From Flavobacteriaceae bacterium (GTDB taxonomy: Bacteria; Bacteroidota; Bacteroidia; Flavobacteriales; Flavobacteriaceae), in assembly GCA_013214065.1 (NCBI GenBank), contig JABSPK010000007.1, positions 1-64,000 of the forward strand: a stretch of 64,000 nt of DNA, written 5' to 3'. Positions within the stretch are counted from its first letter, which is position 1. Every line of letters begins with the position of its first letter. The notes under the pieces were generated by a model, which searched no databases, was not told the DNA's origin, and worked only from the letters and a program-made list of their open reading frames with translations. Shown here piece by piece: positions 1 to 64,000 of this stretch. Position numbers and translations under genes: made by a program.

Positions 1-16
1 GAAAAGCTAGCTTTTC
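1..16. repeat. Perfect 16-bp palindrome at window edge
   Basis: GAAAAGCTAGCTTTTC is self-complementary over all 16 bases. It may be the hairpin of a terminator for a gene lying left of the window, but the context is cut off. The rest of 17-165 holds no convincing reading frame or RNA gene. Confidence 0.4.
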
Positions 17-165
17 CATTTCAAAAAATCAATTAAATTGTACAAACTCTACTGTAGCTAATTAAGGGGTACTTACAAATCCCTGAAAACTAATATTTTG
101 ATTCAATGCCCTTAGTTAATGCCCAATATTATTCAAGAATTGGTTTCTAGACCCTTATCAAGCAG

Positions 166-196
166 AAGCCCAGTGTTTTAGACCCTGGGCTTTTTG
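166..196 (+). terminator. Rho-independent terminator
   Basis: Stem AAGCCCAG (166-173) pairs with CTGGGCTT (185-192) around an 11-nt loop and is followed by a T run. It probably ends a transcript coming from left of the window. The gap that follows (197-411) contains a 6-bp inverted repeat, GTTGCG/CGCAAC at 254-270, but no gene I can support. Confidence 0.7.
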
Positions 197-411
197 TGTT
201 GCGAGTATCCTAAGCTAGTTTAGGGTCAGTGTAATATAAATGACACACAAATAGTTGCGCAAATCGCAACCCTTATTTTGCCACAGTTGTGTTTCAGTTC
301 CCCATGTGTATCTTGGAGTTCCATGTGGAATCGAAACAGCCTCGGTTGAAATTCCTTTTCCCCGATACATAATAGAATTAATTATTCTAGCTTTAAGTAA
401 AATATGAGCCA

Positions 412-801
412 ATGATCTTAACTTTAAAGGACGCCACCTTCACGGGCGATATCTTGAACAAAATCCAAATTTCCGTTGAGGATGAAAGAACCACGGTAAA
501 AGAGTTGATATCAGCGCGGGTAGAAGCCGAAGTCAACAGCTATAACAATAAGTTGCCCGAGTATTTCAATGGATTGGTTCAACCCACCGAAGCGGAAAAA
601 ACACGGAATGGGTTTAAGGTGAAAACCGGAAAGGTAATAGACGTTGAGAAGCAAGTGCTGATAGCCTTGGATGCTTTCCAAAAGAATGGGTTTTTCATGC
701 TGATCGATGATCGGCAAGCGGAACATTTGGAACAAGAGGTTTTAGTAAGTCCTGAAACTGAGGTCCATTTTGTGAAACTCACCCAACTTGTAGGAGGTTA
801 A
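412..801 (+). CDS. Small unknown protein preceding DUF4132 gene
   Basis: A 129-aa soluble protein with no signal peptide or membrane segment. I do not recognise a named family. The first ~45 residues (beta-strand, turn, beta-strand, then a helix beginning TVKELISARVEAEV) look like the start of a beta-grasp/ubiquitin-like fold, which is only an impression. The ATG at 412 is used because the upstream ATG at 404 runs into a stop after three codons. The gene ends 9 nt before the DUF4132-type gene at 811, so the two are very probably co-transcribed and functionally linked. Confidence 0.75.
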   Translation: MILTLKDATFTGDILNKIQISVEDERTTVKELISARVEAEVNSYNNKLPEYFNGLVQPTEAEKTRNGFKVKTGKVIDVEKQVLIALDAFQKNGFFMLIDDRQAEHLEQEVLVSPETEVHFVKLTQLVGG

Positions 802-810
802 ATTTCGGTA

Positions 811-3420
811 ATGGGTATCAAGGACACGTTTTCCAAAATGTTTGGGACCAAAAAAGGCACTACGGAAGTAAACAAGGAATTCGATCGCGTTATCGATGAT
901 ATACTTAAAGAGGCCTATGCTGGAAACAACCACAACTACTGGCAAGTCATCGCTTTTGGTAAGTTGGAATCCTACAAAGCATTAAAATCAGAAAACCCGG
1001 AAGTAAAGAAACAGCTGTTGTTTTACCTCATTCCGCAGATCAATAAATACGCGAAATTATCAAGAAAACCCGGGGCTTTTTCCGGCAGGGAGGACACCTT
1101 TCGAAGAAATCACTTGCTTCCCGAATTGTTCAATCTAATGATGAGAAGCAATCTTGGTTTTTCAGATGATGAGGTCATAGCGCTTTTCAAGGCATACAGG
1201 GAATCCGATATTGCAGCTGGGCAATGGTTTCGAAACTGGCCTATTGGATTTACCCTGCAACAAGTGGAGCGGATTGTAAAGGAAAGGGGGCTTTCAGCGA
1301 CTCTCAAAGATCAACTAAAGGAAATCCTAAGCTGGAAATTAACACAAAGAGGGCATTACAATTGGGGATCGGACCTGGAGAAGGCCAGGGTGAAAATCGA
1401 AAAAATCCTCCATGAAAGTGAAAACGAAGACGGCAAAATCCCCCCTTATAAATTACCGAATGACCGTTTGGGCGAGTTAATTAATTCAGAAATCCAAAAG
1501 CGTAATGAGGAAGAGAAAGACCATTGGTATGGCTTATTTCACTCTTTTATCAAGGCGAACGGCTCAAAGCCGTCGGCAAAGTATCTAAACAGTACCGGAA
1601 CATTGATCGATGAAATCGGTGCAAAAAAATATAAGGAAACGGTTCAAGGGTGGATCATGTTCGCCACCGCATTAAAGGAGGTTGAAACCCCGCATGTACA
1701 TGATTATGGGAATGGAAGTGTGTACCATTTCACAAGCTATGATTATTTGCATGAAAAGAACCTGGTTTTTTTGAAAGGGCTGGTATGGAGTTTGTCGAAA
1801 TTCCATGATTCAAAAACCTTGAACCTCCTTGCTAAACTCACAGAGCGGGCCTTCAAGAAGATTCCCGGGGTGGGCCCCCCCGCGGCCGGAGTGGGAAATG
1901 CGTGTATCTATACGCTAGGAAAATCGAAGGGTTTGGAAGGCATCAGTCACCTATCGCGTTTAAAACTTCAAATCAAACAAAACAATACCAAGAAACTTAT
2001 TGAAAAGTATCTTGATGAATCCGCCACCAAATTGGGGATTTCCGCTTCTGAAATTGAAGAAATGTCGATTCCGGAATTCGGACTAAGCCAGGGCAGCAAG
2101 ACGTATCAATTCGAAGATTACGTTTTGGAGATCAACATTGAGGGGCTTGGCAAGGTACCCACCAAATGGATAAAACCGGACGGTAGTCTTCAAAAGACCG
2201 CCCCCTCATTTATAAAATCATCCACCAAACACAAAGCACTTTTCAAGCGCGCAAAAGACGATGTGGCGCAAATCAAGAAGTATTTGACCGCGCAAAGAGA
2301 CCGGATCGATCGGTCGTATCTTTTCAATAGGAAATGGACCTATGAAAATTTCACCAAGTTTTATTTGGAACATGGCCTGGTGGGTTTTATTGCAAAAGAC
2401 CTGATTTGGGAGTTCAAGAAAGAAGAGGGGTTCGTCGCTGCGATATATTATCAAAACAACTGGATAGACAACAAGGGTGAAAAGTTACATTGGATTTCGG
2501 AAGATACCATGGTGAGGCTTTGGCATCCGGTCTTTTCAAGCATCGAAGATGTTTTGGGGTGGAGAACCCGATTGGAGGAATTGGAAATAAAGCAAACCCT
2601 TAAACAGGCGTATCGGGAGGTGTATATCTTAACTGACGCCGAGGTAACTACCAAGACCTACAGTAATAGAATGGCAGCACACTTGTTGAAACAGCATCAA
2701 TTCAATGCGTTGACCGCCATTCGCGGATGGAGGTATTCCCTTCTAGGAGCATATGACCACGGCAAGGAAGGGGAAATCGCGAAAATCTCATTGAAAGAAC
2801 ACCAGTTGGAAGCACAATTCTGGATTGATGAAATCCATGCCGATGATGCATTCAATGATGCCGGAATTTGGGATTATGTTTCCACGGATCAGCTTCGGTT
2901 TTTGAATGAAGGCGGGGAGGTCGTTGAGTTGGTAGCCATTCCAAAAATCATTTTTTCCGAAATCATGAGGGATGCCGACCTATTCGTCGGGGTAGCAAGT
3001 GTGGGCAATGACCCTGAATGGAGGGATAGTGGCGGACTTCGACAGCAATACAGGGATTACTGGACAAGCTATTCCTTTGGAGAACTCAATGAAATCGCGA
3101 AAACGCGAAAGCAAATCCTCGAGAAATTGGTGCCTCGTTTGAAAATTTCCAATGTAGCCACCATAGACGGAAAATTCCTTAAGATCGAAGGCAAGAAAAG
3201 AACGTACAAGATCCATATCGGAAGTTCGAACATATTGATGGAGCCCAATGATCAATACTTGTGTATCGTACCGGCAAGAGGGAAAGATAAAAACCTGGAT
3301 AATGTGTTCTTGCCTTTTGAGGGCGATAGGGGGCTTTCGTTGGTGCTGAGCAAAGCATTTCTTTTGGCGGATGATGACAAGATCACAGATACCACCATTT
3401 TAAGCCAGATAGGGCGCTGA
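811..3420 (+). CDS. DUF4132 domain protein (MolR/YehI-like)
   Basis: An 869-aa cytoplasmic protein. The N-terminal ~450 residues are helical and repeat-like. The centre has the DUF4132 signature (about residues 590-660: LKQAYREVYILTDAE, then YSNRMAAHLLKQHQ and an RGWRYSLLGAYD segment). The C-terminal ~130 residues carry the conserved block with DLFVGVASVGNDPEW, YSFGELNEIAKTRK, LEKLVPRLKI and MEPNDQYLCIVP, which I associate with the domain that usually follows DUF4132. Biochemical function is unknown. Such proteins often sit in clusters with very large ATPases, and remnants of one lie 2 kb downstream. It follows the 129-aa gene by 9 nt. No frameshift is seen. Confidence 0.85.
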   Translation: MGIKDTFSKMFGTKKGTTEVNKEFDRVIDDILKEAYAGNNHNYWQVIAFGKLESYKALKSENPEVKKQLLFYLIPQINKYAKLSRKPGAFSGREDTFRRNHLLPELFNLMMRSNLGFSDDEVIALFKAYRESDIAAGQWFRNWPIGFTLQQVERIVKERGLSATLKDQLKEILSWKLTQRGHYNWGSDLEKARVKIEKILHESENEDGKIPPYKLPNDRLGELINSEIQKRNEEEKDHWYGLFHSFIKANGSKPSAKYLNSTGTLIDEIGAKKYKETVQGWIMFATALKEVETPHVHDYGNGSVYHFTSYDYLHEKNLVFLKGLVWSLSKFHDSKTLNLLAKLTERAFKKIPGVGPPAAGVGNACIYTLGKSKGLEGISHLSRLKLQIKQNNTKKLIEKYLDESATKLGISASEIEEMSIPEFGLSQGSKTYQFEDYVLEINIEGLGKVPTKWIKPDGSLQKTAPSFIKSSTKHKALFKRAKDDVAQIKKYLTAQRDRIDRSYLFNRKWTYENFTKFYLEHGLVGFIAKDLIWEFKKEEGFVAAIYYQNNWIDNKGEKLHWISEDTMVRLWHPVFSSIEDVLGWRTRLEELEIKQTLKQAYREVYILTDAEVTTKTYSNRMAAHLLKQHQFNALTAIRGWRYSLLGAYDHGKEGEIAKISLKEHQLEAQFWIDEIHADDAFNDAGIWDYVSTDQLRFLNEGGEVVELVAIPKIIFSEIMRDADLFVGVASVGNDPEWRDSGGLRQQYRDYWTSYSFGELNEIAKTRKQILEKLVPRLKISNVATIDGKFLKIEGKKRTYKIHIGSSNILMEPNDQYLCIVPARGKDKNLDNVFLPFEGDRGLSLVLSKAFLLADDDKITDTTILSQIGR

Positions 3421-3500
3421 GCGCAGACCAAACTGATTGTTTGGGAAATGTGCTTAAAATATTTTCCAAGCCATGCTCTCCCGCTCGAAGAAACGAATAA

Positions 3501-3521
3501 CCGCCCCTTGACCAGGGGCGG
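3501..3521 (-). terminator. Hairpin between convergent genes
   Basis: CCGCCCCT (3501-3508) pairs with AGGGGCGG (3514-3521) around a 5-nt loop. On the minus strand it is followed by a moderately T-rich tract. It lies just beyond the TPR gene stop and 80 nt after the DUF4132 gene stop, so it can end either transcript. Confidence 0.55.
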
Positions 3522-3524
3522 CTT

Positions 3525-4052
3525 CTATCTAGTACCTCCTTTCTTTTTGTTCGTTTTGCTTTTAGAAAGCTTTTTTTTGATCCGAACGATTTCGTTCTCG
3601 GCATACGTTTGGTAATCCGAGTTGTAACTGAAGGCCTTCACCTCTTCCATGGCCCGGATCGCCATTTTGTATTGGCGCCATTTTTCGAACAACCAACTTT
3701 GTAGGTTGTAGAGCACGGCTTTGTCCATACCCTTGACGGTCAAGGCGAATTCCAGCACTTTTTGTGCTTGGGTAAGGTCCTCGTTCAAGATCAAGACGGC
3801 GATATAATCCGGATAGATATAAGGCGATTCCAGATCATGCTCCAAGGCTTCCTCGAAGCAGGCCTTGGCCGCTTCGTATTCCCCCAATTGTTCGGCATAT
3901 ATGGTACCCATCATGCAAAGTGCTTTGACGTTTTTAGCGTCGTATGACAAGGCATAGTTCAAGGCTTCGATGGCTTCTTCCAACTCATATGGGTAGGCAT
4001 CCAAGGCTTTGAATAGGTACATATTGAAATTCGTTCTTTCCATGATATTCAT
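3525..4052 (-). CDS. TPR-repeat protein
   Basis: A protein of about 175 aa from the ATG at 4052; in-frame ATGs also exist at 4094 and 4043. I prefer 4052 because MNIMERTNFN begins the ordered part while the 14 codons upstream look non-coding. Tetratricopeptide-like helical pairs are visible, e.g. AIEALNYALSYDAKNVKALCM, then a second unit around EYEAAKACFEEALEHDLESP. The protein ends in a lysine-rich tail (KKKLSKSKTNKKKGG). There is no signal peptide, so it is probably a cytosolic adaptor. It converges on the DUF4132 gene and may belong to the same accessory island. Confidence 0.75.
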   Translation of the reverse strand: MNIMERTNFNMYLFKALDAYPYELEEAIEALNYALSYDAKNVKALCMMGTIYAEQLGEYEAAKACFEEALEHDLESPYIYPDYIAVLILNEDLTQAQKVLEFALTVKGMDKAVLYNLQSWLFEKWRQYKMAIRAMEEVKAFSYNSDYQTYAENEIVRIKKKLSKSKTNKKKGGTR

Positions 4053-4219
4053 TTCTTTAGCGCAAGGCCGAACCTGGTACGCAGGACCGCTCATGCTTGT
4101 TTTGAAATCGTCTCGAAATGGCTATATCCACACGGATATAAAAAATCCGAAACATCCTATTGGATTGCCTCGGATCTTCTAAAGGGCTAAGACCCTACAG
4201 GAAAGAACCGAAGCAACGG

Positions 4220-4240
4220 TATTGATCGTCCTTCGATCAA
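4220..4240. repeat. 8-bp hairpin in the 4053-4600 gap
   Basis: ATTGATCG and CGATCAAT form a perfect hairpin with a 5-nt loop. It lies in the presumptive ~270-nt leader of the TPR gene. Apart from this, the promoter at 4327-4357 and the small-gene terminator, the gap holds no gene I can support. Confidence 0.4.
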
Positions 4241-4326
4241 TCGGCTTTTAAAACTGGTCTGATGTAAAAGCATCGCTTCGTTTTTATTTGTTTGAAATTC
4301 GTGTTGTCGTGTTTCGTTCGACGGGA

Positions 4327-4357
4327 CAAAGATGGGGGCTATTTCTGGATTATGCAA
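4327..4357 (-). promoter_or_regulatory. Flavobacterial promoter for TPR gene
   Basis: On the minus strand TTG (4357-4355) is followed after 20 nt by CATCTTTG (4334-4327), one mismatch from the flavobacterial TAnnTTTG -7 element. It would give a leader of roughly 270 nt for the TPR gene. Confidence 0.5.
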
Positions 4358-4545
4358 GAAAAAAATCAATATAAATATTTGACAATCAATGTCTTATGTA
4401 CAAATAGGGCATAGGGGGTCCCGGTCCGCTTTTCAGCGGATTTTCAACATGATACAATCGCCTGTCCCTCAATCGTTTTCTGTTTCAACTATCCGGTATA
4501 TGTCATTTTACTTTTCTTGCATTCGTTTTAAAATTTTTCATAAAA

Positions 4546-4575
4546 AAAGCGCCCAATTGGTGTTGGACGCTTCGT
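4546..4575 (-). terminator. Rho-independent terminator (minus)
   Basis: On the minus strand the arms AGCG-TCCAA and TTGGG-CGCT, with one internal mismatch and a 6-nt loop, are followed directly by seven T residues. It lies 25 nt beyond the small ORF at 4600-4725 and would also end any transcript from the helicase remnant. Confidence 0.65.
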
Positions 4576-4599
4576 TATGGTATCAAAATCGGTTTTAAA

Positions 4600-4725
4600 T
4601 CAATGCATAAATCCATTTAAACCGGACACATCACGTCCTTTTCGCGAGGATAATTCGATTATCCAGCGATAGTCCACCTGACTGAACAGGTCTTTTGGGA
4701 TGCTATGTACTCCAGTATTTCTCAT
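4600..4725 (-). CDS. Possible 41-aa small protein
   Basis: This ORF encodes a 41-residue peptide starting MRNTGVHSIPKDLFSQ and ending GLNGFMH. I do not recognise it. Support comes from the flanks: a promoter-like TTG-N18-CATCTTTG (4762-4734) ends only 8 nt upstream of the ATG, and a terminator with a seven-T tail lies 25 nt after the stop. The mRNA would be nearly leaderless. It could instead be a chance ORF in the tail of the helicase-remnant transcript. Confidence 0.4.
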   Translation of the reverse strand: MRNTGVHSIPKDLFSQVDYRWIIELSSRKGRDVSGLNGFMH

Positions 4726-4733
4726 TTGCGTTG

Positions 4734-4762
4734 CAAAGATGCAAAAATCCCTGGATTTCCAA
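4734..4762 (-). promoter_or_regulatory. Promoter-like element for small ORF
   Basis: TTG (4762-4760), an 18-nt spacer and CATCTTTG (4741-4734) on the minus strand fit the flavobacterial TTG/TAnnTTTG pattern with one mismatch. The predicted start site falls at or just before the ATG at 4725. Confidence 0.45.
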
Positions 4763-4814
4763 GGGATTGCAAAGAATATCGCTATTCGGGATGGATGTGG
4801 TGCCGTCTAATTAC

Positions 4815-5393
4815 CTACGAGTATAAGAAGCTCCGTAGTTGGGTCAGCACGCCTTCTTGGTCAAAATACCAATCGGCGAACGAGAGCGGGAAGACCTTGA
4901 TCTGGGCACGGTTCAGGATACGGATTCGCTCCACACTAAGCGCGTGGACAAAGTCACCCGGATACCCGATCAAATCAATGGCGTAGTACCCTTTTTCGGT
5001 TTGGATCAATAGATCCAGGGTGATGTCGGCGATGCGATAGCCTTCCCAAAATTGGACGATAGCTTCTTTGGGCAAATGGGTTTGGATCTGCTTCAGGAAG
5101 AAATCCCGTTCCAGTCCTTGGGCGTGCGGTTTCGAAACGCTTTGTTCTTTTCCATACACCAAAAATTTTCGCAGCAGACTCCCAGGACTAAAATCCTTTG
5201 GATCGCCCGAATGATACACATATTGCCCATGTCTGGCCCGCGTCACGGATACATTGAAGACATCCGCTTTGTTCAAATGGCCGTGGGCCGAATGATGGGT
5301 GGCCCCATCTACGACCAACGAAAGGTACATTAGGTCACGCTCTTCACCTTGAAAAGCGTAAGGGGTACCGACCTTGAATCGATGGCGCTGACG
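4815..5393 (-). pseudogene. C-terminal remnant of superfamily I DNA/RNA helicase
   Basis: The minus-strand frame is open through the window's 5.39-kb junction. Its homologous part begins near 5390 with VGTPYAFQGEERD, the late SF1 helicase motif (usual form TVHxFQGxERD). It continues with SLVVDG and NVSVTRARHGQYVY (motif VI), typical of the AAA_12 domain of DNA2/NAM7-like helicases. The last ~110 residues (IADITLDLLIQ...YYAIDLIGYPGD) resemble the restriction-endonuclease-like tail found on some of these helicases. All upstream motifs, including Walker A and B, are missing, so it cannot be an active helicase. The first ATG in frame is at 5330. Confidence 0.8.
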
Positions 5394-5401
5394 AACAGTA
5401 T

Positions 5402-6883
5402 TTGCATGAGGTGTGCTGCCTGTTTTTATTTCCCCATGGACAGAGGGTCATCAGTGCGAGCCCCAAAGTGGATATCGCTAAAATGAAGGGCAGTCATGAG
5501 CGTTTGAACGAGGGGGTCTTCGCCTTTGATTATCATGGGTTCATTGCCGCATTAGCGCATTTCAGCGAGCATGAGGTGGTTGCTTTCAATGCGTTCGCCA
5601 AAGCAAAACACGAGCTGACCGAGCAAGTGAAAGACGACTTGAAATTGGAAGGCTTCAAACCCAGGGTCTTATCATCTTTTGAACGGAACAAGTTGATCGA
5701 TCAGGTCTATTTCCCGTTGATAGGCGACAATTTGGCCAAGCAACTGGGCAGCGCCGGTGAAAACAAACGTACCGATAGAATGGGGATGCTGCTTCTGATA
5801 TCCCCGCCCGGGTACGGAAAGACCACTTTGATGATATACATGGCGAACCGTTTGGGGTTGATCTTTATGAAGATCAACGGCCCTGCGATCGGCCATGAGG
5901 TCACTTCGGTCGATCCGAATACCGCCTCGAATTCGGCGGCGAAAGCCGAATTGGAAAAATTGAACCTGGCCTTTGAAATGGGGAACAATGTCATGCTGTA
6001 TTTGGATGATATCCAACATTGCAATCCGGAGTTCCTTCAAAAGTTCATTTCCTTGGCCGACGGTACCCGAAAAATAGAAGGTATTTATAACGGCGTGGCA
6101 AAAACCTACGACCTGCGGGCCAAAAAGTTCTGTGTCATCATGGCCGGAAACCTGTATACCGAAAGCGGGGATAAGTTTCAGATACCCGACATGCTGGCAA
6201 ATCGGGCCGACATCTACAATTTGGGTGATATCATAGGCGATACCGCCGATCTGTTCGAACTCAGTTTGATCGAGAACGCCCTGACGTCGAATCCGATCCT
6301 GCAACAGTTGAGCAGCAAATCGTTCGAAGATGTATACGAACTGATCCATATGGTGACCAGCAATACCGAAGACACCGCTGCTCTCAAAGGCAACCATACC
6401 CGGCAAGAGGTGCAAGACTATCTGTCGGTTTTGGCCAAGGTGATCGAGGTGCGCGATACGGTTTTGCAAGTGAACGCGACCTATATCAAATCGGCGGCTA
6501 TGGAAGATGCCTATCGAACCGAACCGTCTTTCAAGTTGCAAGGATCTTACCGCGACATGAACAAATTGGTGGCGAAGATCGTACCGATCATGAACGATTC
6601 GGAACTCGATACGCTCTTGTTGTCGCATTACGAAAGTGAGTCACAGACCTTGACAAGCGCTGCAGAGGCCAATCTTTTGAAATACAAAGAGCTGACCCAA
6701 TCGTTGACCAAGGAAGAACAGGCACGATGGAAAAGCATCAAAGCCACCTTTGTCGAGCAGAACAAAGCGAAAGGGCTTGGGGATCAGGCCGCTATGTTCC
6801 AATTGTTGCAGCAGGTTTCGGAGTTCAACAAGCATCTTGGGGGCATTCAAAAGACGCTGCAGCAACAGTTGAACGGCAAATAA
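5402..6883 (+). pseudogene. C-terminal remnant of giant DUF3686-type DNA repair ATPase
   Basis: An open frame of ~490 codons covering the AAA+ C-terminal part of the very large (over 1,500 aa) 'DNA repair ATPase' family. Visible are FERNKLIDQVYFPLIGDNLA, Walker A PPGYGKTT (residues 135-142 counted from 5402), Walker B MLYLDDIQH (about 198-206), sensor-1-like VIMAGN, and the conserved IPDMLANRADIYNLGD and TEPSFKLQGSYRDMNK blocks. More than a thousand N-terminal residues are absent. The frame is closed by a stop at 5375, and only TTG (5402) or an internal ATG at 5483 could start it. The AAA module is undamaged, so the fragment is either a recent truncation or still expressed. Confidence 0.85.
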
Positions 6884-6891
6884 AGGGAAAC

Positions 6892-6924
6892 AAAAAAGCT
6901 TGGGGCATTCCCAAGCTTTTTCTT
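6892..6924 (+). terminator. Strong rho-independent terminator
   Basis: AAAAGCTTGGG (6894-6904) and CCCAAGCTTTT (6910-6920) form an 11-bp stem with a 5-nt loop and a T tail, directly after the ATPase remnant stop. A retained terminator fits the original 3' end of that gene. The following 6925-7163 holds only a weak CGACA/TGTCG hairpin with a T run (7080-7112). Confidence 0.85.
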
Positions 6925-7163
6925 AAACCAACATCTTTCACATCAACTATGGCATTCAGAGCTTTGTTGACAGGGTGCAAGAACACCCCTCCTATAATCA
7001 ATTTATGGTGTACTCCGATTCAACACCTTTGAACAAGGTCGAAAGTTTGGGATAGTGGAAAAAAGCCCCTTTAACTAATCGACACCTCAGGTTCGCTCAT
7101 TGTCGGTTTTTTGATCAACGCTTAATTCAGAGCTTCGTTCGTATAATTCTAAAAAAACCGACC

Positions 7164-10100
7164 ATGAAAAAGATAAGTACCCTATTGCTGTTGTTCGTTT
7201 TCTCCCAATCCATGGCACAAAAGGCCCTGGCTGTTCGCTTGAAGGATTCCAGTCAACTCAAGCTGAGCAGCTTGCATATTTCGGTGAATATCGTCGGCAA
7301 TTTCGCGCAAACGACCTATGATATGCAGTTTTACAATGGACTCGACAGAACCCTAGAGGGCGAATTGGTCTTTCCGTTGGCCGAGGGTCAGGCGGTGTCC
7401 GAATTCGCCATGGATGTCAATGGACAACTACGCGCTGCCGTTATCGTTGAAAGGGAATTGGCGCGGGTCGCTTTTGAATCGACCGTAAGGCAAACGATCG
7501 ACCCCGGATTGTTGGAGAAAACCGAAGGCAACAATTACAAAGCGAGGATATACCCGATTTTGCCAAAATCGAACAAACACATTGTACTGACCTTTGAACA
7601 GCAACTGACCGTCATCGGTGAAGAACACCTGTATGAGCTTCCTTTGGATTTTAAGGAGAAGTTGGATGATTTCGCCCTCGACATGAAGGTGTATCAAAGA
7701 AAGGAGGCCCCGCTCTTCAAACAGAATGGGTACAAAGGGTTGGTATTTGGGAAATCGGATGGCCCGTACACTGCGACCCTACAACGACGCCATCATGCCC
7801 CCAACGATCCGATCGTTTTAGCCTTGCCCAACGCAGGCTATTCGACGAACATTCAGGGCCATAAAGATTATTTCTATTTCAACAAAAAACTCAAACCGAA
7901 TACCCGAGTAAAGCGGAAACCCAGGTCCATAAACCTGATGTGGGACGCTTCCTTTTCCGCCCAACATAGAAACTTGGAAAAGGAGCTGGCACTTTTGGAT
8001 GGTTATTTTGAATATCTGCAGGAAGTCGATGTCCGATTGGTGGTATTCAGCAATCGCATCCATAAGGAAGAAAAGTTCAAAATCAGAGCGGGCAAGTGGG
8101 AAGCCCTACGAACCATACTTTCCAATGTGGCCTATGACGGAGGAACCGCATTCGGAGGGTTGGAATCCCTTCCCATCGCCGAAGAAGCCTTATTGTTTTC
8201 TGATGGATTGGATAATCTGGGGGGACTTGCACAAACCGAAAAATATCCGATTTACACCATCAACTCCAATACCTCTGCGAATCATGCGACACTGAGGCGT
8301 ATCGCTACCGAATCAGGGGGAAATTATCTGAATTTAGGGCGTTTGCCGAATAAGCAGGCCCAGCTTTTGCTCCAACGGGAAACCTTTCAGTTTTTAGGAA
8401 CGAACACCCCAAACACCATCAATGAGGTTTACCCTAGGGAAATCACCAATGTGACCGAAGATTTCGCGATATCAGGAAGGTATTCCGAAGAATCCTCATT
8501 GGAGCTGTTGTTCGGCTATGGGGGTAAAGTGACCGAACGGATCCGTGTCGACATTACCGATCCCAACCCCAATACACTGGCCAAACGCTTATGGGCCAAA
8601 TTAAAGCTCGCAGATTTGAATTTGAACAAGAAAGCCAATAAGGCGCAGATCGTTACTTTGGCCAAATCACACCATCTGATCACGGACTACACCTCCATGT
8701 TGATTTTGGATCGGTTGGAAGACTACGTCCGATACCGTATCGAGCCCCCGCAAGCAATGAAAGCGGATTATAAGGCAAGACTTGATGAGATCGCTTCTTT
8801 TGAACAGGACGACCTCCAAGAACTTGAGGAACGGAGAGAATGGCTCTTAGACGACTATGAAGACATCACGGATTGGTATCAAACCACCTACCCGATAAAA
8901 ACAACACCCAAAATAAAGAACGAAGCAACCGCCTCTAGCCCACAACCAGTGACACCAACAAATACGACATCGCAGCATCCTACGGCCCAAGTAGCCGCAC
9001 CCATTGCCGTGAGCGATGCCACAACGATCAATAACGAAATCGACACCTCGAGACCTGTGATCACAGGGGTGGTCGTAGATGGGGATAACCTCCCGCTACC
9101 CGGAGCCAGCATCATCGTTAAAGGGACCAATCGGGGTACGCAAACCGATTTTGACGGCAACTTCGCCATCAATGCCGAAACGGATGAAGCACTGGAAATC
9201 TCTTATATCGGTTTCAATACCACCCAGGTGCCAGTAGGGCAAAGGGACCGGTTCTCCATTAAATTGGAAACCAGTTCCCAAGCTTTGGATGAAGTCGTGG
9301 TAACCGCTATGGGAATTTCCCGGGAAAAAAAGGCGCTTGGGTACGCGGTTACAACGGTTACATCAGAGGAATGGGACGGTGCTTCCCAAAGCGATGTCGC
9401 ACGGTTATTATCCGGAAAGGCCGCTGGGGTGCAAATAACGGAAGCTGCAGGAGCATCGGGCACGGCGGAACGAGTGGTCATTCGAGGCTACAATTCCATT
9501 TCATCGGATTCGAACCCGCTTTTTATCGTCGACGGGCATCCCATGGTTGCAGGGGAAGTCGTATTACCGGAGGATATCGAAGAGATCGAAGAGTTGAAAG
9601 GATTAAGCGCCGGAGCGCTCTATGGAACCAGGGGGCGTAATGGAGTCGTCGTAATTACCACAAAAAAAGGGAAAACCTCGAACCAAGAAGCCATTGAAGG
9701 GTTTAGCAAAACCATAGCCGATAAAATCGCCGTAAAACCTTGGGATCCGAACACCCCCTATTTGAAGGCGTTGCGGCAAGAAGCCACTACGGCCTTGGCC
9801 TATAAGAAGTATTTTGAATTGCGTGAAAACTATGTCAATACCCCATCGTTTTATTTGGACGTTTCCGATTTCTTTGACGCTAAAGGACGTTCCGATCTGG
9901 CCTTGACCGTGTTGACCAATTTGATGGAAATCGAACTTCAAAACCATGAGGTTATGCGTGCCCTGGGCTATAAGTTGGAGTATTTCGAAGCCTTCGAATT
10001 GGCGGCAGTCGTGTATCGCAAGGTATTGGAGCTGCGGCCTGAAGAACCCCAGTCCTATCGTGATTTGGCCTTGGTCTATGAAGAGACCGGTCACTTCAAA

Positions 10101-10640
10101 AAGGCCTACGACCTGTTGAATGACATTTATTCCGGAGCGTTGTTGGAAAAGGACGAAGAAGAACGATTTTATGGCATTGAACAGTTGGCGTTCGTTGAAT
10201 TGTCAAGGATGGTGCATAAGTACGGCAAACAGCTAAAACTCACTAAAAAGGAAAAGGATCGGTTCAAGAACCTACCGGTCGATGTCCGTGTGGTCATCGA
10301 TTGGAACCATAGTGAAACGGACATCGATCTGTGGGTGGTCGATCCTATGGGCGAAAAGGCCTATTATGGGAATACCGAGACGAAGATCGGCGGCCGGATG
10401 TCTGAAGACATGACCGAAGGATATGGCCCAGAAGAATTCATGCTCAAAAAAGCCCCTAAGGGAACTTTTCAGGTAATGGCGGATTATTTTGCCGATGACC
10501 TTCAAAAGATTTCAGGCCCCACCATTTTGAAAGCGACCTTTTTCACCAATTATGGTCGGTCGAATGAAAAGAAGCGAACCCTTGTGGTGCGTCTCGATAA
10601 AGAAGAGGATGAACTGGAAATAGGAAGCTTGATCTTTTGA
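7164..10640 (+). CDS. Secreted VIT/vWA protein with TonB-plug and DUF2135 domains
   Basis: A 1,158-aa protein with an N-terminal signal peptide (cleavage near SMAQ, residue 19). Domains in order: VIT (about 25-155); vWA-like with an intact MIDAS (DASFS 261-265, T328 in GGT, D347 in FSDG); a helical segment; a Pro/Thr-rich linker (580-625); CarboxypepD_reg beta-sandwich (631-700); a SusC-type TonB-receptor plug (about 715-835: ALDEVVVTAMG, LLSGKAAGVQI, VVIRGYNS, NPLFIVDG, GRNGVVVITTKKG); TPR-like helices (850-1010); and a C-terminal DUF2135 domain. No beta-barrel follows the plug, so this is not a transporter. It probably acts in the periplasm or on the cell surface as a metal-dependent adhesion or scaffold protein. 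It stands alone between terminators and a convergent gene. Confidence 0.85.
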   Translation: MKKISTLLLLFVFSQSMAQKALAVRLKDSSQLKLSSLHISVNIVGNFAQTTYDMQFYNGLDRTLEGELVFPLAEGQAVSEFAMDVNGQLRAAVIVERELARVAFESTVRQTIDPGLLEKTEGNNYKARIYPILPKSNKHIVLTFEQQLTVIGEEHLYELPLDFKEKLDDFALDMKVYQRKEAPLFKQNGYKGLVFGKSDGPYTATLQRRHHAPNDPIVLALPNAGYSTNIQGHKDYFYFNKKLKPNTRVKRKPRSINLMWDASFSAQHRNLEKELALLDGYFEYLQEVDVRLVVFSNRIHKEEKFKIRAGKWEALRTILSNVAYDGGTAFGGLESLPIAEEALLFSDGLDNLGGLAQTEKYPIYTINSNTSANHATLRRIATESGGNYLNLGRLPNKQAQLLLQRETFQFLGTNTPNTINEVYPREITNVTEDFAISGRYSEESSLELLFGYGGKVTERIRVDITDPNPNTLAKRLWAKLKLADLNLNKKANKAQIVTLAKSHHLITDYTSMLILDRLEDYVRYRIEPPQAMKADYKARLDEIASFEQDDLQELEERREWLLDDYEDITDWYQTTYPIKTTPKIKNEATASSPQPVTPTNTTSQHPTAQVAAPIAVSDATTINNEIDTSRPVITGVVVDGDNLPLPGASIIVKGTNRGTQTDFDGNFAINAETDEALEISYIGFNTTQVPVGQRDRFSIKLETSSQALDEVVVTAMGISREKKALGYAVTTVTSEEWDGASQSDVARLLSGKAAGVQITEAAGASGTAERVVIRGYNSISSDSNPLFIVDGHPMVAGEVVLPEDIEEIEELKGLSAGALYGTRGRNGVVVITTKKGKTSNQEAIEGFSKTIADKIAVKPWDPNTPYLKALRQEATTALAYKKYFELRENYVNTPSFYLDVSDFFDAKGRSDLALTVLTNLMEIELQNHEVMRALGYKLEYFEAFELAAVVYRKVLELRPEEPQSYRDLALVYEETGHFKKAYDLLNDIYSGALLEKDEEERFYGIEQLAFVELSRMVHKYGKQLKLTKKEKDRFKNLPVDVRVVIDWNHSETDIDLWVVDPMGEKAYYGNTETKIGGRMSEDMTEGYGPEEFMLKKAPKGTFQVMADYFADDLQKISGPTILKATFFTNYGRSNEKKRTLVVRLDKEEDELEIGSLIF

Positions 10641-10717
10641 TTGGAATCGCCTTGGCCCCAGATAGTTCAGGTATTAATGGGTTATTCGAGCGCTATGTTG
10701 AATGAAACCTACTTCGT

Positions 10718-11473
10718 TCACCGGAACAAGATCGCTACGGCGCCAACGGCCGTAACGGCCAAAATAAAATAGCGATAGCTTTGCTCCCCGATTTTCTTGA
10801 CCAAAAACACCCCGGTGACCAAGCCGACCAAGATAGCGGGCAGCAGTTTGAGATTGATTTCTAGGGTTTCTACCGAAATGGTCTCCCAGACGAAAAGGTG
10901 GAAGGGCAATTTGAAGGCATTGGTGATCAAAAACAACCAGGCCGCAGTACCCACAAAGGCATTTTTGGGCAATTTGAGGGCTAGAAAAAAGATATTGGTA
11001 AAGGCCCCCGCCAAATTACCGATCATGGTGCAAATGCCGGCCAAGATGCCAATGCCCCCTGCGAATCCCCAATGTTCGGGCACGGCTTTGGTCTTCATCC
11101 GATCCCAGTACACCAAAACGCCCAAGCTGAGGTAGATGATGACGACCATGCCGATCTTGAATTCGGTTTCCGGCAGATCCTTCCCCAAGAAGGTGCCCAG
11201 TAAGATGCCCGCGAGCATCCAAGGCAAGAATCGCAGCAAATACTTCCATTGGGTATGCCGATTGTAATAGAGCACTGCGAACACATCGCCGACCAATAAT
11301 AGAGGTATGATGAGTCCCGTTGATTGCCGGGCACCAAAGGCCAATGCCATTAAGGTGACATTGAAGATCGACATGCCTTTCAAGCCGGCTTTCGAAACCC
11401 CCATTAAAAAGGACGCGGTAAAGGCCAATACCCAAGAGGAGGTTGAAAGGTCGATGGTCGAAAGTGTTTGCAT
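10718..11473 (-). CDS. TauE/SafE family sulfite/anion exporter
   Basis: A 251-aa inner-membrane protein with about eight hydrophobic helices and the family's N-terminal pattern (SFLMGVSKAGLKGMSIFNVTLMA) plus a second related half after residue 130 (GFAGGIGILAGICTMIGNLAGAF). The family exports sulfite, sulfoacetate or other small anions; the substrate here is unknown. It is divergent from the symporter at 11639. A TAnnTTTG-type element sits 16 nt upstream of the ATG. Confidence 0.85.
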   Translation of the reverse strand: MQTLSTIDLSTSSWVLAFTASFLMGVSKAGLKGMSIFNVTLMALAFGARQSTGLIIPLLLVGDVFAVLYYNRHTQWKYLLRFLPWMLAGILLGTFLGKDLPETEFKIGMVVIIYLSLGVLVYWDRMKTKAVPEHWGFAGGIGILAGICTMIGNLAGAFTNIFFLALKLPKNAFVGTAAWLFLITNAFKLPFHLFVWETISVETLEINLKLLPAILVGLVTGVFLVKKIGEQSYRYFILAVTAVGAVAILFR

Positions 11474-11488
11474 ACAGGCTAGCTACCG

Positions 11489-11519
11489 CAAAAATACCCA
11501 TTCTCCGCTCAAGGGCGAA
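11489..11519 (-). promoter_or_regulatory. Promoter-like element for TauE gene
   Basis: On the minus strand an exact -7 element TATTTTTG (11496-11489) is preceded after 20 nt by TTC (11519-11517), a weak match to the -33 TTG. Confidence 0.4.
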
Positions 11520-11638
11520 CCGTCTTTTGCCGTTGATAGCATTTTGTCATTCTTTGCTAGGAATTTTGCAAAAACAAGGGGGCGTTCAAGGCCGTGCCAA
11601 AAAAGTAATATCTTTAGAAATCAACCAATTAATAAACT

Positions 11639-13450
11639 ATGCAACTCAGTACCCTCGACTATGTGCTGATTTTCGGCTTTTTTGCCATCGTGCTCTCTAT
11701 TGGGATCTACGTATCGAAAAAATCAGGCAAAGACTCCTCTGAATACTTTCTTTCTGGCCGAACCATGCCCTGGTGGCTGTTGGGCCTTTCGATGGTCGCT
11801 ACGACCTTTTCGACCGACACCCCCAATCTGGTGACCGATTTGGTCCGCTCGAGCGGAGTCTCCGCCAACTGGGGCTGGTGGTGTTTTTTGTTGACGGGGA
11901 TGCTGACGGTTTTCGTATATGCCAAACTCTGGCGTAAGTCGAATGTCAAGACCGATTTGGAATTCTATGAACTACGCTATGGGGGCAAACCCGCAAGCTT
12001 TCTTCGCAAGTTCCGCGCCGTGTATTTGGGCATCCTGTTCAATGTGATTACCATGTCGGCCGTGACCTTGGCGGCGATCAAGATCGGCGGCGTAATGTTG
12101 GGCTTGGAGCCTTGGGTCACCGTAGTGGCCGCAGGTCTGATCACTGTCGTTTTTAGTGCCTTAGGCGGATTCAAAGGGGTGGTCTACAGTGATTTTCTCT
12201 TGTTTTTCGTGGCCATGGCCGGGGCTATAGGCGCTGCGGTCTATTTGGTCAACCTCCCTGAAGTTGGGGGTATCGAGGCTATTCTACAGAACGAGAACGT
12301 CAAGGATAAGCTGAGCATCCTTCCAGATTTCAGCGATAAAAAAGCCTTGATTACCATGCTGATCATTCCCCTTGCGGTACAATGGTGGAGTTCATGGTAC
12401 CCTGGCGGTGAGCCCGGAGGCGGGGGGTATATCGCCCAGCGCATGCTGGCAGCGAAAAATGAGAACCACGCCATTGGGGCGACCTTCTTTTTCAACATCA
12501 TGCACTATGCTTTGCGGCCTTGGCCTTGGATTTTGGTCGCTTTGGCCTCTTTGGTCATCTATCCGGATGTGGCGAGTATACATGAGGCTTTTCCGAACGT
12601 AGCGGCCGACAAATTGGGCCATGACCTGGCCTATTCGGCCATGTTGACCAAATTACCCAGCGGGTTATTGGGTATCGTTTTGGCCTCTTTGGTCGCAGCC
12701 TATATGAGTACGATTTCTACGCAGCTCAATTGGGGGTCGAGTTATATGGTGTTCGATTTTTACAAACAACAGATCAATCCGAACGCCACTGAAAAGCAGA
12801 TGGTCGCTGTTGGGCGGTTGTCAACGGTGATCTTGATGGTTTTGAGTGCCTTTTTGGCCTTGGCCATGCAGAACGCAATGGGCATCTTCAACTTGCTACT
12901 GTCTTTTGGAGCGGGAACCGGACTCATCTTTATCCTGCGCTGGTTCTGGTGGCGGATCAATGCGTGGAGTGAGATAACGGCCATGTTCTCATCGGGTATT
13001 CTAGCCATTCTGTTGGAGACCACCTCCCTGAGAGATTTTTTGTTCGGCGCCGAAAATGGCTTGTTGCCCGACTGGGGCGAACTGCCCTTTATCATGGTCA
13101 TCACCACTATCATTTGGTTGACGGCCACCTTTGTGACCCAACCCGAGTCTAAAGAAGTCTTGCAGCAGTTCTATAAGAAAATCCAACCTGGGGGTCCAGG
13201 CTGGTCTAAAGTTATCGCGGAAGCCGAAGGGGAATCGGTCGATATCGTCGAGGAGGGTGCTAAATGGAGTGTGCCCTCGGGGATTACCGCCATGTTATTG
13301 GGGGTATTGTTGATTTACACCATAATGTTCGCCACCGGATACTGGATCTATGGTGAAACGACCTTGGCGATGGTACTGACCGTTGTGGCGGCCGTATCGG
13401 GGTACCTGCTTACACGGGTTTGGAATACTATGAAAGACAACATCCTTTGA
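11639..13450 (+). CDS. Sodium:solute symporter (SSS/SLC5 family)
   Basis: A 603-aa inner-membrane protein with about 13-14 helices and SSS features: the SGRTMPWWLLGLSMVATTFS segment near the N-terminus, LGGFKGVVYSDFLLF, and a helix containing AAYMSTISTQLNWGSSY. It imports an organic solute with Na+. The next gene starts 1 nt after its stop and encodes a NagX-like membrane protein, so an amino-sugar or other sugar substrate is a reasonable guess, but nothing in the sequence proves it. Confidence 0.85.
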   Translation: MQLSTLDYVLIFGFFAIVLSIGIYVSKKSGKDSSEYFLSGRTMPWWLLGLSMVATTFSTDTPNLVTDLVRSSGVSANWGWWCFLLTGMLTVFVYAKLWRKSNVKTDLEFYELRYGGKPASFLRKFRAVYLGILFNVITMSAVTLAAIKIGGVMLGLEPWVTVVAAGLITVVFSALGGFKGVVYSDFLLFFVAMAGAIGAAVYLVNLPEVGGIEAILQNENVKDKLSILPDFSDKKALITMLIIPLAVQWWSSWYPGGEPGGGGYIAQRMLAAKNENHAIGATFFFNIMHYALRPWPWILVALASLVIYPDVASIHEAFPNVAADKLGHDLAYSAMLTKLPSGLLGIVLASLVAAYMSTISTQLNWGSSYMVFDFYKQQINPNATEKQMVAVGRLSTVILMVLSAFLALAMQNAMGIFNLLLSFGAGTGLIFILRWFWWRINAWSEITAMFSSGILAILLETTSLRDFLFGAENGLLPDWGELPFIMVITTIIWLTATFVTQPESKEVLQQFYKKIQPGGPGWSKVIAEAEGESVDIVEEGAKWSVPSGITAMLLGVLLIYTIMFATGYWIYGETTLAMVLTVVAAVSGYLLTRVWNTMKDNIL

Positions 13451-13451
13451 T

Positions 13452-14540
13452 ATGAAAAATAGAATCCTTTCCGTCGATATCTTTCGGGGCATGACCATCG
13501 TGTTGATGATCTTGGTGAACACACCCGGCACCTGGTCGAATGTCTACGCCCCTCTTTTACATGCGAAATGGCATGGGTACACCCCAACAGATCTGGTTTT
13601 TCCGTTTTTCCTGTTCATCGTGGGTACCTCGATTGTCTTCGCCTATCAAAACAAGCAGGCTTCCCCCGTGATTTATAAGAAAATAACCATACGAAGCCTA
13701 AAACTGATCGGCTTGGGATTGTTCCTTGGGGCCTTCACTATTAGTTTTCCCTTCATCAAAGAGTTCGCCGACATCCGTTTTCCGGGGGTATTGCAACGTA
13801 TCGGCGTCGTCTTTTTCTTCGCGGCCTTGTTGTTCTTGAACCTGCATTGGAAAAAGTTGATCTGGGCGGCGGTTGCCTTGTTGGTGGGGTATTATTTATT
13901 GATGGCCTTCGTACCCGTTGAGGGGGTGGCCTCGACCTTTGAACGTGCGCCGAACAACCTGGCCAACTATATCGACGTACAGTTGTTCGGCACCCACAAC
14001 TACAAGCCCGATTACGATCCAGAGGGATTGTTAAGTACGATACCTTCGGTGGTGAGTTCCGTATTGGGGATTTTCACCGGATTGATTTTGGTATCGAAAC
14101 AGCAAAAGAAAGCCACCCTGCTCTTTGGCATCGGCGGCGGCCTTTTGCTTTTGGGACACCTCTGGGATTTTGTCTTTCCGATCAATAAAGCCCTTTGGAC
14201 CAGCAGCTTCGTGTTGGTGACCGCAGGCTGGGCCAACATTGTTTTGGCACTGATCTATTACTTGACCGATATCAAGGACATCCGATTCGGAAGTATCTTT
14301 CGCTACGCCGGGGCCAATGCGATCGTGGTCTATTTCCTATCGAGCTTTATCAGCAAATTGTTTTACCTGATCAAGGTGGATGGGGAGACCTCTCTCCATG
14401 GCTGGTTGTTCCAAACGATTTACGTACATGACGGTATATCGATGGAACTTTCATCCTTGCTCTACGGATTGACGGTAGTGGGTTTTTATTGCCTGCTCGC
14501 CTATGTGCTTTACAAGCGGAAGATCTTCATCAAAGTTTAG
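13452..14540 (+). CDS. COG4299/HGSNAT-like membrane protein (NagX-like, DUF5009/DUF1624)
   Basis: A 362-aa protein with about ten helices and the family N-terminus LSVDIFRGMTIVLMILVN followed by WHGYTPTDLVFPFFLFIVG. Relatives are heparan-alpha-glucosaminide N-acetyltransferase and bacterial NagX, predicted in N-acetylglucosamine and chitin catabolic loci. The activity is either transmembrane acetylation of amino sugars or transport, which the sequence cannot decide. It is translationally adjacent to the symporter (1-nt gap) and overlaps the convergent ribE stop by 4 bp. Confidence 0.8.
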   Translation: MKNRILSVDIFRGMTIVLMILVNTPGTWSNVYAPLLHAKWHGYTPTDLVFPFFLFIVGTSIVFAYQNKQASPVIYKKITIRSLKLIGLGLFLGAFTISFPFIKEFADIRFPGVLQRIGVVFFFAALLFLNLHWKKLIWAAVALLVGYYLLMAFVPVEGVASTFERAPNNLANYIDVQLFGTHNYKPDYDPEGLLSTIPSVVSSVLGIFTGLILVSKQQKKATLLFGIGGGLLLLGHLWDFVFPINKALWTSSFVLVTAGWANIVLALIYYLTDIKDIRFGSIFRYAGANAIVVYFLSSFISKLFYLIKVDGETSLHGWLFQTIYVHDGISMELSSLLYGLTVVGFYCLLAYVLYKRKIFIKV

Positions 14541-15127
14541 TCGCGCAATGTGATCAAGCGGGCCACATACTTTCCGATTACATCGAATTCAAGGTTGACA
14601 GTATCGCCTACCTTATAGCTATGGAATCGCGTATGCTCGTAGGTATATGGAATAATGGCCACACTGAAGGCATCACGTTTGGAGTCGACTACGGTCAAGC
14701 TTACGCCGTCAACGGTAATCGAACCTTTTTCAATGGTGATATTCCCTAAATCGGGATCGTATCGGAAGCTGAAGAACCAGCTGCCGTCCTTTTCCTCAAT
14801 GGCGGTGCAGGTCGCGGTCTGGTCGACATGACCCTGTACGATATGGCCATCGAGCCGTGCACCCATTTTCATGGCCCGTTCGAGGTTGACCACGGATCCC
14901 TCGCTAAGACCGCCTAGGCTCGATTTTTCCAAGGTTTCGGCAATGGCCGTTACCGTATATCCGGTCTCGTTCAAGGCAACGACGGTCAAGCAAACGCCAT
15001 TGTGTGCCAGGCTCTGATCGATCTGCAGTTCGGGAGTGAGTTCTGAATCGATCGTAAGGTGTAAATTCGAACCTTCGGCCTCCAATTTCGCCACGGTTCC
15101 TAGGGTTTCAATAATGCCCGTAAACAT
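14537..15127 (-). CDS. ribE: Riboflavin synthase, alpha subunit
   Basis: A 196-aa enzyme converting two 6,7-dimethyl-8-ribityllumazine molecules into riboflavin and a pyrimidinedione. It begins with the hallmark MFTGIIETLG and has two homologous beta-barrels (residues 1-96 and 97-190), each with a G-V-S/C-L-T-V core (NGVCLTVV, DGVSLTVV), plus GHIVQGHVD at the interface. Full length for the family. No FMN riboswitch is evident in the 55 nt between it and the divergent pdxA. Confidence 0.95.
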   Translation of the reverse strand: MFTGIIETLGTVAKLEAEGSNLHLTIDSELTPELQIDQSLAHNGVCLTVVALNETGYTVTAIAETLEKSSLGGLSEGSVVNLERAMKMGARLDGHIVQGHVDQTATCTAIEEKDGSWFFSFRYDPDLGNITIEKGSITVDGVSLTVVDSKRDAFSVAIIPYTYEHTRFHSYKVGDTVNLEFDVIGKYVARLITLRD

Positions 15128-15182
15128 AATCGTATAATTAAGTAGCTTTGCGTGGTAAAATTAGGCAATGCGTTTTTGATTT

Positions 15183-16259
15183 ATGGGCGAACAGCGAAAA
15201 ATACGGTTGGGAATTTCAGTGGGTGATTTGAACGGCATCGGCTGCGAAGTCGCACTTCGTTCCTTCGAGGATGCCCGAATGTTCGATTTCTGTACACCGG
15301 TCCTATTCGCTTCGAACAAGGCGATATCGCATCAAAAACAGACCCTGGGCATTCCGATCAGCTTTAATGGAATCCGAGAGGCATCAAAGGCGGTTGACGG
15401 CAAGTTGAACGTGGTCAACGTTTGGAGAGAGCCCTTTGAGACCGAATTCGGCCAAGCTACCGCATCAGGGGGTGAATTCGCGATCAAGTCGTTGCGAGCT
15501 GCAGTGACGAGTTTAAAGAAAAATGAAATCGACGTTTTGGTGACCGCCCCGATCAACAAGAACAACATCCAATCGGAAGCTTTTAATTTTCCGGGGCATA
15601 CCGATTTTTTGGCCCAGGAACTCGAAGGCGAAAGCCTGATGTTCATGGTGGCAGGTTCGCTCCGTGTCGGTTTGTTGACCGATCATATCGCAGTGAAGGA
15701 AGTAGCGGCGAGCATCAGTTCGAAGGTGGTGCGCAACAAGGTGCTGACCATGTTGAAATCTTTGAAAATGGACTTCGGGATCCGTAAACCGAAAATCGCC
15801 CTATTAGGCATCAACCCCCATAGTGGGGATAACGGCACGATCGGCGAGGAAGACGAAAAAGTCATGAAACCCACCATTGAAGGCCTATTCAATGAAGGGC
15901 ATTTGGTTTATGGGCCCTATTCCGCGGATAGTTTTTTCGGTTCGAACGGCCATCATAAGTTCGATGCCATCTTGGCGGCCTATCACGACCAAGGGCTGAT
16001 CCCGTTCAAAACCCTATCGTTCGGGCAAGGGGTGAACTTCACCGCCGGACTTTCAAAAGTACGTACCTCACCAGACCACGGAACGGCCTATGAGATCGCC
16101 GGTCAAGGCAAGGCCGATGCCAGCTCGTTCAAAGAGGCGGTATTCACGGCCCTCAAGGTATTCAAGAACCGAAAGGAGTTCGCCGAACTCACCCAAAATC
16201 CGCTAAAAAAGCAAAACCCCAAGAACCATAACAAAAAAGGGAAGGGGGCAACGGCATAA
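15183..16259 (+). CDS. pdxA: 4-hydroxythreonine-4-phosphate dehydrogenase
   Basis: A 358-aa enzyme of the DXP-dependent pyridoxal phosphate pathway, oxidising and decarboxylating 4-phosphohydroxy-L-threonine with NAD+. The metal ligands are present: His168 (LLTDHIA), His213 (NPHSGD) and His268 (AAYHDQG). So are the GHTD motif (138-141) and TSPDHGTAYEIAGQG. The C-terminus has a lysine-rich extension (KKQNPKNHNKKGKG) that is probably disordered. Divergent from ribE; an exact -7 element TAGCTTTG (15143-15150) lies 33 nt upstream without a clear -33 box. Confidence 0.95.
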   Translation: MGEQRKIRLGISVGDLNGIGCEVALRSFEDARMFDFCTPVLFASNKAISHQKQTLGIPISFNGIREASKAVDGKLNVVNVWREPFETEFGQATASGGEFAIKSLRAAVTSLKKNEIDVLVTAPINKNNIQSEAFNFPGHTDFLAQELEGESLMFMVAGSLRVGLLTDHIAVKEVAASISSKVVRNKVLTMLKSLKMDFGIRKPKIALLGINPHSGDNGTIGEEDEKVMKPTIEGLFNEGHLVYGPYSADSFFGSNGHHKFDAILAAYHDQGLIPFKTLSFGQGVNFTAGLSKVRTSPDHGTAYEIAGQGKADASSFKEAVFTALKVFKNRKEFAELTQNPLKKQNPKNHNKKGKGATA

Positions 16260-16285
16260 AACCCTATTTTTATTTGGTTTAGGAA

Positions 16286-16315
16286 TTGTGCTTTTGCAAA
16301 TAAATGGTATCTTTG
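16286..16315 (+). promoter_or_regulatory. Consensus flavobacterial promoter for DUF177-rpmF
   Basis: TTG (16286-16288), a 19-nt spacer and an exact TATCTTTG (16308-16315). The expected leader before the ATG at 16360 is about 40 nt. Confidence 0.75.
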
Positions 16316-16359
16316 CCCCCGCCTTATCAGGCTGATGCACAAATGATAAGTGTAGGAAC

Positions 16360-16890
16360 ATGAAGTTGAGAGCGTTTTATATTCCATTTTCGGGACTAAA
16401 ACAGGGAAAACACGAATTTGCGTATTCAATTGACAATGCGTTCTTTGAATCTTTTGATTACCAAGAGTTTAACGACTCAGCAATAGAGGTCGTAGCCGTT
16501 TTGAACAAAATGAGCACGATGATGGAACTCGAGATAGCGGCCAGCGGAACGGTCAACGTCAATTGCGACGTAACCAATGAACCCTTCGACCTGCCCCTTA
16601 GCGCGAGTTTGCCGTTGGTCATTAAATTCGGGGAGGAATTCAACGATGAGGATGATGAAATCCTGATCCTTCCGCATGGCGAACACCAGTTCAGCATCGC
16701 ACAATACATGTATGAAATGCTTGTATTGGCCGTTCCCCAGAAACGGGTGCATCCAGGGGTAGCCGATGGCAGTTTGCAATCGGAAGCCCTCGATAAACTC
16801 GAAACCCTTGGTTTGAAAGAAGAGAACGAGACATCAGAACAGACCGACCCGCGATGGGACGATTTAAAAAAATTATTAAACGATAAATAG
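16360..16890 (+). CDS. DUF177 (YceD) family protein
   Basis: A 176-aa soluble acidic protein. The family is nearly always encoded immediately upstream of rpmF and is linked to 23S rRNA processing or ribosome assembly in other bacteria. Here the rpmF start lies 6 nt after its stop. The CDVTNEPF segment corresponds to the family's cysteine region (CxRTLEPF-like), with only one cysteine kept. The C-terminus has the usual PRWDDLKKLL ending. Confidence 0.9.
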   Translation: MKLRAFYIPFSGLKQGKHEFAYSIDNAFFESFDYQEFNDSAIEVVAVLNKMSTMMELEIAASGTVNVNCDVTNEPFDLPLSASLPLVIKFGEEFNDEDDEILILPHGEHQFSIAQYMYEMLVLAVPQKRVHPGVADGSLQSEALDKLETLGLKEENETSEQTDPRWDDLKKLLNDK

Positions 16891-16896
16891 GTAACG

Positions 16897-17097
16897 ATGG
16901 CACATCCTAAAAGAAAAATATCAAAAACCAGAAGGGACAAAAGACGTACCCATTACAAGGCCACTATGCCAACCATCGCCAAAGATCCTTCAACTGGCGA
17001 GATGCATTTGTTCCACAGGGCGCACTGGCATGAGGGCAAATTGTATTATAGAGGTCAGGTTTTGATCGACAAAGCCGAAGAGGAAAACGCTGCTTAA
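16897..17097 (+). CDS. rpmF: 50S ribosomal protein L32
   Basis: A 66-aa basic protein beginning [20 protein letters not shown], the L32 signature. The zinc-binding cysteines of some L32 forms are absent (C-minus type), as is usual in this phylum. Co-transcribed with the DUF177 gene and closed by a strong terminator. Confidence 0.97.
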
Positions 17098-17123
17098 GCG
17101 ACTTCGGATACCGAAAAAATGGA

Positions 17124-17157
17124 ACTCCCGACGTGAAGAATGTCGGGAGTTTTTTTA
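17124..17157 (+). terminator. Strong rho-independent terminator after rpmF
   Basis: A 9-bp stem ACTCCCGAC (17124-17132) / GTCGGGAGT (17142-17150) followed by seven T residues. Confidence 0.9.
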
Positions 17158-17231
17158 TGGGGCGAATTTTTCGAAAACAATCAATTTTGGCACAAAAAGT
17201 CATGGAAAATCACTATTTTTCACCGCTTTTG

Positions 17232-17255
17232 GGTCAAAAACACAACTTTTTGACC
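17232..17255. promoter_or_regulatory. Perfect inverted repeat before fabH
   Basis: GGTCAAAAA (17232-17240) and TTTTTGACC (17247-17255) flank a 6-nt spacer and end just 5-17 nt before the possible fabH start codons. It could be an operator or a translational control hairpin. Confidence 0.5.
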
Positions 17256-17271
17256 AAAAATGAAGGGCAAT

Positions 17272-18267
17272 ATGACTAAACTAAAAGCAGCAATTACCGC
17301 TGTTGGGGCCTATGTCCCAGAATTCGTTTTGACCAACAAATTGTTGGAGGGTATGGTCGATACCAATGATGAATGGATCACAAGTAGAACCGGAATCAAA
17401 GAACGAAGGATCTTGAAGGAAGAAGGCAAAGGCACCTCCTTCATGGCCATCAAAGCCGCGGAAGACCTTATGGCCAAGACGGGTTTGGATCCAAAAGACA
17501 TCGACATGATCATCATGGCTACGGCCACTCCCGACCTTCCGGTCGCTGCGACCGGTGCTTATGTGGCCTCCGAGATCGGAGCAACGAACGCCTTTTCATA
17601 TGACCTTCAAGCCGCATGCAGTAGCTTTCTTTACGGCATGTCTACCGCCGCTTCGTATGTGGAGTCGGGCCGTTACAAAAAAGTGTTGTTGATCGGGGCC
17701 GATAAGATGTCTTCGATCATTGATTATACCGACCGTACCACCTGTATCATTTTCGGTGATGGGGCCGGGGCCGTTCTTTTCGAACCCAATGAAGAAGGGA
17801 TGGGCTTACAAGATGAGTATCTACGATCCGATGGGATTGGACGACAATTCTTGAAAATCGATGCAGGCGGATCGATCTTACCTGCAAGTACCGAAACGGT
17901 GAACAACAAACAACATTATGTATTTCAAGACGGAAAATCGGTGTTCAAATTCGCGGTTTCGAATATGGCCGATGTTTCCGCCAAGATCATGGAGCGCAAC
18001 GCGTTGACCCATGAAGACGTGCATTGGTTGGTACCGCACCAAGCCAACAAACGGATCATTGATGCCACTGCAAGGCGTATGGGCCTTGATGATGCGAAGG
18101 TGATGATGAACATCCACCGATACGGCAATACGACTTCGGCCACCTTGCCGTTGCTTTTGCACGATTATGAAAAACAACTGAAAAAAGGGGATAATCTGGT
18201 ATTCGCGGCCTTCGGGGGCGGATTCACATGGGGTTCCGTTTACCTGAAATGGGCCTATAATTCATAA
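17272..18267 (+). CDS. fabH: Beta-ketoacyl-ACP synthase III
   Basis: A 331-aa initiating condensing enzyme of type II fatty acid synthesis, joining acetyl-CoA and malonyl-ACP. The catalytic triad is visible: Cys116 (LQAACSSFLYG), His in VPHQANKRI and Asn in YGNTTSA. I choose the ATG at 17272 because MTKLKAAITAVGAYVPE matches the family start and an AAGGG lies just upstream; the in-frame ATG at 17260 adds four residues. It heads a cluster with accB and accC, linking initiation of fatty acid synthesis with malonyl-CoA supply. Confidence 0.95.
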   Translation: MTKLKAAITAVGAYVPEFVLTNKLLEGMVDTNDEWITSRTGIKERRILKEEGKGTSFMAIKAAEDLMAKTGLDPKDIDMIIMATATPDLPVAATGAYVASEIGATNAFSYDLQAACSSFLYGMSTAASYVESGRYKKVLLIGADKMSSIIDYTDRTTCIIFGDGAGAVLFEPNEEGMGLQDEYLRSDGIGRQFLKIDAGGSILPASTETVNNKQHYVFQDGKSVFKFAVSNMADVSAKIMERNALTHEDVHWLVPHQANKRIIDATARRMGLDDAKVMMNIHRYGNTTSATLPLLLHDYEKQLKKGDNLVFAAFGGGFTWGSVYLKWAYNS

Positions 18268-18291
18268 CATCAACTAACTAAATCAAATTCA

Positions 18292-18786
18292 ATGGATATT
18301 AAGGAAATTCAAAGTCTAATCAAGTTCGTGGCCAAATCCGGTGCCAGCGAAGTGAAATTAGAAATGGAAGACGTCAAGATTACCATTCGAACCGGTAGTG
18401 CCTCGTCTACACCTGAAACGACCATCGTTCAGCAAATTCCAATGGCGCAGGCCCCAGTGGCTGCCGCTCCGGCGCCCGTCGTCGCTGAGACCCCTGCCGC
18501 ACCTGCAGCTCCCGCTGCTCCCGCCCCGGCGGATGATGAATCGAAATACATCACTATCAAATCACCGATTATCGGTACCTTCTATCGCAAACCTTCTCCT
18601 GACAAACCTGCTTTCGTCGAAGTGGGATCTGATATCAAGAAGGGCGACGTACTTTGCGTCATCGAAGCGATGAAGCTATTCAATGACATCGAATCGGAGG
18701 TCGCCGGTAAGATCGTCAAAGTTTTGGTCGACGATTCTTCACCAGTAGAGTTCGATCAACCCTTGTTCTTGGTCGACCCGAGTTAA
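18292..18786 (+). CDS. accB: Biotin carboxyl carrier protein of acetyl-CoA carboxylase
   Basis: A 164-aa protein: an N-terminal helical domain that contacts AccC, an Ala/Pro-rich hinge (residues 48-80), and a biotinyl domain with the biotin site VIEAMKLF (Lys128). It carries CO2 between biotin carboxylase and carboxyltransferase. It lies 24 nt after fabH and 77 nt before accC, evidently one operon. Confidence 0.96.
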   Translation: MDIKEIQSLIKFVAKSGASEVKLEMEDVKITIRTGSASSTPETTIVQQIPMAQAPVAAAPAPVVAETPAAPAAPAAPAPADDESKYITIKSPIIGTFYRKPSPDKPAFVEVGSDIKKGDVLCVIEAMKLFNDIESEVAGKIVKVLVDDSSPVEFDQPLFLVDPS

Positions 18787-18863
18787 GCCGTACCCTTCCA
18801 AACCCGCATCCGATCTGTTCGGGAAACCAGGGTTGTGAAATCAAAGCGTTCAAAACTTAAGCT

Positions 18864-20216
18864 ATGTTCAAAAAAATATTGATAGCCAATAGGGGGGAAA
18901 TCGCACTTCGCGTCATCCGTACCTGTAAAGAAATGGGGATTAAGACGGTCGCGGTATATTCCAAAGCCGACGAGGAAAGCCTTCACGTTCGTTTCGCCGA
19001 TGAGGCGGTATGTATCGGACCCGCTCCGAGTAAGGAATCCTATTTGAAGATCCCGAACATCATCGCCGCTGCCGAGATTACCAATGCGGATGCCATACAC
19101 CCAGGATATGGATTCTTGTCCGAGAATTCGAAGTTCTCAAAAATCTGTGCCGAGCACGATATCAAGTTCATTGGGGCTTCCGGTGAACAGATCGATAAAA
19201 TGGGCGACAAGGCCACAGCCAAAGAAACCATGAAGAAAGCGGGCGTGCCTACCATTCCTGGTTCCGAGGGCTTGTTAAAAGACGCTGCTGACGCCAAGAA
19301 GGTGGCCAAGAAAATGGGATATCCCGTTATGATCAAAGCTACCGCTGGCGGTGGTGGTAAAGGGATGCGGGCCATTTGGAGCGAAGACGAATTGGAGAGC
19401 AATTTTGAAAGCGCCGTGCAAGAAGCGACCGCCGCTTTTGGAAACGGGGGCATGTATATGGAAAAATTGATCGAGGAACCGCGCCATATCGAAATCCAAG
19501 TGGTCGGAGATCAATACGGGAAAGCCTGTCACCTTTCTGAGCGGGATTGTTCCGTACAGCGTAGGCACCAGAAATTGACCGAAGAGACGCCATCACCCTT
19601 TATGACCGATAAATTGCGGGAAGAAATGGGTGCTGCCGCGGTCAAAGCCGCTGAATACATCAAATACGAAGGTGCGGGTACCGTCGAATTTTTGGTCGAC
19701 AAACATCGGAACTTCTACTTTATGGAGATGAACACCCGGATTCAGGTCGAGCATCCGATTACCGAACAGGTCATCGATTACGATTTGATCCGCGAGCAAA
19801 TTTTGGTTGCCGGAGGGGTACCGATTTCTGGGAAGAACTACGTTCCGAAATTGCATTCGATCGAATGCCGTATCAACGCGGAAGACCCTTACAACGACTT
19901 TAGGCCGTCTCCCGGAAGGATCACGACCTTGCACACACCCGGAGGTCATGGTATCCGATTGGATACGCACGTTTACGGCGGGTATATCATTCCACCGAAC
20001 TACGACTCGATGATCGCCAAATTGATTACCACGGCCCAAACCAGGGAAGAGGCGATCAACAAAATGCGCAGGGCGCTCGACGAGTTCGTTATCGAAGGGG
20101 TAAAGACGACCATTCCATTCCACCGCCAGTTGATGGACCATCCGGATTATTTGGCCGGGAATTACACCACCAAGTTCATGGAAGATTTCGAAATGGACGA
20201 TAAATACCAATATTAA
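18864..20216 (+). CDS. accC: Acetyl-CoA carboxylase, biotin carboxylase subunit
   Basis: A 450-aa ATP-grasp enzyme that carboxylates biotin on AccB. It has the N-terminal [19 protein letters not shown], the glycine-rich ATP lid [12 protein letters not shown], the catalytic [12 protein letters not shown] and [14 protein letters not shown] (metal and bicarbonate site). Full length. Its terminator follows immediately. Confidence 0.97.
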
Positions 20217-20222
20217 GAGACG

Positions 20223-20246
20223 CCCCGGCCTTGGTCGGGGTTTTTT
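20223..20246 (+). terminator. Terminator after accC, abutting next start codon
   Basis: CCCCGGCC pairs with GGTCGGGG (one G-T pair, 2-nt loop) and runs into six T residues. The T run ends only 4 nt before the ATG of the next gene. Confidence 0.8.
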
Positions 20247-20250
20247 GTAC

Positions 20251-21372
20251 ATGGAATTAAGCTATTGGGAACATAAAGCATGGTTTTCGAACGTTGATTT
20301 CACTGTTATAGGCAGTGGTATCGTTGGCTTGAATTGTGCGATTGCCTTGAAGGATCGGTACCCTAAGGCCAAAGTCTTGGTCTTGGAGCGTGGTTCGCTA
20401 CCCCAAGGGGCCAGCACCAAAAATGCGGGTTTTGCGTGTTTTGGGAGTTTATCCGAAATCGTTGCCGATTTGAAATACCATAGCGAACAAGAAGTGTACG
20501 ATTTGGTCGAACAACGCTGGCAGGGTATCCGTTCACTGCGTTCCTTATTGGGCGATGAAGCGCTTTCTTATCAAAACCTGGGGGGGCATGAACTGTTTTT
20601 AAAGAAGGATACCGCCTTGTTCGAATCGTGTAGTGACCAATTGGATCGGGTCAATGGGCTTTTGGAACCTATTTTCGGCCAAGGCCCTTTTAATAAGCAG
20701 CCGAACCGCTTTTCGTTCGAAGGCGTGTTAGACCATTACATTTCGCATCACTATGAAGGCCAAATCGACACCGGTCAAATGATGCAACAGCTGCTGCTTA
20801 TGGCTCAACGCAAGGGCATATTGCTCCTCAATCGAATCGAGGTGACCGCTTTTGAGGATTTAGGTGCTAAGGTAGCGGTACAAACCGAAGGTTTTGATTT
20901 TGAGACCGGCACCTTGTGCGTGGCCACTAATGGATTCGCCCAACGGTTATTGAATGAAACCGTTGATCCGGCCAGGGCCCAGGTCTTGATCACCGAACCT
21001 ATTGCGAACCTCCATATCAAGGGTACTTTCCATTTCGATGAGGGGTATTATTATTTTAGGAACATTGATGACCGTATCCTGTTCGGAGGGGGTCGCAATC
21101 TCGATTTCGAAGGCGAAACTACCGATCATTTTGGCCAGACCGAAGCCATCCAAGCCCAGCTCGAACGGTTGTTGAGAGACATCATCCTTCCGAATAACAA
21201 GATAGCCATCGATCAAAGATGGAGTGGGATCATGGGTGTGGGAACACAAAAAAAACCCATCATCAAAGCCCTTTCGAACAGGGTGTTCTGCGGGGTCAGG
21301 TTAGGAGGTATGGGCGTCGCCATCGGCAGCCATGTCGGGCAGCAGTTGGCCCAATTGGCCAACAAGGCTTAG
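20251..21372 (+). CDS. FAD-dependent oxidoreductase (DAO family)
   Basis: A 373-aa flavoprotein from the ATG at 20251; the TTG at 20245 lies inside the accC terminator and is unlikely. It has a Rossmann FAD motif VIGSGIVGLNCAIAL, the acidic end of strand 2 (VLERG), the substrate-domain STKNAGFACFGSL and a C-terminal RWSGIMGVGTQKKPII. This is the glycine oxidase/D-amino-acid dehydrogenase superfamily; the substrate is unknown. Its stop overlaps the stop of the convergent ABC ATPase gene by 4 bp. No separate promoter is visible, so it may depend on readthrough from accC. Confidence 0.85.
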   Translation: MELSYWEHKAWFSNVDFTVIGSGIVGLNCAIALKDRYPKAKVLVLERGSLPQGASTKNAGFACFGSLSEIVADLKYHSEQEVYDLVEQRWQGIRSLRSLLGDEALSYQNLGGHELFLKKDTALFESCSDQLDRVNGLLEPIFGQGPFNKQPNRFSFEGVLDHYISHHYEGQIDTGQMMQQLLLMAQRKGILLLNRIEVTAFEDLGAKVAVQTEGFDFETGTLCVATNGFAQRLLNETVDPARAQVLITEPIANLHIKGTFHFDEGYYYFRNIDDRILFGGGRNLDFEGETTDHFGQTEAIQAQLERLLRDIILPNNKIAIDQRWSGIMGVGTQKKPIIKALSNRVFCGVRLGGMGVAIGSHVGQQLAQLANKA

Positions 21373-22031
21373 ACCATACGACCATCCAACAAATTGATTG
21401 TTCGCGAACCGAAAGCGGCGTTCTTTTCCGAATGGGTCACTTGAATGATGGTCACCCCTTCTTGGTTCAATTGTTTGAATAATTCCATGATTTCTTCCCC
21501 TTGTTTGGAATTCAGGTTTCCCGTGGGCTCGTCGGCCAGAAGAAGTTTGGGTTTTGAGATAAGGGCCCGGGCGACACCCACCAATTGTTGTTGACCACCG
21601 CTCAACTGGGCCGGAAATAGGTCTTTCTTGCCGACGATATTGAATCGATCCAACATATCGGCGACCATGGCCTTGCGCTCTGAACCTTTATATTTTTTAT
21701 ACAATAAGGGCATTTCAAGGTTTTCTTGCACAGTTAGGTCATCAAGCAGGTGATACGCCTGGAAAACGAAACCGATGTACTCTTTATAGAGGTTCGAACG
21801 GTGCTTTTCTTTTAAGGTGTGTACCGATTCATCAAGGAAGTTATACTCCCCTTCGTCGAATTGGTCCAACATTCCGATCACGTTGAGCAAAGTCGATTTT
21901 CCCGAACCTGAAGGGCCCATCACCGAGATAAACTCCCCTTCGTCGACGGAAAAGTTGATGTCTTTCAATAAAAAGATACGTTGGCCACCGGAGTTGACCC
22001 ATTTGAAGATGTTATTTAGTTCTAATAGCAT
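21369..22031 (-). CDS. ABC transporter ATPase 2 of the permease array (LolD/MacB type)
   Basis: A 220-aa ATPase at the distal end of the array. Walker A is MGPSGSGKSTLLN and Walker B is LLLADEPTGN. Two departures stand out: the signature reads LSGGQQQLV rather than LSGGQQQRV, and the D-loop reads GNLNSK instead of GNLDSK. The H-loop His (QVTHSE) is present. It follows permease 10 by 46 nt and should power some or all of permeases 7-10. Compare the canonical ATPase 1 at 46478. Confidence 0.9.
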   Translation of the reverse strand: MLLELNNIFKWVNSGGQRIFLLKDINFSVDEGEFISVMGPSGSGKSTLLNVIGMLDQFDEGEYNFLDESVHTLKEKHRSNLYKEYIGFVFQAYHLLDDLTVQENLEMPLLYKKYKGSERKAMVADMLDRFNIVGKKDLFPAQLSGGQQQLVGVARALISKPKLLLADEPTGNLNSKQGEEIMELFKQLNQEGVTIIQVTHSEKNAAFGSRTINLLDGRMV

Positions 22032-22077
22032 GGTCTAAACTTATTTATTCTTTTCGTAATTCGGGCGAAAAACCCGT

Positions 22078-24453
22078 TTATTCATTATGCAGGATTTCGG
22101 CCGGGTTCGTTCTAGCAGCCCGTATCGCTTGGCTGCTAACGGTCAAGATGGCAATGGCCAAGGCTATGGTTCCGGAAAGAACGAAATACCAGACGTTCAG
22201 TGGAATATGGAAGGCGAATTGCGACAACCAGTCTTTGGCCAGAAGATACGCTACGGGTAAGGCGATGCACATGGCGATCAAAACGAGTTTCACGAATTCG
22301 CTCGATAACATCAGGGTGACCTGTTGTGCGGTTTGGCCCAATACCTTGCGAATACCGATTTCCTTTTGTCGTCGTTCGGCCGAAAAGGTGGCCAGACCGA
22401 AAAGACCCAGACAAGAAATCAAAATGGCCATGATGGCGAAATACTTCGATAGGGTCGATACCCGTTGTTCAGAGCGATATAAAGCTTCGTACTGGCTATC
22501 CAAGAAGCGGAAATCGAATTCGAGACCGGGGTTGAACTCCGCATAAAGTTTTGTCAAGGCAGTGATGGTGGCTTGTTCTTGACCGGCTTTGATCTTCACG
22601 ACCAAATTACTCACCCATTCGGTGCGACACAATAGGGCCATAGGGGCGATGTCGTTATAGAGCGATTGGATGTTGAAGTCTTTCACTACACCAATGATTT
22701 CACGGTTAGGACCCCGCATGTCGATCACGGTACCAATCGGGTTCTCGAGCCCCATGACCTTAACGGCGGTTTCGTTAAGAATGATCTTGTTTTCATTATC
22801 GGGACGCTCATTGATATAGCTCCGCCCTTCTTTGAGTTCGATACCCATGGTTTCGATGAATTCAGGGCCCACATGCGCATGCCGGAAGGTGATGTCCTTC
22901 GAAGCTTCGGATTGACCGGGCCAGGTATGCCCGCTGGAGGCGTTGCTGAAATTGGTCATTCCCCCTTGCATATAAGTAGCATTGACGACACCTGGTAGTT
23001 CTTTGGCCTCGGTCAAGAAAGCATCCATATTGTTGATCAAGGCATCTTGCCGTTCGAAAACAATGACATTATCGGTATCGTAGCCCAGGTTTTTGGATTG
23101 GATGTAATCCAACTGGTTGTAAATCACACTGACCGCAACGATCAAGAGGATCGAGACGCTAAATTGAAAAACGACCAGTCCCTTGCGTACCATCAACTCG
23201 GTAAAAGAACTACTGGTGGTACCCTTGATGATCTTAACAGGGTCGAATTTGGTCAGGTACAAGGCCGGGTAACTTCCAGAGAACAGTCCGGTGACCAAGG
23301 TGATCAGAATGAGCACCGTCAAGGCCGACCCCTCAATCCCAAATTCGAGCTCCTTACCGGTGACTGAATTGAACCAAGGCAATAACAGGGTGGCCAAGAG
23401 TATGGCGACCCCCAAGGAAAAGAATGCGAGCAAGATGGATTCGGATAGGAATTGAACGATCAAGGTCCTTCGTTTGGCCCCAATGGCTTTTTTGACCCCT
23501 ACTTCTTTCAATCGTCTCGAAGCCCTTGCTGTCGAAAGGTTCATAAAGTTGATGCATGCAATACAAAGAACGAATAGGGCCACGATGGAAAAGAGGATGA
23601 CATAGTTGATACGCCCCCCGGCTTGTTGGCCATTGACGAACCTACTGTAAAGATAATTGTCGCTGAACTTGGTAAAGAGCACTTCGTCTTTCACATATTC
23701 ACTGCGCTCAGCGATAAAGCTTTTCATTTTTTCATTGAACTGATCGATATCCGTTTGAGGGCGCAGCAAGGCGTAGACACTCGAACTATTGCTGTACCAT
23801 GCGATATCATTGGGGTCACGGTATTTTAAAAAGGTCCTAAAGGGCAAAATGAAATCGAAGCGCTCCGAAGAATGCTTCGGTACTTCAAAGACTCCGGAAA
23901 CCGTGAAAACTTCATCGATACCTTCTTCACCTTCCTTAATCGACAGGCTTTTTCCGACCACTTCGACCCCGGCACCGAAGAAGTTCTCTGCCAAGGCTTT
24001 TGAGATCAACACCGAGTTCACATCAGTTAGTACCGTATTTGCATCGCCGGTTAAGAGCGGATAGGAAAACACCTTGAAGAAATCGTCGCTGGCCATGATG
24101 CCGGAAGCGCTTAGTTTCTTGTCATCGGATTCCAATCGCGCATTGTTGTCAAATTCATAAATCGCTGTGGCCAGCTCCACTTCGGGTACTTCCTCTTGCA
24201 AGGCGGTCAACATCAGACTCGAATTGGCGGAGGAGGTAAACACACCTTGTGAACCGACGGGAAAGGTGCGGCGTACCTGATACAAACGTTCATCGTTCTC
24301 ATGGAATTTATCAGTGGCCATTTCATCGGATACCCATAAGAAAACCAACAGTACACAGACCAGACCGGATGAAAGTCCGACCAAGTTGATCGTAAACGTA
24401 CTTTTGTGCCTTTTGATGTTCCGGATAAAGAACAGGAGATTGTGTTTCAACAT
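22078..24453 (-). CDS. FtsX/MacB-type ABC permease 10
   Basis: A 791-aa double-length permease: N-terminal helix (about 20-42), MacB-like periplasmic core (43-285), three-helix FtsX domain with NFMNLSTARASRRLKEVGVK, a second periplasmic core (about 445-665) and a second FtsX domain with QKEIGIRKVLG, ending NPAEILHNE. Proteins of this build do not carry substrate through the membrane in the known MacB mechanism; they pump periplasmic substrate into a TolC duct or extract lipoproteins. It is the last permease before ATPase 2. The CACTTAAAACACAGCAC leader lacks the array's common start-site element. Confidence 0.9.
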   Translation of the reverse strand: MLKHNLLFFIRNIKRHKSTFTINLVGLSSGLVCVLLVFLWVSDEMATDKFHENDERLYQVRRTFPVGSQGVFTSSANSSLMLTALQEEVPEVELATAIYEFDNNARLESDDKKLSASGIMASDDFFKVFSYPLLTGDANTVLTDVNSVLISKALAENFFGAGVEVVGKSLSIKEGEEGIDEVFTVSGVFEVPKHSSERFDFILPFRTFLKYRDPNDIAWYSNSSSVYALLRPQTDIDQFNEKMKSFIAERSEYVKDEVLFTKFSDNYLYSRFVNGQQAGGRINYVILFSIVALFVLCIACINFMNLSTARASRRLKEVGVKKAIGAKRRTLIVQFLSESILLAFFSLGVAILLATLLLPWFNSVTGKELEFGIEGSALTVLILITLVTGLFSGSYPALYLTKFDPVKIIKGTTSSSFTELMVRKGLVVFQFSVSILLIVAVSVIYNQLDYIQSKNLGYDTDNVIVFERQDALINNMDAFLTEAKELPGVVNATYMQGGMTNFSNASSGHTWPGQSEASKDITFRHAHVGPEFIETMGIELKEGRSYINERPDNENKIILNETAVKVMGLENPIGTVIDMRGPNREIIGVVKDFNIQSLYNDIAPMALLCRTEWVSNLVVKIKAGQEQATITALTKLYAEFNPGLEFDFRFLDSQYEALYRSEQRVSTLSKYFAIMAILISCLGLFGLATFSAERRQKEIGIRKVLGQTAQQVTLMLSSEFVKLVLIAMCIALPVAYLLAKDWLSQFAFHIPLNVWYFVLSGTIALAIAILTVSSQAIRAARTNPAEILHNE

Positions 24454-24492
24454 GTGCTGTGTTTTAAGTGATGGCTCAAAAAGTGGATGATA

Positions 24493-26907
24493 TCATTCAT
24501 TTCGCAAAGCGTCTAAGGGATTGGACACCGCAGCTTTGATCGTTCGGGTGCTAATGGTCAATAGGGCAATGATCAAGGCGAACAAGCCGGCCAAGGCAAA
24601 GAAAGACCAGTCCAAATCAATGCGATAGGTATATTGTTGCAGCCAACTTTGGGCAAACCACCAGGCCGCAGGGGATGCGATCAAGAAGGCCAGAAAGACC
24701 AATCGCAAAAAGTCCTTGGTCAAAATATAGGTGATCGAACCGACACTGGCGCCGATGACCTTGCGAATACCGATTTCCTTGGTACGTTCGTTGACGATAA
24801 GCAATGACATGGCGAACAAACCGATACAGCTCAACACGATCGCAATGATCGACCCACTTGTGATCAAAGAAGCGATGTTCCTTTCTTTTCGGAAGGTGCG
24901 ATCGACATTTTCATCGAGGAACGACCCCAGGAAAAGCGCGTTGGGTTCGATCTTTTTATACGCCGCTTCAACAGATTCGACCCCCCGCATCAAAAGGTTG
25001 GGGGCCACACGAACGTAGGCGTATTGAAGGGCTTCTTCTCGATCCAAGAAGAGGGTCAATGGCTCAATGCTTTTGGAGAGATTTTGGAAGTTATAGTCTT
25101 TCAATACCCCGATAACCTGGTAATTCAAGCTGTCGGTCACCGGAATAAACGCCGTCAACGGTTGGTCTTCACCCATTTCTTGGGCCATGCGCTCATTGAT
25201 CAAAACGGCATGCTTATCATTCTCACGGGTCATATCGAAATCCCTTCCCTCGACCAATTCCAACCCTAGGGTCTTTACATAGTCGTAATCGACGGTAAGG
25301 GTATTGGTCTTGATGCCTTTTCCTTTATAGCCAAAGCCCCAAACACTGGTATAGCGGCTTCCGTCCTTACCCCTACCCAGATTGTTGTCAGCCGCCGTGA
25401 TATCGACTATCTCGGGCCTACCCCGTAATTCTTCGCGCAACAATTTGACCGCATCATAGCTGTTTCTTTTGCCTTCCAGTGGAAAGGAAAGGACCTGGGC
25501 CTTGTCGAAGCCAAGATCTTTGTTGCGCATAAAATCGACCTGCCCCCAAAGGATGAGGGTTCCACTGATCAATAGTATGGCGATACTGAATTGCAATACG
25601 ATCAAGGCATCGCGCACCCGGTTTTTACCGGTTAACTCCAGCTTGCCTTTCAAAGACTGTATGGTACCCAATCGACTCAATAAAGTGGCCGGGTAGCCCC
25701 CAACGATCAAGGTTATCAACAATACGACCCCCAAGGTGGCCAAAATGATCTTGGCCGAAAGCAATACTTCAAAAGTAGCGGAGGTACGGAACAGGGTCTG
25801 GAATTCATCCAGGGCAAGACCACTTAAGGCCAAGCCAAGCGCCAATGCCATTCCGAAAACGAATAAGCTTTCCCCCCAAAACTGGAAGAAGAGTTGTTTT
25901 TTGTCGGCCCCCAAGGTTTTTCGCATCCCGATTTCACGCAGCCTATGGGCGCTTTTGGCGAGACTCATATTGATGAAATTGACCGAGGCGATGAACAAGA
26001 TGACGAAGGCGATCCCTAAAATCAGGTAGACATTCGAACGACTGGTTTCGGCACGCCCCTGGGCATAGGTAGTAAAGGCGATGTCTTTGATAGGGAGCAA
26101 TCCCAATTGCAGGTAATTTCCGAATTCATTTGGGTTGGCTCCGTCACGCTTTAGCCCTTCAATGGAGTTGCTGTAATGCAGGTTGGTAAACGCATGGCTG
26201 TTGCGTTCGACTTGGTCGGCGGCAACACCGACTTGCAATTGCACATAGACTTCATGGTATTGCGCCCCCCATCGTTCTTTGGTCGCTTCATACGAAGGGT
26301 TTTTTTCAAAAGGCAACACCATTTGAAAATCCATGGTACTTTGATCAGGGCAGTCGATAATTACATCGCGCACCGTAAACGGTACGTCGGCCCCATTGAT
26401 TTGGACGTTGACGGTCTTGCCAATCGCCTCTTCTTCACCGAACAGCGCTTGGGCGCCTTCTTCGGTCAAGACCACCGAAGAAATATCACGTAGCGTTTTC
26501 GCATCCTTGCCTTTGGTACTCGGAAAACTGAACATCTCAAGAAAGGAGGCGTCGGTCCAAAGGATATCCATATTGAGTTCCTTGTCTTGGTAATTGGCGA
26601 CCACATCGTCTTCCAAAACCCTTGCTGTTCGAGCTATTCCAGGCACCTCATCTTGAAGGGCCTGTGCAAAAGGCGTGGGTTGGCTGGTGCCTACTTCAGT
26701 GCCGTTGGGAATCTGCCAAGTGATGTAGGCAAGGAACAGCGAATCGCCATTCTCATGAAACCCATCGGTAGCCAGATCGTGTACCGAATTCATGGTCAAT
26801 AGGGTCGCGACACCAAAAGCGACCGAAAGCCCGATAAGGTTTATCGCGGTAAAAACCCGATTTTTCCAAAGGTTGCGAAGGGCGATTTTCATATAGTTCT
26901 TGAACAT
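24493..26907 (-). CDS. FtsX/MacB-type ABC permease 9
   Basis: 804 aa with the same two-core, eight-helix layout as its neighbours, but among the more divergent copies. The first FtsX motif reads NFINMSLAKSAHRLREIGMRKTLGA, and the first periplasmic core (residues 45-270) shares little with the other copies, carrying its own VQINGADVPFTVRDV strand region. It ends NPLDALRNE. The ATG follows AAAAAAACGAAAGCAC. The gap to permease 8 is 20 nt, so it is co-transcribed. Confidence 0.9.
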   Translation of the reverse strand: MFKNYMKIALRNLWKNRVFTAINLIGLSVAFGVATLLTMNSVHDLATDGFHENGDSLFLAYITWQIPNGTEVGTSQPTPFAQALQDEVPGIARTARVLEDDVVANYQDKELNMDILWTDASFLEMFSFPSTKGKDAKTLRDISSVVLTEEGAQALFGEEEAIGKTVNVQINGADVPFTVRDVIIDCPDQSTMDFQMVLPFEKNPSYEATKERWGAQYHEVYVQLQVGVAADQVERNSHAFTNLHYSNSIEGLKRDGANPNEFGNYLQLGLLPIKDIAFTTYAQGRAETSRSNVYLILGIAFVILFIASVNFINMSLAKSAHRLREIGMRKTLGADKKQLFFQFWGESLFVFGMALALGLALSGLALDEFQTLFRTSATFEVLLSAKIILATLGVVLLITLIVGGYPATLLSRLGTIQSLKGKLELTGKNRVRDALIVLQFSIAILLISGTLILWGQVDFMRNKDLGFDKAQVLSFPLEGKRNSYDAVKLLREELRGRPEIVDITAADNNLGRGKDGSRYTSVWGFGYKGKGIKTNTLTVDYDYVKTLGLELVEGRDFDMTRENDKHAVLINERMAQEMGEDQPLTAFIPVTDSLNYQVIGVLKDYNFQNLSKSIEPLTLFLDREEALQYAYVRVAPNLLMRGVESVEAAYKKIEPNALFLGSFLDENVDRTFRKERNIASLITSGSIIAIVLSCIGLFAMSLLIVNERTKEIGIRKVIGASVGSITYILTKDFLRLVFLAFLIASPAAWWFAQSWLQQYTYRIDLDWSFFALAGLFALIIALLTISTRTIKAAVSNPLDALRNE

Positions 26908-26927
26908 GTGCTTTCGTTTTTTTGTGC

Positions 26928-29288
26928 TTATTCGGTTCTAAGGCTTCGTGCCGGATTGGTTCGGGCCGCTTTGATCGCCTGATAACTTACCGTGACGAAT
27001 GCAATGGCCAAAGCCAGCAATCCGGCCAGGGCGAAAATCCACCATGAGAGATCGATTTTGTATGCGAAATCCTGCAACCAACGGTTCATGGTAAACCATG
27101 ATACAGGAATGGCGATCACCAAGGAAATGGCCACCAGTTTCAAAAAGTCTTGCGACAACAGTGCGGTAATGCCACTTACCGAAGCCCCCAATACTTTACG
27201 GACCCCGATTTCCTTGATGCGGTTTTGGGCCATATAGCTCGCCAAACCGAACAAGCCTAAACAGGAGATAAGGATGGTCAACAAGGTGAACAGGCTGGCC
27301 AACTTCTCGATGCGCTGTTCACTGATGAACTTTCTAGCGTAGTCTTGATCGACGAATTCATACTCGAACGGATAGTTCGGATTGTATTTCTTAAATATGG
27401 TTTCAGCGGCAGCGAGGTTATCGGCGGTCTTTCTATTGGCGTCGAGTTTGATATGCACCATGGTGAACCAGGCCTTGGCCCCTTCGATGACCATGGGCTC
27501 AATTTTTTGAAAAGGGGAATTGAATACGAAATCCTCGACCACACCGATAACGTGCCAATCGATGCCGTTGTCCCTGATGGTCTGCCCCAAGGGCTCCTCA
27601 AAGCCCATAAGGCGCACTGCCGATTCGTTTAATAGCATGGCCGTTGAATCGGTCGGGTACTTTTTTAGATCGAGATCGCGGCCTGAGACCAGACGCAACC
27701 CCATCGTTTTGGTAATTGCTTCATCGGCCACCATGCGATGCACCAAAGTTTTGTTGTCTTCAGGTTTTCCTTGCCATCCGATGTCCCAACTATTGCTCCA
27801 ACTTTCGGTAATCGGCGAATTGGTTTTGGTTACCGACGAAGCGATACCTCCTTCCAACAGTTCGGACTTGATGCTGGTATAGTGCTTTTCGACATCACCC
27901 TCCATTTGCACATATACGAGATGCTCTTTGGTAAAGCCCAATTTTCGATTTTGCACCGAGTCGATTTGTTGTTTTACGACAATGGTCGCGGTGATCAAGA
28001 TGATGGCGACTGCAAATTGGATAACCACCAGGACCTTTCTTGGGGTGATCAGGGCACTCATTTTACTGAAGGTACCCTTCAAGACCGCAGAAGGTTTGAA
28101 GGCCGACAAGTAGAGCGCGGGATAGCTACCCGCCAGAATACCGGTCAACAGGATGATGACCGTTGAAATTCCCCAAAACCATGGGTTTTTCCACTCGATC
28201 GACAACGGGGTATTGATCAATTCGGAAAATGCCGGTAGGGTCAAGACCACGATGACCATGGCTACGGTAGCGGCGAGAGAGGCGATCAAAACGGACTCAC
28301 CGAGAAACTGCCAGACCAAGGCTTTTTTTCGCGCACCGACCACTTTTCGGATACCGACCTCTTTGGCCCTTTTTTCGCTGCGGGCGGTACTTAGGTTCAT
28401 AAAATTGATACAGGCGATGACCAATACCAATAGTGCGATGACCCCGAACAATTTGATGATGTCGATGAGGCCTCCGACTTCCACCCCGTTTTCGAATTCA
28501 TCGTAGAGATGGGTTCTCGAATAAGGGTATAGAAAGGTGACCATATCCGGGGCTTCTTTGTCGTGGTTCTTCCGCAAGGTTTTGATTTTGTCGGAGAAGG
28601 ACGCATAATCGGTGCCTTCTTTCAAAAGGAGGTAGGTGGCAATCGAATTGTTGCTCCAATTGACGTCGTCGTACCCTTTTTGTTTGAGGTAAGCCCAAGG
28701 CATGAGGTATTCGAACCTGAACTCGCTATTGACCGGCGGATCTTCGAGGATGCCGGTAATCTTGAAGGTGTCGGCATTATCTACCTTGACGATTTGCCCA
28801 ACCACGGCTGTGTTACCGAAGAGCTTCTTGGCAAAGGTTTCGGTGACCACCAGCGAATTCACATCCTCCAAGACGGTCGCTGCGTCCCCTTCGATCAATG
28901 GAAAGCTGAAGATGTTCAGAAATGAAGGGTCGACGATGGTTCCATTTGATTTGATGTTCTTATCCCCATGGCTGAACAAAAAGGTGTTTTCATAAAAGTA
29001 ACGTGTGGCCTCTTCGACTTCAGGATAGTCTTTTTTGATCGTGGTGGCCATGACCTTTGGTGTCGAATTCCAAGTCCAGATTTCACCATCGACCTTGTAC
29101 TTATTGTAAACCTGATAGATGCGGTCTTTTTTGGTATGGAATTGGTTGAAACCCATCTCGAAACCCACCCACATCAAGATCAACGCCGTGACCGCCAAAC
29201 CAATGGAAAGGCCGAAAATGTTCAAGAATGAAAAGCTCTTGTTTCTTAATAGGTTTCTCCAGGCGATTTTCAAATAGTTCTTAAACAT
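26928..29288 (-). CDS. FtsX/MacB-type ABC permease 8
   Basis: 786 aa, the shortest of the set. Its N-terminus (MFKNYLKIAWRNLLRNKSF) and first FtsX motif (MNLSTARSEKRAKEVGIRK) most resemble permease 1 at 44029, suggesting these two keep the ancestral type at opposite ends of the array. The first core has KVDNADTFKITGILEDPP, typical of MacB cores. It ends NPARSLRTE. The leader CAAAAAACGAAAGACC precedes the ATG. Confidence 0.9.
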   Translation of the reverse strand: MFKNYLKIAWRNLLRNKSFSFLNIFGLSIGLAVTALILMWVGFEMGFNQFHTKKDRIYQVYNKYKVDGEIWTWNSTPKVMATTIKKDYPEVEEATRYFYENTFLFSHGDKNIKSNGTIVDPSFLNIFSFPLIEGDAATVLEDVNSLVVTETFAKKLFGNTAVVGQIVKVDNADTFKITGILEDPPVNSEFRFEYLMPWAYLKQKGYDDVNWSNNSIATYLLLKEGTDYASFSDKIKTLRKNHDKEAPDMVTFLYPYSRTHLYDEFENGVEVGGLIDIIKLFGVIALLVLVIACINFMNLSTARSEKRAKEVGIRKVVGARKKALVWQFLGESVLIASLAATVAMVIVVLTLPAFSELINTPLSIEWKNPWFWGISTVIILLTGILAGSYPALYLSAFKPSAVLKGTFSKMSALITPRKVLVVIQFAVAIILITATIVVKQQIDSVQNRKLGFTKEHLVYVQMEGDVEKHYTSIKSELLEGGIASSVTKTNSPITESWSNSWDIGWQGKPEDNKTLVHRMVADEAITKTMGLRLVSGRDLDLKKYPTDSTAMLLNESAVRLMGFEEPLGQTIRDNGIDWHVIGVVEDFVFNSPFQKIEPMVIEGAKAWFTMVHIKLDANRKTADNLAAAETIFKKYNPNYPFEYEFVDQDYARKFISEQRIEKLASLFTLLTILISCLGLFGLASYMAQNRIKEIGVRKVLGASVSGITALLSQDFLKLVAISLVIAIPVSWFTMNRWLQDFAYKIDLSWWIFALAGLLALAIAFVTVSYQAIKAARTNPARSLRTE

Positions 29289-29309
29289 GGTCTTTCGTTT
29301 TTTGTTGGA

Positions 29310-31694
29310 TTATTCGGTGCGCAGGCTTTTTGTCGGATTGGCCATGGCGGCTTTTATGGTCTGTAAACCAAGGGTCAATGCAGTGATCAACAGGGCGATC
29401 AAACCGGCCAAGACGAACATCCACCATTGGATGCTAATGCTATAGGCGAAACTATCGAGCCAAGCCCCCATCAGGAAACCTGCGGCAGGAAAGGCGATCA
29501 AGGCAGCGATACCGACCAACAGGATGTAATCACGCGATAAGAGCATTACGATGCGTACGACACTTGCTCCCAATACTTTTCGAATTCCGATTTCCTTGAT
29601 TTTCCGTTTGGTTAAGAAAGAGATCAACCCGAACAGCCCAAGACAGGAGATGAAAATGGCCAGAAGTGCGATGATGTTCACCGTCTTCAGCATGCCCTCG
29701 ATCAATTGGTATTGGGCGCTGACCATTTCGGTCAATGGTGATTGTTCATAGTCCCTGCGTGAAGCGATGTTCTTAAAGGCAGTGGCCACTTGGGCTCCGA
29801 CCGAAGCTTCTTGTCCTTCGACCACTCGAATGCTGAGGTAGCGATGGTATGCCAATGCGTCTTTGTCTCGATAGATGTGGACCAAGGGCTCGACCGCATT
29901 CTGCATGTCTTCATAATGGAAATCCTTGACGACACCTACGATTTGATGGCCTGGCCCATCATCGCCCTTGTATTTCAAACGCCTTCCTTCGATGCTTTCC
30001 CATCCGAAGGCCCGCATGGCGGCCTCATTGATGATTACAGGTTGTTCATCGGCCTCGTCTAACTGCATGTCAAAGTCACGGCCCATCCGAATCGGGATGT
30101 CAAGGGTCTTGAAATAGGCATCATCGGCATAAGATCGCCGTAGACGCACATCTTTTTCGGTCGCCGGGTCGTAATAGTTGGTGTAGTTGAAATAATAATC
30201 TGAAGGCACCCCCTGACTGGTCGCAACGTTCGTAACGTATGGATTGGCCTCCAGCTCATCGAGGAGTCCCCGGAAACTCGAAAGGGCAGCATCTTGATTT
30301 TCAAATTCCAAATCGATTTTTCCGACCAAAACCCGATGGCGTTCAAACCCAAGATCGGCACTTTTCATAAAGCCGATTTGGTCGTTTAAGATGATCGCAA
30401 CGCAAATGAACAGGATCGCGATTACGAATTGCATGATGATAAAGGAATTGCGCAAAATGAAGTTGTTCTTCATCTGAACGGCTTTTCCTTTGATACCCAG
30501 CGACACCGGGACTTTGATAAAGCGCAATGCCGGAAAGATACCAACGGAAAGGGTGGCAAGAAGCCCGATCAAGGCAATGGCCAGGAGAACAGGGTAATCG
30601 TTGACGAAATCGAAAGAGATGCTCCCGAACTCCGCACCGAAAACCGCATTCATTCTTGGGAGGTTCACAAAGAGAAAAAGCACTGTCGAAATAATGATGG
30701 AAATAAAGACCAAAATCCCATTTTCAACACAGAATTGGGTCAGCACATTGCTATTGTTGCCCCCGAGCACCTTGCGTACGGCGATGTTCTTGGTTCTCCG
30801 GAACATGGTCGAAGCGTTTAGGTTTAAAAGATTGACCAAGATGATGAGCAACACAAAGAACGAAGCCGCTATGGCCCCACCGATAATGGTTTCGACCACG
30901 GGGATCGCATCCATCCGGAATTCGTTATAGGGTTTGACCTCGATCCGGGCAATGGGATCCGGATCTGCATAGTGTGCTTGGGCCAATTGACCGATACGCT
31001 GTTCGAAAGCCGCGATATCACTACCGGGCCGCAACTTGAAGAACACCGGAGAAAAACTGTTGCCCCAATCGGTCTGGCTTTTGAATGTCGGATTGTCTTT
31101 CAGTAAGGTGTTGGGTAGCAATACCCCCAAACGAAAAGAGCTATACGGACTGATAGGTTCCAGAACACCGGTTACGGTGATGTTAAGGGTGTCGGCAGCG
31201 ATCAAGGTTTGGCCCACCGGATTCACATCACCGAATATCTGTTTGCTCACCTTATCGGTCAAAACGATCGAATACTTGTTTTGCAAGGCCGTTTGTTGGT
31301 CGCCGTATTTCAGCGGAAGGCTGAATACCTCAAAGAAATCGGGATCGCAGTAGTCGGTACGGTTTTGAAACTCCTTTTCCCCATATTCCAACCAAATGTT
31401 TCCCCAGCCGTGTAGTGGCGTGCCGGCCAATACTTCGGGGGAAGTGCTAACCACCTTTTCCAGCATCGGATAGGGCACACTGCGATAGTCGTCACCGTCT
31501 TTAAGATAGGTTTTGAGGTAATGGATGTTTTCGATATCCTGTATCGGGGCTTCAGCGGTATAGTAGGCATAGACCGAAAACAACAAGGTCAAGACACTTG
31601 AAATACCGATGCTCAAACCAACAAGGTTCAATACCGACAAGGTTTTGTTCTTCCAAAGATTCCGTAACGAGATCTTGATATGGTTCTTAAGCAT
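29310..31694 (-). CDS. FtsX/MacB-type ABC permease 7 (first of second unit)
   Basis: 794 aa and the most divergent copy. The first FtsX motif is NLNASTMFRRTKNIAVRKVLGG instead of the usual N-L-S-T-A form, and the N-terminal periplasmic part has an unusual opening (AYYTAEAPIQDIENIHYLKTY). It also carries NRTDYCDPDFF with a lone cysteine. It begins after the array's only long gap (158 nt), which holds promoter signals, so it probably heads a second transcript covering permeases 7-10 and ATPase 2. It ends NPTKSLRTE. Confidence 0.9.
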   Translation of the reverse strand: MLKNHIKISLRNLWKNKTLSVLNLVGLSIGISSVLTLLFSVYAYYTAEAPIQDIENIHYLKTYLKDGDDYRSVPYPMLEKVVSTSPEVLAGTPLHGWGNIWLEYGEKEFQNRTDYCDPDFFEVFSLPLKYGDQQTALQNKYSIVLTDKVSKQIFGDVNPVGQTLIAADTLNITVTGVLEPISPYSSFRLGVLLPNTLLKDNPTFKSQTDWGNSFSPVFFKLRPGSDIAAFEQRIGQLAQAHYADPDPIARIEVKPYNEFRMDAIPVVETIIGGAIAASFFVLLIILVNLLNLNASTMFRRTKNIAVRKVLGGNNSNVLTQFCVENGILVFISIIISTVLFLFVNLPRMNAVFGAEFGSISFDFVNDYPVLLAIALIGLLATLSVGIFPALRFIKVPVSLGIKGKAVQMKNNFILRNSFIIMQFVIAILFICVAIILNDQIGFMKSADLGFERHRVLVGKIDLEFENQDAALSSFRGLLDELEANPYVTNVATSQGVPSDYYFNYTNYYDPATEKDVRLRRSYADDAYFKTLDIPIRMGRDFDMQLDEADEQPVIINEAAMRAFGWESIEGRRLKYKGDDGPGHQIVGVVKDFHYEDMQNAVEPLVHIYRDKDALAYHRYLSIRVVEGQEASVGAQVATAFKNIASRRDYEQSPLTEMVSAQYQLIEGMLKTVNIIALLAIFISCLGLFGLISFLTKRKIKEIGIRKVLGASVVRIVMLLSRDYILLVGIAALIAFPAAGFLMGAWLDSFAYSISIQWWMFVLAGLIALLITALTLGLQTIKAAMANPTKSLRTE

Positions 31695-31730
31695 GACTGC
31701 TCGTTTTTTGAGTGATACTTAAGGACTATA

Positions 31731-31742
31731 AATTATTGTGCC
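31731..31742 (-). promoter_or_regulatory. Sigma-54-like -24 box, possible second-unit promoter
   Basis: On the minus strand TTTTGGCAC (-24 region, GG at 31742-31741) is followed at the right distance by TTTAT, which lacks the -12 GC. An overlapping vegetative-type pair also exists: TTG-N19-TAGTTGTG (about 31772-31743, one mismatch). Two palindromes lie 55-92 bp upstream of the -24 box. Confidence 0.4.
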
Positions 31743-31796
31743 AAAACACAACTAAATGAAAATGAGCTGATTACAAACACCAGGCATTTAAAAAGC

Positions 31797-31833
31797 GTAA
31801 AATAATTTGACACATTCCGTCTAAATAATTTAC
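31797..31833. promoter_or_regulatory. Pair of 15-bp palindromes upstream of permease 7
   Basis: GTAAAATAATTTGAC (31797-31811) and GTCTAAATAATTTAC (31819-31833). Both are 15-mers of GT-N11-AC form, start to start 22 bp. They match in length, form and spacing the pair upstream of tolC (49887-49923), so they are probable binding sites for the adjacent NtrC-type activator. Confidence 0.55.
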
Positions 31834-31852
31834 ACCTTATGAAGTGGTGGTA

Positions 31853-34237
31853 TCATTCGGAATGCAGGCTATCTACCGGATTCGATGTAGCGGCCTGAAA
31901 ACTTTGGAATGCGATCGACAAAAAGGCCACGGCCATGGCCAAGAAAGCAACACTCCCTAAGGTCACCATATTTAGGTCGGTTCGGTACACGTAGCTTTGC
32001 AACCATTGCTCGATGAAATAGTACGCTATCGGTGCCGCGATCAAAAAGGCGATCAAAATTTGACGGAATACACAGGTGGCAAGGAGTTTTAAGATTCCAG
32101 AGACCGAACTTCCCATCACTTTTCGAATACTGATTTCCTTGGCGCGTTGCGCGATTTGAAAAGATACCATGCCGAATAGGCCCATAGCGGCAATGAACAG
32201 GGCCAATGCGGTAAAGATATTGAATGCCTTACCCAGCCGCTGTTCTTCTTCATAGAACTGCATATAGCTTTCTTCGACCATACGTACTTCATAAGGTACG
32301 ATCGGAACGATACCCTTCATGGTTTCGACAATATATTCAGAAGTATTCGCGTAATCTTCCATGTCGATATTCAAAATCACATGACCGAAGTTTCTGGTGA
32401 AATCGGGGGTTCTCAATGCCATGAAAAGCGGTTCGATGGCTTGATCGAAGGTCTTGAGGTGAAAATCCTTCAGAACCCCGATGACTTTCCCATTGGCAAA
32501 TGATTTTCCTACGGGTTCCTTCCAGCCCAATTTCTTGACCGCGGCATCATTCAATAAATAGGCGGTGGAGTCTGACGGGACTTCCTTCGAAAAACTGCGC
32601 CCTTGAACGATTTCCATACCGAAAATCCCCAAGAAGTCATGGTCTACATACGACCTAAAGACATAAAGCGGGGCGTTGTCAACATTCCCTTCCCATTCCG
32701 TAATAGGGCCTTGACTATTTACGTCAAAGGGGAGTTGGGACGTCAGGGAAACGTTTTTGATCGATGGATGTTCCAACAATTTCTGTTTTAGCACCTCTTG
32801 TTTTTCAGTGATTTCCGATTCAAAGTAGCGCACATGAACCAGTCGTTTGTTGGAATACCCCAGGTCTTTGTTTTGAATGTAATGCAATTGTTGGTATACC
32901 ACCACACTTGCTATGGCCAAGGCGATCGCCACCGTGAACTGACCGACAACAAGCACGTTTTTTAAACCCACCCCTTTTTTACGACCTTTAAGAAAATTGC
33001 CCTTCAAGGCTTTCACAGGGCCGATTCCCGACAAGAACAAAGCAGGGTAGATACCCGCAAGCAACCCGGTCAAAACGGTAGCAAGTAAGAGTGGTAAGAG
33101 GGTCGGTAGTTGGGTGACAAGACCAAAATCGATATCGCGGTTCAAAATCGCATTGAAATAGGGCAGTAAAAAATAAGCCATTACCAAGGCACAGGCCAAG
33201 CCGGCAAAGACCATGAAGAACGATTCGCCGAGGTATTGAACGATCAGAATGGAACGTTTTGCCCCTAAGACTTTGCTGACCCCGACCTCCTTGGCCCTTT
33301 TTGCCGATTTGGAGGTGGCTAAGTTGGTATAATTGACTGCGGGGAGTACCAGAATGAACACTGCAATGAGAGCGAAGAGGTTGATGACCTTCAGATTGCC
33401 ATTGACTGCTAGTTCCTTATTCATTTTTGACTTCAAGTGGATGTCGACCACGGGTTGTAGTTTGTATTCGGGATAGAATTCAAACCCTTGATTGGCATAG
33501 GCAGGTTTGGTAATGGCTTCGTACACCTTCATTTTTTGTTCCAAGGCCTTGTAGGCCTCGGGGGCATTGGTGGTCAAGTAGGTATGGTAGTTGTTACTTA
33601 CCCAGAACCCAACGTCGTTGGGGTAGTAGGCCTGACTTTTATACGAAACGATGAATTCATAAGTAAAATGTTGGTTTTTCGGTGGGTCCGCTACGATGCC
33701 CTTGACCGTAAAGGCGCGGCCGTCGCCAAAGGTCAACACCTCGTCTATGGGTGAGCCGGTCCCAAAGTACTTTTTGGCCAAAGATTCGGTCAATAGGATG
33801 TTGTCGGGGTCTTCCAAGGCTTTTTGGGCGTTCCCTTCTTGAACTTCGGTGGTAAAGACATTGAAAAAGGAACTATCGGTAAACAGTCCGCGATGGACGG
33901 AAGAGAACTCGTCTTTGATCAACAAAGCCATACCGGTGTTCAGGTTGGTGACATGTTCGACTTCCGGAAAATCTTCCAAAAGTGCCTCCCCCAGGGGCAA
34001 GGGGGCCAAGGCGAAGAAATCGGTGCCTTGATAGCTGTTGCCTTTTTGCTGCTGAACGATCCGAAAGATGCTATCCGATTTTTCATGGTGGCGGTCGTAG
34101 CTTCGTTCGAAGTTCACGTACATCGTCAACAACACGAAACAGGTCATGGCGATGGTAATGCCGGTAAGATTGATCGCCAGATAGGACTTGTTCTTCAACA
34201 GGTTTCTCCAGGCAAGCTTGAGTTGGTTTTTGAACAT
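31853..34237 (-). CDS. FtsX/MacB-type ABC permease 6 (last of first unit)
   Basis: 794 aa. Distinct from its neighbours in the first FtsX segment (NYTNLATSKSAKRAKEVGVSKVLGA) and in a periplasmic core opening YVNFERSYDRHHEKSDSIFR. The second-half cytoplasmic motif reads AKEISIRKVMGSS, where nearly all others have EIGIRKVLGA. It ends NPVDSLHSE. Followed by the 158-nt gap; 21 nt downstream of permease 5. Its leader lacks the AAAAAACGA element. Confidence 0.9.
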   Translation of the reverse strand: MFKNQLKLAWRNLLKNKSYLAINLTGITIAMTCFVLLTMYVNFERSYDRHHEKSDSIFRIVQQQKGNSYQGTDFFALAPLPLGEALLEDFPEVEHVTNLNTGMALLIKDEFSSVHRGLFTDSSFFNVFTTEVQEGNAQKALEDPDNILLTESLAKKYFGTGSPIDEVLTFGDGRAFTVKGIVADPPKNQHFTYEFIVSYKSQAYYPNDVGFWVSNNYHTYLTTNAPEAYKALEQKMKVYEAITKPAYANQGFEFYPEYKLQPVVDIHLKSKMNKELAVNGNLKVINLFALIAVFILVLPAVNYTNLATSKSAKRAKEVGVSKVLGAKRSILIVQYLGESFFMVFAGLACALVMAYFLLPYFNAILNRDIDFGLVTQLPTLLPLLLATVLTGLLAGIYPALFLSGIGPVKALKGNFLKGRKKGVGLKNVLVVGQFTVAIALAIASVVVYQQLHYIQNKDLGYSNKRLVHVRYFESEITEKQEVLKQKLLEHPSIKNVSLTSQLPFDVNSQGPITEWEGNVDNAPLYVFRSYVDHDFLGIFGMEIVQGRSFSKEVPSDSTAYLLNDAAVKKLGWKEPVGKSFANGKVIGVLKDFHLKTFDQAIEPLFMALRTPDFTRNFGHVILNIDMEDYANTSEYIVETMKGIVPIVPYEVRMVEESYMQFYEEEQRLGKAFNIFTALALFIAAMGLFGMVSFQIAQRAKEISIRKVMGSSVSGILKLLATCVFRQILIAFLIAAPIAYYFIEQWLQSYVYRTDLNMVTLGSVAFLAMAVAFLSIAFQSFQAATSNPVDSLHSE

Positions 34238-34258
34238 GATAGTCTGTAATTGCGTTGT

Positions 34259-36697
34259 TTATTCGGCCCTTAAACTCTTTACAGGATTGACGATGGCGGC
34301 TTTGATGCTTTGATACCCGACGGTAACAACGGCGATCGAAATGGCTAAAAGGGCGGCCATAAGCAACATCCACCATTGGATTTCGATACGGTATGAAAAG
34401 TCTTCAAGCCATTTGTTCATAGCAAACCACCCTATGGGCAGGGCAATGACAATGGCGATACCGACCATCTTCAGAAAGTCGGTGGTCAGGCGATAGGAAA
34501 TCTGGCCAACGCTAGCCCCCAAGACTTTCCGTATCCCGATTTCCTTGGTCCGCTTTTGTGCATTGAAGGTGGCCAGGCCGAAAAGACCCAGACAAGCGAT
34601 CAGGATCGAAAGAACGGTGAATATCGAAAAGATACTACCGAGCCGTTGTTCCGATTCGAAACTTCGGTTGAAGGAGTCGTCCATAAAATAGTAATTGAAC
34701 GGTTGACCAGGGGCAATACCGTTCCAGACCGATTGGATGTCGGTAACCGCCGCGGCGATGTCTTGGGCTTCGATTTTTATGGCTATGGATGCCGGAAACC
34801 GGCCAATACTAAGGAAGAGGGCTTCGATATTATGGCGCATCGAACTGTAGTGGAAATCCTTGATGACCCCGATGATGGTCTGGTAGCTGATGCTTTCGTC
34901 ATTGGCCCCCAAATCGGAAGAGATGCGTAAGCCCAAGGCTTGCTCAGCGCTGACGTTCAATGTACGCAGTGCAGCTTCGTTGATGATAACAGCGGTCGAA
35001 TCGGTCGAAATGGATTGGTCGAAATCACGACCGGCAACCAGTTCCAAGCCTAAGGTGGCGATATAATCATGATCCACGCTCCAGTTTTCGACATTGATGG
35101 CATCTTCCTGATCGCGAGACCCTTCTTTGAAAAATGTCTGCCCGGTGCGTGCCGATGGGGTCGGTAGAAAACTACTCAAAGTCGCGTTTTTCACCTGTGA
35201 CAATCGCTTTAGCTCCCGCTTTAAGACCAATTCTTGGCCATTGGCATTGTTCACATCATCCAAAACCAAAATTTGGTCTTTGTCGTACCCTAGTTCCTTG
35301 CTTTGGATAAAACCCAGTTGTTGATTGACCACCACCGTGGCTACGATCAACAGTATGGAAACCGCGAACTGGAAAACGACCAAGGATTTTCTAATGTTGT
35401 TGCCACCGACGTTGGTGAGCCCACTTCCCTTGAGTACTTTGACCGGGATGAAGCGCGACATAAAGAAGGCGGGATAGGTGCCCGACAATAACCCTAGTAT
35501 CACGGTCGTGGTCAATAAGATCATCCAGAACAGCGGTTCCGCAAAGGGTATGGCGATCGCTTTGCCGGCCAATTCATTGAACATCGGCAGTACTAAAAAT
35601 GCCAGTCCTACGGCGACCAACAGGGATAGGAAACAGATCAATCCCGATTCGATCAAAAACTGACGGACCAAATCGCTCTTATTGCTGCCCAAGGTTTTAC
35701 GGACCCCCACTTCCTTGGCCCTTTTTAAGGAACCTGCCGTAGAAAGGTTCATGAAATTGACCATGGCCAATACCACCAAAAACAGGGCCACGAAAGAAAG
35801 GATGTATATGTTTTGGATACTGCCGTTCGCGCTGAGTTCCGATTTCATTTTGGAATGTAAATGGATATCGGTCAATGGCATGGTCGTGTAATCGAGAAAA
35901 TTGCCCGACGCACGAAATGAAGCTTCCGTCATGCCCGGGTAAAAATCCTGTATCCATGGAATCAAGTAGCGCCCCATCAAAGAGTCGAGACCTTCTTGAA
36001 AAGCCACCATATCGGCCCCAGGCACCATTTTAACGAAGGTATAATACGTTAAGCTTCCCCAGTGGCCGACCTGTGCGAATCGGTAACTCGGCATCGACAT
36101 GAAGACCGTGTGGTCGCGCAAGAAGGAGTTCTTGGGAAGGTCTTCAATGACACCGGTCACTAAAAAGGTTTCGTCATTGTTGACCACCATATTTTGACCG
36201 ACGGCATTGGTCACGCCAAAGTGTTTTTCTGCGGCCGAACGGGTCAAGACCATGGTGTTGGGTTGGGTCAGGGCGCTTTTCGCATCCCCATCGATCAAGC
36301 GGATGCCAAAGAATTTGAAAAAGGTCGAATCGGCAAAGGTAGTCCGCTCTTCTTTGACGTTCGAACTTACGTTCGCCTTTCGGATGAGTAGGCTGCCTTG
36401 GTCCCTGAACCGGGTGGCCAACTCGACTTGCGGGTAATCACGCATCAATGTTCCGGCCATGGGTTCGGGAGCTTCGGCAAGTTGCTCGGGCAACCCACCG
36501 AATTGTACGTCGGCATCGATTCGGTAGATGCGTTCGGCGTCGGCGAACATGGTATCAAAACCCAATTCATCATGTATGAACAGACCGATCAGTAGGGCCC
36601 CTGCCATACCTATGGCAAGTCCGAAGGTATTGAGAAAGGTGAAAAAGGGTTGCTTTTTCAGGCTTCTCCAGGCGATTTTCAGATAGTTTTTGAACAT
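34259..36697 (-). CDS. FtsX/MacB-type ABC permease 5
   Basis: 812 aa, the longest copy. It is a clear tandem duplicate of permease 4 (36728): shared KKQPF, DTMFADAERI/DTMFANAERI, GKTYP-free cores with identical order of blocks, NFMNLSTA(G/Y)SLKRAKEVG, RKTLGSNK and QLG/QLHFIQ(S/N)K(E/D)LGY(D/E)KDQ. Sequence differs mainly in the periplasmic cores, so substrate contacts have probably diverged. It ends NPVKSLRAE. Confidence 0.9.
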   Translation of the reverse strand: MFKNYLKIAWRSLKKQPFFTFLNTFGLAIGMAGALLIGLFIHDELGFDTMFADAERIYRIDADVQFGGLPEQLAEAPEPMAGTLMRDYPQVELATRFRDQGSLLIRKANVSSNVKEERTTFADSTFFKFFGIRLIDGDAKSALTQPNTMVLTRSAAEKHFGVTNAVGQNMVVNNDETFLVTGVIEDLPKNSFLRDHTVFMSMPSYRFAQVGHWGSLTYYTFVKMVPGADMVAFQEGLDSLMGRYLIPWIQDFYPGMTEASFRASGNFLDYTTMPLTDIHLHSKMKSELSANGSIQNIYILSFVALFLVVLAMVNFMNLSTAGSLKRAKEVGVRKTLGSNKSDLVRQFLIESGLICFLSLLVAVGLAFLVLPMFNELAGKAIAIPFAEPLFWMILLTTTVILGLLSGTYPAFFMSRFIPVKVLKGSGLTNVGGNNIRKSLVVFQFAVSILLIVATVVVNQQLGFIQSKELGYDKDQILVLDDVNNANGQELVLKRELKRLSQVKNATLSSFLPTPSARTGQTFFKEGSRDQEDAINVENWSVDHDYIATLGLELVAGRDFDQSISTDSTAVIINEAALRTLNVSAEQALGLRISSDLGANDESISYQTIIGVIKDFHYSSMRHNIEALFLSIGRFPASIAIKIEAQDIAAAVTDIQSVWNGIAPGQPFNYYFMDDSFNRSFESEQRLGSIFSIFTVLSILIACLGLFGLATFNAQKRTKEIGIRKVLGASVGQISYRLTTDFLKMVGIAIVIALPIGWFAMNKWLEDFSYRIEIQWWMLLMAALLAISIAVVTVGYQSIKAAIVNPVKSLRAE

Positions 36698-36727
36698 GAT
36701 GATGGATTTTTGATTGATGCTATTTCA

Positions 36728-39160
36728 TTATTCGGTTTTTAGGCTTTCGATCGGGTTGACGATCGCAGCTTTGATACTTTGAAAACTGACCGTCAATAAG
36801 GCGATCCCTACGGCCATGAACGAGGCTATGGCGAAGACGCCCAGACCGATATCGATATGGTAGGTGAAATCTTGTAACCAGCGGTTCATAGCGAACCAAC
36901 CAATCGGAAGGGCGATCAGGATCGCAATGGCGACCAACTTCAAAAAGTCGAACGAAAGCCGAAAGGTAATCTGGCCGACCGAGGCACCGAGTACTTTACG
37001 CACCCCGATTTCCTTGATCCGTTTTTGGGCATTGAATGCCGCCAAGCCAAACAAACCGAGGCAGGCGATAAAAAGGGATAGCGCGGTGAAGATGATAAAG
37101 ATCTTACCTAAACGCTGTTCGTTTCGATACACCTCATTGAAGGAGTCGTCCATAAAACGATAATCAAAAGCAAGACCGGTGGCGAATTCCGACCACAGGC
37201 CGTCAATTTGGCCAAGGGTCTGTTGAAAATCGCCCGCATGTAGTTTGACGACCATCGTTGCCTCACTTCTTCCGATACGTAATGAAAGTGGGCGAACCAC
37301 GTTACGCATGGTCTCGAAATGAAAATTCTTGACCACGCCGATAATGGTAAAGAAGCTGAGGTTTTCTTCATCGACACCCCTTGAGATCCTTTTACCCAAG
37401 GCCGTTTCGGGATCAAGGCCCATCACCTGGACCGCGGTTTCATTGATGATGATGGCCGTTGAGTCGATGGTGATGTTAGGGTCGAAGGCCCGACCCGATA
37501 CCATTTCGAGTCCGAGGGTTTCGATATAATCGAAATCAACCGGCCATCCTTGCATGTTCACTGCTGATTCTTGGTTCATTTTCCCTTCAAGGAAATAGGA
37601 CGAATCGGTTCGGCCCGAGGGAGTGGGCACATAACTGCTCAGCGAAGCTTGGGATACCTGCGCCAATTGCTTGACCTCTTCTTTGAAGGTCTGTGCATTA
37701 TTGCCCAATCGGTTGACGTTATTGATCAAAACAACCTGGTCTTTCTCATACCCCAGGTCTTTGTTTTGGATAAAGTGCAGTTGTTGGCCGACCACCAAGG
37801 TGCCCACGATCAAAAAGACCGAAATGGCGAATTGGAATACGACCAATGAACTTCGCAAACGCGATCCTCCCACACTGGTTTCCCCACTTCCCTTCAACAC
37901 CCGTGCCGGCATAAAACGCGACATAAAAAAAGCAGGATAGCTACCCGATATCAGTGAAAGCAATAACGCTCCTGAAAGCAGGATCAACCAGAATACCGGG
38001 TTGGTAAACGGAAAAGAGATCGCCTTATCGGCCAACTCATTAAAGAAGGGCAGGGCGATCAAGACCAAAACGATGGCTACTGCCAAGGCGAAGCCTGTAA
38101 TCAAGCCCGATTCGGTCAAAAATTGTCGAACCAAGCTTTTTTTGTTCGACCCCAAGGTTTTTCGAATACCCACTTCTTTGGCCCGTTTTAGGGAGTAAGC
38201 GGTCGAGAGGTTCATAAAGTTGATACTTGCCAATAGGAGAAGGAAGAGCGCGATGAACGATAGGATGTAAATATTGTTGACATCTCCGTTCTGACTGATA
38301 TCGGTCTCGCGATGGGATTGTAAGTGGATATCCAACAACGGAATCGTGGAATACCGCATATAATTCCCTGATGCTTCGAATTGTTCTAAGGTAATACCGG
38401 GGAAGAACTGTTGCGCATAGGGAATCAGATAGTCTTCGACCATACCTTGCAATGGGGCCGCGATCGAGCCGATTTGAGCATTGGGCTTCAATTTGATGAA
38501 GGTATTGTAGTTATGACTTCCCCACTCATCGCCAAAGGCGTCTTCATGGCCCATCATCGACATAAAAACGCTATAATTCGCTAATAGGGAATTCAACGGA
38601 AGATCGTCGATTATTCCGGTCACCGTATAGGTTTGCCCTTCATTCAAAACCAGTTTTTCACCGACGGCCCGTTCGACCGGAAAGTGTTTTTCGGCTGCCG
38701 TACGGGTCAATATCAAGGTGTTGGGTTCACTTAGGGCGGTCTTGGGATTGCCGTACAGCAGTTCCAGACCGAGCATATCGATCAAGGTAGTATCAGCGAA
38801 GGCGGTATTGTTTTCCAAAACCAATTCCCTGGAATTTTCCATGTTCAAAGAACTGCGGCCCCAGGGGCGTATCCGCAAAACGGTTTCTACTTGTGGGATA
38901 TCGTTCAGGATCGCTGCAGCCATGGGCGCGGATACCTGCGAAAGTGCGCGGTCGGGCCCACCGAATTTCATATCGGCATCGATACGGTGGATCCTTTCGG
39001 CATTGGCGAACATGGTATCGTAGTTCAACTCATCGTTGATATACAAGGCGATCATTAGGGTGCCTGCGATACCTACAGCCAGGCCCAAGGTGTTCAGGGC
39101 ATTCAAGAACGGTTGTTTTTTGATGCTCCTCCAGGCGATTTTCAATTGGTTCTTTAACAT
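36728..39160 (-). CDS. FtsX/MacB-type ABC permease 4
   Basis: 810 aa and the sister of permease 5. It keeps AERIHRIDADMKFGG, EKHFPVERAVGEKLVLNE and SLKRAKEVGIRKTLGSNKKS. The second core contains TDSSYFLEGKMNQESAVNMQ where permease 5 has a TFFKEGSRDQEDAINVE-type stretch. It ends NPIESLKTE. The leader is CAAAAAACGAAGTATC before the ATG, and the gap to permease 3 is 24 nt. Confidence 0.9.
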   Translation of the reverse strand: MLKNQLKIAWRSIKKQPFLNALNTLGLAVGIAGTLMIALYINDELNYDTMFANAERIHRIDADMKFGGPDRALSQVSAPMAAAILNDIPQVETVLRIRPWGRSSLNMENSRELVLENNTAFADTTLIDMLGLELLYGNPKTALSEPNTLILTRTAAEKHFPVERAVGEKLVLNEGQTYTVTGIIDDLPLNSLLANYSVFMSMMGHEDAFGDEWGSHNYNTFIKLKPNAQIGSIAAPLQGMVEDYLIPYAQQFFPGITLEQFEASGNYMRYSTIPLLDIHLQSHRETDISQNGDVNNIYILSFIALFLLLLASINFMNLSTAYSLKRAKEVGIRKTLGSNKKSLVRQFLTESGLITGFALAVAIVLVLIALPFFNELADKAISFPFTNPVFWLILLSGALLLSLISGSYPAFFMSRFMPARVLKGSGETSVGGSRLRSSLVVFQFAISVFLIVGTLVVGQQLHFIQNKDLGYEKDQVVLINNVNRLGNNAQTFKEEVKQLAQVSQASLSSYVPTPSGRTDSSYFLEGKMNQESAVNMQGWPVDFDYIETLGLEMVSGRAFDPNITIDSTAIIINETAVQVMGLDPETALGKRISRGVDEENLSFFTIIGVVKNFHFETMRNVVRPLSLRIGRSEATMVVKLHAGDFQQTLGQIDGLWSEFATGLAFDYRFMDDSFNEVYRNEQRLGKIFIIFTALSLFIACLGLFGLAAFNAQKRIKEIGVRKVLGASVGQITFRLSFDFLKLVAIAILIALPIGWFAMNRWLQDFTYHIDIGLGVFAIASFMAVGIALLTVSFQSIKAAIVNPIESLKTE

Positions 39161-39184
39161 GATACTTCGTTTTTTGATGCTGAT

Positions 39185-41575
39185 TTATTCGGTTCTAAGG
39201 CTGGTTATCGGATTAACCCTTGCGGCCTTTATGGCCTTGTAGGTGATCGTAGCCATGGCGATACCGACCATGCCACCTATGGCAAGGGCGAAGATCCACC
39301 AGGAGAGTTCGGTTTTAAAGGTGTAGTTTTCGAGCCATCGGCCCATGATCAAATAGGCGATCGGGGTCGCAATGGCACCTGATACTAGGATCATAGTGAC
39401 AAAATCCTTGGCCAAGAGCGATAAGATCTGGGCCAGATTGCTGCCCAATACCTTTCGGATACCGATTTCTTGGGTCTTTTGGGTAACGAAGAAGCTGATC
39501 AGTCCATAAGCCCCTAAACAACCGATAAGGATCGCAAGGATGGAAAACACTTTCGACAGGCTCAAAAACCGTTGTTCGGCTTCGTACTGTTGCGCGACCC
39601 TATCGTCTAAAAAGGTATAGTTGAAGATATGGGCAGGAAACAGATCGGTCCATTCTTTTTCGATTCCCATCAAGGTCTCCGATAGTTGCTCCGTGTTCAA
39701 TTTGAGGGCAAAGTCCCCATAAAAATCAGGTTCGGCAACTATAAAAACCGGGTTGATGCTTTCTTCAAAAGATCGATCGTGAAAGTCTTCGACGACCCCG
39801 ACGATGGTGCCGCCTAGGCTCCCTGAAAACAAGGCGATGTTCTTGCCCAACAGTTGGCTAGGGTCTGACACGCCTACCTTTTTGGCAAAGGTCGCGTTGA
39901 CCACGACTTCATAAACCGAGTCACGTTCGATATAGTTCCTACCTGCCAAAAGTGGAATTTCGAAGGTGTTCAAATAATCGGAATCGGCCGCTTTCAGTTG
40001 GATACTGAACTCCTCGTCTTCGGGATGGTTATTGTAGCGCACTGCGGTTCCCCAAGTCATGTCGGTCGCTCCAGGAGAGGTCAGACAACGGCTTACGGAT
40101 TGTACACCGTTGATTTTCGAAAGTCTTTCTTTAAGACCATCCAATTGTATTGGGGTCACTTGCGTGGGAGGTACGCGAAGCATCAACACCCCCTTTTGGT
40201 TGTATCCTAAATCCGAAGTCAGGGCGTAGTCCAATTGCTTGTTGACGACTAAGGTTCCGGCGATGAGCATAATCGCAATAGTGAACTGGGCAATGACCAG
40301 CCCTTTACGGGTTCGCGACCCACCGATATCTTTTGCCGAAAGTTGGTTTTTCAAGGCCAATACCGGGGAGACCCTGGTGATCAAGATTCCTGGATAGCTG
40401 CCTGCGAAAAAAGTGACCATGGCCAAAAGAAGCATTGCGAAACCAAGGAATGCAGGATTCAAAAGTCCACTGAGTGACAGTGAAAGGTCGAATATGGCAT
40501 TGAACCACGGCAGGGCTAACGCGCTTAAACCGATACCGGTGATCAGGGCCAGTAGACTGGTCAAAAAGGTTTCGACCATGAATTGCCAAAAGAGTTGGCT
40601 TTTGACCCCACCGACGACCTTACGCATTCCGACTTCTTTAGAACGATAGACCGACTGCCCCGTGGAGATATTGATGAAATTGATACATGCCATGCCCAGG
40701 ATAAAGACACCGATCAAGGAAAAGATCCAGAGCGTCGACTTTGGTATTTGCCCTCCGTAGCGGGCATCATGGTGCATGGTCGATAAGGGTTGTAAATGAT
40801 AGGTGTGTTTGTTTTTCGAATCGGGCCGGTACTTATCCGGGTATGCGGCGATCGCGGCTTCAATGGCATCAAGATCTTGATTGGGTCGCAAGAGACCAAA
40901 GCACATCAGATTGCCCCAAATGCCATCCCAGGATTCGCTGGACACGAAATCGGAAAAGGCCGGTGTTTTGAAGGAAATGAAAATCGAGCTCTTGAAATCG
41001 GTGGTGGCCGGAATGGGCTTTAAGATGCCGGTAACGGTTATCGTATGGCGGTTATTGAACAAAAAGGTCTCACCAATGGCATTCGCCCTGCCGAAGAGCT
41101 TTTGGGCCATGGCCTCGGTCATTACCGCGGTGTTGGGATCTTCAAGGGCAGCACTTGGGCTACCTTCCAAAAAAGGAAAATCAAAAATCGAGAAGAAATC
41201 CACCTCTACGAAACCGACTTCCTCGCTGACGTTGATCCTCAGGTCACGTGACTCGACGGCGATGAGCTGTTCGCCCCCCAATTGGAAATGCTTCGCCGTT
41301 TTTTCAGCATAGGCATAATCCGATTTGAAGGCATTCGGAAATCCGGGTGGCACTGAGGGGGAATACGTAATCCCATCTAGTTTTTCTTCCGTTACGAAAC
41401 GTACGATGCGATCTCCCTTTTCATGAAAAGTGTCATAGGCCAAATGGTGGCTTACAAATAGGAAAATAACGATCGCACAACCGAACCCAATGGCCAGGCC
41501 CATAATGTTGATCGATGCGAAAACTTTACGCTTAAATAGGCTTCTCCATGCTATTTTCAATTGATTTTTAAACAT
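39185..41575 (-). CDS. FtsX/MacB-type ABC permease 3
   Basis: 796 aa and the same length as permease 2, with which it shares long near-identical stretches: TGQSVYRSKEVGMRKVVGG, QLFWQFMVETFLTSLLAL, ALKNQLSA(K/R)DIGGSRTR and WWIFALAIGGM(V). The cytosolic motif EVGMRKVVGG (not EVGIRKVLGA) is specific to this pair. Differences are concentrated in the first ~270 residues and around 510-640. It ends NPITSLRTE. Confidence 0.9.
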   Translation of the reverse strand: MFKNQLKIAWRSLFKRKVFASINIMGLAIGFGCAIVIFLFVSHHLAYDTFHEKGDRIVRFVTEEKLDGITYSPSVPPGFPNAFKSDYAYAEKTAKHFQLGGEQLIAVESRDLRINVSEEVGFVEVDFFSIFDFPFLEGSPSAALEDPNTAVMTEAMAQKLFGRANAIGETFLFNNRHTITVTGILKPIPATTDFKSSIFISFKTPAFSDFVSSESWDGIWGNLMCFGLLRPNQDLDAIEAAIAAYPDKYRPDSKNKHTYHLQPLSTMHHDARYGGQIPKSTLWIFSLIGVFILGMACINFINISTGQSVYRSKEVGMRKVVGGVKSQLFWQFMVETFLTSLLALITGIGLSALALPWFNAIFDLSLSLSGLLNPAFLGFAMLLLAMVTFFAGSYPGILITRVSPVLALKNQLSAKDIGGSRTRKGLVIAQFTIAIMLIAGTLVVNKQLDYALTSDLGYNQKGVLMLRVPPTQVTPIQLDGLKERLSKINGVQSVSRCLTSPGATDMTWGTAVRYNNHPEDEEFSIQLKAADSDYLNTFEIPLLAGRNYIERDSVYEVVVNATFAKKVGVSDPSQLLGKNIALFSGSLGGTIVGVVEDFHDRSFEESINPVFIVAEPDFYGDFALKLNTEQLSETLMGIEKEWTDLFPAHIFNYTFLDDRVAQQYEAEQRFLSLSKVFSILAILIGCLGAYGLISFFVTQKTQEIGIRKVLGSNLAQILSLLAKDFVTMILVSGAIATPIAYLIMGRWLENYTFKTELSWWIFALAIGGMVGIAMATITYKAIKAARVNPITSLRTE

Positions 41576-41599
41576 GTTCAGTCATTTTTTGTTGATGAT

Positions 41600-43990
41600 T
41601 CATTCCGTTCTCAGGCTTGTGACGGGGCTGACCCGTGCCGCCCTGAACGCTTTATAGGCAATGGTGGCCATGGTGATACTGACCATTCCGCCTATGGCCA
41701 GCACGAATATCCACCATGACATTTCGGTCTTGAAAGTGTAGTTCTCGAGCCAACGTCCCATAACCATATAGGCCAATGGTGTGGCGATAGCACCTGCTAA
41801 AAGGATCATGACAACGAAGTCCTTGGCCAATAGCGATAATATCTGGGGCAGGTTGCTTCCGAGCACCTTTCGGATTCCGATTTCTTTGGTCTTTTGGGTA
41901 ATGAAGTAGGTGATCAACCCATACACCCCAAGGCAACCGATCAAAATTGCGAGGATCGAGAACACTTTGGTCAAAGTCAAAAAGCGCTGTTCGGCTTGGT
42001 ATTGTTCGGCGACCCGTTGGTCTAGAAAGTCGTAATCGAACACGAATTCAGGAAAGAGGTTCGACCATTCATTCTCAATCCGTTCGATGGTCTCGGTCAT
42101 TTGCGCCGTATGCAATTTGATGGCGAATTCCGAGTAATATTCGGTGATTGGAGCTACAAAGATCGGGTTGATGTTCTCTTGGAACGACCGATCATGGAAA
42201 TCGGATAAGACCCCGACAACAGTGCCCTGTACCCTGCCCGAGTTGATGGCGATGCGCTTGCCCAACAAGTCATTGACATCGTCGACCCCCACTTTTTTAG
42301 CGAAAGTCGCATTGACCAACACCTCGAAAACAGAGTCTTTTTCGAAATAGTTCCTTCCGGCCAACAGCGGAATTTGAAAGGTGTTCAAATAATCATCGTC
42401 GGCAGCTTTTACCTGAACACTGAATTCTTCGTTATTCGGGTTATTGTTGTACCGCACACTGGTACCCCATTGCAAGTAAGCTGCTCCAGGTGAAGCCAAA
42501 CATCGGGTGACCGAGCTGACCCCTTGGAATTTTGTAAGTCGTTCTTTCAAACCATCCAACTGAATGGGTGAAACGTCATCGGTCGGGATCGAAAGCATCA
42601 TTACCGCTTCCTTGTTATAGCCTAGGTCTGAACTGATGGCATAGTTCAGTTGTTTGTTGACGACCAAGGTGCCCACGATCAGCATGATCGCAATGGCGAA
42701 TTGGGCGATAACCAAAATCCTACGGGTACGAGATCCACCGATATCGCGGGCCGAGAGTTGGTTTTTCAATGCCAAAATAGGGGTGACCCGTGCCATTAAA
42801 ATCCCTGGGTAGCTTCCGGCCAAGAAGGTAACCACTGCCAGAAGCAAGAATACGAAGCCTATGAACTTCGGCTGAAGTAGGCCACTCAATGAAAGGGTCA
42901 GGTCGAACATGGCGTTGAAACGCGGTAAGGCCAAAACGCTTAGCCCAATGCCAACGGCCAGAGCCAAGAGGCTTGTCAAAAAGGTTTCGACCATAAATTG
43001 CCAAAAGAGTTGGCCCTTGACACCACCGACTACCTTGCGCATTCCGACCTCTTTGGATCGATATACCGATTGACCTGTTGAAATATTGATGAAGTTGATG
43101 CAGGCCATCCCTAAAATAAACAGTCCGATCAGTGCGAAAATCAACAAAGTCGTACGAGAGATCCCACCGCCGTATTTGGTATTCAGGTGGATGTCGGACA
43201 AGGCCTGTAACCTGTACGTGTGTTTGTTCGTAGAAGTCGGCCTGAACTTTTCCGGGTAGCCTGAAATATCACTTTCGATGGTGCTGATATCCTGATTGGG
43301 ACGCAAAAGCCCGTAACAGGTCAAATTGGTTGTGATTCCACCCCAAGACTCACTTCCACTGAAAGAAGAAAAAGAGGTTAAGGTGGGAAAGGAAATAAAG
43401 ATTTTGCTCGTGAATTCGGTATTCTTGGGAAACTTTCGGAGCACCCCGGTGACCGTTATCGTTTCTTTGTTTCCGAAGCGGAACGTTTGTCCCACCGGAT
43501 CAAGCTCGCCAAAAAGACGTTGGGCGATATCTTCAGTGATGACGGCTGTATTCGGTTCGTTCAAAGGCACTTCGTTTGAACCGTTGAGCATCGGAAAATG
43601 GAAGATCTTGAAAAAATCGGCCTCAACGAAACGGACCTCGTCATCGACGTTCATTTTCAAATTGCGGCTATCCAATTGTAAGACTTCGTCGCCCCAATAG
43701 ACCATTTTGGCCATTTTCTCGGCATAGGTATAGTCTTTTTTAAAGGCATTGGCGAAACCGGGGGGCACCGAGGCAGAATATTCGATGCCGTCTTGGTTTT
43801 CTTCAGTTACGAATCGGTAGATCCGCTCCCCGTTGGTATGAAAAGTGTCAAAACCCAAATGATGGTTTACAAAGAGAAAGATGATCAAAGCACATCCGAA
43901 TCCGATGGCCAGCCCTAGGATGTTGATGAGTGAGAATACTTTTCTCTTGAAGAGGTTCCTCCACGCTATTTTCAATTGATTTTTGAACAT
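41600..43990 (-). CDS. FtsX/MacB-type ABC permease 2
   Basis: 796 aa and the sister of permease 3. The periplasmic cores carry private segments, e.g. KMVYWGDEVLQLDSRNLKMN and FPTLTSFSSFSGSESWGGI. It ends SPVTSLRTE, the only copy with Ser instead of Asn before this Pro. The leader CAAAAAACGAAAAGCC is close to that of permease 8, and the gap to permease 1 is 38 nt. Confidence 0.9.
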   Translation of the reverse strand: MFKNQLKIAWRNLFKRKVFSLINILGLAIGFGCALIIFLFVNHHLGFDTFHTNGERIYRFVTEENQDGIEYSASVPPGFANAFKKDYTYAEKMAKMVYWGDEVLQLDSRNLKMNVDDEVRFVEADFFKIFHFPMLNGSNEVPLNEPNTAVITEDIAQRLFGELDPVGQTFRFGNKETITVTGVLRKFPKNTEFTSKIFISFPTLTSFSSFSGSESWGGITTNLTCYGLLRPNQDISTIESDISGYPEKFRPTSTNKHTYRLQALSDIHLNTKYGGGISRTTLLIFALIGLFILGMACINFINISTGQSVYRSKEVGMRKVVGGVKGQLFWQFMVETFLTSLLALAVGIGLSVLALPRFNAMFDLTLSLSGLLQPKFIGFVFLLLAVVTFLAGSYPGILMARVTPILALKNQLSARDIGGSRTRRILVIAQFAIAIMLIVGTLVVNKQLNYAISSDLGYNKEAVMMLSIPTDDVSPIQLDGLKERLTKFQGVSSVTRCLASPGAAYLQWGTSVRYNNNPNNEEFSVQVKAADDDYLNTFQIPLLAGRNYFEKDSVFEVLVNATFAKKVGVDDVNDLLGKRIAINSGRVQGTVVGVLSDFHDRSFQENINPIFVAPITEYYSEFAIKLHTAQMTETIERIENEWSNLFPEFVFDYDFLDQRVAEQYQAEQRFLTLTKVFSILAILIGCLGVYGLITYFITQKTKEIGIRKVLGSNLPQILSLLAKDFVVMILLAGAIATPLAYMVMGRWLENYTFKTEMSWWIFVLAIGGMVSITMATIAYKAFRAARVSPVTSLRTE

Positions 43991-44028
43991 GGCTTTTCGT
44001 TTTTTGAGGCCCGATGGTCGGGCATGGG

Positions 44029-46428
44029 TTATTCCGTCCGTAGACTTTTCACCGGGTTTTGCTTGGCGGCCCTAATGGCTTGGAAACTTACCGTAAGCAC
44101 GGTGATGCCCATGGCGCCCAACATGGCCAATCCGAAGATCCACCATTTGAGGATCACGCGATAGGGATATTCTTGCAACCATCCGTTCATGACGTAGTAG
44201 GCAATAGGAACCGCGATGAAACAGGAAATAATGACCAGTTTCAAAAAGTCTTTTGATAGCATGTTCCAAACGTTGAATACCGTGGCACCCAGTACTTTTC
44301 GTACCCCGATTTCCTTGGTACGTTGCTCGGCAACGAAGGAGGTGAGTCCGAACAGTCCCAAACAACTGATCAAAATGGCAAGGGCGGTGAAGATTCCGGC
44401 TAGGCTGCCTACACGTTCTTCAGCGGCGAATTTCTCACCGTACTCCTCATCCACGAATTGATATTCAAATGGGATATCGGGAAAGTGCTCCTTGAATACG
44501 CGTTCGATAACCGCAATGTTCGCGCTGGCGCTCTTGTTCGGGTTCAGCCGTAGGTTGTAATAGCTGAAATTATCGAAACGATCGTATACGTACATGCCTT
44601 GTTTGACAGGTTCGTACGGGGATTGCGCGATCATATCCTCGACCACACCGATAATCTTCAAGGGCGGATCGGGATCTTCCTCATCGTCATCCTTGATATA
44701 CATTCCGACCGGATTCTCAAGGCCTAGATAGCGTTTTGCCGTTTCATTGATGAGCACCCCAAGGGAGTCGGAAGCGAATTCACGAGAGAAATCGCGTCCT
44801 TCAACGATCTTTAGGTTCAAGGTGCTGGCATATTCAGGGGAAACCTCGGTCCAGGCCAAATCTTCTTGAAAACCTTCAGGTTTGCCCTCCCAGGTAAATC
44901 CTCCTCGATTCGACCAGATGCGTGTGGTCGGGCTACTGGAGGTCGCCATCGCGACCACGGCCCCTGAACTGATGAACTCATTTCGCATCAAATCGGTTTT
45001 TCCCGTAAAATCCTGGCTAAAGGTGGGCACTTGGATCAATCCTTCCTTATCGTAACCGATCGGTCGGTTCTTGGCATGGTTGATCTGTTGCATGACGATA
45101 AAGGTTCCGATGATGAAAGCTACGGAAACCGTGAACTGGAGTACGACCAAGATCTTTCGGGGTAAACCGGAATATTTTCCCCCTTTGAAGGTGCCTTTCA
45201 AGACATCGACCGGTTTGAAAGATGAAAGGTAAAGGGCAGGGTAGCTTCCGGCCAATAAAGCCGTGAAAAGGATGAAGACCAATGAAGTGGCCCAAAACAC
45301 GAATTGGCCCCAAGGAAAGCTGATTTCCTTTCGCGATAAATCGTTGAACCCGCTCAAAGAAAGCAATACGATCACACAGGCGACGACAAAGGCAAAGGCG
45401 ACGACCAAAAAGGATTCGCTCAAGAATTGATAAATCAATTGCCCTTTCAACGAGCCGATAGACTTGCGGATGCCCACCTCCTTGGCGCGCTTTTCAGACC
45501 GTGCCGTGCTTAAGTTCATGAAATTGATACAGGCCAATAGGAGTACGAAGACCCCGATAATACCGAACAGCCAAACGTATTTGATACGGCCGCCGACCTG
45601 TTTACCATTTTCAAAATTACCCCGCAAGTACCATTCCTCCATCGGGAATAAGAAAATCTGCGGATTGAATTCCGCCGTACTTTCATTCAGGTCTTTTTTC
45701 ACATTGCGGATCTTTTCCGAAACTTCGGCCATATCGACCTTATCGGCCAATTGGACGAAGAATTGGAACGAGTTGTTGCCCCAATTGTCCTCGGCTTCCC
45801 GCACCCATTCACGGGTCGAAACGTATTGGTCCCACGGAATGATGTATTCGGTATCGCTGAACGAGTTGTTATACGGGATGTCTTGATATACCGCCGTCAC
45901 GTTAAGGTCGTATTCATTGCTGACCTTGACCGTTTTGCCAATGGGGTCCAAGGCCCCGAACAAGGCTTCAGCGGTCGAGGCGGAAAGCATGATCGAATTG
46001 ATATCGCGAAGGCCGTCTTTCTCTCCTTTCAAGATTTCAAGATCGAGAAAATCGGGTCCTTGGCGTTGCATATAGTTTCCGGTGCGCGACAGGTTGGTTT
46101 CGCCGTATTTAAGATACAGGCTGCTGGTCCAAGATGACATCAGCATGTATTCAAAGTTGTCGCCGTAGCGTTCGCGCATAGCCATTTCCAAGGGGCGAGG
46201 TATGGCCGGCCCGGTTCCTGTCTGCCCATTGAACGTCTGTGATTGGTAGACTTGGGCGATTTTGCCTTTTTCTTTGAAATAGCTGTTGTGGGTCAACTCA
46301 TCGTTCATCCAAAGACCGATGATCAAAGTGACTGCCATTCCAAGGGCCAACCCTCCGATATTGATCAAGGAATACCCTTTGTTTTTCAAGAGGTTCCTCC
46401 AGGCGATTTTCAGATAGTTTTTGAACAT
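44029..46428 (-). CDS. FtsX/MacB-type ABC permease 1 (proximal to ATPase 1)
   Basis: 799 aa. First permease after ATPase 1 (49-nt gap) and so the likely founding partner of the MFP and TolC proteins. The N-terminus MFKNYLKIAWRNLLKNKGY and the motif NLSTARSEKRAKEVGIRKSIGS resemble permease 8. The second core includes an acidic insertion KDDDEEDPDPPLK near residue 580, not seen in the others. It ends NPVKSLRTE. The promoter is presumably that of tolC, 3.3 kb upstream. Confidence 0.9.
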   Translation of the reverse strand: MFKNYLKIAWRNLLKNKGYSLINIGGLALGMAVTLIIGLWMNDELTHNSYFKEKGKIAQVYQSQTFNGQTGTGPAIPRPLEMAMRERYGDNFEYMLMSSWTSSLYLKYGETNLSRTGNYMQRQGPDFLDLEILKGEKDGLRDINSIMLSASTAEALFGALDPIGKTVKVSNEYDLNVTAVYQDIPYNNSFSDTEYIIPWDQYVSTREWVREAEDNWGNNSFQFFVQLADKVDMAEVSEKIRNVKKDLNESTAEFNPQIFLFPMEEWYLRGNFENGKQVGGRIKYVWLFGIIGVFVLLLACINFMNLSTARSEKRAKEVGIRKSIGSLKGQLIYQFLSESFLVVAFAFVVACVIVLLSLSGFNDLSRKEISFPWGQFVFWATSLVFILFTALLAGSYPALYLSSFKPVDVLKGTFKGGKYSGLPRKILVVLQFTVSVAFIIGTFIVMQQINHAKNRPIGYDKEGLIQVPTFSQDFTGKTDLMRNEFISSGAVVAMATSSSPTTRIWSNRGGFTWEGKPEGFQEDLAWTEVSPEYASTLNLKIVEGRDFSREFASDSLGVLINETAKRYLGLENPVGMYIKDDDEEDPDPPLKIIGVVEDMIAQSPYEPVKQGMYVYDRFDNFSYYNLRLNPNKSASANIAVIERVFKEHFPDIPFEYQFVDEEYGEKFAAEERVGSLAGIFTALAILISCLGLFGLTSFVAEQRTKEIGVRKVLGATVFNVWNMLSKDFLKLVIISCFIAVPIAYYVMNGWLQEYPYRVILKWWIFGLAMLGAMGITVLTVSFQAIRAAKQNPVKSLRTE

Positions 46429-46477
46429 GGCTTTCTTTTTTGATTGATTATTGGATGTGATTGATGAATAAACTCGT

Positions 46478-47173
46478 TTAAATGACGGCTCCTACGGCCC
46501 TATTCTGGCTTTCGGTCACGATCTGGCCGTCGAATAGGTTGATGACCCGGTGTGCGTAATGCGAGTCACGATCGGAGTGCGTTACCATGACGATGGTGGT
46601 GCCCTCTTGGTTCAATTCGGTCAATAGGTTCATTACCTCGATACCGTTTTTCGAATCCAAGTTACCTGTCGGCTCATCCGCCAAAATGAGTTTCGGGTTG
46701 GTTACTACGGCCCTAGATATTGCTACACGTTGTTGTTGCCCCCCGGAGAGTTGTTGTGGGAAATGCTTTTCGCGATGGGCGATCTTCATGCGTTCAAGAA
46801 CGGCCTTGACTTTTTCACGGCGTTCCGATTTGCTCATTTTCAAATAGATCAACGGGAGTTCCACATTTTCATAGACGGTAAGCTCGTCAATGAGGTTGAA
46901 GCTCTGGAAAACAAAGCCCAGATTCCCTTTACGAAGCTGGGTGCGCTGGCTTTCCTTTAAACCGGCCACTTCATGGCCTGCAAAATTATAGCTGCCCTCA
47001 GAAGGGTTGTCGAGCATACCGATGATGTTCAACAGGGTGGATTTGCCGCAGCCAGAAGGCCCCATGACCGCAACAAATTCCCCTTCCTCAACTTTGAGGT
47101 TCACCCCGTTCAAAGCCAGGGTCTCTACTTCTTCGGTTCTAAAACTTTTCTTTAATTCTTGGATCTGTATCAT
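46478..47173 (-). CDS. ABC transporter ATPase 1 (LolD/MacB type)
   Basis: A 231-aa nucleotide-binding protein with canonical motifs: Walker A GPSGCGKSTLLN, Q-loop VFQSFNLIDELTVYENVELPL, signature LSGGQQQRVAISRA, Walker B LILADEPTGNLDSKNG and H-loop MVTHSD. The VYENVELPLIY segment is typical of MacB/LolD-like subunits that contact FtsX-type permeases. The start is 12 nt after the MFP gene stop. It precedes ten permeases and may serve several of them. Confidence 0.93.
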   Translation of the reverse strand: MIQIQELKKSFRTEEVETLALNGVNLKVEEGEFVAVMGPSGCGKSTLLNIIGMLDNPSEGSYNFAGHEVAGLKESQRTQLRKGNLGFVFQSFNLIDELTVYENVELPLIYLKMSKSERREKVKAVLERMKIAHREKHFPQQLSGGQQQRVAISRAVVTNPKLILADEPTGNLDSKNGIEVMNLLTELNQEGTTIVMVTHSDRDSHYAHRVINLFDGQIVTESQNRAVGAVI

Positions 47174-47185
47174 GTTCTTGATGGA

Positions 47186-48436
47186 TTACTTTAATACGAT
47201 TCGTTCGGCTTCACCGAAACTGTCATAATTACTGGTTATTACTTGTTCGCCGGGTTCCAGACCTTCTAGAACCTCGTAATATCTTGAATTTTGCTTGCCG
47301 ACCCTGATGTTGCGTTTCAGGGCTTCGTTGCCATCGGGTGAGAGCACGAAGACCCATTGTCCGCCGGTGCTATTGAAAAACCCACCTTTCGGTAACAGTA
47401 GGGCATCGTTCGACGCTCCCAGCTGCAATCGGATGTTATAGCTTTGGCCGGCGCGGATGGTCTCCGGTTTTTCGTCGGTAAAGACAAGATCGACATTGAA
47501 TCGACCGTTTCGCACCTCTGGATAGACCTTGCGCAATCGTAGCGCGTATTCTTTTCCATTTCGTTCAAGGCTGGCCGAAAGATCGCGTTTCACCCGATCG
47601 ATATAATGTTCGTCGATGGCGGCCTCGATCTTGAAATCGGTCAAGACGTTGACCTGACCGATACGTTGGCCCTGGGTGATATTCTGTCCGATTTCGGCAT
47701 CGAGAAAGCCCAACTGTCCATCTGCGGGAGCCCTGACGTTCAAATGGTCTAAACGTTCGTAGACCATCGACAGTGTTTTTTTCATCCGATCGAGATCGGT
47801 ATCGAGACCCGCCAAAGAGGTGCTGCGTAAGGCATCGTCTTGTTCGGTCTGGAGTTTGACGATCTCATACTGTTTTTGCGCGAGTTCATAATTCTCTTTG
47901 GAAGTCAGGTACACTTCGCGAGAGACCAGCTCATCTTCGTATAGGGCGGTGTTCTGTTCGAAATTCCTTTTAAGGCGTTGCAGATCGGTGCTTGCGGTAG
48001 CCAATGATCGTCGCCCTTCGACCTGTCGTGCATCGAAAGTCAAACGGGTCGAACGCAGATCATTTTGTTTTAAGGCCAGATTACTTTCACTGGCCAAGAT
48101 CTGCTCATAGAGGTTCATATTCTCTAACCTGAGGATGATGTCGCCTTTTTTGACCATCGCCCCTTCTTCAATGAGCTTTTCGGATACCCGACCACCTTCA
48201 TAGGCATCCATGTAGATGGTGGCGATTGGGGCCACGTTGCCATTGATCGTGATGTAATCGTCGAACTTGCCATTGCTCACCTGGGAAATCGAAAGCCGTT
48301 CTTTTTCGGTTCGAAATGTCGAGGCGGAGCTGCCCGTGGCCAGTTTGTAGCCAACGAACAGTACTAAGACGCCAAGGGCGATGTAGCCGTAGTGTTTCGG
48401 ACGAAGTCCTTTTTTCCTTTCGAGTTGTATATCCAT
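47186..48436 (-). CDS. Membrane-fusion (HlyD/MacA-type) periplasmic adaptor
   Basis: A 416-aa inner-membrane-anchored adaptor: one N-terminal helix (residues 17-34), lipoyl half-domains (INGNVAPIATIYMDAYEGG and NVRAPADGQLGFLDAEIGQ), a long alpha-hairpin (about 105-235), then a beta-barrel and membrane-proximal domain. It bridges MacB-type permeases to the TolC channel. It begins 1 nt after the tolC gene (48438), so the two are translationally close. It is the only adaptor for ten permeases. Confidence 0.93.
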   Translation of the reverse strand: MDIQLERKKGLRPKHYGYIALGVLVLFVGYKLATGSSASTFRTEKERLSISQVSNGKFDDYITINGNVAPIATIYMDAYEGGRVSEKLIEEGAMVKKGDIILRLENMNLYEQILASESNLALKQNDLRSTRLTFDARQVEGRRSLATASTDLQRLKRNFEQNTALYEDELVSREVYLTSKENYELAQKQYEIVKLQTEQDDALRSTSLAGLDTDLDRMKKTLSMVYERLDHLNVRAPADGQLGFLDAEIGQNITQGQRIGQVNVLTDFKIEAAIDEHYIDRVKRDLSASLERNGKEYALRLRKVYPEVRNGRFNVDLVFTDEKPETIRAGQSYNIRLQLGASNDALLLPKGGFFNSTGGQWVFVLSPDGNEALKRNIRVGKQNSRYYEVLEGLEPGEQVITSNYDSFGEAERIVLK

Positions 48437-48437
48437 T

Positions 48438-49781
48438 TTAGTTGATATTAAATATTGGAAGACCCTGGTAAAAGTCTAGGGTGCTTTTGTTCACTTTTAA
48501 TCGCAATTGTGCTTGCAGGTTCTGGTTTTGTGCGGTCGCATAGAGTGTTTTCGCCTGCCCGAGTTCGATGGCATTGATCATGCCTTTCTCATAGCGTTTT
48601 TGGGCAATTGAAAAGGAAAGTCCCTGTGAGGTCACGCTCTTTTGTGTCTGTGCGGTCTCGGCTTTTAAGGCTTCGTTCTCCTGTACCAATTGTTGAATGA
48701 TCTGGTAAAGCTCCTGGGCCGTGATCTTTGCATTGTTCTTAGCGCGTTCCAAGGCGATTTTTTGTTGTTTGATCCTGGATCGGTTCGACCAAGCGCTGAA
48801 AACGGGTACGTTCAAAGTAGCCCCTATGTATTCAAAGCGGTTGTCGCGGAACTGATCTCTAAAAGGAATGGTGTTGCCCAAGGTATCCCGGATCGTTTCG
48901 AAATATCCGGTACCGACACCACCACCGAAAGAAAGGGTGGGGTAAAGCGATCCCCTGGTCACGGCCAGTTGCTTTCTTGCTGCCTTGACACGATATTCCT
49001 GTGCTTTGATCGACGGCATGAACGACTTGGCCGTACTGAAGATCGAATCGGAGACCAAGGTCTTTGTTTCCATGGTAAACGCCCCTTCTTCAATGACGGG
49101 TTGGATCGAGATATCACTTTCGTTTTCAACGTTCATGGCTTGTAACAAGGTCAATTTGGCGGCGTTCAATCGGTTTTGGTTCTGGGTCAATGCCAATTTA
49201 TCGGTCAGCAAAAGGGCCTCGGCCTCGTACAGGTCGGCACCTGCCATCACCCCGAGCTCGACTTGTTTCGAAACGAGGTCATAATTGGTTTGGGATATGG
49301 CGACCTGTTCTTCCGAAATGGTAATCAGGCCTTCGATGAATTGAATGTCGTAATAGGCCGACATCACCCGAAAGGCCAAAAGGTACTTCTGTTGAAGGCT
49401 CTCTTCTTTCGTTGCCTTGTATAAAAATTTCGAGGCTTTGATGGAGTTGATTTTTTGGAACCCTTGAAACAGGTCAAAGGAGGCGTCCAGAGAATAATTG
49501 TTCGAAAAAATATCGGTGTTGACGATACTGTTGTCTTCCGGGTTGATCTGGCGACCATAGCGGATGAAATAGTTCGCAAAACCACTTATGGTGGGTAGCA
49601 GATCGCGCACCGACTGTCGGTAGGTTTCCCTATTCGATTGGGTGTTCAGATCAAAATCGTTCAATTGAAGATTGTGTTCTACAGCATAAGAGATGCACTC
49701 ATCGAGTGTCCAGACCTTTTGTGAAAAAGCCTTGGTAAACACCATCAGGGCAAATAGAAATAAAAGCTGTTTTCGGTTCAT
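48438..49781 (-). CDS. TolC-family outer membrane efflux protein
   Basis: A 447-aa protein from the ATG at 49781 (MNRKQLLFLFALMVFTKAFSQ signal peptide); the longer frame from 49823 would overlap the sigma-54 promoter and has no signal peptide. It has two OEP repeats of coiled helices and strands (about 25-215 and 235-440). It forms the trimeric exit duct for the MFP-permease complexes. First gene of the operon, 16 nt downstream of the predicted sigma-54 start site. Confidence 0.93.
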   Translation of the reverse strand: MNRKQLLFLFALMVFTKAFSQKVWTLDECISYAVEHNLQLNDFDLNTQSNRETYRQSVRDLLPTISGFANYFIRYGRQINPEDNSIVNTDIFSNNYSLDASFDLFQGFQKINSIKASKFLYKATKEESLQQKYLLAFRVMSAYYDIQFIEGLITISEEQVAISQTNYDLVSKQVELGVMAGADLYEAEALLLTDKLALTQNQNRLNAAKLTLLQAMNVENESDISIQPVIEEGAFTMETKTLVSDSIFSTAKSFMPSIKAQEYRVKAARKQLAVTRGSLYPTLSFGGGVGTGYFETIRDTLGNTIPFRDQFRDNRFEYIGATLNVPVFSAWSNRSRIKQQKIALERAKNNAKITAQELYQIIQQLVQENEALKAETAQTQKSVTSQGLSFSIAQKRYEKGMINAIELGQAKTLYATAQNQNLQAQLRLKVNKSTLDFYQGLPIFNIN

Positions 49782-49807
49782 GATTTTTCTAGTATGCCAA
49801 AAATAAA

Positions 49808-49821
49808 GCGATTCCCATGCC
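49808..49821 (-). promoter_or_regulatory. Sigma-54 promoter of the tolC-permease operon
   Basis: TTGGCATGGGAATCGCTT on the minus strand has GG (49821-49820) and GC (49809-49808) exactly 10 nt apart; TGGCA and GCT match the -24/-12 consensus (TGGCAC-N5-TTGC). The start site would be near 49797. A vegetative-like TATTTTTG (49805-49798) overlaps, with a short 15-nt spacing from TTG, so dual use cannot be excluded. Confidence 0.65.
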
Positions 49822-49886
49822 AATAATGAAAGTAATTGATAGTCAGATACTTAATATTAAATTTTTTTCGATTCCACTGCTCTTGT

Positions 49887-49923
49887 GTAAAATATTTATA
49901 CAAAATATGTCAAATATTTTGAC
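49887..49923. promoter_or_regulatory. Tandem activator sites upstream of tolC
   Basis: GTAAAATATTTATAC (49887-49901) and GTCAAATATTTTGAC (49909-49923; perfect arms TGTCAAA/TTTGACA) are 22 bp apart, two helical turns. They lie 66-103 bp upstream of the -24 box, the usual place for sigma-54 enhancer sites, and just upstream of the activator gene's own predicted promoter. Confidence 0.65.
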
Positions 49924-49932
49924 AATTGATCT

Positions 49933-49960
49933 TTTGGTACAGCTGCAATCCTTAGTTTTG
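49933..49960 (+). promoter_or_regulatory. Promoter-like element of the activator gene
   Basis: TTTG (49933-49936) and an exact TAGTTTTG (49953-49960), spacer 16 nt, slightly short. The start site would lie about 13 nt before the ATG at 49980. Confidence 0.45.
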
Positions 49961-49979
49961 ACCGAAACGGGCCTTCACT

Positions 49980-51344
49980 ATGATAGATGCCAAGATTTTG
50001 GTAATCGATGACAACAAGAGTGTCTTGAGCGCACTTGAGATCTTGTTGCAATTCGAATACAAGCAGGTACAGACCTTGTTCAATCCGAACCAGATATCGT
50101 CTTTCCCGAAATTGGAAGAGATCGATATCGTTTTGCTCGACATGAATTTCTCTGCCGGGGTGAATACCGGAAACGAAGGGTTGTTCTGGCTGAAAGAGAT
50201 CAAAACGCGGTCTCCGAATACTTCGGTCATCATGATGACGGCCTATGGGGCAGTCGACCTAGCGGTGAAGGCATTGAAAGACGGGGCGTCAGATTTCGTT
50301 TTAAAACCTTGGAACAATGAACGTTTGCTGACGACCGTTAAATCGGCCTTTGAGTTGCGTCAATCGCGAAAGGAGATCCACCAGCTCAAGAAGAAGGAAA
50401 GTAGCCTGAAACAACTCATCAACGACGATAAGAATTATATCATAGGCAACAGCAAGGCCTTGACCTCCGTATTGAACTTGGTGCGAAAGGTCGCGAAGAC
50501 CGATGTCAATGTATTGATTACCGGTGAGAACGGTACGGGCAAGGAGTTGATCGCCCGTGAACTGCATCGATTGTCTTCGCGTAAGAACGAGGTGTTCATC
50601 GGTGTCGATATGGGTTCGATTGCAGAAAACCTCTTTGAGAGCGAACTGTTCGGGCACCAGAAAGGGGCCTTTACCGATGCAAAGGAAGATCGTGCCGGTA
50701 AGTTCGAAGCGGCGCACCAAGGCTCGCTCTTTTTGGATGAGATCGGTAACCTGACGCTCCAGACCCAAGCCAAACTCCTCTCCGCCATTCAAAACAAATC
50801 CGTGGTCAGAGTGGGGTCGAACAAAAACATTTCGGTCGATATCCGTTTGATTTGTGCCACCAACTGCAATCTAAAACAAATGGTCACCGACGGGTTGTTT
50901 CGCGAAGATCTGTTGTATCGCATCAATACCATCCATATCGAAGTGCCGCCCTTACGGGAACGGGAAGGCGATATTTTGATTCTGGCCGATTTTTTCTTGA
51001 AGCGCTTCGCCAACAAATACGACAAGCCCGGTTTGCGTATCAACAACCTGGCTGAAGAAAAGCTGACCTCCTATAAATGGCCAGGCAATATCAGGGAATT
51101 ACAACATACTATGGAGCGGGCCGTGATCCTGTCAGAAGGTAATGTGCTCAAACCGACGGATTTCCTGCTACACCCGAAACCTTCCCATTCCTATGATGAA
51201 GGACCAAAGACCCTTGATGAAATGGAATCACAAATGATCACCAAGGCTTTAGAGAGGCATGATGGCAATTACAGTGCGGCAGCCGAGCAATTGGGTGTCA
51301 CCCGCCAGACCTTGTACAATAAAATGAAACGCTTGAAGAACTAA
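49980..51344 (+). CDS. NtrC-type sigma-54-dependent response regulator
   Basis: 454 aa. Receiver domain with Asp10/Asp11, phospho-acceptor Asp54 (VLLDMN) and Lys in LKPWN. The AAA+ domain (about 145-380) has Walker A GENGTGKE, Walker B SLFLDEIGN and the sigma-54 contact loop GAFTDA, in place of the textbook GAFTGA. The Fis-type helix-turn-helix is at the C-terminus (NYSAAAEQLGVTRQTLYNKM). It should activate the divergent tolC operon and, by matching sites, the second permease unit. Its stop overlaps the kinase start (TAATG). Confidence 0.95.
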   Translation: MIDAKILVIDDNKSVLSALEILLQFEYKQVQTLFNPNQISSFPKLEEIDIVLLDMNFSAGVNTGNEGLFWLKEIKTRSPNTSVIMMTAYGAVDLAVKALKDGASDFVLKPWNNERLLTTVKSAFELRQSRKEIHQLKKKESSLKQLINDDKNYIIGNSKALTSVLNLVRKVAKTDVNVLITGENGTGKELIARELHRLSSRKNEVFIGVDMGSIAENLFESELFGHQKGAFTDAKEDRAGKFEAAHQGSLFLDEIGNLTLQTQAKLLSAIQNKSVVRVGSNKNISVDIRLICATNCNLKQMVTDGLFREDLLYRINTIHIEVPPLREREGDILILADFFLKRFANKYDKPGLRINNLAEEKLTSYKWPGNIRELQHTMERAVILSEGNVLKPTDFLLHPKPSHSYDEGPKTLDEMESQMITKALERHDGNYSAAAEQLGVTRQTLYNKMKRLKN

Positions 51345-52684
51345 TGGCGAGTCGGAACTTTTACTTGCAAATGATCGTAAGGGTCATTTTAATCACCTTG
51401 ACGGCTTTGGGCATTGCCTATTGTGTATTCCATCAATCGTATGCCGGAGTGGTTTTCGCCGCATTCCTGTTGATCGTACAAGTGGTTTCCTTGATCCGAT
51501 TTATCAATAACACCAACCGCAAGATCGCCTATTTTTTCGATGCCATTCGCAATGAGGATTTCACGCTGCGGTTCCCAGAACGGGTGACCATCAAATCCTT
51601 CAAAGAACTGAACCAAAGCCTGAACCGGGTCAATGGGTTGATCCAAGAAGTACACCTGCAACTCCAAATCCGTGAAAACTACTATCAGGAAATACTGAAA
51701 CAGGCCAACATCGGGATCATGACCTTCAATGAACGCGGACATATCCTCTTTGCCAACCCGACACTGGAGAAATTGTTGAACCACAGTCCTTTGAACCATA
51801 TCAAACAATTGGCGAAGATCGATCAGGGGCTTTTTGAGATCTTTAAGCCGTTTACCGCCTTCGAACGGAAGCTTTTCCAATTGACCAATGAGCGGGAGCA
51901 AAAGCAATTGGCCATCAAATGCACTCCTATGGTCATGGATAAAGACCCCTTGCTGTTGGTGGTCGTTCAAGACATCCACCACGAACTCGACGAAAAGGAA
52001 ACCGATTCTTGGGTGCGCTTGATCCGCGTGCTCACCCATGAGATCATGAATACCATTACCCCCATAACCTCTATTTCGGATTCGATTTTGAAGCATTTCC
52101 AAAATGGGGATCAAGATGATGCGGAAAGTACGGAACACAAAATGGCCAGTGCCATTAAAGGTCTTGAGGTCATTCGGGGCCAAGGAAGCGACCTTATGGA
52201 TTTCGTGCAATCGTACCGGAGCTTTTTGAGTGTACCAAAACCGGATAAGGAGTTGGTTTCGGCCTCGGCATTTTTTGAGAAAGTACAGCTTTTGACCAGC
52301 AAGGAAGCCGTGGGCAAGGTCGCTTTCGAATGGAAGGTAGCACCTGAAGACCTTGAGTTGTATATCGATGAGAAGCAGCTTACCCAAGTGCTGATCAATT
52401 TGGTGAAAAACGCCATCCATTCCTTAGAACAGGGTGATGGGGGCCTTATCGAGGTGACTGCGGGCACTGCGGCCAGCGGAAAGAAATTCGTCGAGGTGAA
52501 AGACAATGGCCCCGGCATACCGAAAGAATTGGCCGACGAAATCTTTGTTCCCTTTTTTACGACCAAAGACAAAGGAACCGGAATCGGTCTGAGCCTTTCA
52601 AAACAGATCATGCAACAGCATGGGGGTAGTTTGAAACTACATTCGATACCTAACCAAGAAACCGTCTTCACCCTATTGTTCTAG
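51344..52684 (+). CDS. Sensor histidine kinase without periplasmic domain (NtrY-like)
   Basis: 446 aa. Two adjacent N-terminal helices (about 7-28 and 33-53) are joined by only a few residues (HQSY). A short HAMP-like/linker region, a PAS-like domain (107-220), H-box LTHEIMNTITP and a complete ATPase domain (NLVKNAIHSLEQ, DNGPGIP, TGIGLSLSKQIM) follow. With no outside domain it must sense inside the membrane or in the cytosol. It overlaps the activator gene by one base and is the evident partner kinase. Confidence 0.92.
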   Translation: MASRNFYLQMIVRVILITLTALGIAYCVFHQSYAGVVFAAFLLIVQVVSLIRFINNTNRKIAYFFDAIRNEDFTLRFPERVTIKSFKELNQSLNRVNGLIQEVHLQLQIRENYYQEILKQANIGIMTFNERGHILFANPTLEKLLNHSPLNHIKQLAKIDQGLFEIFKPFTAFERKLFQLTNEREQKQLAIKCTPMVMDKDPLLLVVVQDIHHELDEKETDSWVRLIRVLTHEIMNTITPITSISDSILKHFQNGDQDDAESTEHKMASAIKGLEVIRGQGSDLMDFVQSYRSFLSVPKPDKELVSASAFFEKVQLLTSKEAVGKVAFEWKVAPEDLELYIDEKQLTQVLINLVKNAIHSLEQGDGGLIEVTAGTAASGKKFVEVKDNGPGIPKELADEIFVPFFTTKDKGTGIGLSLSKQIMQQHGGSLKLHSIPNQETVFTLLF

Positions 52685-53137
52685 ATGGCCGATATCAAGC
52701 AAAAAGCGTTCGATCATTGTCGGGCCTTCGTGGTTTCGCGTCAAGAGGCTATTGTCCAAGCCATCGGCAAGATTAGAGAATCTTTGGTTTCCGAAACCAA
52801 AAGCACGGCCGGTGATAAGCACGAAACCGGTAGGGCCATGCTGCAATTGGAACGCGAGAAGTTAGGGAGACAGCTTGCCGAGATCAAAAAGTTGGATGCG
52901 ATCATACAACGTATCGACCCTAGCAAAACAAATGAGCGCGTTGCACTTGGAAGTCTTGTGGTCACCGACAAGGCCCAGTATTTCATTGCCCTGTCAGCGG
53001 GGGTGGTACCGGGCAGTGTACCTCCTTTGTACTGTGTATCTACCCAAACACCTATAGGCAGATCGCTCCTTGGAAAAAAAGTGGGCGAACGCCTTGTTTT
53101 CAATGGGATCGAAAGTGTGATCATGGCTTTGGAATAA
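52685..53137 (+). CDS. GreA/GreB-family-like protein
   Basis: A 150-aa protein: an N-terminal helical/coiled-coil half (with the conserved STAGDKHETGRAMLQLEREKLG) and a C-terminal FKBP-like GreA_GreB half (GSLVVTDKAQYFIALSAG, then TPIGRSLLGKKVGERLVFNG). Such proteins are often misnamed 3-oxoacyl-ACP synthase. A transcription factor-like role at RNA polymerase is plausible, but the acidic tip residues of true GreA are not obvious. It starts at the base after the kinase stop, so it belongs to the two-component operon. Confidence 0.8.
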   Translation: MADIKQKAFDHCRAFVVSRQEAIVQAIGKIRESLVSETKSTAGDKHETGRAMLQLEREKLGRQLAEIKKLDAIIQRIDPSKTNERVALGSLVVTDKAQYFIALSAGVVPGSVPPLYCVSTQTPIGRSLLGKKVGERLVFNGIESVIMALE

Positions 53138-53219
53138 TAAGAATTCATTTAACTTTTCCTTAAACGGCCCTACGACTTCATTGTGTAACTTCAAGGACGT
53201 TAACCTTAAATAAACAAAC

Positions 53220-53591
53220 ATGACCACACAAGAAGTTGCCGACCGTTTGGTTTCGCTTTGTCGCGAAGAAAAATACCAAGAGGCCTATGATCTATATGCC
53301 GATGATGCAGTCAGTATTGAGATGGACGGGATGCCCGGTGAGAAGATAACCGAAGGCAAAGCGAATATTTGGAATGCCTATTTGCAATGGGCAGAAGGTA
53401 TCGAAGAGATCCATGGAGGTTCCGTTGGTGATGCGGTAGTGGCCGCCAACCATTTTGTGGTACCTATGTCGATGGATGCCACCTTTAAAGAGGGCGGTCG
53501 ATGGGCCTTTGATGAGCTGTGTATGTACCAAGTGGAAAACGGGAAGATCAAGAAGGCACAATACTTCTATGAGGTGCCCGAAATGGGATAA
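53220..53591 (+). CDS. NTF2/SnoaL-like small protein
   Basis: A 123-aa single-domain alpha+beta protein of the NTF2-like superfamily: VADRLVSLCREEKYQEAYDLYADDAVSIE is the N-terminal helix pair and first strand, and WAFDELCMYQVENGKIKKAQYFYE the closing sheet. Members include isomerases and small ligand-binding proteins; the function here is unknown. It is separated from the GreA-like gene by 82 nt and converges on the LytTR regulator. Confidence 0.8.
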   Translation: MTTQEVADRLVSLCREEKYQEAYDLYADDAVSIEMDGMPGEKITEGKANIWNAYLQWAEGIEEIHGGSVGDAVVAANHFVVPMSMDATFKEGGRWAFDELCMYQVENGKIKKAQYFYEVPEMG

Positions 53592-53593
53592 AC

Positions 53594-54352
53594 CTATCCG
53601 TCTAGCCACTTTCGAAATGCCTTGGTCACCGAGGAGCTGGTGAGCACTTTGTCTTTGACCCCGTTCAATCGAAGTTCCAATCGATTTTTCGAATAGGTCA
53701 AGATATTGGTCAACTGTCGTTGATTGATGATTTGACTTCGATTGATCTTGAAAAAAAGATCGGGGTCGAGGACACCTTCCAATGACCCGATGTTGGAAGA
53801 AATAGTATGCATTTTCCCATCCAAATCATAGAGTTTGCAGAGGTCACCAAATGCCTGGATGAGGGCGATATCTTGGGTTTCGAGCAACTTGATCCCTTCA
53901 GGTTTTTTGATGGCAAAACGCCGCTTATAGGTCATACTGCCCTGGTTTAAGGCTTTTTTCAAGGCCTTGAACATAGCCGTTTCATAAGAGGGGGAATCGA
54001 ACAGGGTCAAGTACTTATGGATGGCATGTTCGAAATCATCGGCCGAAAAAGGTTTCAGGATGTAGGCGATGCCATTGGTCTTGAAGGCCTCGAGTAGGTG
54101 ATTGTCATAGGCCGTAATGAAAATAATGGGGGCCGTTATTTCACAATTTTGGAACACTTCGAAAGCCGTTCCGTCCAATAGCTGGATATCCGACAGGATT
54201 AGGTTGAATTCGATTCCTTCCGAGAGCATGACCATGGCCTGTTCCACCGTCCGTGAATTCGAAGTGGTGAAGGGTACGTCCAAGGTTTGGGCCAAAAGGG
54301 CTTCGATTTTTTTAAGGGCCGGCGGTTCGTCTTCAAGGATCAAAATATGCAT
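53594..54352 (-). CDS. LytTR-family response regulator
   Basis: 252 aa: receiver domain with acidic pocket ED(7-8), phospho-acceptor Asp55 (LILSDIQ) and Lys in LKPFS, and a C-terminal LytTR DNA-binding domain (about 150-250; FKINRSQIINQRQLTNI). It starts 6 nt after the stop of the partner kinase gene, forming an LytS/LytR-type pair. Targets are unknown; the adjacent serine hydrolase is a candidate only by position. Confidence 0.93.
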   Translation of the reverse strand: MHILILEDEPPALKKIEALLAQTLDVPFTTSNSRTVEQAMVMLSEGIEFNLILSDIQLLDGTAFEVFQNCEITAPIIFITAYDNHLLEAFKTNGIAYILKPFSADDFEHAIHKYLTLFDSPSYETAMFKALKKALNQGSMTYKRRFAIKKPEGIKLLETQDIALIQAFGDLCKLYDLDGKMHTISSNIGSLEGVLDPDLFFKINRSQIINQRQLTNILTYSKNRLELRLNGVKDKVLTSSSVTKAFRKWLDG

Positions 54353-54358
54353 GGGCGG

Positions 54359-55366
54359 TCAATCAATGGTTTGCAATAGAGGTAACGACACGGAAAACCG
54401 TACTGGATCTTCTTGGATCGTAAGTGTTTGATCACTAAGCAGGGCATACCGCCTTTTGAGATTTTCCAGGCCGGTACCGAACCGGTCAACGGGTTTGTTC
54501 GAGCGGCTTTTGTTATTGGTGATGGTCATGGTAGCCGCTTCAACGGTGATTTTAGTCGCTATGGGATCGGGCACGGGCCGGTTGTGTTTGACCACGTTTT
54601 CCAAAATGGTCAATAGGGCGCCGTTCGGCACGAACTTTCCTTCAGTTTCGCCCGTAATATCGATATCGAATCGAAAATCATTGCCAAAGCGGGTTTCGAT
54701 AAGGTAAAAATAATCCTGGGCCAAGGCGATTTCTCGTGCAACCGGGATGAGGTCTTCCTCTTTATTCTGGATGAGGTAGCGGTACAATGATGCCAAATGC
54801 GTTACATAGGTTCTGACTTTTTGCTTAGGGGCGTGGTCGATCAGTGCATCAATGGTATTTAGGCTGTTGTATAAGAAATGGGGGTCGTATTGGGCCCTAA
54901 GTACTTTGAGCTGCATCGCCTTTTGGGCACTCTGCAACTCGACCAGGTGCAATTTGTTCTCATAATAGCGCTTACTGAGTAATAGCCCAAGCGGAAGCGC
55001 AAGATCGGGCGTGGTATTGTAAAAACAGTGAACGATGATTTCGCCAGGGGTCATGTTCCAAGTCCATGGGGGTTCGGCCGTATAGTAATCCCGTAGTAAA
55101 TCAAGATACCCCATGCCGAAGAGGGCGATACAAGCCAAAACGAGAAACGTCAGATATCCTCTTTTTTCTATCAAGACTTTCTGAACGAGCCACAAAAAGA
55201 TATACAACAAGATACTTACCTTAATGAGTACCCCGATCAGCCCTGTGATGATCTCAAACCGGGTGTAGCCTTCGACGATATACCGATAGGTCAACCAGGC
55301 GATGGATAAGAGGAAGTAGGCCCCTAAGAGTTTTAGATCCGATTGGTTTAAGCGATAGTCGCGCAT
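54359..55366 (-). CDS. LytS/YehU-type sensor histidine kinase
   Basis: 335 aa. Four hydrophobic helices in the first ~140 residues without a large outside domain. A coiled coil leads to the His_kinase motif LRAQYDPHFLYNSLNTID (phospho-His in PHF), and a divergent ATPase domain follows (LLTILENVVKHN, FGTGLENLKRRY). Upstream of the LytTR regulator in one operon. The His-box varies from the usual INPHFLFN. Confidence 0.92.
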   Translation of the reverse strand: MRDYRLNQSDLKLLGAYFLLSIAWLTYRYIVEGYTRFEIITGLIGVLIKVSILLYIFLWLVQKVLIEKRGYLTFLVLACIALFGMGYLDLLRDYYTAEPPWTWNMTPGEIIVHCFYNTTPDLALPLGLLLSKRYYENKLHLVELQSAQKAMQLKVLRAQYDPHFLYNSLNTIDALIDHAPKQKVRTYVTHLASLYRYLIQNKEEDLIPVAREIALAQDYFYLIETRFGNDFRFDIDITGETEGKFVPNGALLTILENVVKHNRPVPDPIATKITVEAATMTITNNKSRSNKPVDRFGTGLENLKRRYALLSDQTLTIQEDPVRFSVSLPLLQTID

Positions 55367-55414
55367 TCGATTTACTTATCAAGGTAAGGTACTTAGAAAA
55401 ACCACAAATTGAAT

Positions 55415-56506
55415 TTACGGTTGCATTAAATGTTGCAAAATGGCCATGGGCAGCTGCGATTGGTCATCATTGGTGAATATAATCAATCCCCAATCGGAGT
55501 CGGGTACGACCACAAAAAGACTGGTATATCCGAAGTTATTACCTCCATGGCCGTATGCGGTACCAATCGGCAATGCCGCCTTGGCAAATCCCAAGGTCCA
55601 ATCCGTCACCCCCATTTGCCGTTGTTCGTGGCCTTCGGGCAAGACCACTTGGGTCTCAAAAAGACGCTCAAAGCTTGAAGCACTAAGATGTTCCTCCTTT
55701 AATAAGGCGATAAGCCATTTTGAAAAATCCAAGGCTTCTGAATGAACGGAGAATGCGGCACCAAAGACGTTGATATCATCGTTGCCGGACTTTGGTTTCA
55801 ACGCCGCATAACCTTTGGCCTTGTTATTCAACATATGGGGTTGGTGAACGAAACGCGTGTGTTTTAATTGAAGCGGTTTGCCGAATCGTTTTTGAAAAAG
55901 GGCTTCAAGACCGGCATCGTCGGTATCGGACAAACGCATCAACACCTTGGCAAGGTATTGGTAGCCTTCTCCGGAGTAAAAGAAAGCGGACCCCGGGTCA
56001 AATTGAATGAATAGCTCTTTTTTTCCATAGTCGGTGCGCCAATTGGGAAAACCGGTGGTATGCGAAAGGACCATACGTGCCGTAATCTTCTTATAGCGCT
56101 CATCATGGGCGATATCTTGATAGGGCAGGTATTCGTAGAGGGGCTTGTCAAGATCGAGAAGTCCCTTTTCAACATAATCCATGACAAAAAAGGCGAACAT
56201 CGGTTTTGAAAGGGAGGCCGCCTCGAACAAGGTCTCTTGATTTACCGGAACCTTGTTTTCGAGATCGGCGTACCCACCATGATAGTGGTAAACGACTTTG
56301 GCGTCATTAATGACCGCCATTGAGATACCGGCTACTTTGAGTTGTTCCATTGCGGCATTGACCATGGCGGTCAGCGAGTCCTTCGCCACTGGTTTGCCTA
56401 CCATGTTCGAAATGGATTCAGAGGTTTGGCCAAAAGCACTGCCAAAAAATAATAGTAAGGCCAAATGGGCCAAAATGCGTACGATAATGCGAGTGGTGTT
56501 GATCAT
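55415..56506 (-). CDS. Class C beta-lactamase-like serine hydrolase
   Basis: A 363-aa exported protein: signal peptide (ends near SAFGQ, residue 27), catalytic S98-L-S-K101 (AASLSKPM), a YSGEGY segment at the Tyr-motif position, and the third motif HGGN (AYGHGGNNFGY). Probably a periplasmic esterase or D-peptidase rather than a true beta-lactamase. The second motif has Gly where class C enzymes have Asn (Y-x-N), so activity may differ. The start is preceded by AAAAAACGAACAGC, like the permease genes. Confidence 0.87.
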   Translation of the reverse strand: MINTTRIIVRILAHLALLLFFGSAFGQTSESISNMVGKPVAKDSLTAMVNAAMEQLKVAGISMAVINDAKVVYHYHGGYADLENKVPVNQETLFEAASLSKPMFAFFVMDYVEKGLLDLDKPLYEYLPYQDIAHDERYKKITARMVLSHTTGFPNWRTDYGKKELFIQFDPGSAFFYSGEGYQYLAKVLMRLSDTDDAGLEALFQKRFGKPLQLKHTRFVHQPHMLNNKAKGYAALKPKSGNDDINVFGAAFSVHSEALDFSKWLIALLKEEHLSASSFERLFETQVVLPEGHEQRQMGVTDWTLGFAKAALPIGTAYGHGGNNFGYTSLFVVVPDSDWGLIIFTNDDQSQLPMAILQHLMQP

Positions 56507-56632
56507 GCTGTTCGTTTTTTAAGATGAATGATCGAAGATGCACTGCAATTGCCTGAACTACAACCGAAAAATGCCGTTGCGGGTGAAGGGGATGACGAAT
56601 CGGGTTTTTTTGCAGTTCAAGAGAAAGGACTG

Positions 56633-57040
56633 CTACGTGCTTTGCTTCCAGCTTTTCCTATTCGCTTTTTTCTCTGCTTGCTTTTTCTTTGATTTTAGTC
56701 GCCGTTCTATGGCCGCACGGGAAGGTTTCGTCCGTTGTCTGGTTTTTGGTCGTCGCAAGCCTGCGGCCAACATGGCGAAAAAACGTTTGATCACCAATTG
56801 CTTGTTCCGGTATTGGCTTCGCGATTCATCCGCTTGCATCAAGAGGAGGCCGTTTTTGTTCAAACGCTTCTCGAGCTTAAAGACCAGGCGTTGTTTTTCG
56901 GCATCGGAAAGCCCTTCTGAAGCCATTACATCAAAGGAAAGTTCGACCTTCGTGGCCACCTTGTTGACATGTTGACCTCCGGAACCACTGCTACGAACAG
57001 CTTTGAAAACCAATTCTTTTACAACGATATTCTTATCCAA
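56633..57040 (-). CDS. arfB: Alternative ribosome-rescue peptidyl-tRNA hydrolase
   Basis: A 135-aa protein with the release-factor catalytic GGQ (residues 21-23, SSGSGGQHVNKVATKVEL) and a long basic C-terminal tail (RRLKSKKKQAEKKANRKSWK) that enters the mRNA channel of stalled ribosomes. Full length for ArfB/YaeJ/ICT1. The gap of 126 nt to the serine hydrolase start shows no gene. Confidence 0.95.
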   Translation of the reverse strand: MDKNIVVKELVFKAVRSSGSGGQHVNKVATKVELSFDVMASEGLSDAEKQRLVFKLEKRLNKNGLLLMQADESRSQYRNKQLVIKRFFAMLAAGLRRPKTRQRTKPSRAAIERRLKSKKKQAEKKANRKSWKQST

Positions 57041-57073
57041 CGCTTAGACGGTTTACAACAAAGATACCAGAGA

Positions 57074-57844
57074 TCATCGGTATTCGAATCGGATCGCCAC
57101 CAAGTTGAAATCGGAATTGTTTTCCTTATTGCCACTATCGTTGTCGTAACTATTCACGTTTTTCGGTTCCCCTTCACCATAACCGAATCCCGTGGCTTCG
57201 ATTTGAAGGCTATGCACCGGGTCGCCGATCGATAAAGCGATTGGATACGTGCCATAGGAGTTTTCGACCGATTTGACTTCGCGACCCAACATGCTGTCAT
57301 TGGCTCCGAGTACACCTTCAGCGATTTTGGCACCATTGCCGTTAAAGGCCGTCCATTTACCGGTTTCACCATCTTGGTGACCTTCGTTGGCCCCCATCAT
57401 TCCAACGGTTAGAACTACGTTTTGGACTGGGGAATCGAAAAAGATTTCGATTTTCTCACTTGCATTCACTTCTTGGCCTTGGTACATGACGTAGTAGTCG
57501 ATTTGTTGCCAACGGGCACCGCCTACTCCGAAACCGTGATCTCGAAATTCGGTGTCAAAGACTAGTCGTCCTTCTGAACCATCGATGTTCAGGGCCCTTA
57601 AGGACACCCCATCGACCCATTGCTGTAGGCCTTCGCCATTGTTCGATAAGATGGATGCCGAAGCGTTCAAGGTAACGGTAGTACCCGGATCCGACACGGT
57701 ATCATCGTTTGAATCGACGGGCTCATTCGCGGTGTTTTCACCTTCGTTCTGGATATCAGTTTCCACGGCGTCTTCAGAGCAGGAAGCGAAAAGGGTAAGA
57801 CATAGACCCATAACCAGGCCTATTAAGGATAGTTTCATTTTCAT
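57074..57844 (-). CDS. Lipoprotein of unknown function
   Basis: 256 aa. Lipoprotein signal with lipobox LFASC (Cys near residue 22) and a following Ser-Glu-Asp, then a disordered acidic linker to residue 60. The remainder is beta-rich (VFDTEFRDHGFGVGGARWQQIDYY, EIFFDSPVQNVVLTVGMMG, ALSIGDPVHSLQIEATGFG), resembling a jelly-roll surface domain. I do not recognise the family. It lies between arfB and the orphan ABC ATPase; a nested hairpin sits directly before its start. Confidence 0.8.
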   Translation of the reverse strand: MKMKLSLIGLVMGLCLTLFASCSEDAVETDIQNEGENTANEPVDSNDDTVSDPGTTVTLNASASILSNNGEGLQQWVDGVSLRALNIDGSEGRLVFDTEFRDHGFGVGGARWQQIDYYVMYQGQEVNASEKIEIFFDSPVQNVVLTVGMMGANEGHQDGETGKWTAFNGNGAKIAEGVLGANDSMLGREVKSVENSYGTYPIALSIGDPVHSLQIEATGFGYGEGEPKNVNSYDNDSGNKENNSDFNLVAIRFEYR

Positions 57845-57847
57845 AGC

Positions 57848-57879
57848 TTTTGGGGTTCTCTAAGAGAACGGAACCAAAA
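57848..57879. repeat. Nested inverted repeat before lipoprotein start
   Basis: Inner arms GTTCTC (57855-57860) / GAGAAC (57864-57869) with a 3-nt loop, and outer arms TTTTGG (57848-57853) / CCAAAA (57874-57879). It ends 4 nt from the lipoprotein ATG on the minus strand and could control translation or end the upstream ABC transcript. Confidence 0.5.
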
Positions 57880-57891
57880 ACCGACTTCGTA

Positions 57892-58905
57892 TCAAGAGTG
57901 ATCGCTTTTCGACGAAAGGGCGTCCACGCTTTGGCGGATCCTTTGGTTCACCAGTTGTAATGAGATGTTCAAAAACAAGGTGATGCCGGCCTTGAAGGCC
58001 ACTTTGCTTTGAAAAAACACTTCATGACCCTCTTGTGATTCCCCTTTGACCAGGTAGTGGTTTCCTTTGAAATAATTGGCGATGACGGTAACGGCCAAGC
58101 CTGACTTTTTCGAGAGTTCGAATTCATGCGGATACACCAAGATCGAAGCATTGATCTCTGCATACTCCTTTAACAATTTCAGGGGCAATTCATTTACCGC
58201 ACCGAATAAGGAAGCTACGTATTTATTTCTGGGGTTGTTGAACAGGGCTTGGGTCGTTTGGTAATCTTCGATAGCGCCGTTGCGCAACACCAATATGGAA
58301 TCGGTATAGGGCAAAACATCGGCACTGTCATGCGAAGCTGTCAATACCGTGATCCCTTTTTCTTTGAGGTAGGGGAAGAGTTTTTCGCGCAGTTCGTTTT
58401 TTTTGAATTGATCGATATGGCTAAAGGGCTCGTCCAAAAGAAGGATTTCCGGTTCTTCGGCCAGGGCCCTGGCCAGTGCGACCCGTTGTTTTTGGCCACC
58501 GCTAAGATTTTTGACATGGGTGTCTTGGTAGGGTTCCAATCCGACCAATGCGATCAATTCCGCAATGCGTTCTTCGTGTTGTTCTTGTTCGAAAACGGAA
58601 AGGAATTGTCCGATATTTTCCGCCACGGAGGTAAAAGGCATCAAATCGAAATCTTGGGAGACATATTTGATGAAGGCCTCACCGGCAACCAATTGGTAGT
58701 TCGGCCCTAACAAGGGCTTATCGCCCCATGAAATGCTGCCGTTATCAAGGTGTAACAACCCATATACGGCCTTTAACAAGGTACTTTTACCCGAACCACT
58801 TTCGCCCATGACCGCCAAGTGTCCGCCTTTTTCAATGGTAAACGATATCCGGTTCAATACGGGGTGATCTTGGTAAGAAAACGATATGTCGACAGCTTTC
58901 AGCAT
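57892..58905 (-). CDS. Orphan ABC transporter ATPase (PotA/ThiQ-like)
   Basis: A 337-aa ATPase with Walker A GESGSGKSTLLK, Q-loop YVSQDFDLMPF, signature LSGGQKQRVALARAL, Walker B ILLLDEPFSH and H-loop ASHDS. A C-terminal extension of ~110 residues looks like a TOBE-type regulatory domain (SILVYPHEFELSKKSGLAV). The build fits importers of the polyamine/iron/thiamine class, but no permease or binding protein gene is near. It starts 7 nt after the terminator T run of the S9 peptidase gene. Confidence 0.88.
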   Translation of the reverse strand: MLKAVDISFSYQDHPVLNRISFTIEKGGHLAVMGESGSGKSTLLKAVYGLLHLDNGSISWGDKPLLGPNYQLVAGEAFIKYVSQDFDLMPFTSVAENIGQFLSVFEQEQHEERIAELIALVGLEPYQDTHVKNLSGGQKQRVALARALAEEPEILLLDEPFSHIDQFKKNELREKLFPYLKEKGITVLTASHDSADVLPYTDSILVLRNGAIEDYQTTQALFNNPRNKYVASLFGAVNELPLKLLKEYAEINASILVYPHEFELSKKSGLAVTVIANYFKGNHYLVKGESQEGHEVFFQSKVAFKAGITLFLNISLQLVNQRIRQSVDALSSKSDHS

Positions 58906-58910
58906 GGCCC

Positions 58911-58952
58911 CAAAAAAAGTGAAAATCCGCTTTTAATAAAAAACGGATTTTC
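58911..58952 (-). terminator. Terminator after S9 peptidase gene
   Basis: GAAAATCCG (58921-58929) pairs with CGGATTTTC (58944-58952). On the minus strand the hairpin is followed by AC and seven T residues, reaching to 6 nt from the ABC gene's ATG. Confidence 0.75.
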
Positions 58953-58972
58953 TTTCAAGATTATTTTATGGC

Positions 58973-61126
58973 TTAGTCCTTGAATTCTTTCATGACCGCT
59001 TGATTGGGCAATTCGTCATAGCCCATATTGAACAAGGTGAAACCGAAAATATCGGCATATTGTTCGATCGTTTTACTCACTGGGGTACCGGCCCCATGTC
59101 CGGCATTGGTCTCGATACGGATCAGGGTCGGGTTGTCTCCGGTCTGTTTTTCCTGTAGCTCGGCCGCGAACTTGAAACTGTGCGCGGGTACCACGCGATC
59201 ATCATGATCCCCTGTGGTGACCAAGGTTGCCGGATACGAGACCCCTTCCTTCACATTATGTACAGGAGAGTACGCTTTGAGGTATTCGAACATTTCCTCG
59301 CTTTCTTCGGCTGTTCCATAATCATACGCCCATCCCGCACCTGCGGTGAAGGTATGGTAGCGAAGCATATCCAAAACGCCAACAGCTGGCAAGGCCACCT
59401 GCATCAGATCAGGGCGTTGGGTCATGGTTGCCCCGACCAAAAGGCCGCCATTCGAACCTCCACGTATGGCCAGGTACTCTTTTGAGGTATACTTGTTCTC
59501 GATCAGGTATTCGGCAGCGGCGATAAAGTCGTCGAAGACGTTTTGTTTTTGCGTTTTAGTACCGGCGTTATGCCATTTTTTACCGTACTCGCCACCCCCG
59601 CGAAGGTTGGGCACGGCATAAATACCGCCTTGTTCCATCCATACGGCGTTGACGATACTGAACGAGGGTGTCAAACTTATATTGAAGCCGCCATACCCAT
59701 AAAGAATAGTGGGGTTCTTTCCGTTCAATTCAACCCCTTTCTTGTGGGTGATGATAATAGGCACCCTGGTGCCGTCCTTTGAGTTGTAAAACACCTGTGT
59801 GGACTCATAGTCGTCTGGATTGAAATCAATTTCGGGCTTCCAATATTGCTCGTATTCACCTGATTCTACATTGTATTTGAACGATGAACCAGGGGTGTTG
59901 TAATTGGTGAACGAGAAATAGAATTCCTTATCCTCCTTTTTACCACCGAAACCACCTGCGCTACCAACCCCTGGCAGGGCGACTTCACGCACCAATTTGC
60001 CGTCGTAATCGTATTGCAACACCTTCGAAATGGCATCGACCATATACTCGGTGAAGAAGTAGCCGCCTCCGGTTCCACTGGTGAGCACATGTTCGGTTTC
60101 CGGGATGAAATCTTCCCAATGTTCGGGAGTGGGGTTGGCCAGGTCCGTGACCACGATTTTCTTGTTCGGGGCGTCCATGTTGGTAACCAACCAAAGTTTG
60201 GTGCCTTCGTTTTCAATGATATAGGTATCGGAATCGGTATGATCCAAAACAGTAATCAAGGGACCGTCTTTGACACTAAGGTCTTTCAGAAAGAGTTTGT
60301 TTCCCGATGTCGAGGTTGACGCGGTGATGACCAAGAACCGCTCATCGTCGGTCAAATACCCCCCGACGTAACGGTGTTTTTCTTCAGGGATACCCCCAAA
60401 AACGATTTCATCTTCAGTTTGCGGGGTGCCCAGTTTATGGTAGTATAATTTGTGCTGATCGGTTTTTGCCGAAAGCTCGCTTCCTTTGGGTTTGTCATAG
60501 CTTGAATAGAAAAAGCCATCATTTCCCTTCCAAGAAATACCGCTGAATTTGATATCGACAAGGGTGTCTTCGACGATTTCCTTGGATCCGGCATTGATGA
60601 CAATGCCTTTGCGCCAATCGCTGCCCCCTTCCGAAATTAAATATGCCGCTTTCGAGCCATCTTTTGTAAAGCTCAGGCCCATCAAGGAAGTAGTGCCGTC
60701 TTCTGAAAAGGAGTTGGGGTCAAGAAAGACCTCAGCCTCTTCATCGCCCTTTTTGCGATAGACGACATATTGGTTCTGTAGCCCGTCGTTTTTATAGAAA
60801 TAGGTGTATTCCCCTTCTTTGAACGGAGCTCCGAGTTTTTCATAATTCCAGAGTTTTTCAAGCCGGTTTTTCAAATCCTGACGAAATGGGATCTTATCCA
60901 AATACCCGAAGGTGGTCACGTTCTGTTCTTTGACCCACGCTTCGGTTTCCGGGCTGCGATCATCTTCCAACCATCGAAAAGGATCGGCGACTTCGTTACC
61001 GAAATAAGTGTCAACGGTATCGACTTTTGTTGTGGTGGGGTAATTCACGGCTATGGGTTCTCGTTTGGTTTCTTTTTGGCATGCAGCAACACTAAGTATT
61101 GCCAAGGTAAAGGCGATTTTTTTCAT
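58973..61126 (-). CDS. Prolyl oligopeptidase family S9A, lipoprotein
   Basis: 717 aa. Lipobox VAAC (Cys near residue 16) suggests anchoring in a membrane outside the cytosol. It has a seven-bladed propeller region (about 80-430), then an alpha/beta hydrolase domain with the triad Ser558 (GGSNGG), Asp642/643 ([12 protein letters not shown]) and His677 (NAGHGAG). It cleaves short proline-containing peptides. Full length for the family. The 89-nt upstream gap has no clear promoter. Confidence 0.95.
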
Positions 61127-61215
61127 TTCAATTGAATTGGTCCATCCCTAAAAATACCATGAAAAAAACAGCGGCCTTTGTTTTGAATCAAAGGTTTAAC
61201 AGAATTTAACTTCTA

Positions 61216-61524
61216 TCATTTCAAGTCGGCGAAAACTTCATGATGCGCGACCTTTTCTTCGAACTCGAGCAAATAGCCTGCATCTTCAGGATAGTACTTC
61301 GCCTTTTCAAAATCTTGCCCAGCGAAGTTTTTGATGACGTCGAGGTTTTCCCAAAAGGTAATGAGCGTAAAATGGCCTTCATCACCTTTGAGGGCACGCA
61401 AGAAAGTGAGCTTGACAAAACCAGGAGTGCTTTTGTAATCGGGGATGGCCCTTTCCTCCATGAAGCGTGTATACACCTCAAAATCAGCAGCTTTAGTCTT
61501 TCCATGCCAAATTCGGGCTATCAT
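61216..61524 (-). CDS. Antibiotic biosynthesis monooxygenase (ABM) domain protein
   Basis: A 102-aa ferredoxin-like fold protein (MIARIWHGKTK first strand, FVKLTFLRALKG, FTLITFWENLDVIKNFAG). ABM proteins include cofactor-free oxygenases and heme-degrading enzymes; here neither substrate nor activity can be told. It starts 9 nt after the asd stop, so it is co-transcribed with asd. Confidence 0.85.
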   Translation of the reverse strand: MIARIWHGKTKAADFEVYTRFMEERAIPDYKSTPGFVKLTFLRALKGDEGHFTLITFWENLDVIKNFAGQDFEKAKYYPEDAGYLLEFEEKVAHHEVFADLK

Positions 61525-61533
61525 GGAATACGA

Positions 61534-62523
61534 TTAAACGAGTTCGTTTTCGACCAAATACTCAGCAATTTGGACGGCATTGGTCGCTGCGCCTTTTCGC
61601 AGGTTATCCGAAACCACCCACATGTTCAAGGTGTTTCGTTGGGTTTCGTCACGACGAAGGCGTCCGACGAAGACCTCATCCTTATCATGCGCATAGATAG
61701 GCATCGGATAGGTGTTGGTGTCGGGATCGTCTTGAACCGTTACCCCAGGGGTAGCTTCGAGCAATTGTCTGACTTCCTTTAGATCGAAATCGTTTTGGAA
61801 TTCGACATTAATGGCTTCCGAATGTCCTCCTGCCGTTGGGATCCGAACCGCGGTTGCGCTTACCGAAAAAGTGCGGTCATCCAATATTTTCTGGGGTTCA
61901 CGGGCTAATTTCATTTCCTCTTTGGTGTATCCATTTTCAAGAAACACATCGCAATGGGGCAACGCATTTCTATTGATCGGATACGGATAGGCCATCTCAC
62001 CCTTAACACCGGCAGTTTCGTTTTCTAGCTGTTGTACGGCTTTGACACCGGTACCTGAGACCGATTGGTAGGTCGAAACTACCACCCGTTTCATTTGATA
62101 CTTTTTATGCAAAGGGTTCAAGGCCATTACCATTTGAATCGTCGAACAATTCGGGTTCGCAATGATCTTGTCTTTTGCGGTCAAAATATTGGCATTGATT
62201 TCAGGGACCACTAATTTTTTGTCGGGGTCCATCCGCCATGCCGAAGAGTTGTCGATGACCGTGGTGCCGACTTCGGCGAATTTCGGGGCCCATTCCAATG
62301 ATGTCCCCCCTCCGGCCGAGAAAATGGCAATATCCGGTTCGGCGGCAACGGCCTCCTCCAGTCCGATGACCGTATAGGACGTTCCTTTATAGTCGATTTG
62401 CTTCCCGACTGATCGCGGAGAGGCGACCAAAAGCAATTCATCAATCGTAAAATCACGTTCGGCCAGTACTTTCAACATCACTTCACCGACCATTCCAGTC
62501 GCTCCGACAACCGCTACTTTCAT
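61534..62523 (-). CDS. asd: Aspartate-semialdehyde dehydrogenase
   Basis: A 329-aa enzyme reducing aspartyl phosphate to aspartate semialdehyde for lysine, threonine and methionine synthesis. It has the NADP-binding VVGATGMVGEVMLKVL, catalytic Cys126 (ANPNCSTIQ) and the active-site His in GGHSEAINVE. Gram-positive/Bacteroidota-type length. A consensus promoter lies just upstream. Confidence 0.96.
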   Translation of the reverse strand: MKVAVVGATGMVGEVMLKVLAERDFTIDELLLVASPRSVGKQIDYKGTSYTVIGLEEAVAAEPDIAIFSAGGGTSLEWAPKFAEVGTTVIDNSSAWRMDPDKKLVVPEINANILTAKDKIIANPNCSTIQMVMALNPLHKKYQMKRVVVSTYQSVSGTGVKAVQQLENETAGVKGEMAYPYPINRNALPHCDVFLENGYTKEEMKLAREPQKILDDRTFSVSATAVRIPTAGGHSEAINVEFQNDFDLKEVRQLLEATPGVTVQDDPDTNTYPMPIYAHDKDEVFVGRLRRDETQRNTLNMWVVSDNLRKGAATNAVQIAEYLVENELV

Positions 62524-62544
62524 CCCAATTCAATTTTGAGGGAA

Positions 62545-62574
62545 CAAAAGTAAACTACCTGTGAAACTGCACAA
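62545..62574 (-). promoter_or_regulatory. Consensus flavobacterial promoter for asd
   Basis: TTG (62574-62572), a 19-nt spacer and an exact TACTTTTG (62552-62545) on the minus strand, about 21 nt upstream of the ATG. Confidence 0.75.
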
Positions 62575-62624
62575 GCATTTTTACAAGAATGTCAAAATTC
62601 AACAAAAAGTTACAAATAAAACAA

Positions 62625-62650
62625 CCGCTGGCTATTGGGATAACCAGCGG
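62625..62650 (-). terminator. Terminator after mscL
   Basis: CCGCTGG and CCAGCGG with TAT/ATA inside and a short loop. On the minus strand it is followed by TTGTTTTATTTG. Confidence 0.7.
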
Positions 62651-62712
62651 CTTTAATACATGGTGTAGCGGTCCCCTTTGGTGATTTACCAAAGAAGCGT
62701 AATCCGTATAGC

Positions 62713-63114
62713 TTACTTTTTCAGGGCATCCCTGATTTCAGCCAATAGTTCTTCTGCCGTTGGCCCTTTTGGTGGCTCCGGGGCAGGTTCTTCTTTTTTC
62801 TTCGTTTTGTTCACGCCTTTAACGATCATGAACATGACGAATGCCACGATGATAAAGTCGATGACGTTGGTTAAGAAATCACCATACAATACGGCGACCT
62901 CACCAACGGTTTCTCCTGCGTCATTCACTGTGCCTTCATTTAATACGTATTTGAGATCCCTGAAATCGGAATCGAAAAGCAATCCGATCAACGGTGAAAC
63001 GATGCCTCCCGTAAATGAGGTGACGACCTTGTTGAACGCGGCACCCATAACGAAACCAACGGCGATGTCGACGAGGTTTCCTTTCATTGCGAATTCCTTG
63101 AATTCTTTAAGCAT
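62713..63114 (-). CDS. mscL: Large-conductance mechanosensitive channel
   Basis: A 133-aa channel that releases solutes on osmotic downshock. N-terminal amphipathic MLKEFKEFAMKGN, TM1 (VDIAVGFVMGAAFNKVV), a periplasmic loop, TM2 (FIIVAFVMFMIVKG) and a charged cytoplasmic helix after a Lys/Pro-rich stretch. Full length. It is separated by 62 nt from the alr gene end. Confidence 0.97.
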   Translation of the reverse strand: MLKEFKEFAMKGNLVDIAVGFVMGAAFNKVVTSFTGGIVSPLIGLLFDSDFRDLKYVLNEGTVNDAGETVGEVAVLYGDFLTNVIDFIIVAFVMFMIVKGVNKTKKKEEPAPEPPKGPTAEELLAEIRDALKK

Positions 63115-63176
63115 GATGTATAGTTTAAATGGTTATTATGCCAAAAAGGTAGGAAAAAAATGTCTGCTAAGCGCTT

Positions 63177-64000
63177 TTATTCCAATATTTTACGACTAAC
63201 ACGCTGAGAAACAGCGGTCAACAATTCATACGAAATGGTGTCTGCTGCATTGGCGATTTTTTCGGCCGAATGGCCGCTTCCGAAAACGATGACCTCATCG
63301 CCTGAACGACAATCGATGCCGGTAACATCGATCATGATCATATCCATACAGACGTTGCCTATGATTGGTGCCTTTTGGTTGTTTATCCAAACGAATCCAT
63401 TTCCATTTCCATAGGTTCTTGCGATGCCATCGGCATGACCGACAGGTAAGGTGGCGATTTTTTGATAACCGGTTGCGGTAAATGCCCGGTTATAACCTAC
63501 GGTCTCCCCAGGTTCGATCTGATGGAGCTGTGAAATAATGGTCTTTAATGCCGCAACAGGGCGAAGTGCTTCATCTTCAGCCGCGTGATTGCCATAGCCA
63601 TAGAGTCCGATACCGCTGCGGACCATATCGAACTGGGCTTCCGGGTAATTTACGATTCCCGATGTATTCAAAAGGTGTCGAAGTGGTACTTGGCCCAGGG
63701 CTGAATCCATGGCTTGACAGATGGTTATGAACGTTTTGATCTGTCTTTTGCTGAACTCCGTTTCTTTGGGATCCTCTGAAGCGGCCAGATGCGAAAACAG
63801 GGCCTTGATGCTGATTTCATCCCGACCTTGTAGCTGCTCCATGATATAGTCGACATCGTTTTCCCAAAACCCAAGTCGGTTAAGGCCGGTGTTGAACTTG
63901 ATATGGACCGGATAGCCTGATACCTTCCTGTTTTTCGCGCATTCCAAGAACAACCGCAAAATGCGTGGGGAATAAAGACTTGGTTCGAGTTCGTAGTCGA
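63177..64000 (-). CDS. alr: Alanine racemase, 3' part (cut by window edge)
   Basis: The frame stays open to the window end (in-frame DYELEPSLYSPRILRLFLE upstream of the TTG at 63959), so the N-terminus with the PLP lysine lies outside. Visible are KFNTGLNRLGF, the barrel motif MVRSGIGLYGYG, catalytic-Tyr region ETVGYNRAF and the C-terminal VCMDMIMIDVT. It makes D-alanine for peptidoglycan. In Bacteroidota this domain is often fused behind MurF; whether that holds here cannot be seen. Confidence 0.93.
   Translation of the reverse strand, partial: DYELEPSLYSPRILRLFLECAKNRKVSGYPVHIKFNTGLNRLGFWENDVDYIMEQLQGRDEISIKALFSHLAASEDPKETEFSKRQIKTFITICQAMDSALGQVPLRHLLNTSGIVNYPEAQFDMVRSGIGLYGYGNHAAEDEALRPVAALKTIISQLHQIEPGETVGYNRAFTATGYQKIATLPVGHADGIARTYGNGNGFVWINNQKAPIIGNVCMDMIMIDVTGIDCRSGDEVIVFGSGHSAEKIANAADTISYELLTAVSQRVSRKILE

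Follow-up and report, generated by a model that had tools for sequence, protein, structure and literature searches.

Organization of the locus

The window, a stretch of 64,000 nucleotides from a Flavobacteriaceae genome (contig JABSPK010000007.1, positions 1 to 64,000), contains an array of ten permease genes spanning positions 22078-46428 on the minus strand, each an open frame of 786-812 aa. The array is bracketed by two ATPase genes (ATPase 1 and ATPase 2), a single TolC gene and a single adaptor gene lie ahead of it, and genes for a response regulator and a histidine kinase are arranged divergently. A first-pass annotation had described ten tandem same-strand permeases with one TolC, one adaptor and two ATPases, and all of these genes were recovered, with the ten frames intact. 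Its statement that gaps between permeases are mostly 20-50 nt holds (about 20-50 nt) with one exception, a gap of ~158 nt between permeases 6 and 7. The features are as follows.

51344..52684, plus strand: histidine kinase with two TM helices, a very short loop, a weak PAS match and HATPase_c; no periplasmic sensor domain
49980..51344, plus strand: sigma-54 response regulator with receiver, Sigma54_activat and Fis-type HTH
49886..49924, minus strand: tandem 17-bp palindromes with 22-bp spacing, the proposed response-regulator site of the main promoter
49809..49823, minus strand: sigma-54-like site TTGGCATGGGAATCG upstream of TolC, a sequence match
49794..49799, minus strand: another copy of TGGCAT, 23 bp downstream of the first and conserved in the TolC leaders of relatives
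48438..49781, minus strand: TolC-like outer membrane efflux protein (OEP), starting with the ATG at 49781
47186..48436, minus strand: periplasmic adaptor, scoring highest among curated families against DarC but under the cut-off
46478..47173, minus strand: ATPase 1, nearest to DarD among curated families but under the cut-off
44029..46428, minus strand: permease 1, 799 aa, group A (present in 23/25 loci)
41600..43990, minus strand: permease 2, 796 aa, group C
39185..41575, minus strand: permease 3, 796 aa, group C
36728..39160, minus strand: permease 4, 810 aa, group B
34259..36697, minus strand: permease 5, 812 aa, group B (present in 20/25 loci)
31853..34237, minus strand: permease 6, 794 aa, group J
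31796..31834, minus strand: the tandem palindrome again, within the 158-nt gap that precedes permease 7
31729..31743, minus strand: sigma-54-like site TGGCACAATAATTTA upstream of permease 7, a sequence match
29310..31694, minus strand: permease 7, 794 aa, group G, heading a proposed second transcription unit
26928..29288, minus strand: permease 8, 786 aa, group H
24493..26907, minus strand: permease 9, 804 aa, group D
22078..24453, minus strand: permease 10, 791 aa, group E
21369..22031, minus strand: ATPase 2, last gene of the array, with DarD as its best curated match, again under the cut-off

Domain architecture and predicted folds of the permeases

Pfam searches detected the FtsX domain twice in all ten permeases, in agreement with the earlier claim that every copy retains it, and the MacB periplasmic core (MacB_PCD) twice in nine permeases and once in permease 5. 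Eight TM segments were predicted by hydropathy in 10/10 permeases, and the predicted structure of permease 1 contains eight long membrane helices. Domain matches, TM count and the predicted folds of permeases 1 and 7 all correspond to the MacB-type plan of TM1, a periplasmic MacB core and three TM helices with the FtsX domain. These results identify every permease as a fused MacB dimer, so that a single chain would supply the membrane core of the whole transporter. The remark that canonical MacAB-TolC needs one permease is amended in this respect, as each fused-dimer permease could serve a complete pump. The C-terminal NP-x-x-S/A-L ending, attributed before to all copies, was found in 8/10; permease 2 has SP, permease 10 ends NPAEILHNE, and the P, L and final E of the ending are invariant in all ten.

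The predicted folds of permeases 1 and 7 matched YbbP, MacB and LolC/E, with YbbP on top for both (permease 1 versus YbbP: Z 25.6, rmsd 9.8, 674 aligned; VIA-align), and BceABS was a structural neighbor of permease 1 (Z 20.1, rmsd 8.9, 489 aligned). Among curated families, TIGR03434 was matched by 10/10 permeases over almost their full length, at 241-334 bits against a cut-off of 622. A profile search of the genome at E <= 1e-30 returned ten permeases, all inside the array, and found no further permeases of the array class outside it; the remaining MacB_PCD hits of the genome fall in separate open frames of 413-849 aa.

At the cytoplasmic coupling loops, identity between permease groups was 0.44 and 0.50, against 0.19-0.29 in the periplasmic cores. 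The cores, whose divergence the first-pass annotation had noted, are thus less conserved between groups than the ATPase-facing loops. Periplasmic-domain identity is usually low across the superfamily, according to section 17 of PMC5985334. All ten frames are intact, with dN of 0.12-0.37 to the nearest relative, a weak argument given the saturation of dS in every pair but one. At the sequence level, these observations speak against the possibility that most copies are inactive.

Adaptor, TolC and ATPases

Walker A, Walker B, LSGGQ and H motifs are intact in both window ATPases and were found by pattern in 23/24 ATPase 1 and 16/17 ATPase 2 sequences from 25 loci. ATPase 2 as a degenerate copy was ruled out by its intact motifs. 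Among the 23 complete arrays of the 25 loci (G023 and G024, at contig ends, were omitted), ATPase 2 was present in 16/16 arrays with at least three permeases versus 2/7 smaller arrays of one or two permeases (Fisher p = 0.0006, with no correction for common ancestry). This figure includes the ATPase 2 of L083, which was missed by the frame caller and recovered by a genome search. Locus G148 runs against the trend, with three permeases and no ATPase 2 before the opposing gene. Elsewhere in the window genome, weak adaptor matches were detected on C9 and C12 and a weak TolC match on C9, so partners from outside the locus are possible.

A variable permease slot between retained flanks

Across the 25 loci, the number of permeases in the slot ranges from 1 to 27; the total of 153 forms 48 groups by single-linkage clustering at 50% identity, a cut-off-dependent number (59 at 55% and 70 at 60%). 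Among relatives, Croceivirga thetidis has five permeases, and Pseudozobellia thermophila has two and lacks ATPase 2. TolC, adaptor and ATPase genes are retained on the flanks in 21/25 loci, and identity to the window in 80 fetched loci is 81-92% for the adaptor and 90-97% for ATPase 1 (78 ATPase 1 seen). The adaptor gene was present in 80/80 family loci, which were located via the adaptor itself, and in 18/19 phylum-wide loci, which were located via the ATPase. TolC heads the operon in one of these 19 (G174), and in three of the 25 loci (G005, G024 and G025) the adaptor is 31-40% identical and no TolC heads the operon. These sequence comparisons indicate that the locus is not peculiar to the window genome and that a variable-slot locus is found across the phylum. 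Gene order differs in G059 and G079, and G089 has the regulators, adaptor and ATPase with no permease seen. Arrays of other genomes also contain embedded genes whose products have signal-like N-termini, as judged by eye: DUF2807 (GIN) in eight places, and genes for DUF2911, an alpha/beta hydrolase, an esterase, an S41 peptidase, a polysaccharide deacetylase and an FGE-sulfatase domain.

Comparison of loci whose adaptors are at least 99% identical showed single permeases cleanly present or absent next to neighbors that are 91-98% identical (L036/L037, L042/L046/L047 and L051/L056), indicating, from the aligned loci, that the repertoire changes by gain or loss of whole permeases. The L036/L037 junction has a short spacer and gene-start sequence in common, which may be only the A-rich leader of the phylum; such leaders before genes are usual in this group. 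No half-to-half exchange was detected among the 153 permeases, that is, no pair in which the halves differed by >25 points with one half >55% identical. Eight of the ten window permeases are nearer to a permease in another genome than to any array neighbor, and recent tandem duplication as the source of all ten was rejected for these eight. Permeases 2 and 3 (71% identical) and permeases 4 and 5 (56%) are duplicate-like.

Regulatory features

The tandem palindrome occurs in two places only in the 3.475-Mb genome (reversed-pattern control, 0), both at this locus, before TolC and before permease 7, and each copy is followed by a sigma-54-like site. It was also found in 74/78 regulator-TolC intergenic regions of relatives. 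Across the 25 loci we examined 15 gaps ahead of permeases that are long or carry a box; eight have the tandem box, one (G035, permease-7 type) has a TGGCAY site and no tandem box, and six have neither signal. Not every long gap is therefore a promoter of this kind. The pattern TTGGCAYNNNAATMG occurs in five places in the genome, one of them at the locus, against two for the reversed control, and on its own it says little. The sigma-54 activator domain of the regulator scored 225 bits, the genome has one sigma-54 gene, and the candidate promoter sites are sequence matches, the permease-7 site differing from the TolC site at -12. We propose two putative promoters, one before TolC and one before permease 7. 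Sigma-54 control of this permease class has already been proposed in print. That printed proposal was absent from the first-pass annotation, as were the fused-dimer architecture, the second proposed promoter inside the array and the variable slot across the phylum.

By hydropathy, the window kinase has two TM helices without an extracellular sensing domain, as in BceS-type kinases. In relatives, 60/60 kinases (the first 60 of 76 called) have two TM segments with a loop of 2-13 residues, and in 16/17 phylum-wide kinases two closely spaced TM segments lie at the N-terminus. No kinase was called at L046.

Comparison with known systems

The locus resembles MacAB-TolC of the type VII ABC transporters in its MacB periplasmic core, FtsX domains, HlyD-type adaptor and OEP outer membrane protein, the last two encoded by adjacent genes that would assemble with the permeases. 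It differs in having fused-dimer permeases separate from the ATPase, ten permeases, two ATPases and a sigma-54 regulator. The darobactin exporter DarBCD has an equivalent part set and is the top curated match for the adaptor and both ATPases and the second for the permeases; however, the window proteins score well below the cut-offs (80-185 versus 700 bits for NF038008, 195 versus 450 for NF038010, and 301 and 245 versus 375 for NF038007), and the window locus has many permeases. The best curated match of 10/10 permeases is the ADOP family of duplicated permeases (TIGR03434), yet below cut-off. The "orphan" of the ADOP name refers to permeases without an ATPase, whereas those of the window are accompanied by ATPases and an adaptor.

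YbbAP-TesA, the top fold match, shares two MacB permease units per chain and a separate ATPase with the window. Two TM helices act as a linker in YbbP (PMC5985334, section 17), whereas eight TM helices, not the ten of the YbbP type, are predicted for the window permeases by hydropathy and the permease 1 model, and the periplasmic esterase partner of YbbP contrasts with the adaptor and TolC here. BceABS/BceRS likewise places a kinase without a sensor domain beside a transporter, making transporter-based sensing possible, but BceB lacks the first periplasmic domain. To our knowledge, BceABS modules have neither a sigma-54-type regulator nor an adaptor or TolC. An operon of Porphyromonas gingivalis, PG0682-PG0685, groups an ATPase with three permeases of FtsX-like or ABC type and is a multi-permease operon of Bacteroidota; no variable array or sigma-54 circuit is described for it in the available text of PMC12040651. 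A variable permease array of this type was not found in the literature searched.

Interpretation

The best reading, to which we give a probability of roughly one half, is one exporter chassis on which the permease heads are interchangeable, governed by a single circuit. A fused-dimer permease and two ATPase subunits would make a complete mechanotransmission machine, with ATPase 1, plus ATPase 2 where present, powering whichever permease is expressed. The common adaptor and TolC would form the duct for export, and the divergent periplasmic domains would set specificity, making the array a repertoire whose heads serve different envelope-located molecules. The kinase, without a periplasmic sensor, and the sigma-54 regulator would turn on two transcription units, one from TolC to permease 6 and the other from permease 7 to ATPase 2, and heads would be gained and lost as whole permease genes within the retained bracket. 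The idea of different periplasmic heads on a common duct and motors came from the first-pass annotation and is the best supported here: adaptor and ATPase 1 are highly conserved while permeases turn over, the ATPase-facing loops vary less between groups than the periplasmic cores, ten permeases accompany one adaptor and one TolC, and the genome search found no further permease of the class. The fused type VII permeases YbbP and BceB work without an adaptor or TolC, according to PMC5985334 and PMC12646458, which counts against such a chassis, as do the weak adaptor and TolC matches elsewhere in the genome and the loci with a divergent adaptor or no leading TolC.

A BceABS-like sensor array is possible, if doubtful. 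By analogy, some or all permeases would sense different antimicrobial peptides or envelope lipids by binding them and would signal via one intramembrane kinase, which would raise expression of the whole locus. The short-looped kinases of the relatives examined fit this proposal, as do the fold similarity of permease 1 to BceABS and the confinement of the regulator's proposed sites to its own locus; BceS-type kinases lack an extracellular sensing domain and BceAB is needed for sensing, as far as the consulted text of PMC7828314 goes. However, BceB carries a single periplasmic domain and ten TM helices against two domains and eight predicted TM helices here, the conserved adaptor and TolC indicate a duct, and the weak PAS match makes cytoplasmic sensing possible.

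We regard as rather doubtful a combined scheme of fast-turning recognition heads, in which the sensorless kinase would read envelope attack via many permeases, each matched to its own toxin, antimicrobial peptide or lipid; the same permeases would clear it through the common adaptor and TolC, and strains would add or drop whole heads like immunity genes.

It is unlikely that the permeases lift lipids or lipid-anchored molecules from the inner membrane to periplasmic enzymes or carriers, as has been proposed for YbbAP and TesA, and not via TolC. YbbP tops the structural matches of both models, genes with signal-like N-termini lie inside arrays of other genomes, and partner proteins are a recurring theme of the superfamily in the available portion of PMC12646458, but the window array has no embedded gene, the embedded proteins are diverse and often absent, and the adaptor gene is nearly constant among family and phylum-wide loci. 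Quite improbable is a redundant expansion, in which tandem duplication and drift left many near-equivalent permeases with one or two needed: relatives manage with one or two and two pairs resemble duplicates, but eight permeases have their nearest kin in other genomes, all frames are intact, and the flanks are retained while the filling turns over.

If the heads are indeed interchangeable on one exporter chassis, the locus offers ~50 natural permease groups (48 at the 50% identity cut-off) against a background that hardly varies, with 1-27 permeases per genome, and would provide material to map the region of a MacB-type permease that determines substrate choice. It would also give context to many genes of Bacteroidota annotated as "ABC transporter permease."

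Layout of the locus and architecture of the permeases

The permease array is preceded by genes for a TolC-like protein and an HlyD-type adaptor, and genes for a sigma-54 response regulator and a kinase are divergent from this TolC-adaptor-permease operon.

22078-46428, minus strand: ten intact permease genes (786-812 aa), flanked by two ATPases

Ten tandem permeases of this length with gaps of mostly 20-50 nt had been described in the first-pass annotation; the ten genes were found intact on one strand, and the spacing holds except for ~158 nt between permeases 6 and 7. When the 24 contigs (3.475 Mb) of the genome were searched with a profile built from the ten permeases, there were ten hits at E <= 1e-30, every one of them within the array. 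The genome contains a second MacB-type locus (L015:11063-19142, on G000 C19) with two adjoining pairs of ~410-aa MacB-like permeases, an ATPase and an adaptor-like gene. Past the kinase gene lies a LytTR-type response regulator (53594-54352; best NCBIfam match, below cut-off), which apparently is a separate regulatory unit.

Pfam detected two FtsX domains in each window permease and two MacB_PCD domains in nine of the ten (one in permease 5), and hydropathy indicated eight TM segments in all ten. AlphaFold2 models of permease 1 (mean pLDDT 84.3) and permease 7 (82.1), the most divergent of the ten, were alike in layout, with E. coli YbbP and MacB as best fold matches and LolC/E and a Porphyromonas gingivalis permease domain (3is6) ranked lower. 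VIA-align of permease 1 with YbbP gave Z 25.6 and rmsd 9.8, with 674 aligned. YbbP and BceB have two linking helices, according to the accessible text of PMC5985334, whereas the window permeases seem to lack them. Every window permease is a fused dimer; from the Pfam doubling, the eight TM segments and the models, a single chain therefore provides one transporter's membrane core.

The top-scoring NCBIfam match was TIGR03434 (ADOP) for the permeases, with DarB second, DarC for the adaptor and DarD for the ATPases, the latter two being darobactin exporter parts. All scored below cut-off, and the system was not filed under ADOP or Dar; the adaptor scores above the cut-off of the broad TIGR01730 (RND_mfp). 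The system would work like a MacB-type transporter, with ATPase and adaptor as separate proteins.

Conservation of the locus

An adaptor scan of genome contigs yielded 209 matching stretches, of which the best 80 were kept, mostly from Flavobacteriaceae genera (two labeled 'Bacteroidia' only, one 'Algicola'). Among these best 80 of 209, we counted TolC in 80, the adaptor in 80, ATPase 1 in 78, the regulator in 78 and the kinase in 76, absent genes being due to contig ends except in one relative (L046), in which no kinase was called. ATPase 1 and the adaptor are 90-97% and 81-92% identical to the window's, and permeases come after ATPase 1 wherever the contig continues, at times with another gene between.

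Twenty-five loci were assembled from the window and relatives, including 11 genomes from which named loci had come. In 21 of the 25 the array is headed by genes for TolC, the adaptor and ATPase 1; G023 is a locus fragment, and in G005, G024 and G025 the adaptor is divergent (31-40%) and no TolC stands at the front. Permeases of >700 aa number 10 (window), 5, 4, 14, 8, 14, 4, 13, 4, 7, 5, 8 and 27 (genome G026) in loci 1-13, and 5, 4 (contig end), 2 (contig end), 2, 2, 1, 2, 2, 2, 3, 3 and 2 in loci 14-25. Of the 23 complete arrays, all 16 with three or more permeases have ATPase 2, compared with 2 of the 7 that have one or two.

Of 148 Bacteroidota genomes, 35 encode a relative of ATPase 1 at E <= 1e-95, and 19 of these 35 formed a phylum-wide locus sample. 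Two or more permease genes, whole or cut, lie near the ATPase in 17/19 of these loci, and a kinase lies within the same stretch in 17/19. Exceptions are G089, with no permease genes in the stretch around the ATPase; G059 and G079, with a different gene order and cut at or near contig ends; G148, with three permeases, then an opposing gene, and without ATPase 2; and G125. TolC leads the operon in G174 only and lies at the far end in G073, G143 and G135.

Turnover of the permeases

Single-linkage clustering at 50% identity placed 153 permeases from the 25 loci in 48 groups. Group A (permease 1) occurs in 23/25 loci and group B (permeases 4 and 5) in 20/25. For eight of the window's ten permeases the nearest relative belongs to a different genome, and permeases 2 and 3 are each other's closest relative.

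Arrays were compared among 66 loci with three or more complete permeases. The first three permeases were the same, in the same order, in 5/12 pairs with adaptors 99-100% identical, and the fraction dropped to 0.01 among the 1618 pairs with adaptors 80-88% identical. Five of the 12 pairs showed no difference, and the other seven differed by one complete gene (extra, absent or swapped), their matching neighbours being 91-99% identical. Compared with L036, L037 has one extra permease at the front; the first permease of L042 and L047 is absent from L046, and one common to L046 and L047 is absent from L042; L056 carries an additional permease relative to L051 and L053; and L022 and L023 have an outright different first permease. 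No half-to-half exchange was found among the 153 permeases. Spacers upstream of permeases (e.g., 46429-46477) have ATCATCAATCAAAAAACGAA-like sequence in common, and ATCAATCA, present in 25/153 upstream 45-mers versus 0.4 expected after shuffling, overlaps the start point of the extra permease in L037.

Mean pairwise identity among the 48 group representatives was 0.19-0.29 for the periplasmic cores, against 0.24-0.42 for TM segments, 0.44 and 0.50 for the two cytoplasmic coupling loops and 0.53 for the C-terminus. This pattern agrees with a shared motor and varied heads, but is weak evidence for sharing because low periplasmic-domain identity is usual in the MacB superfamily, as the accessible part of PMC5985334 states.

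Regulation and the kinase

The window's genome contains one sigma-54 match. A genome-wide search for a tandem 17-bp palindrome with 22-bp spacing (<=1 mismatch), the proposed response-regulator site, found two places, and the reversed control none.

49886-49924: tandem palindrome copy 1, upstream of TolC
31796-31834: tandem palindrome copy 2, upstream of permease 7

Among the best 80 of 209 loci, this box is present in 74/78 regulator-TolC regions (absent from L034, L041, L045 and L057), and other spacings, 17 to 39, were each found in at most 4 of 78. TGGCAY starts 101-103 bp past the box start in 73/74 box-bearing TolC leaders (102 in 69). A second TGGCAY, 124-126 bp past the box start and ~23 bp past the sigma-54-like site in 69/74 leaders (window, 49794-49799), sits where the transcript would begin. 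The same box lies upstream of 8/154 permeases in the 25 loci, one of them permease 7 of the window and the other seven from relatives, with TGGCAY or TGGTAC 91-92 bp past its start (101 in one; n=8); the remaining seven long gaps have TGGCAY alone in one and neither in six. The box and TGGCAY-type sites upstream of TolC and permease 7 suggest that the window array is probably made up of two units under common control, one running from TolC to permease 6 and the other from permease 7 to ATPase 2.

The kinases of 60/60 relatives (first 60 of 76 called) have two TM segments with a 2-13-residue loop between, and 16/17 phylum-wide kinases have two N-terminal TM segments near each other. BceRS-module kinases of this layout have no extracellular domain for sensing and depend on the transporter to sense, according to the available text of PMC7828314. 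By analogy, the system may sense through its transporter, a serious rival or addition to export.

Genes embedded in relatives' arrays

Arrays of other genomes contain embedded proteins with signal-like N-termini, as judged by eye. DUF2807 (GIN domain) proteins occur at eight places inside relatives' arrays, five of them between ATPase 1 and the first permeases; other embedded proteins are DUF2911, alpha/beta hydrolase, esterase, S41 peptidase, polysaccharide deacetylase and FGE-sulfatase domain proteins.

DUF2807 genes 1-8
L099:16350-17114
L101:3234-4046
L104:3300-4085
L107:19106-19867
L106:8631-9383
L118:11570-12307
L035:12131-12892
L134:16481-17218

Secreted-looking hydrolases and FGE-sulfatase-domain protein, other Bacteroidota
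L122:3688-4779
L122:15916-16779
L120:4039-4878
L142:9573-10511
L144:5081-5953

The embedded signal-bearing proteins keep alive an explanation of the YbbAP-TesA type, as set out in the accessible part of PMC12646458, although the window array has no embedded gene of these kinds.

Prior reports and overall reading

In P. gingivalis, operon PG0682-PG0685 encodes an FtsX-like permease, two more permeases and an ATPase (PMC12040651, accessible text). A 2025 analysis predicted sigma-54 control for COG0577 permeases in three classes, Bacteroidia among them, terming this first evidence (PMC12316311, accessible text). No mention of Bacteroidetes was found in the accessible part of a tripartite-pump review (PMC8277102). 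Among titles and abstract openings in a literature collection that includes few subscription journals, none pointed to a paper on a variable array of permeases flanked by two ATPases.

The window system is real, conserved and fast-varying. In this new MacB-type exporter variant, one chassis of TolC, adaptor and ATPase probably serves many fused permease heads, a mechanism that we put at roughly even odds (about 0.5).
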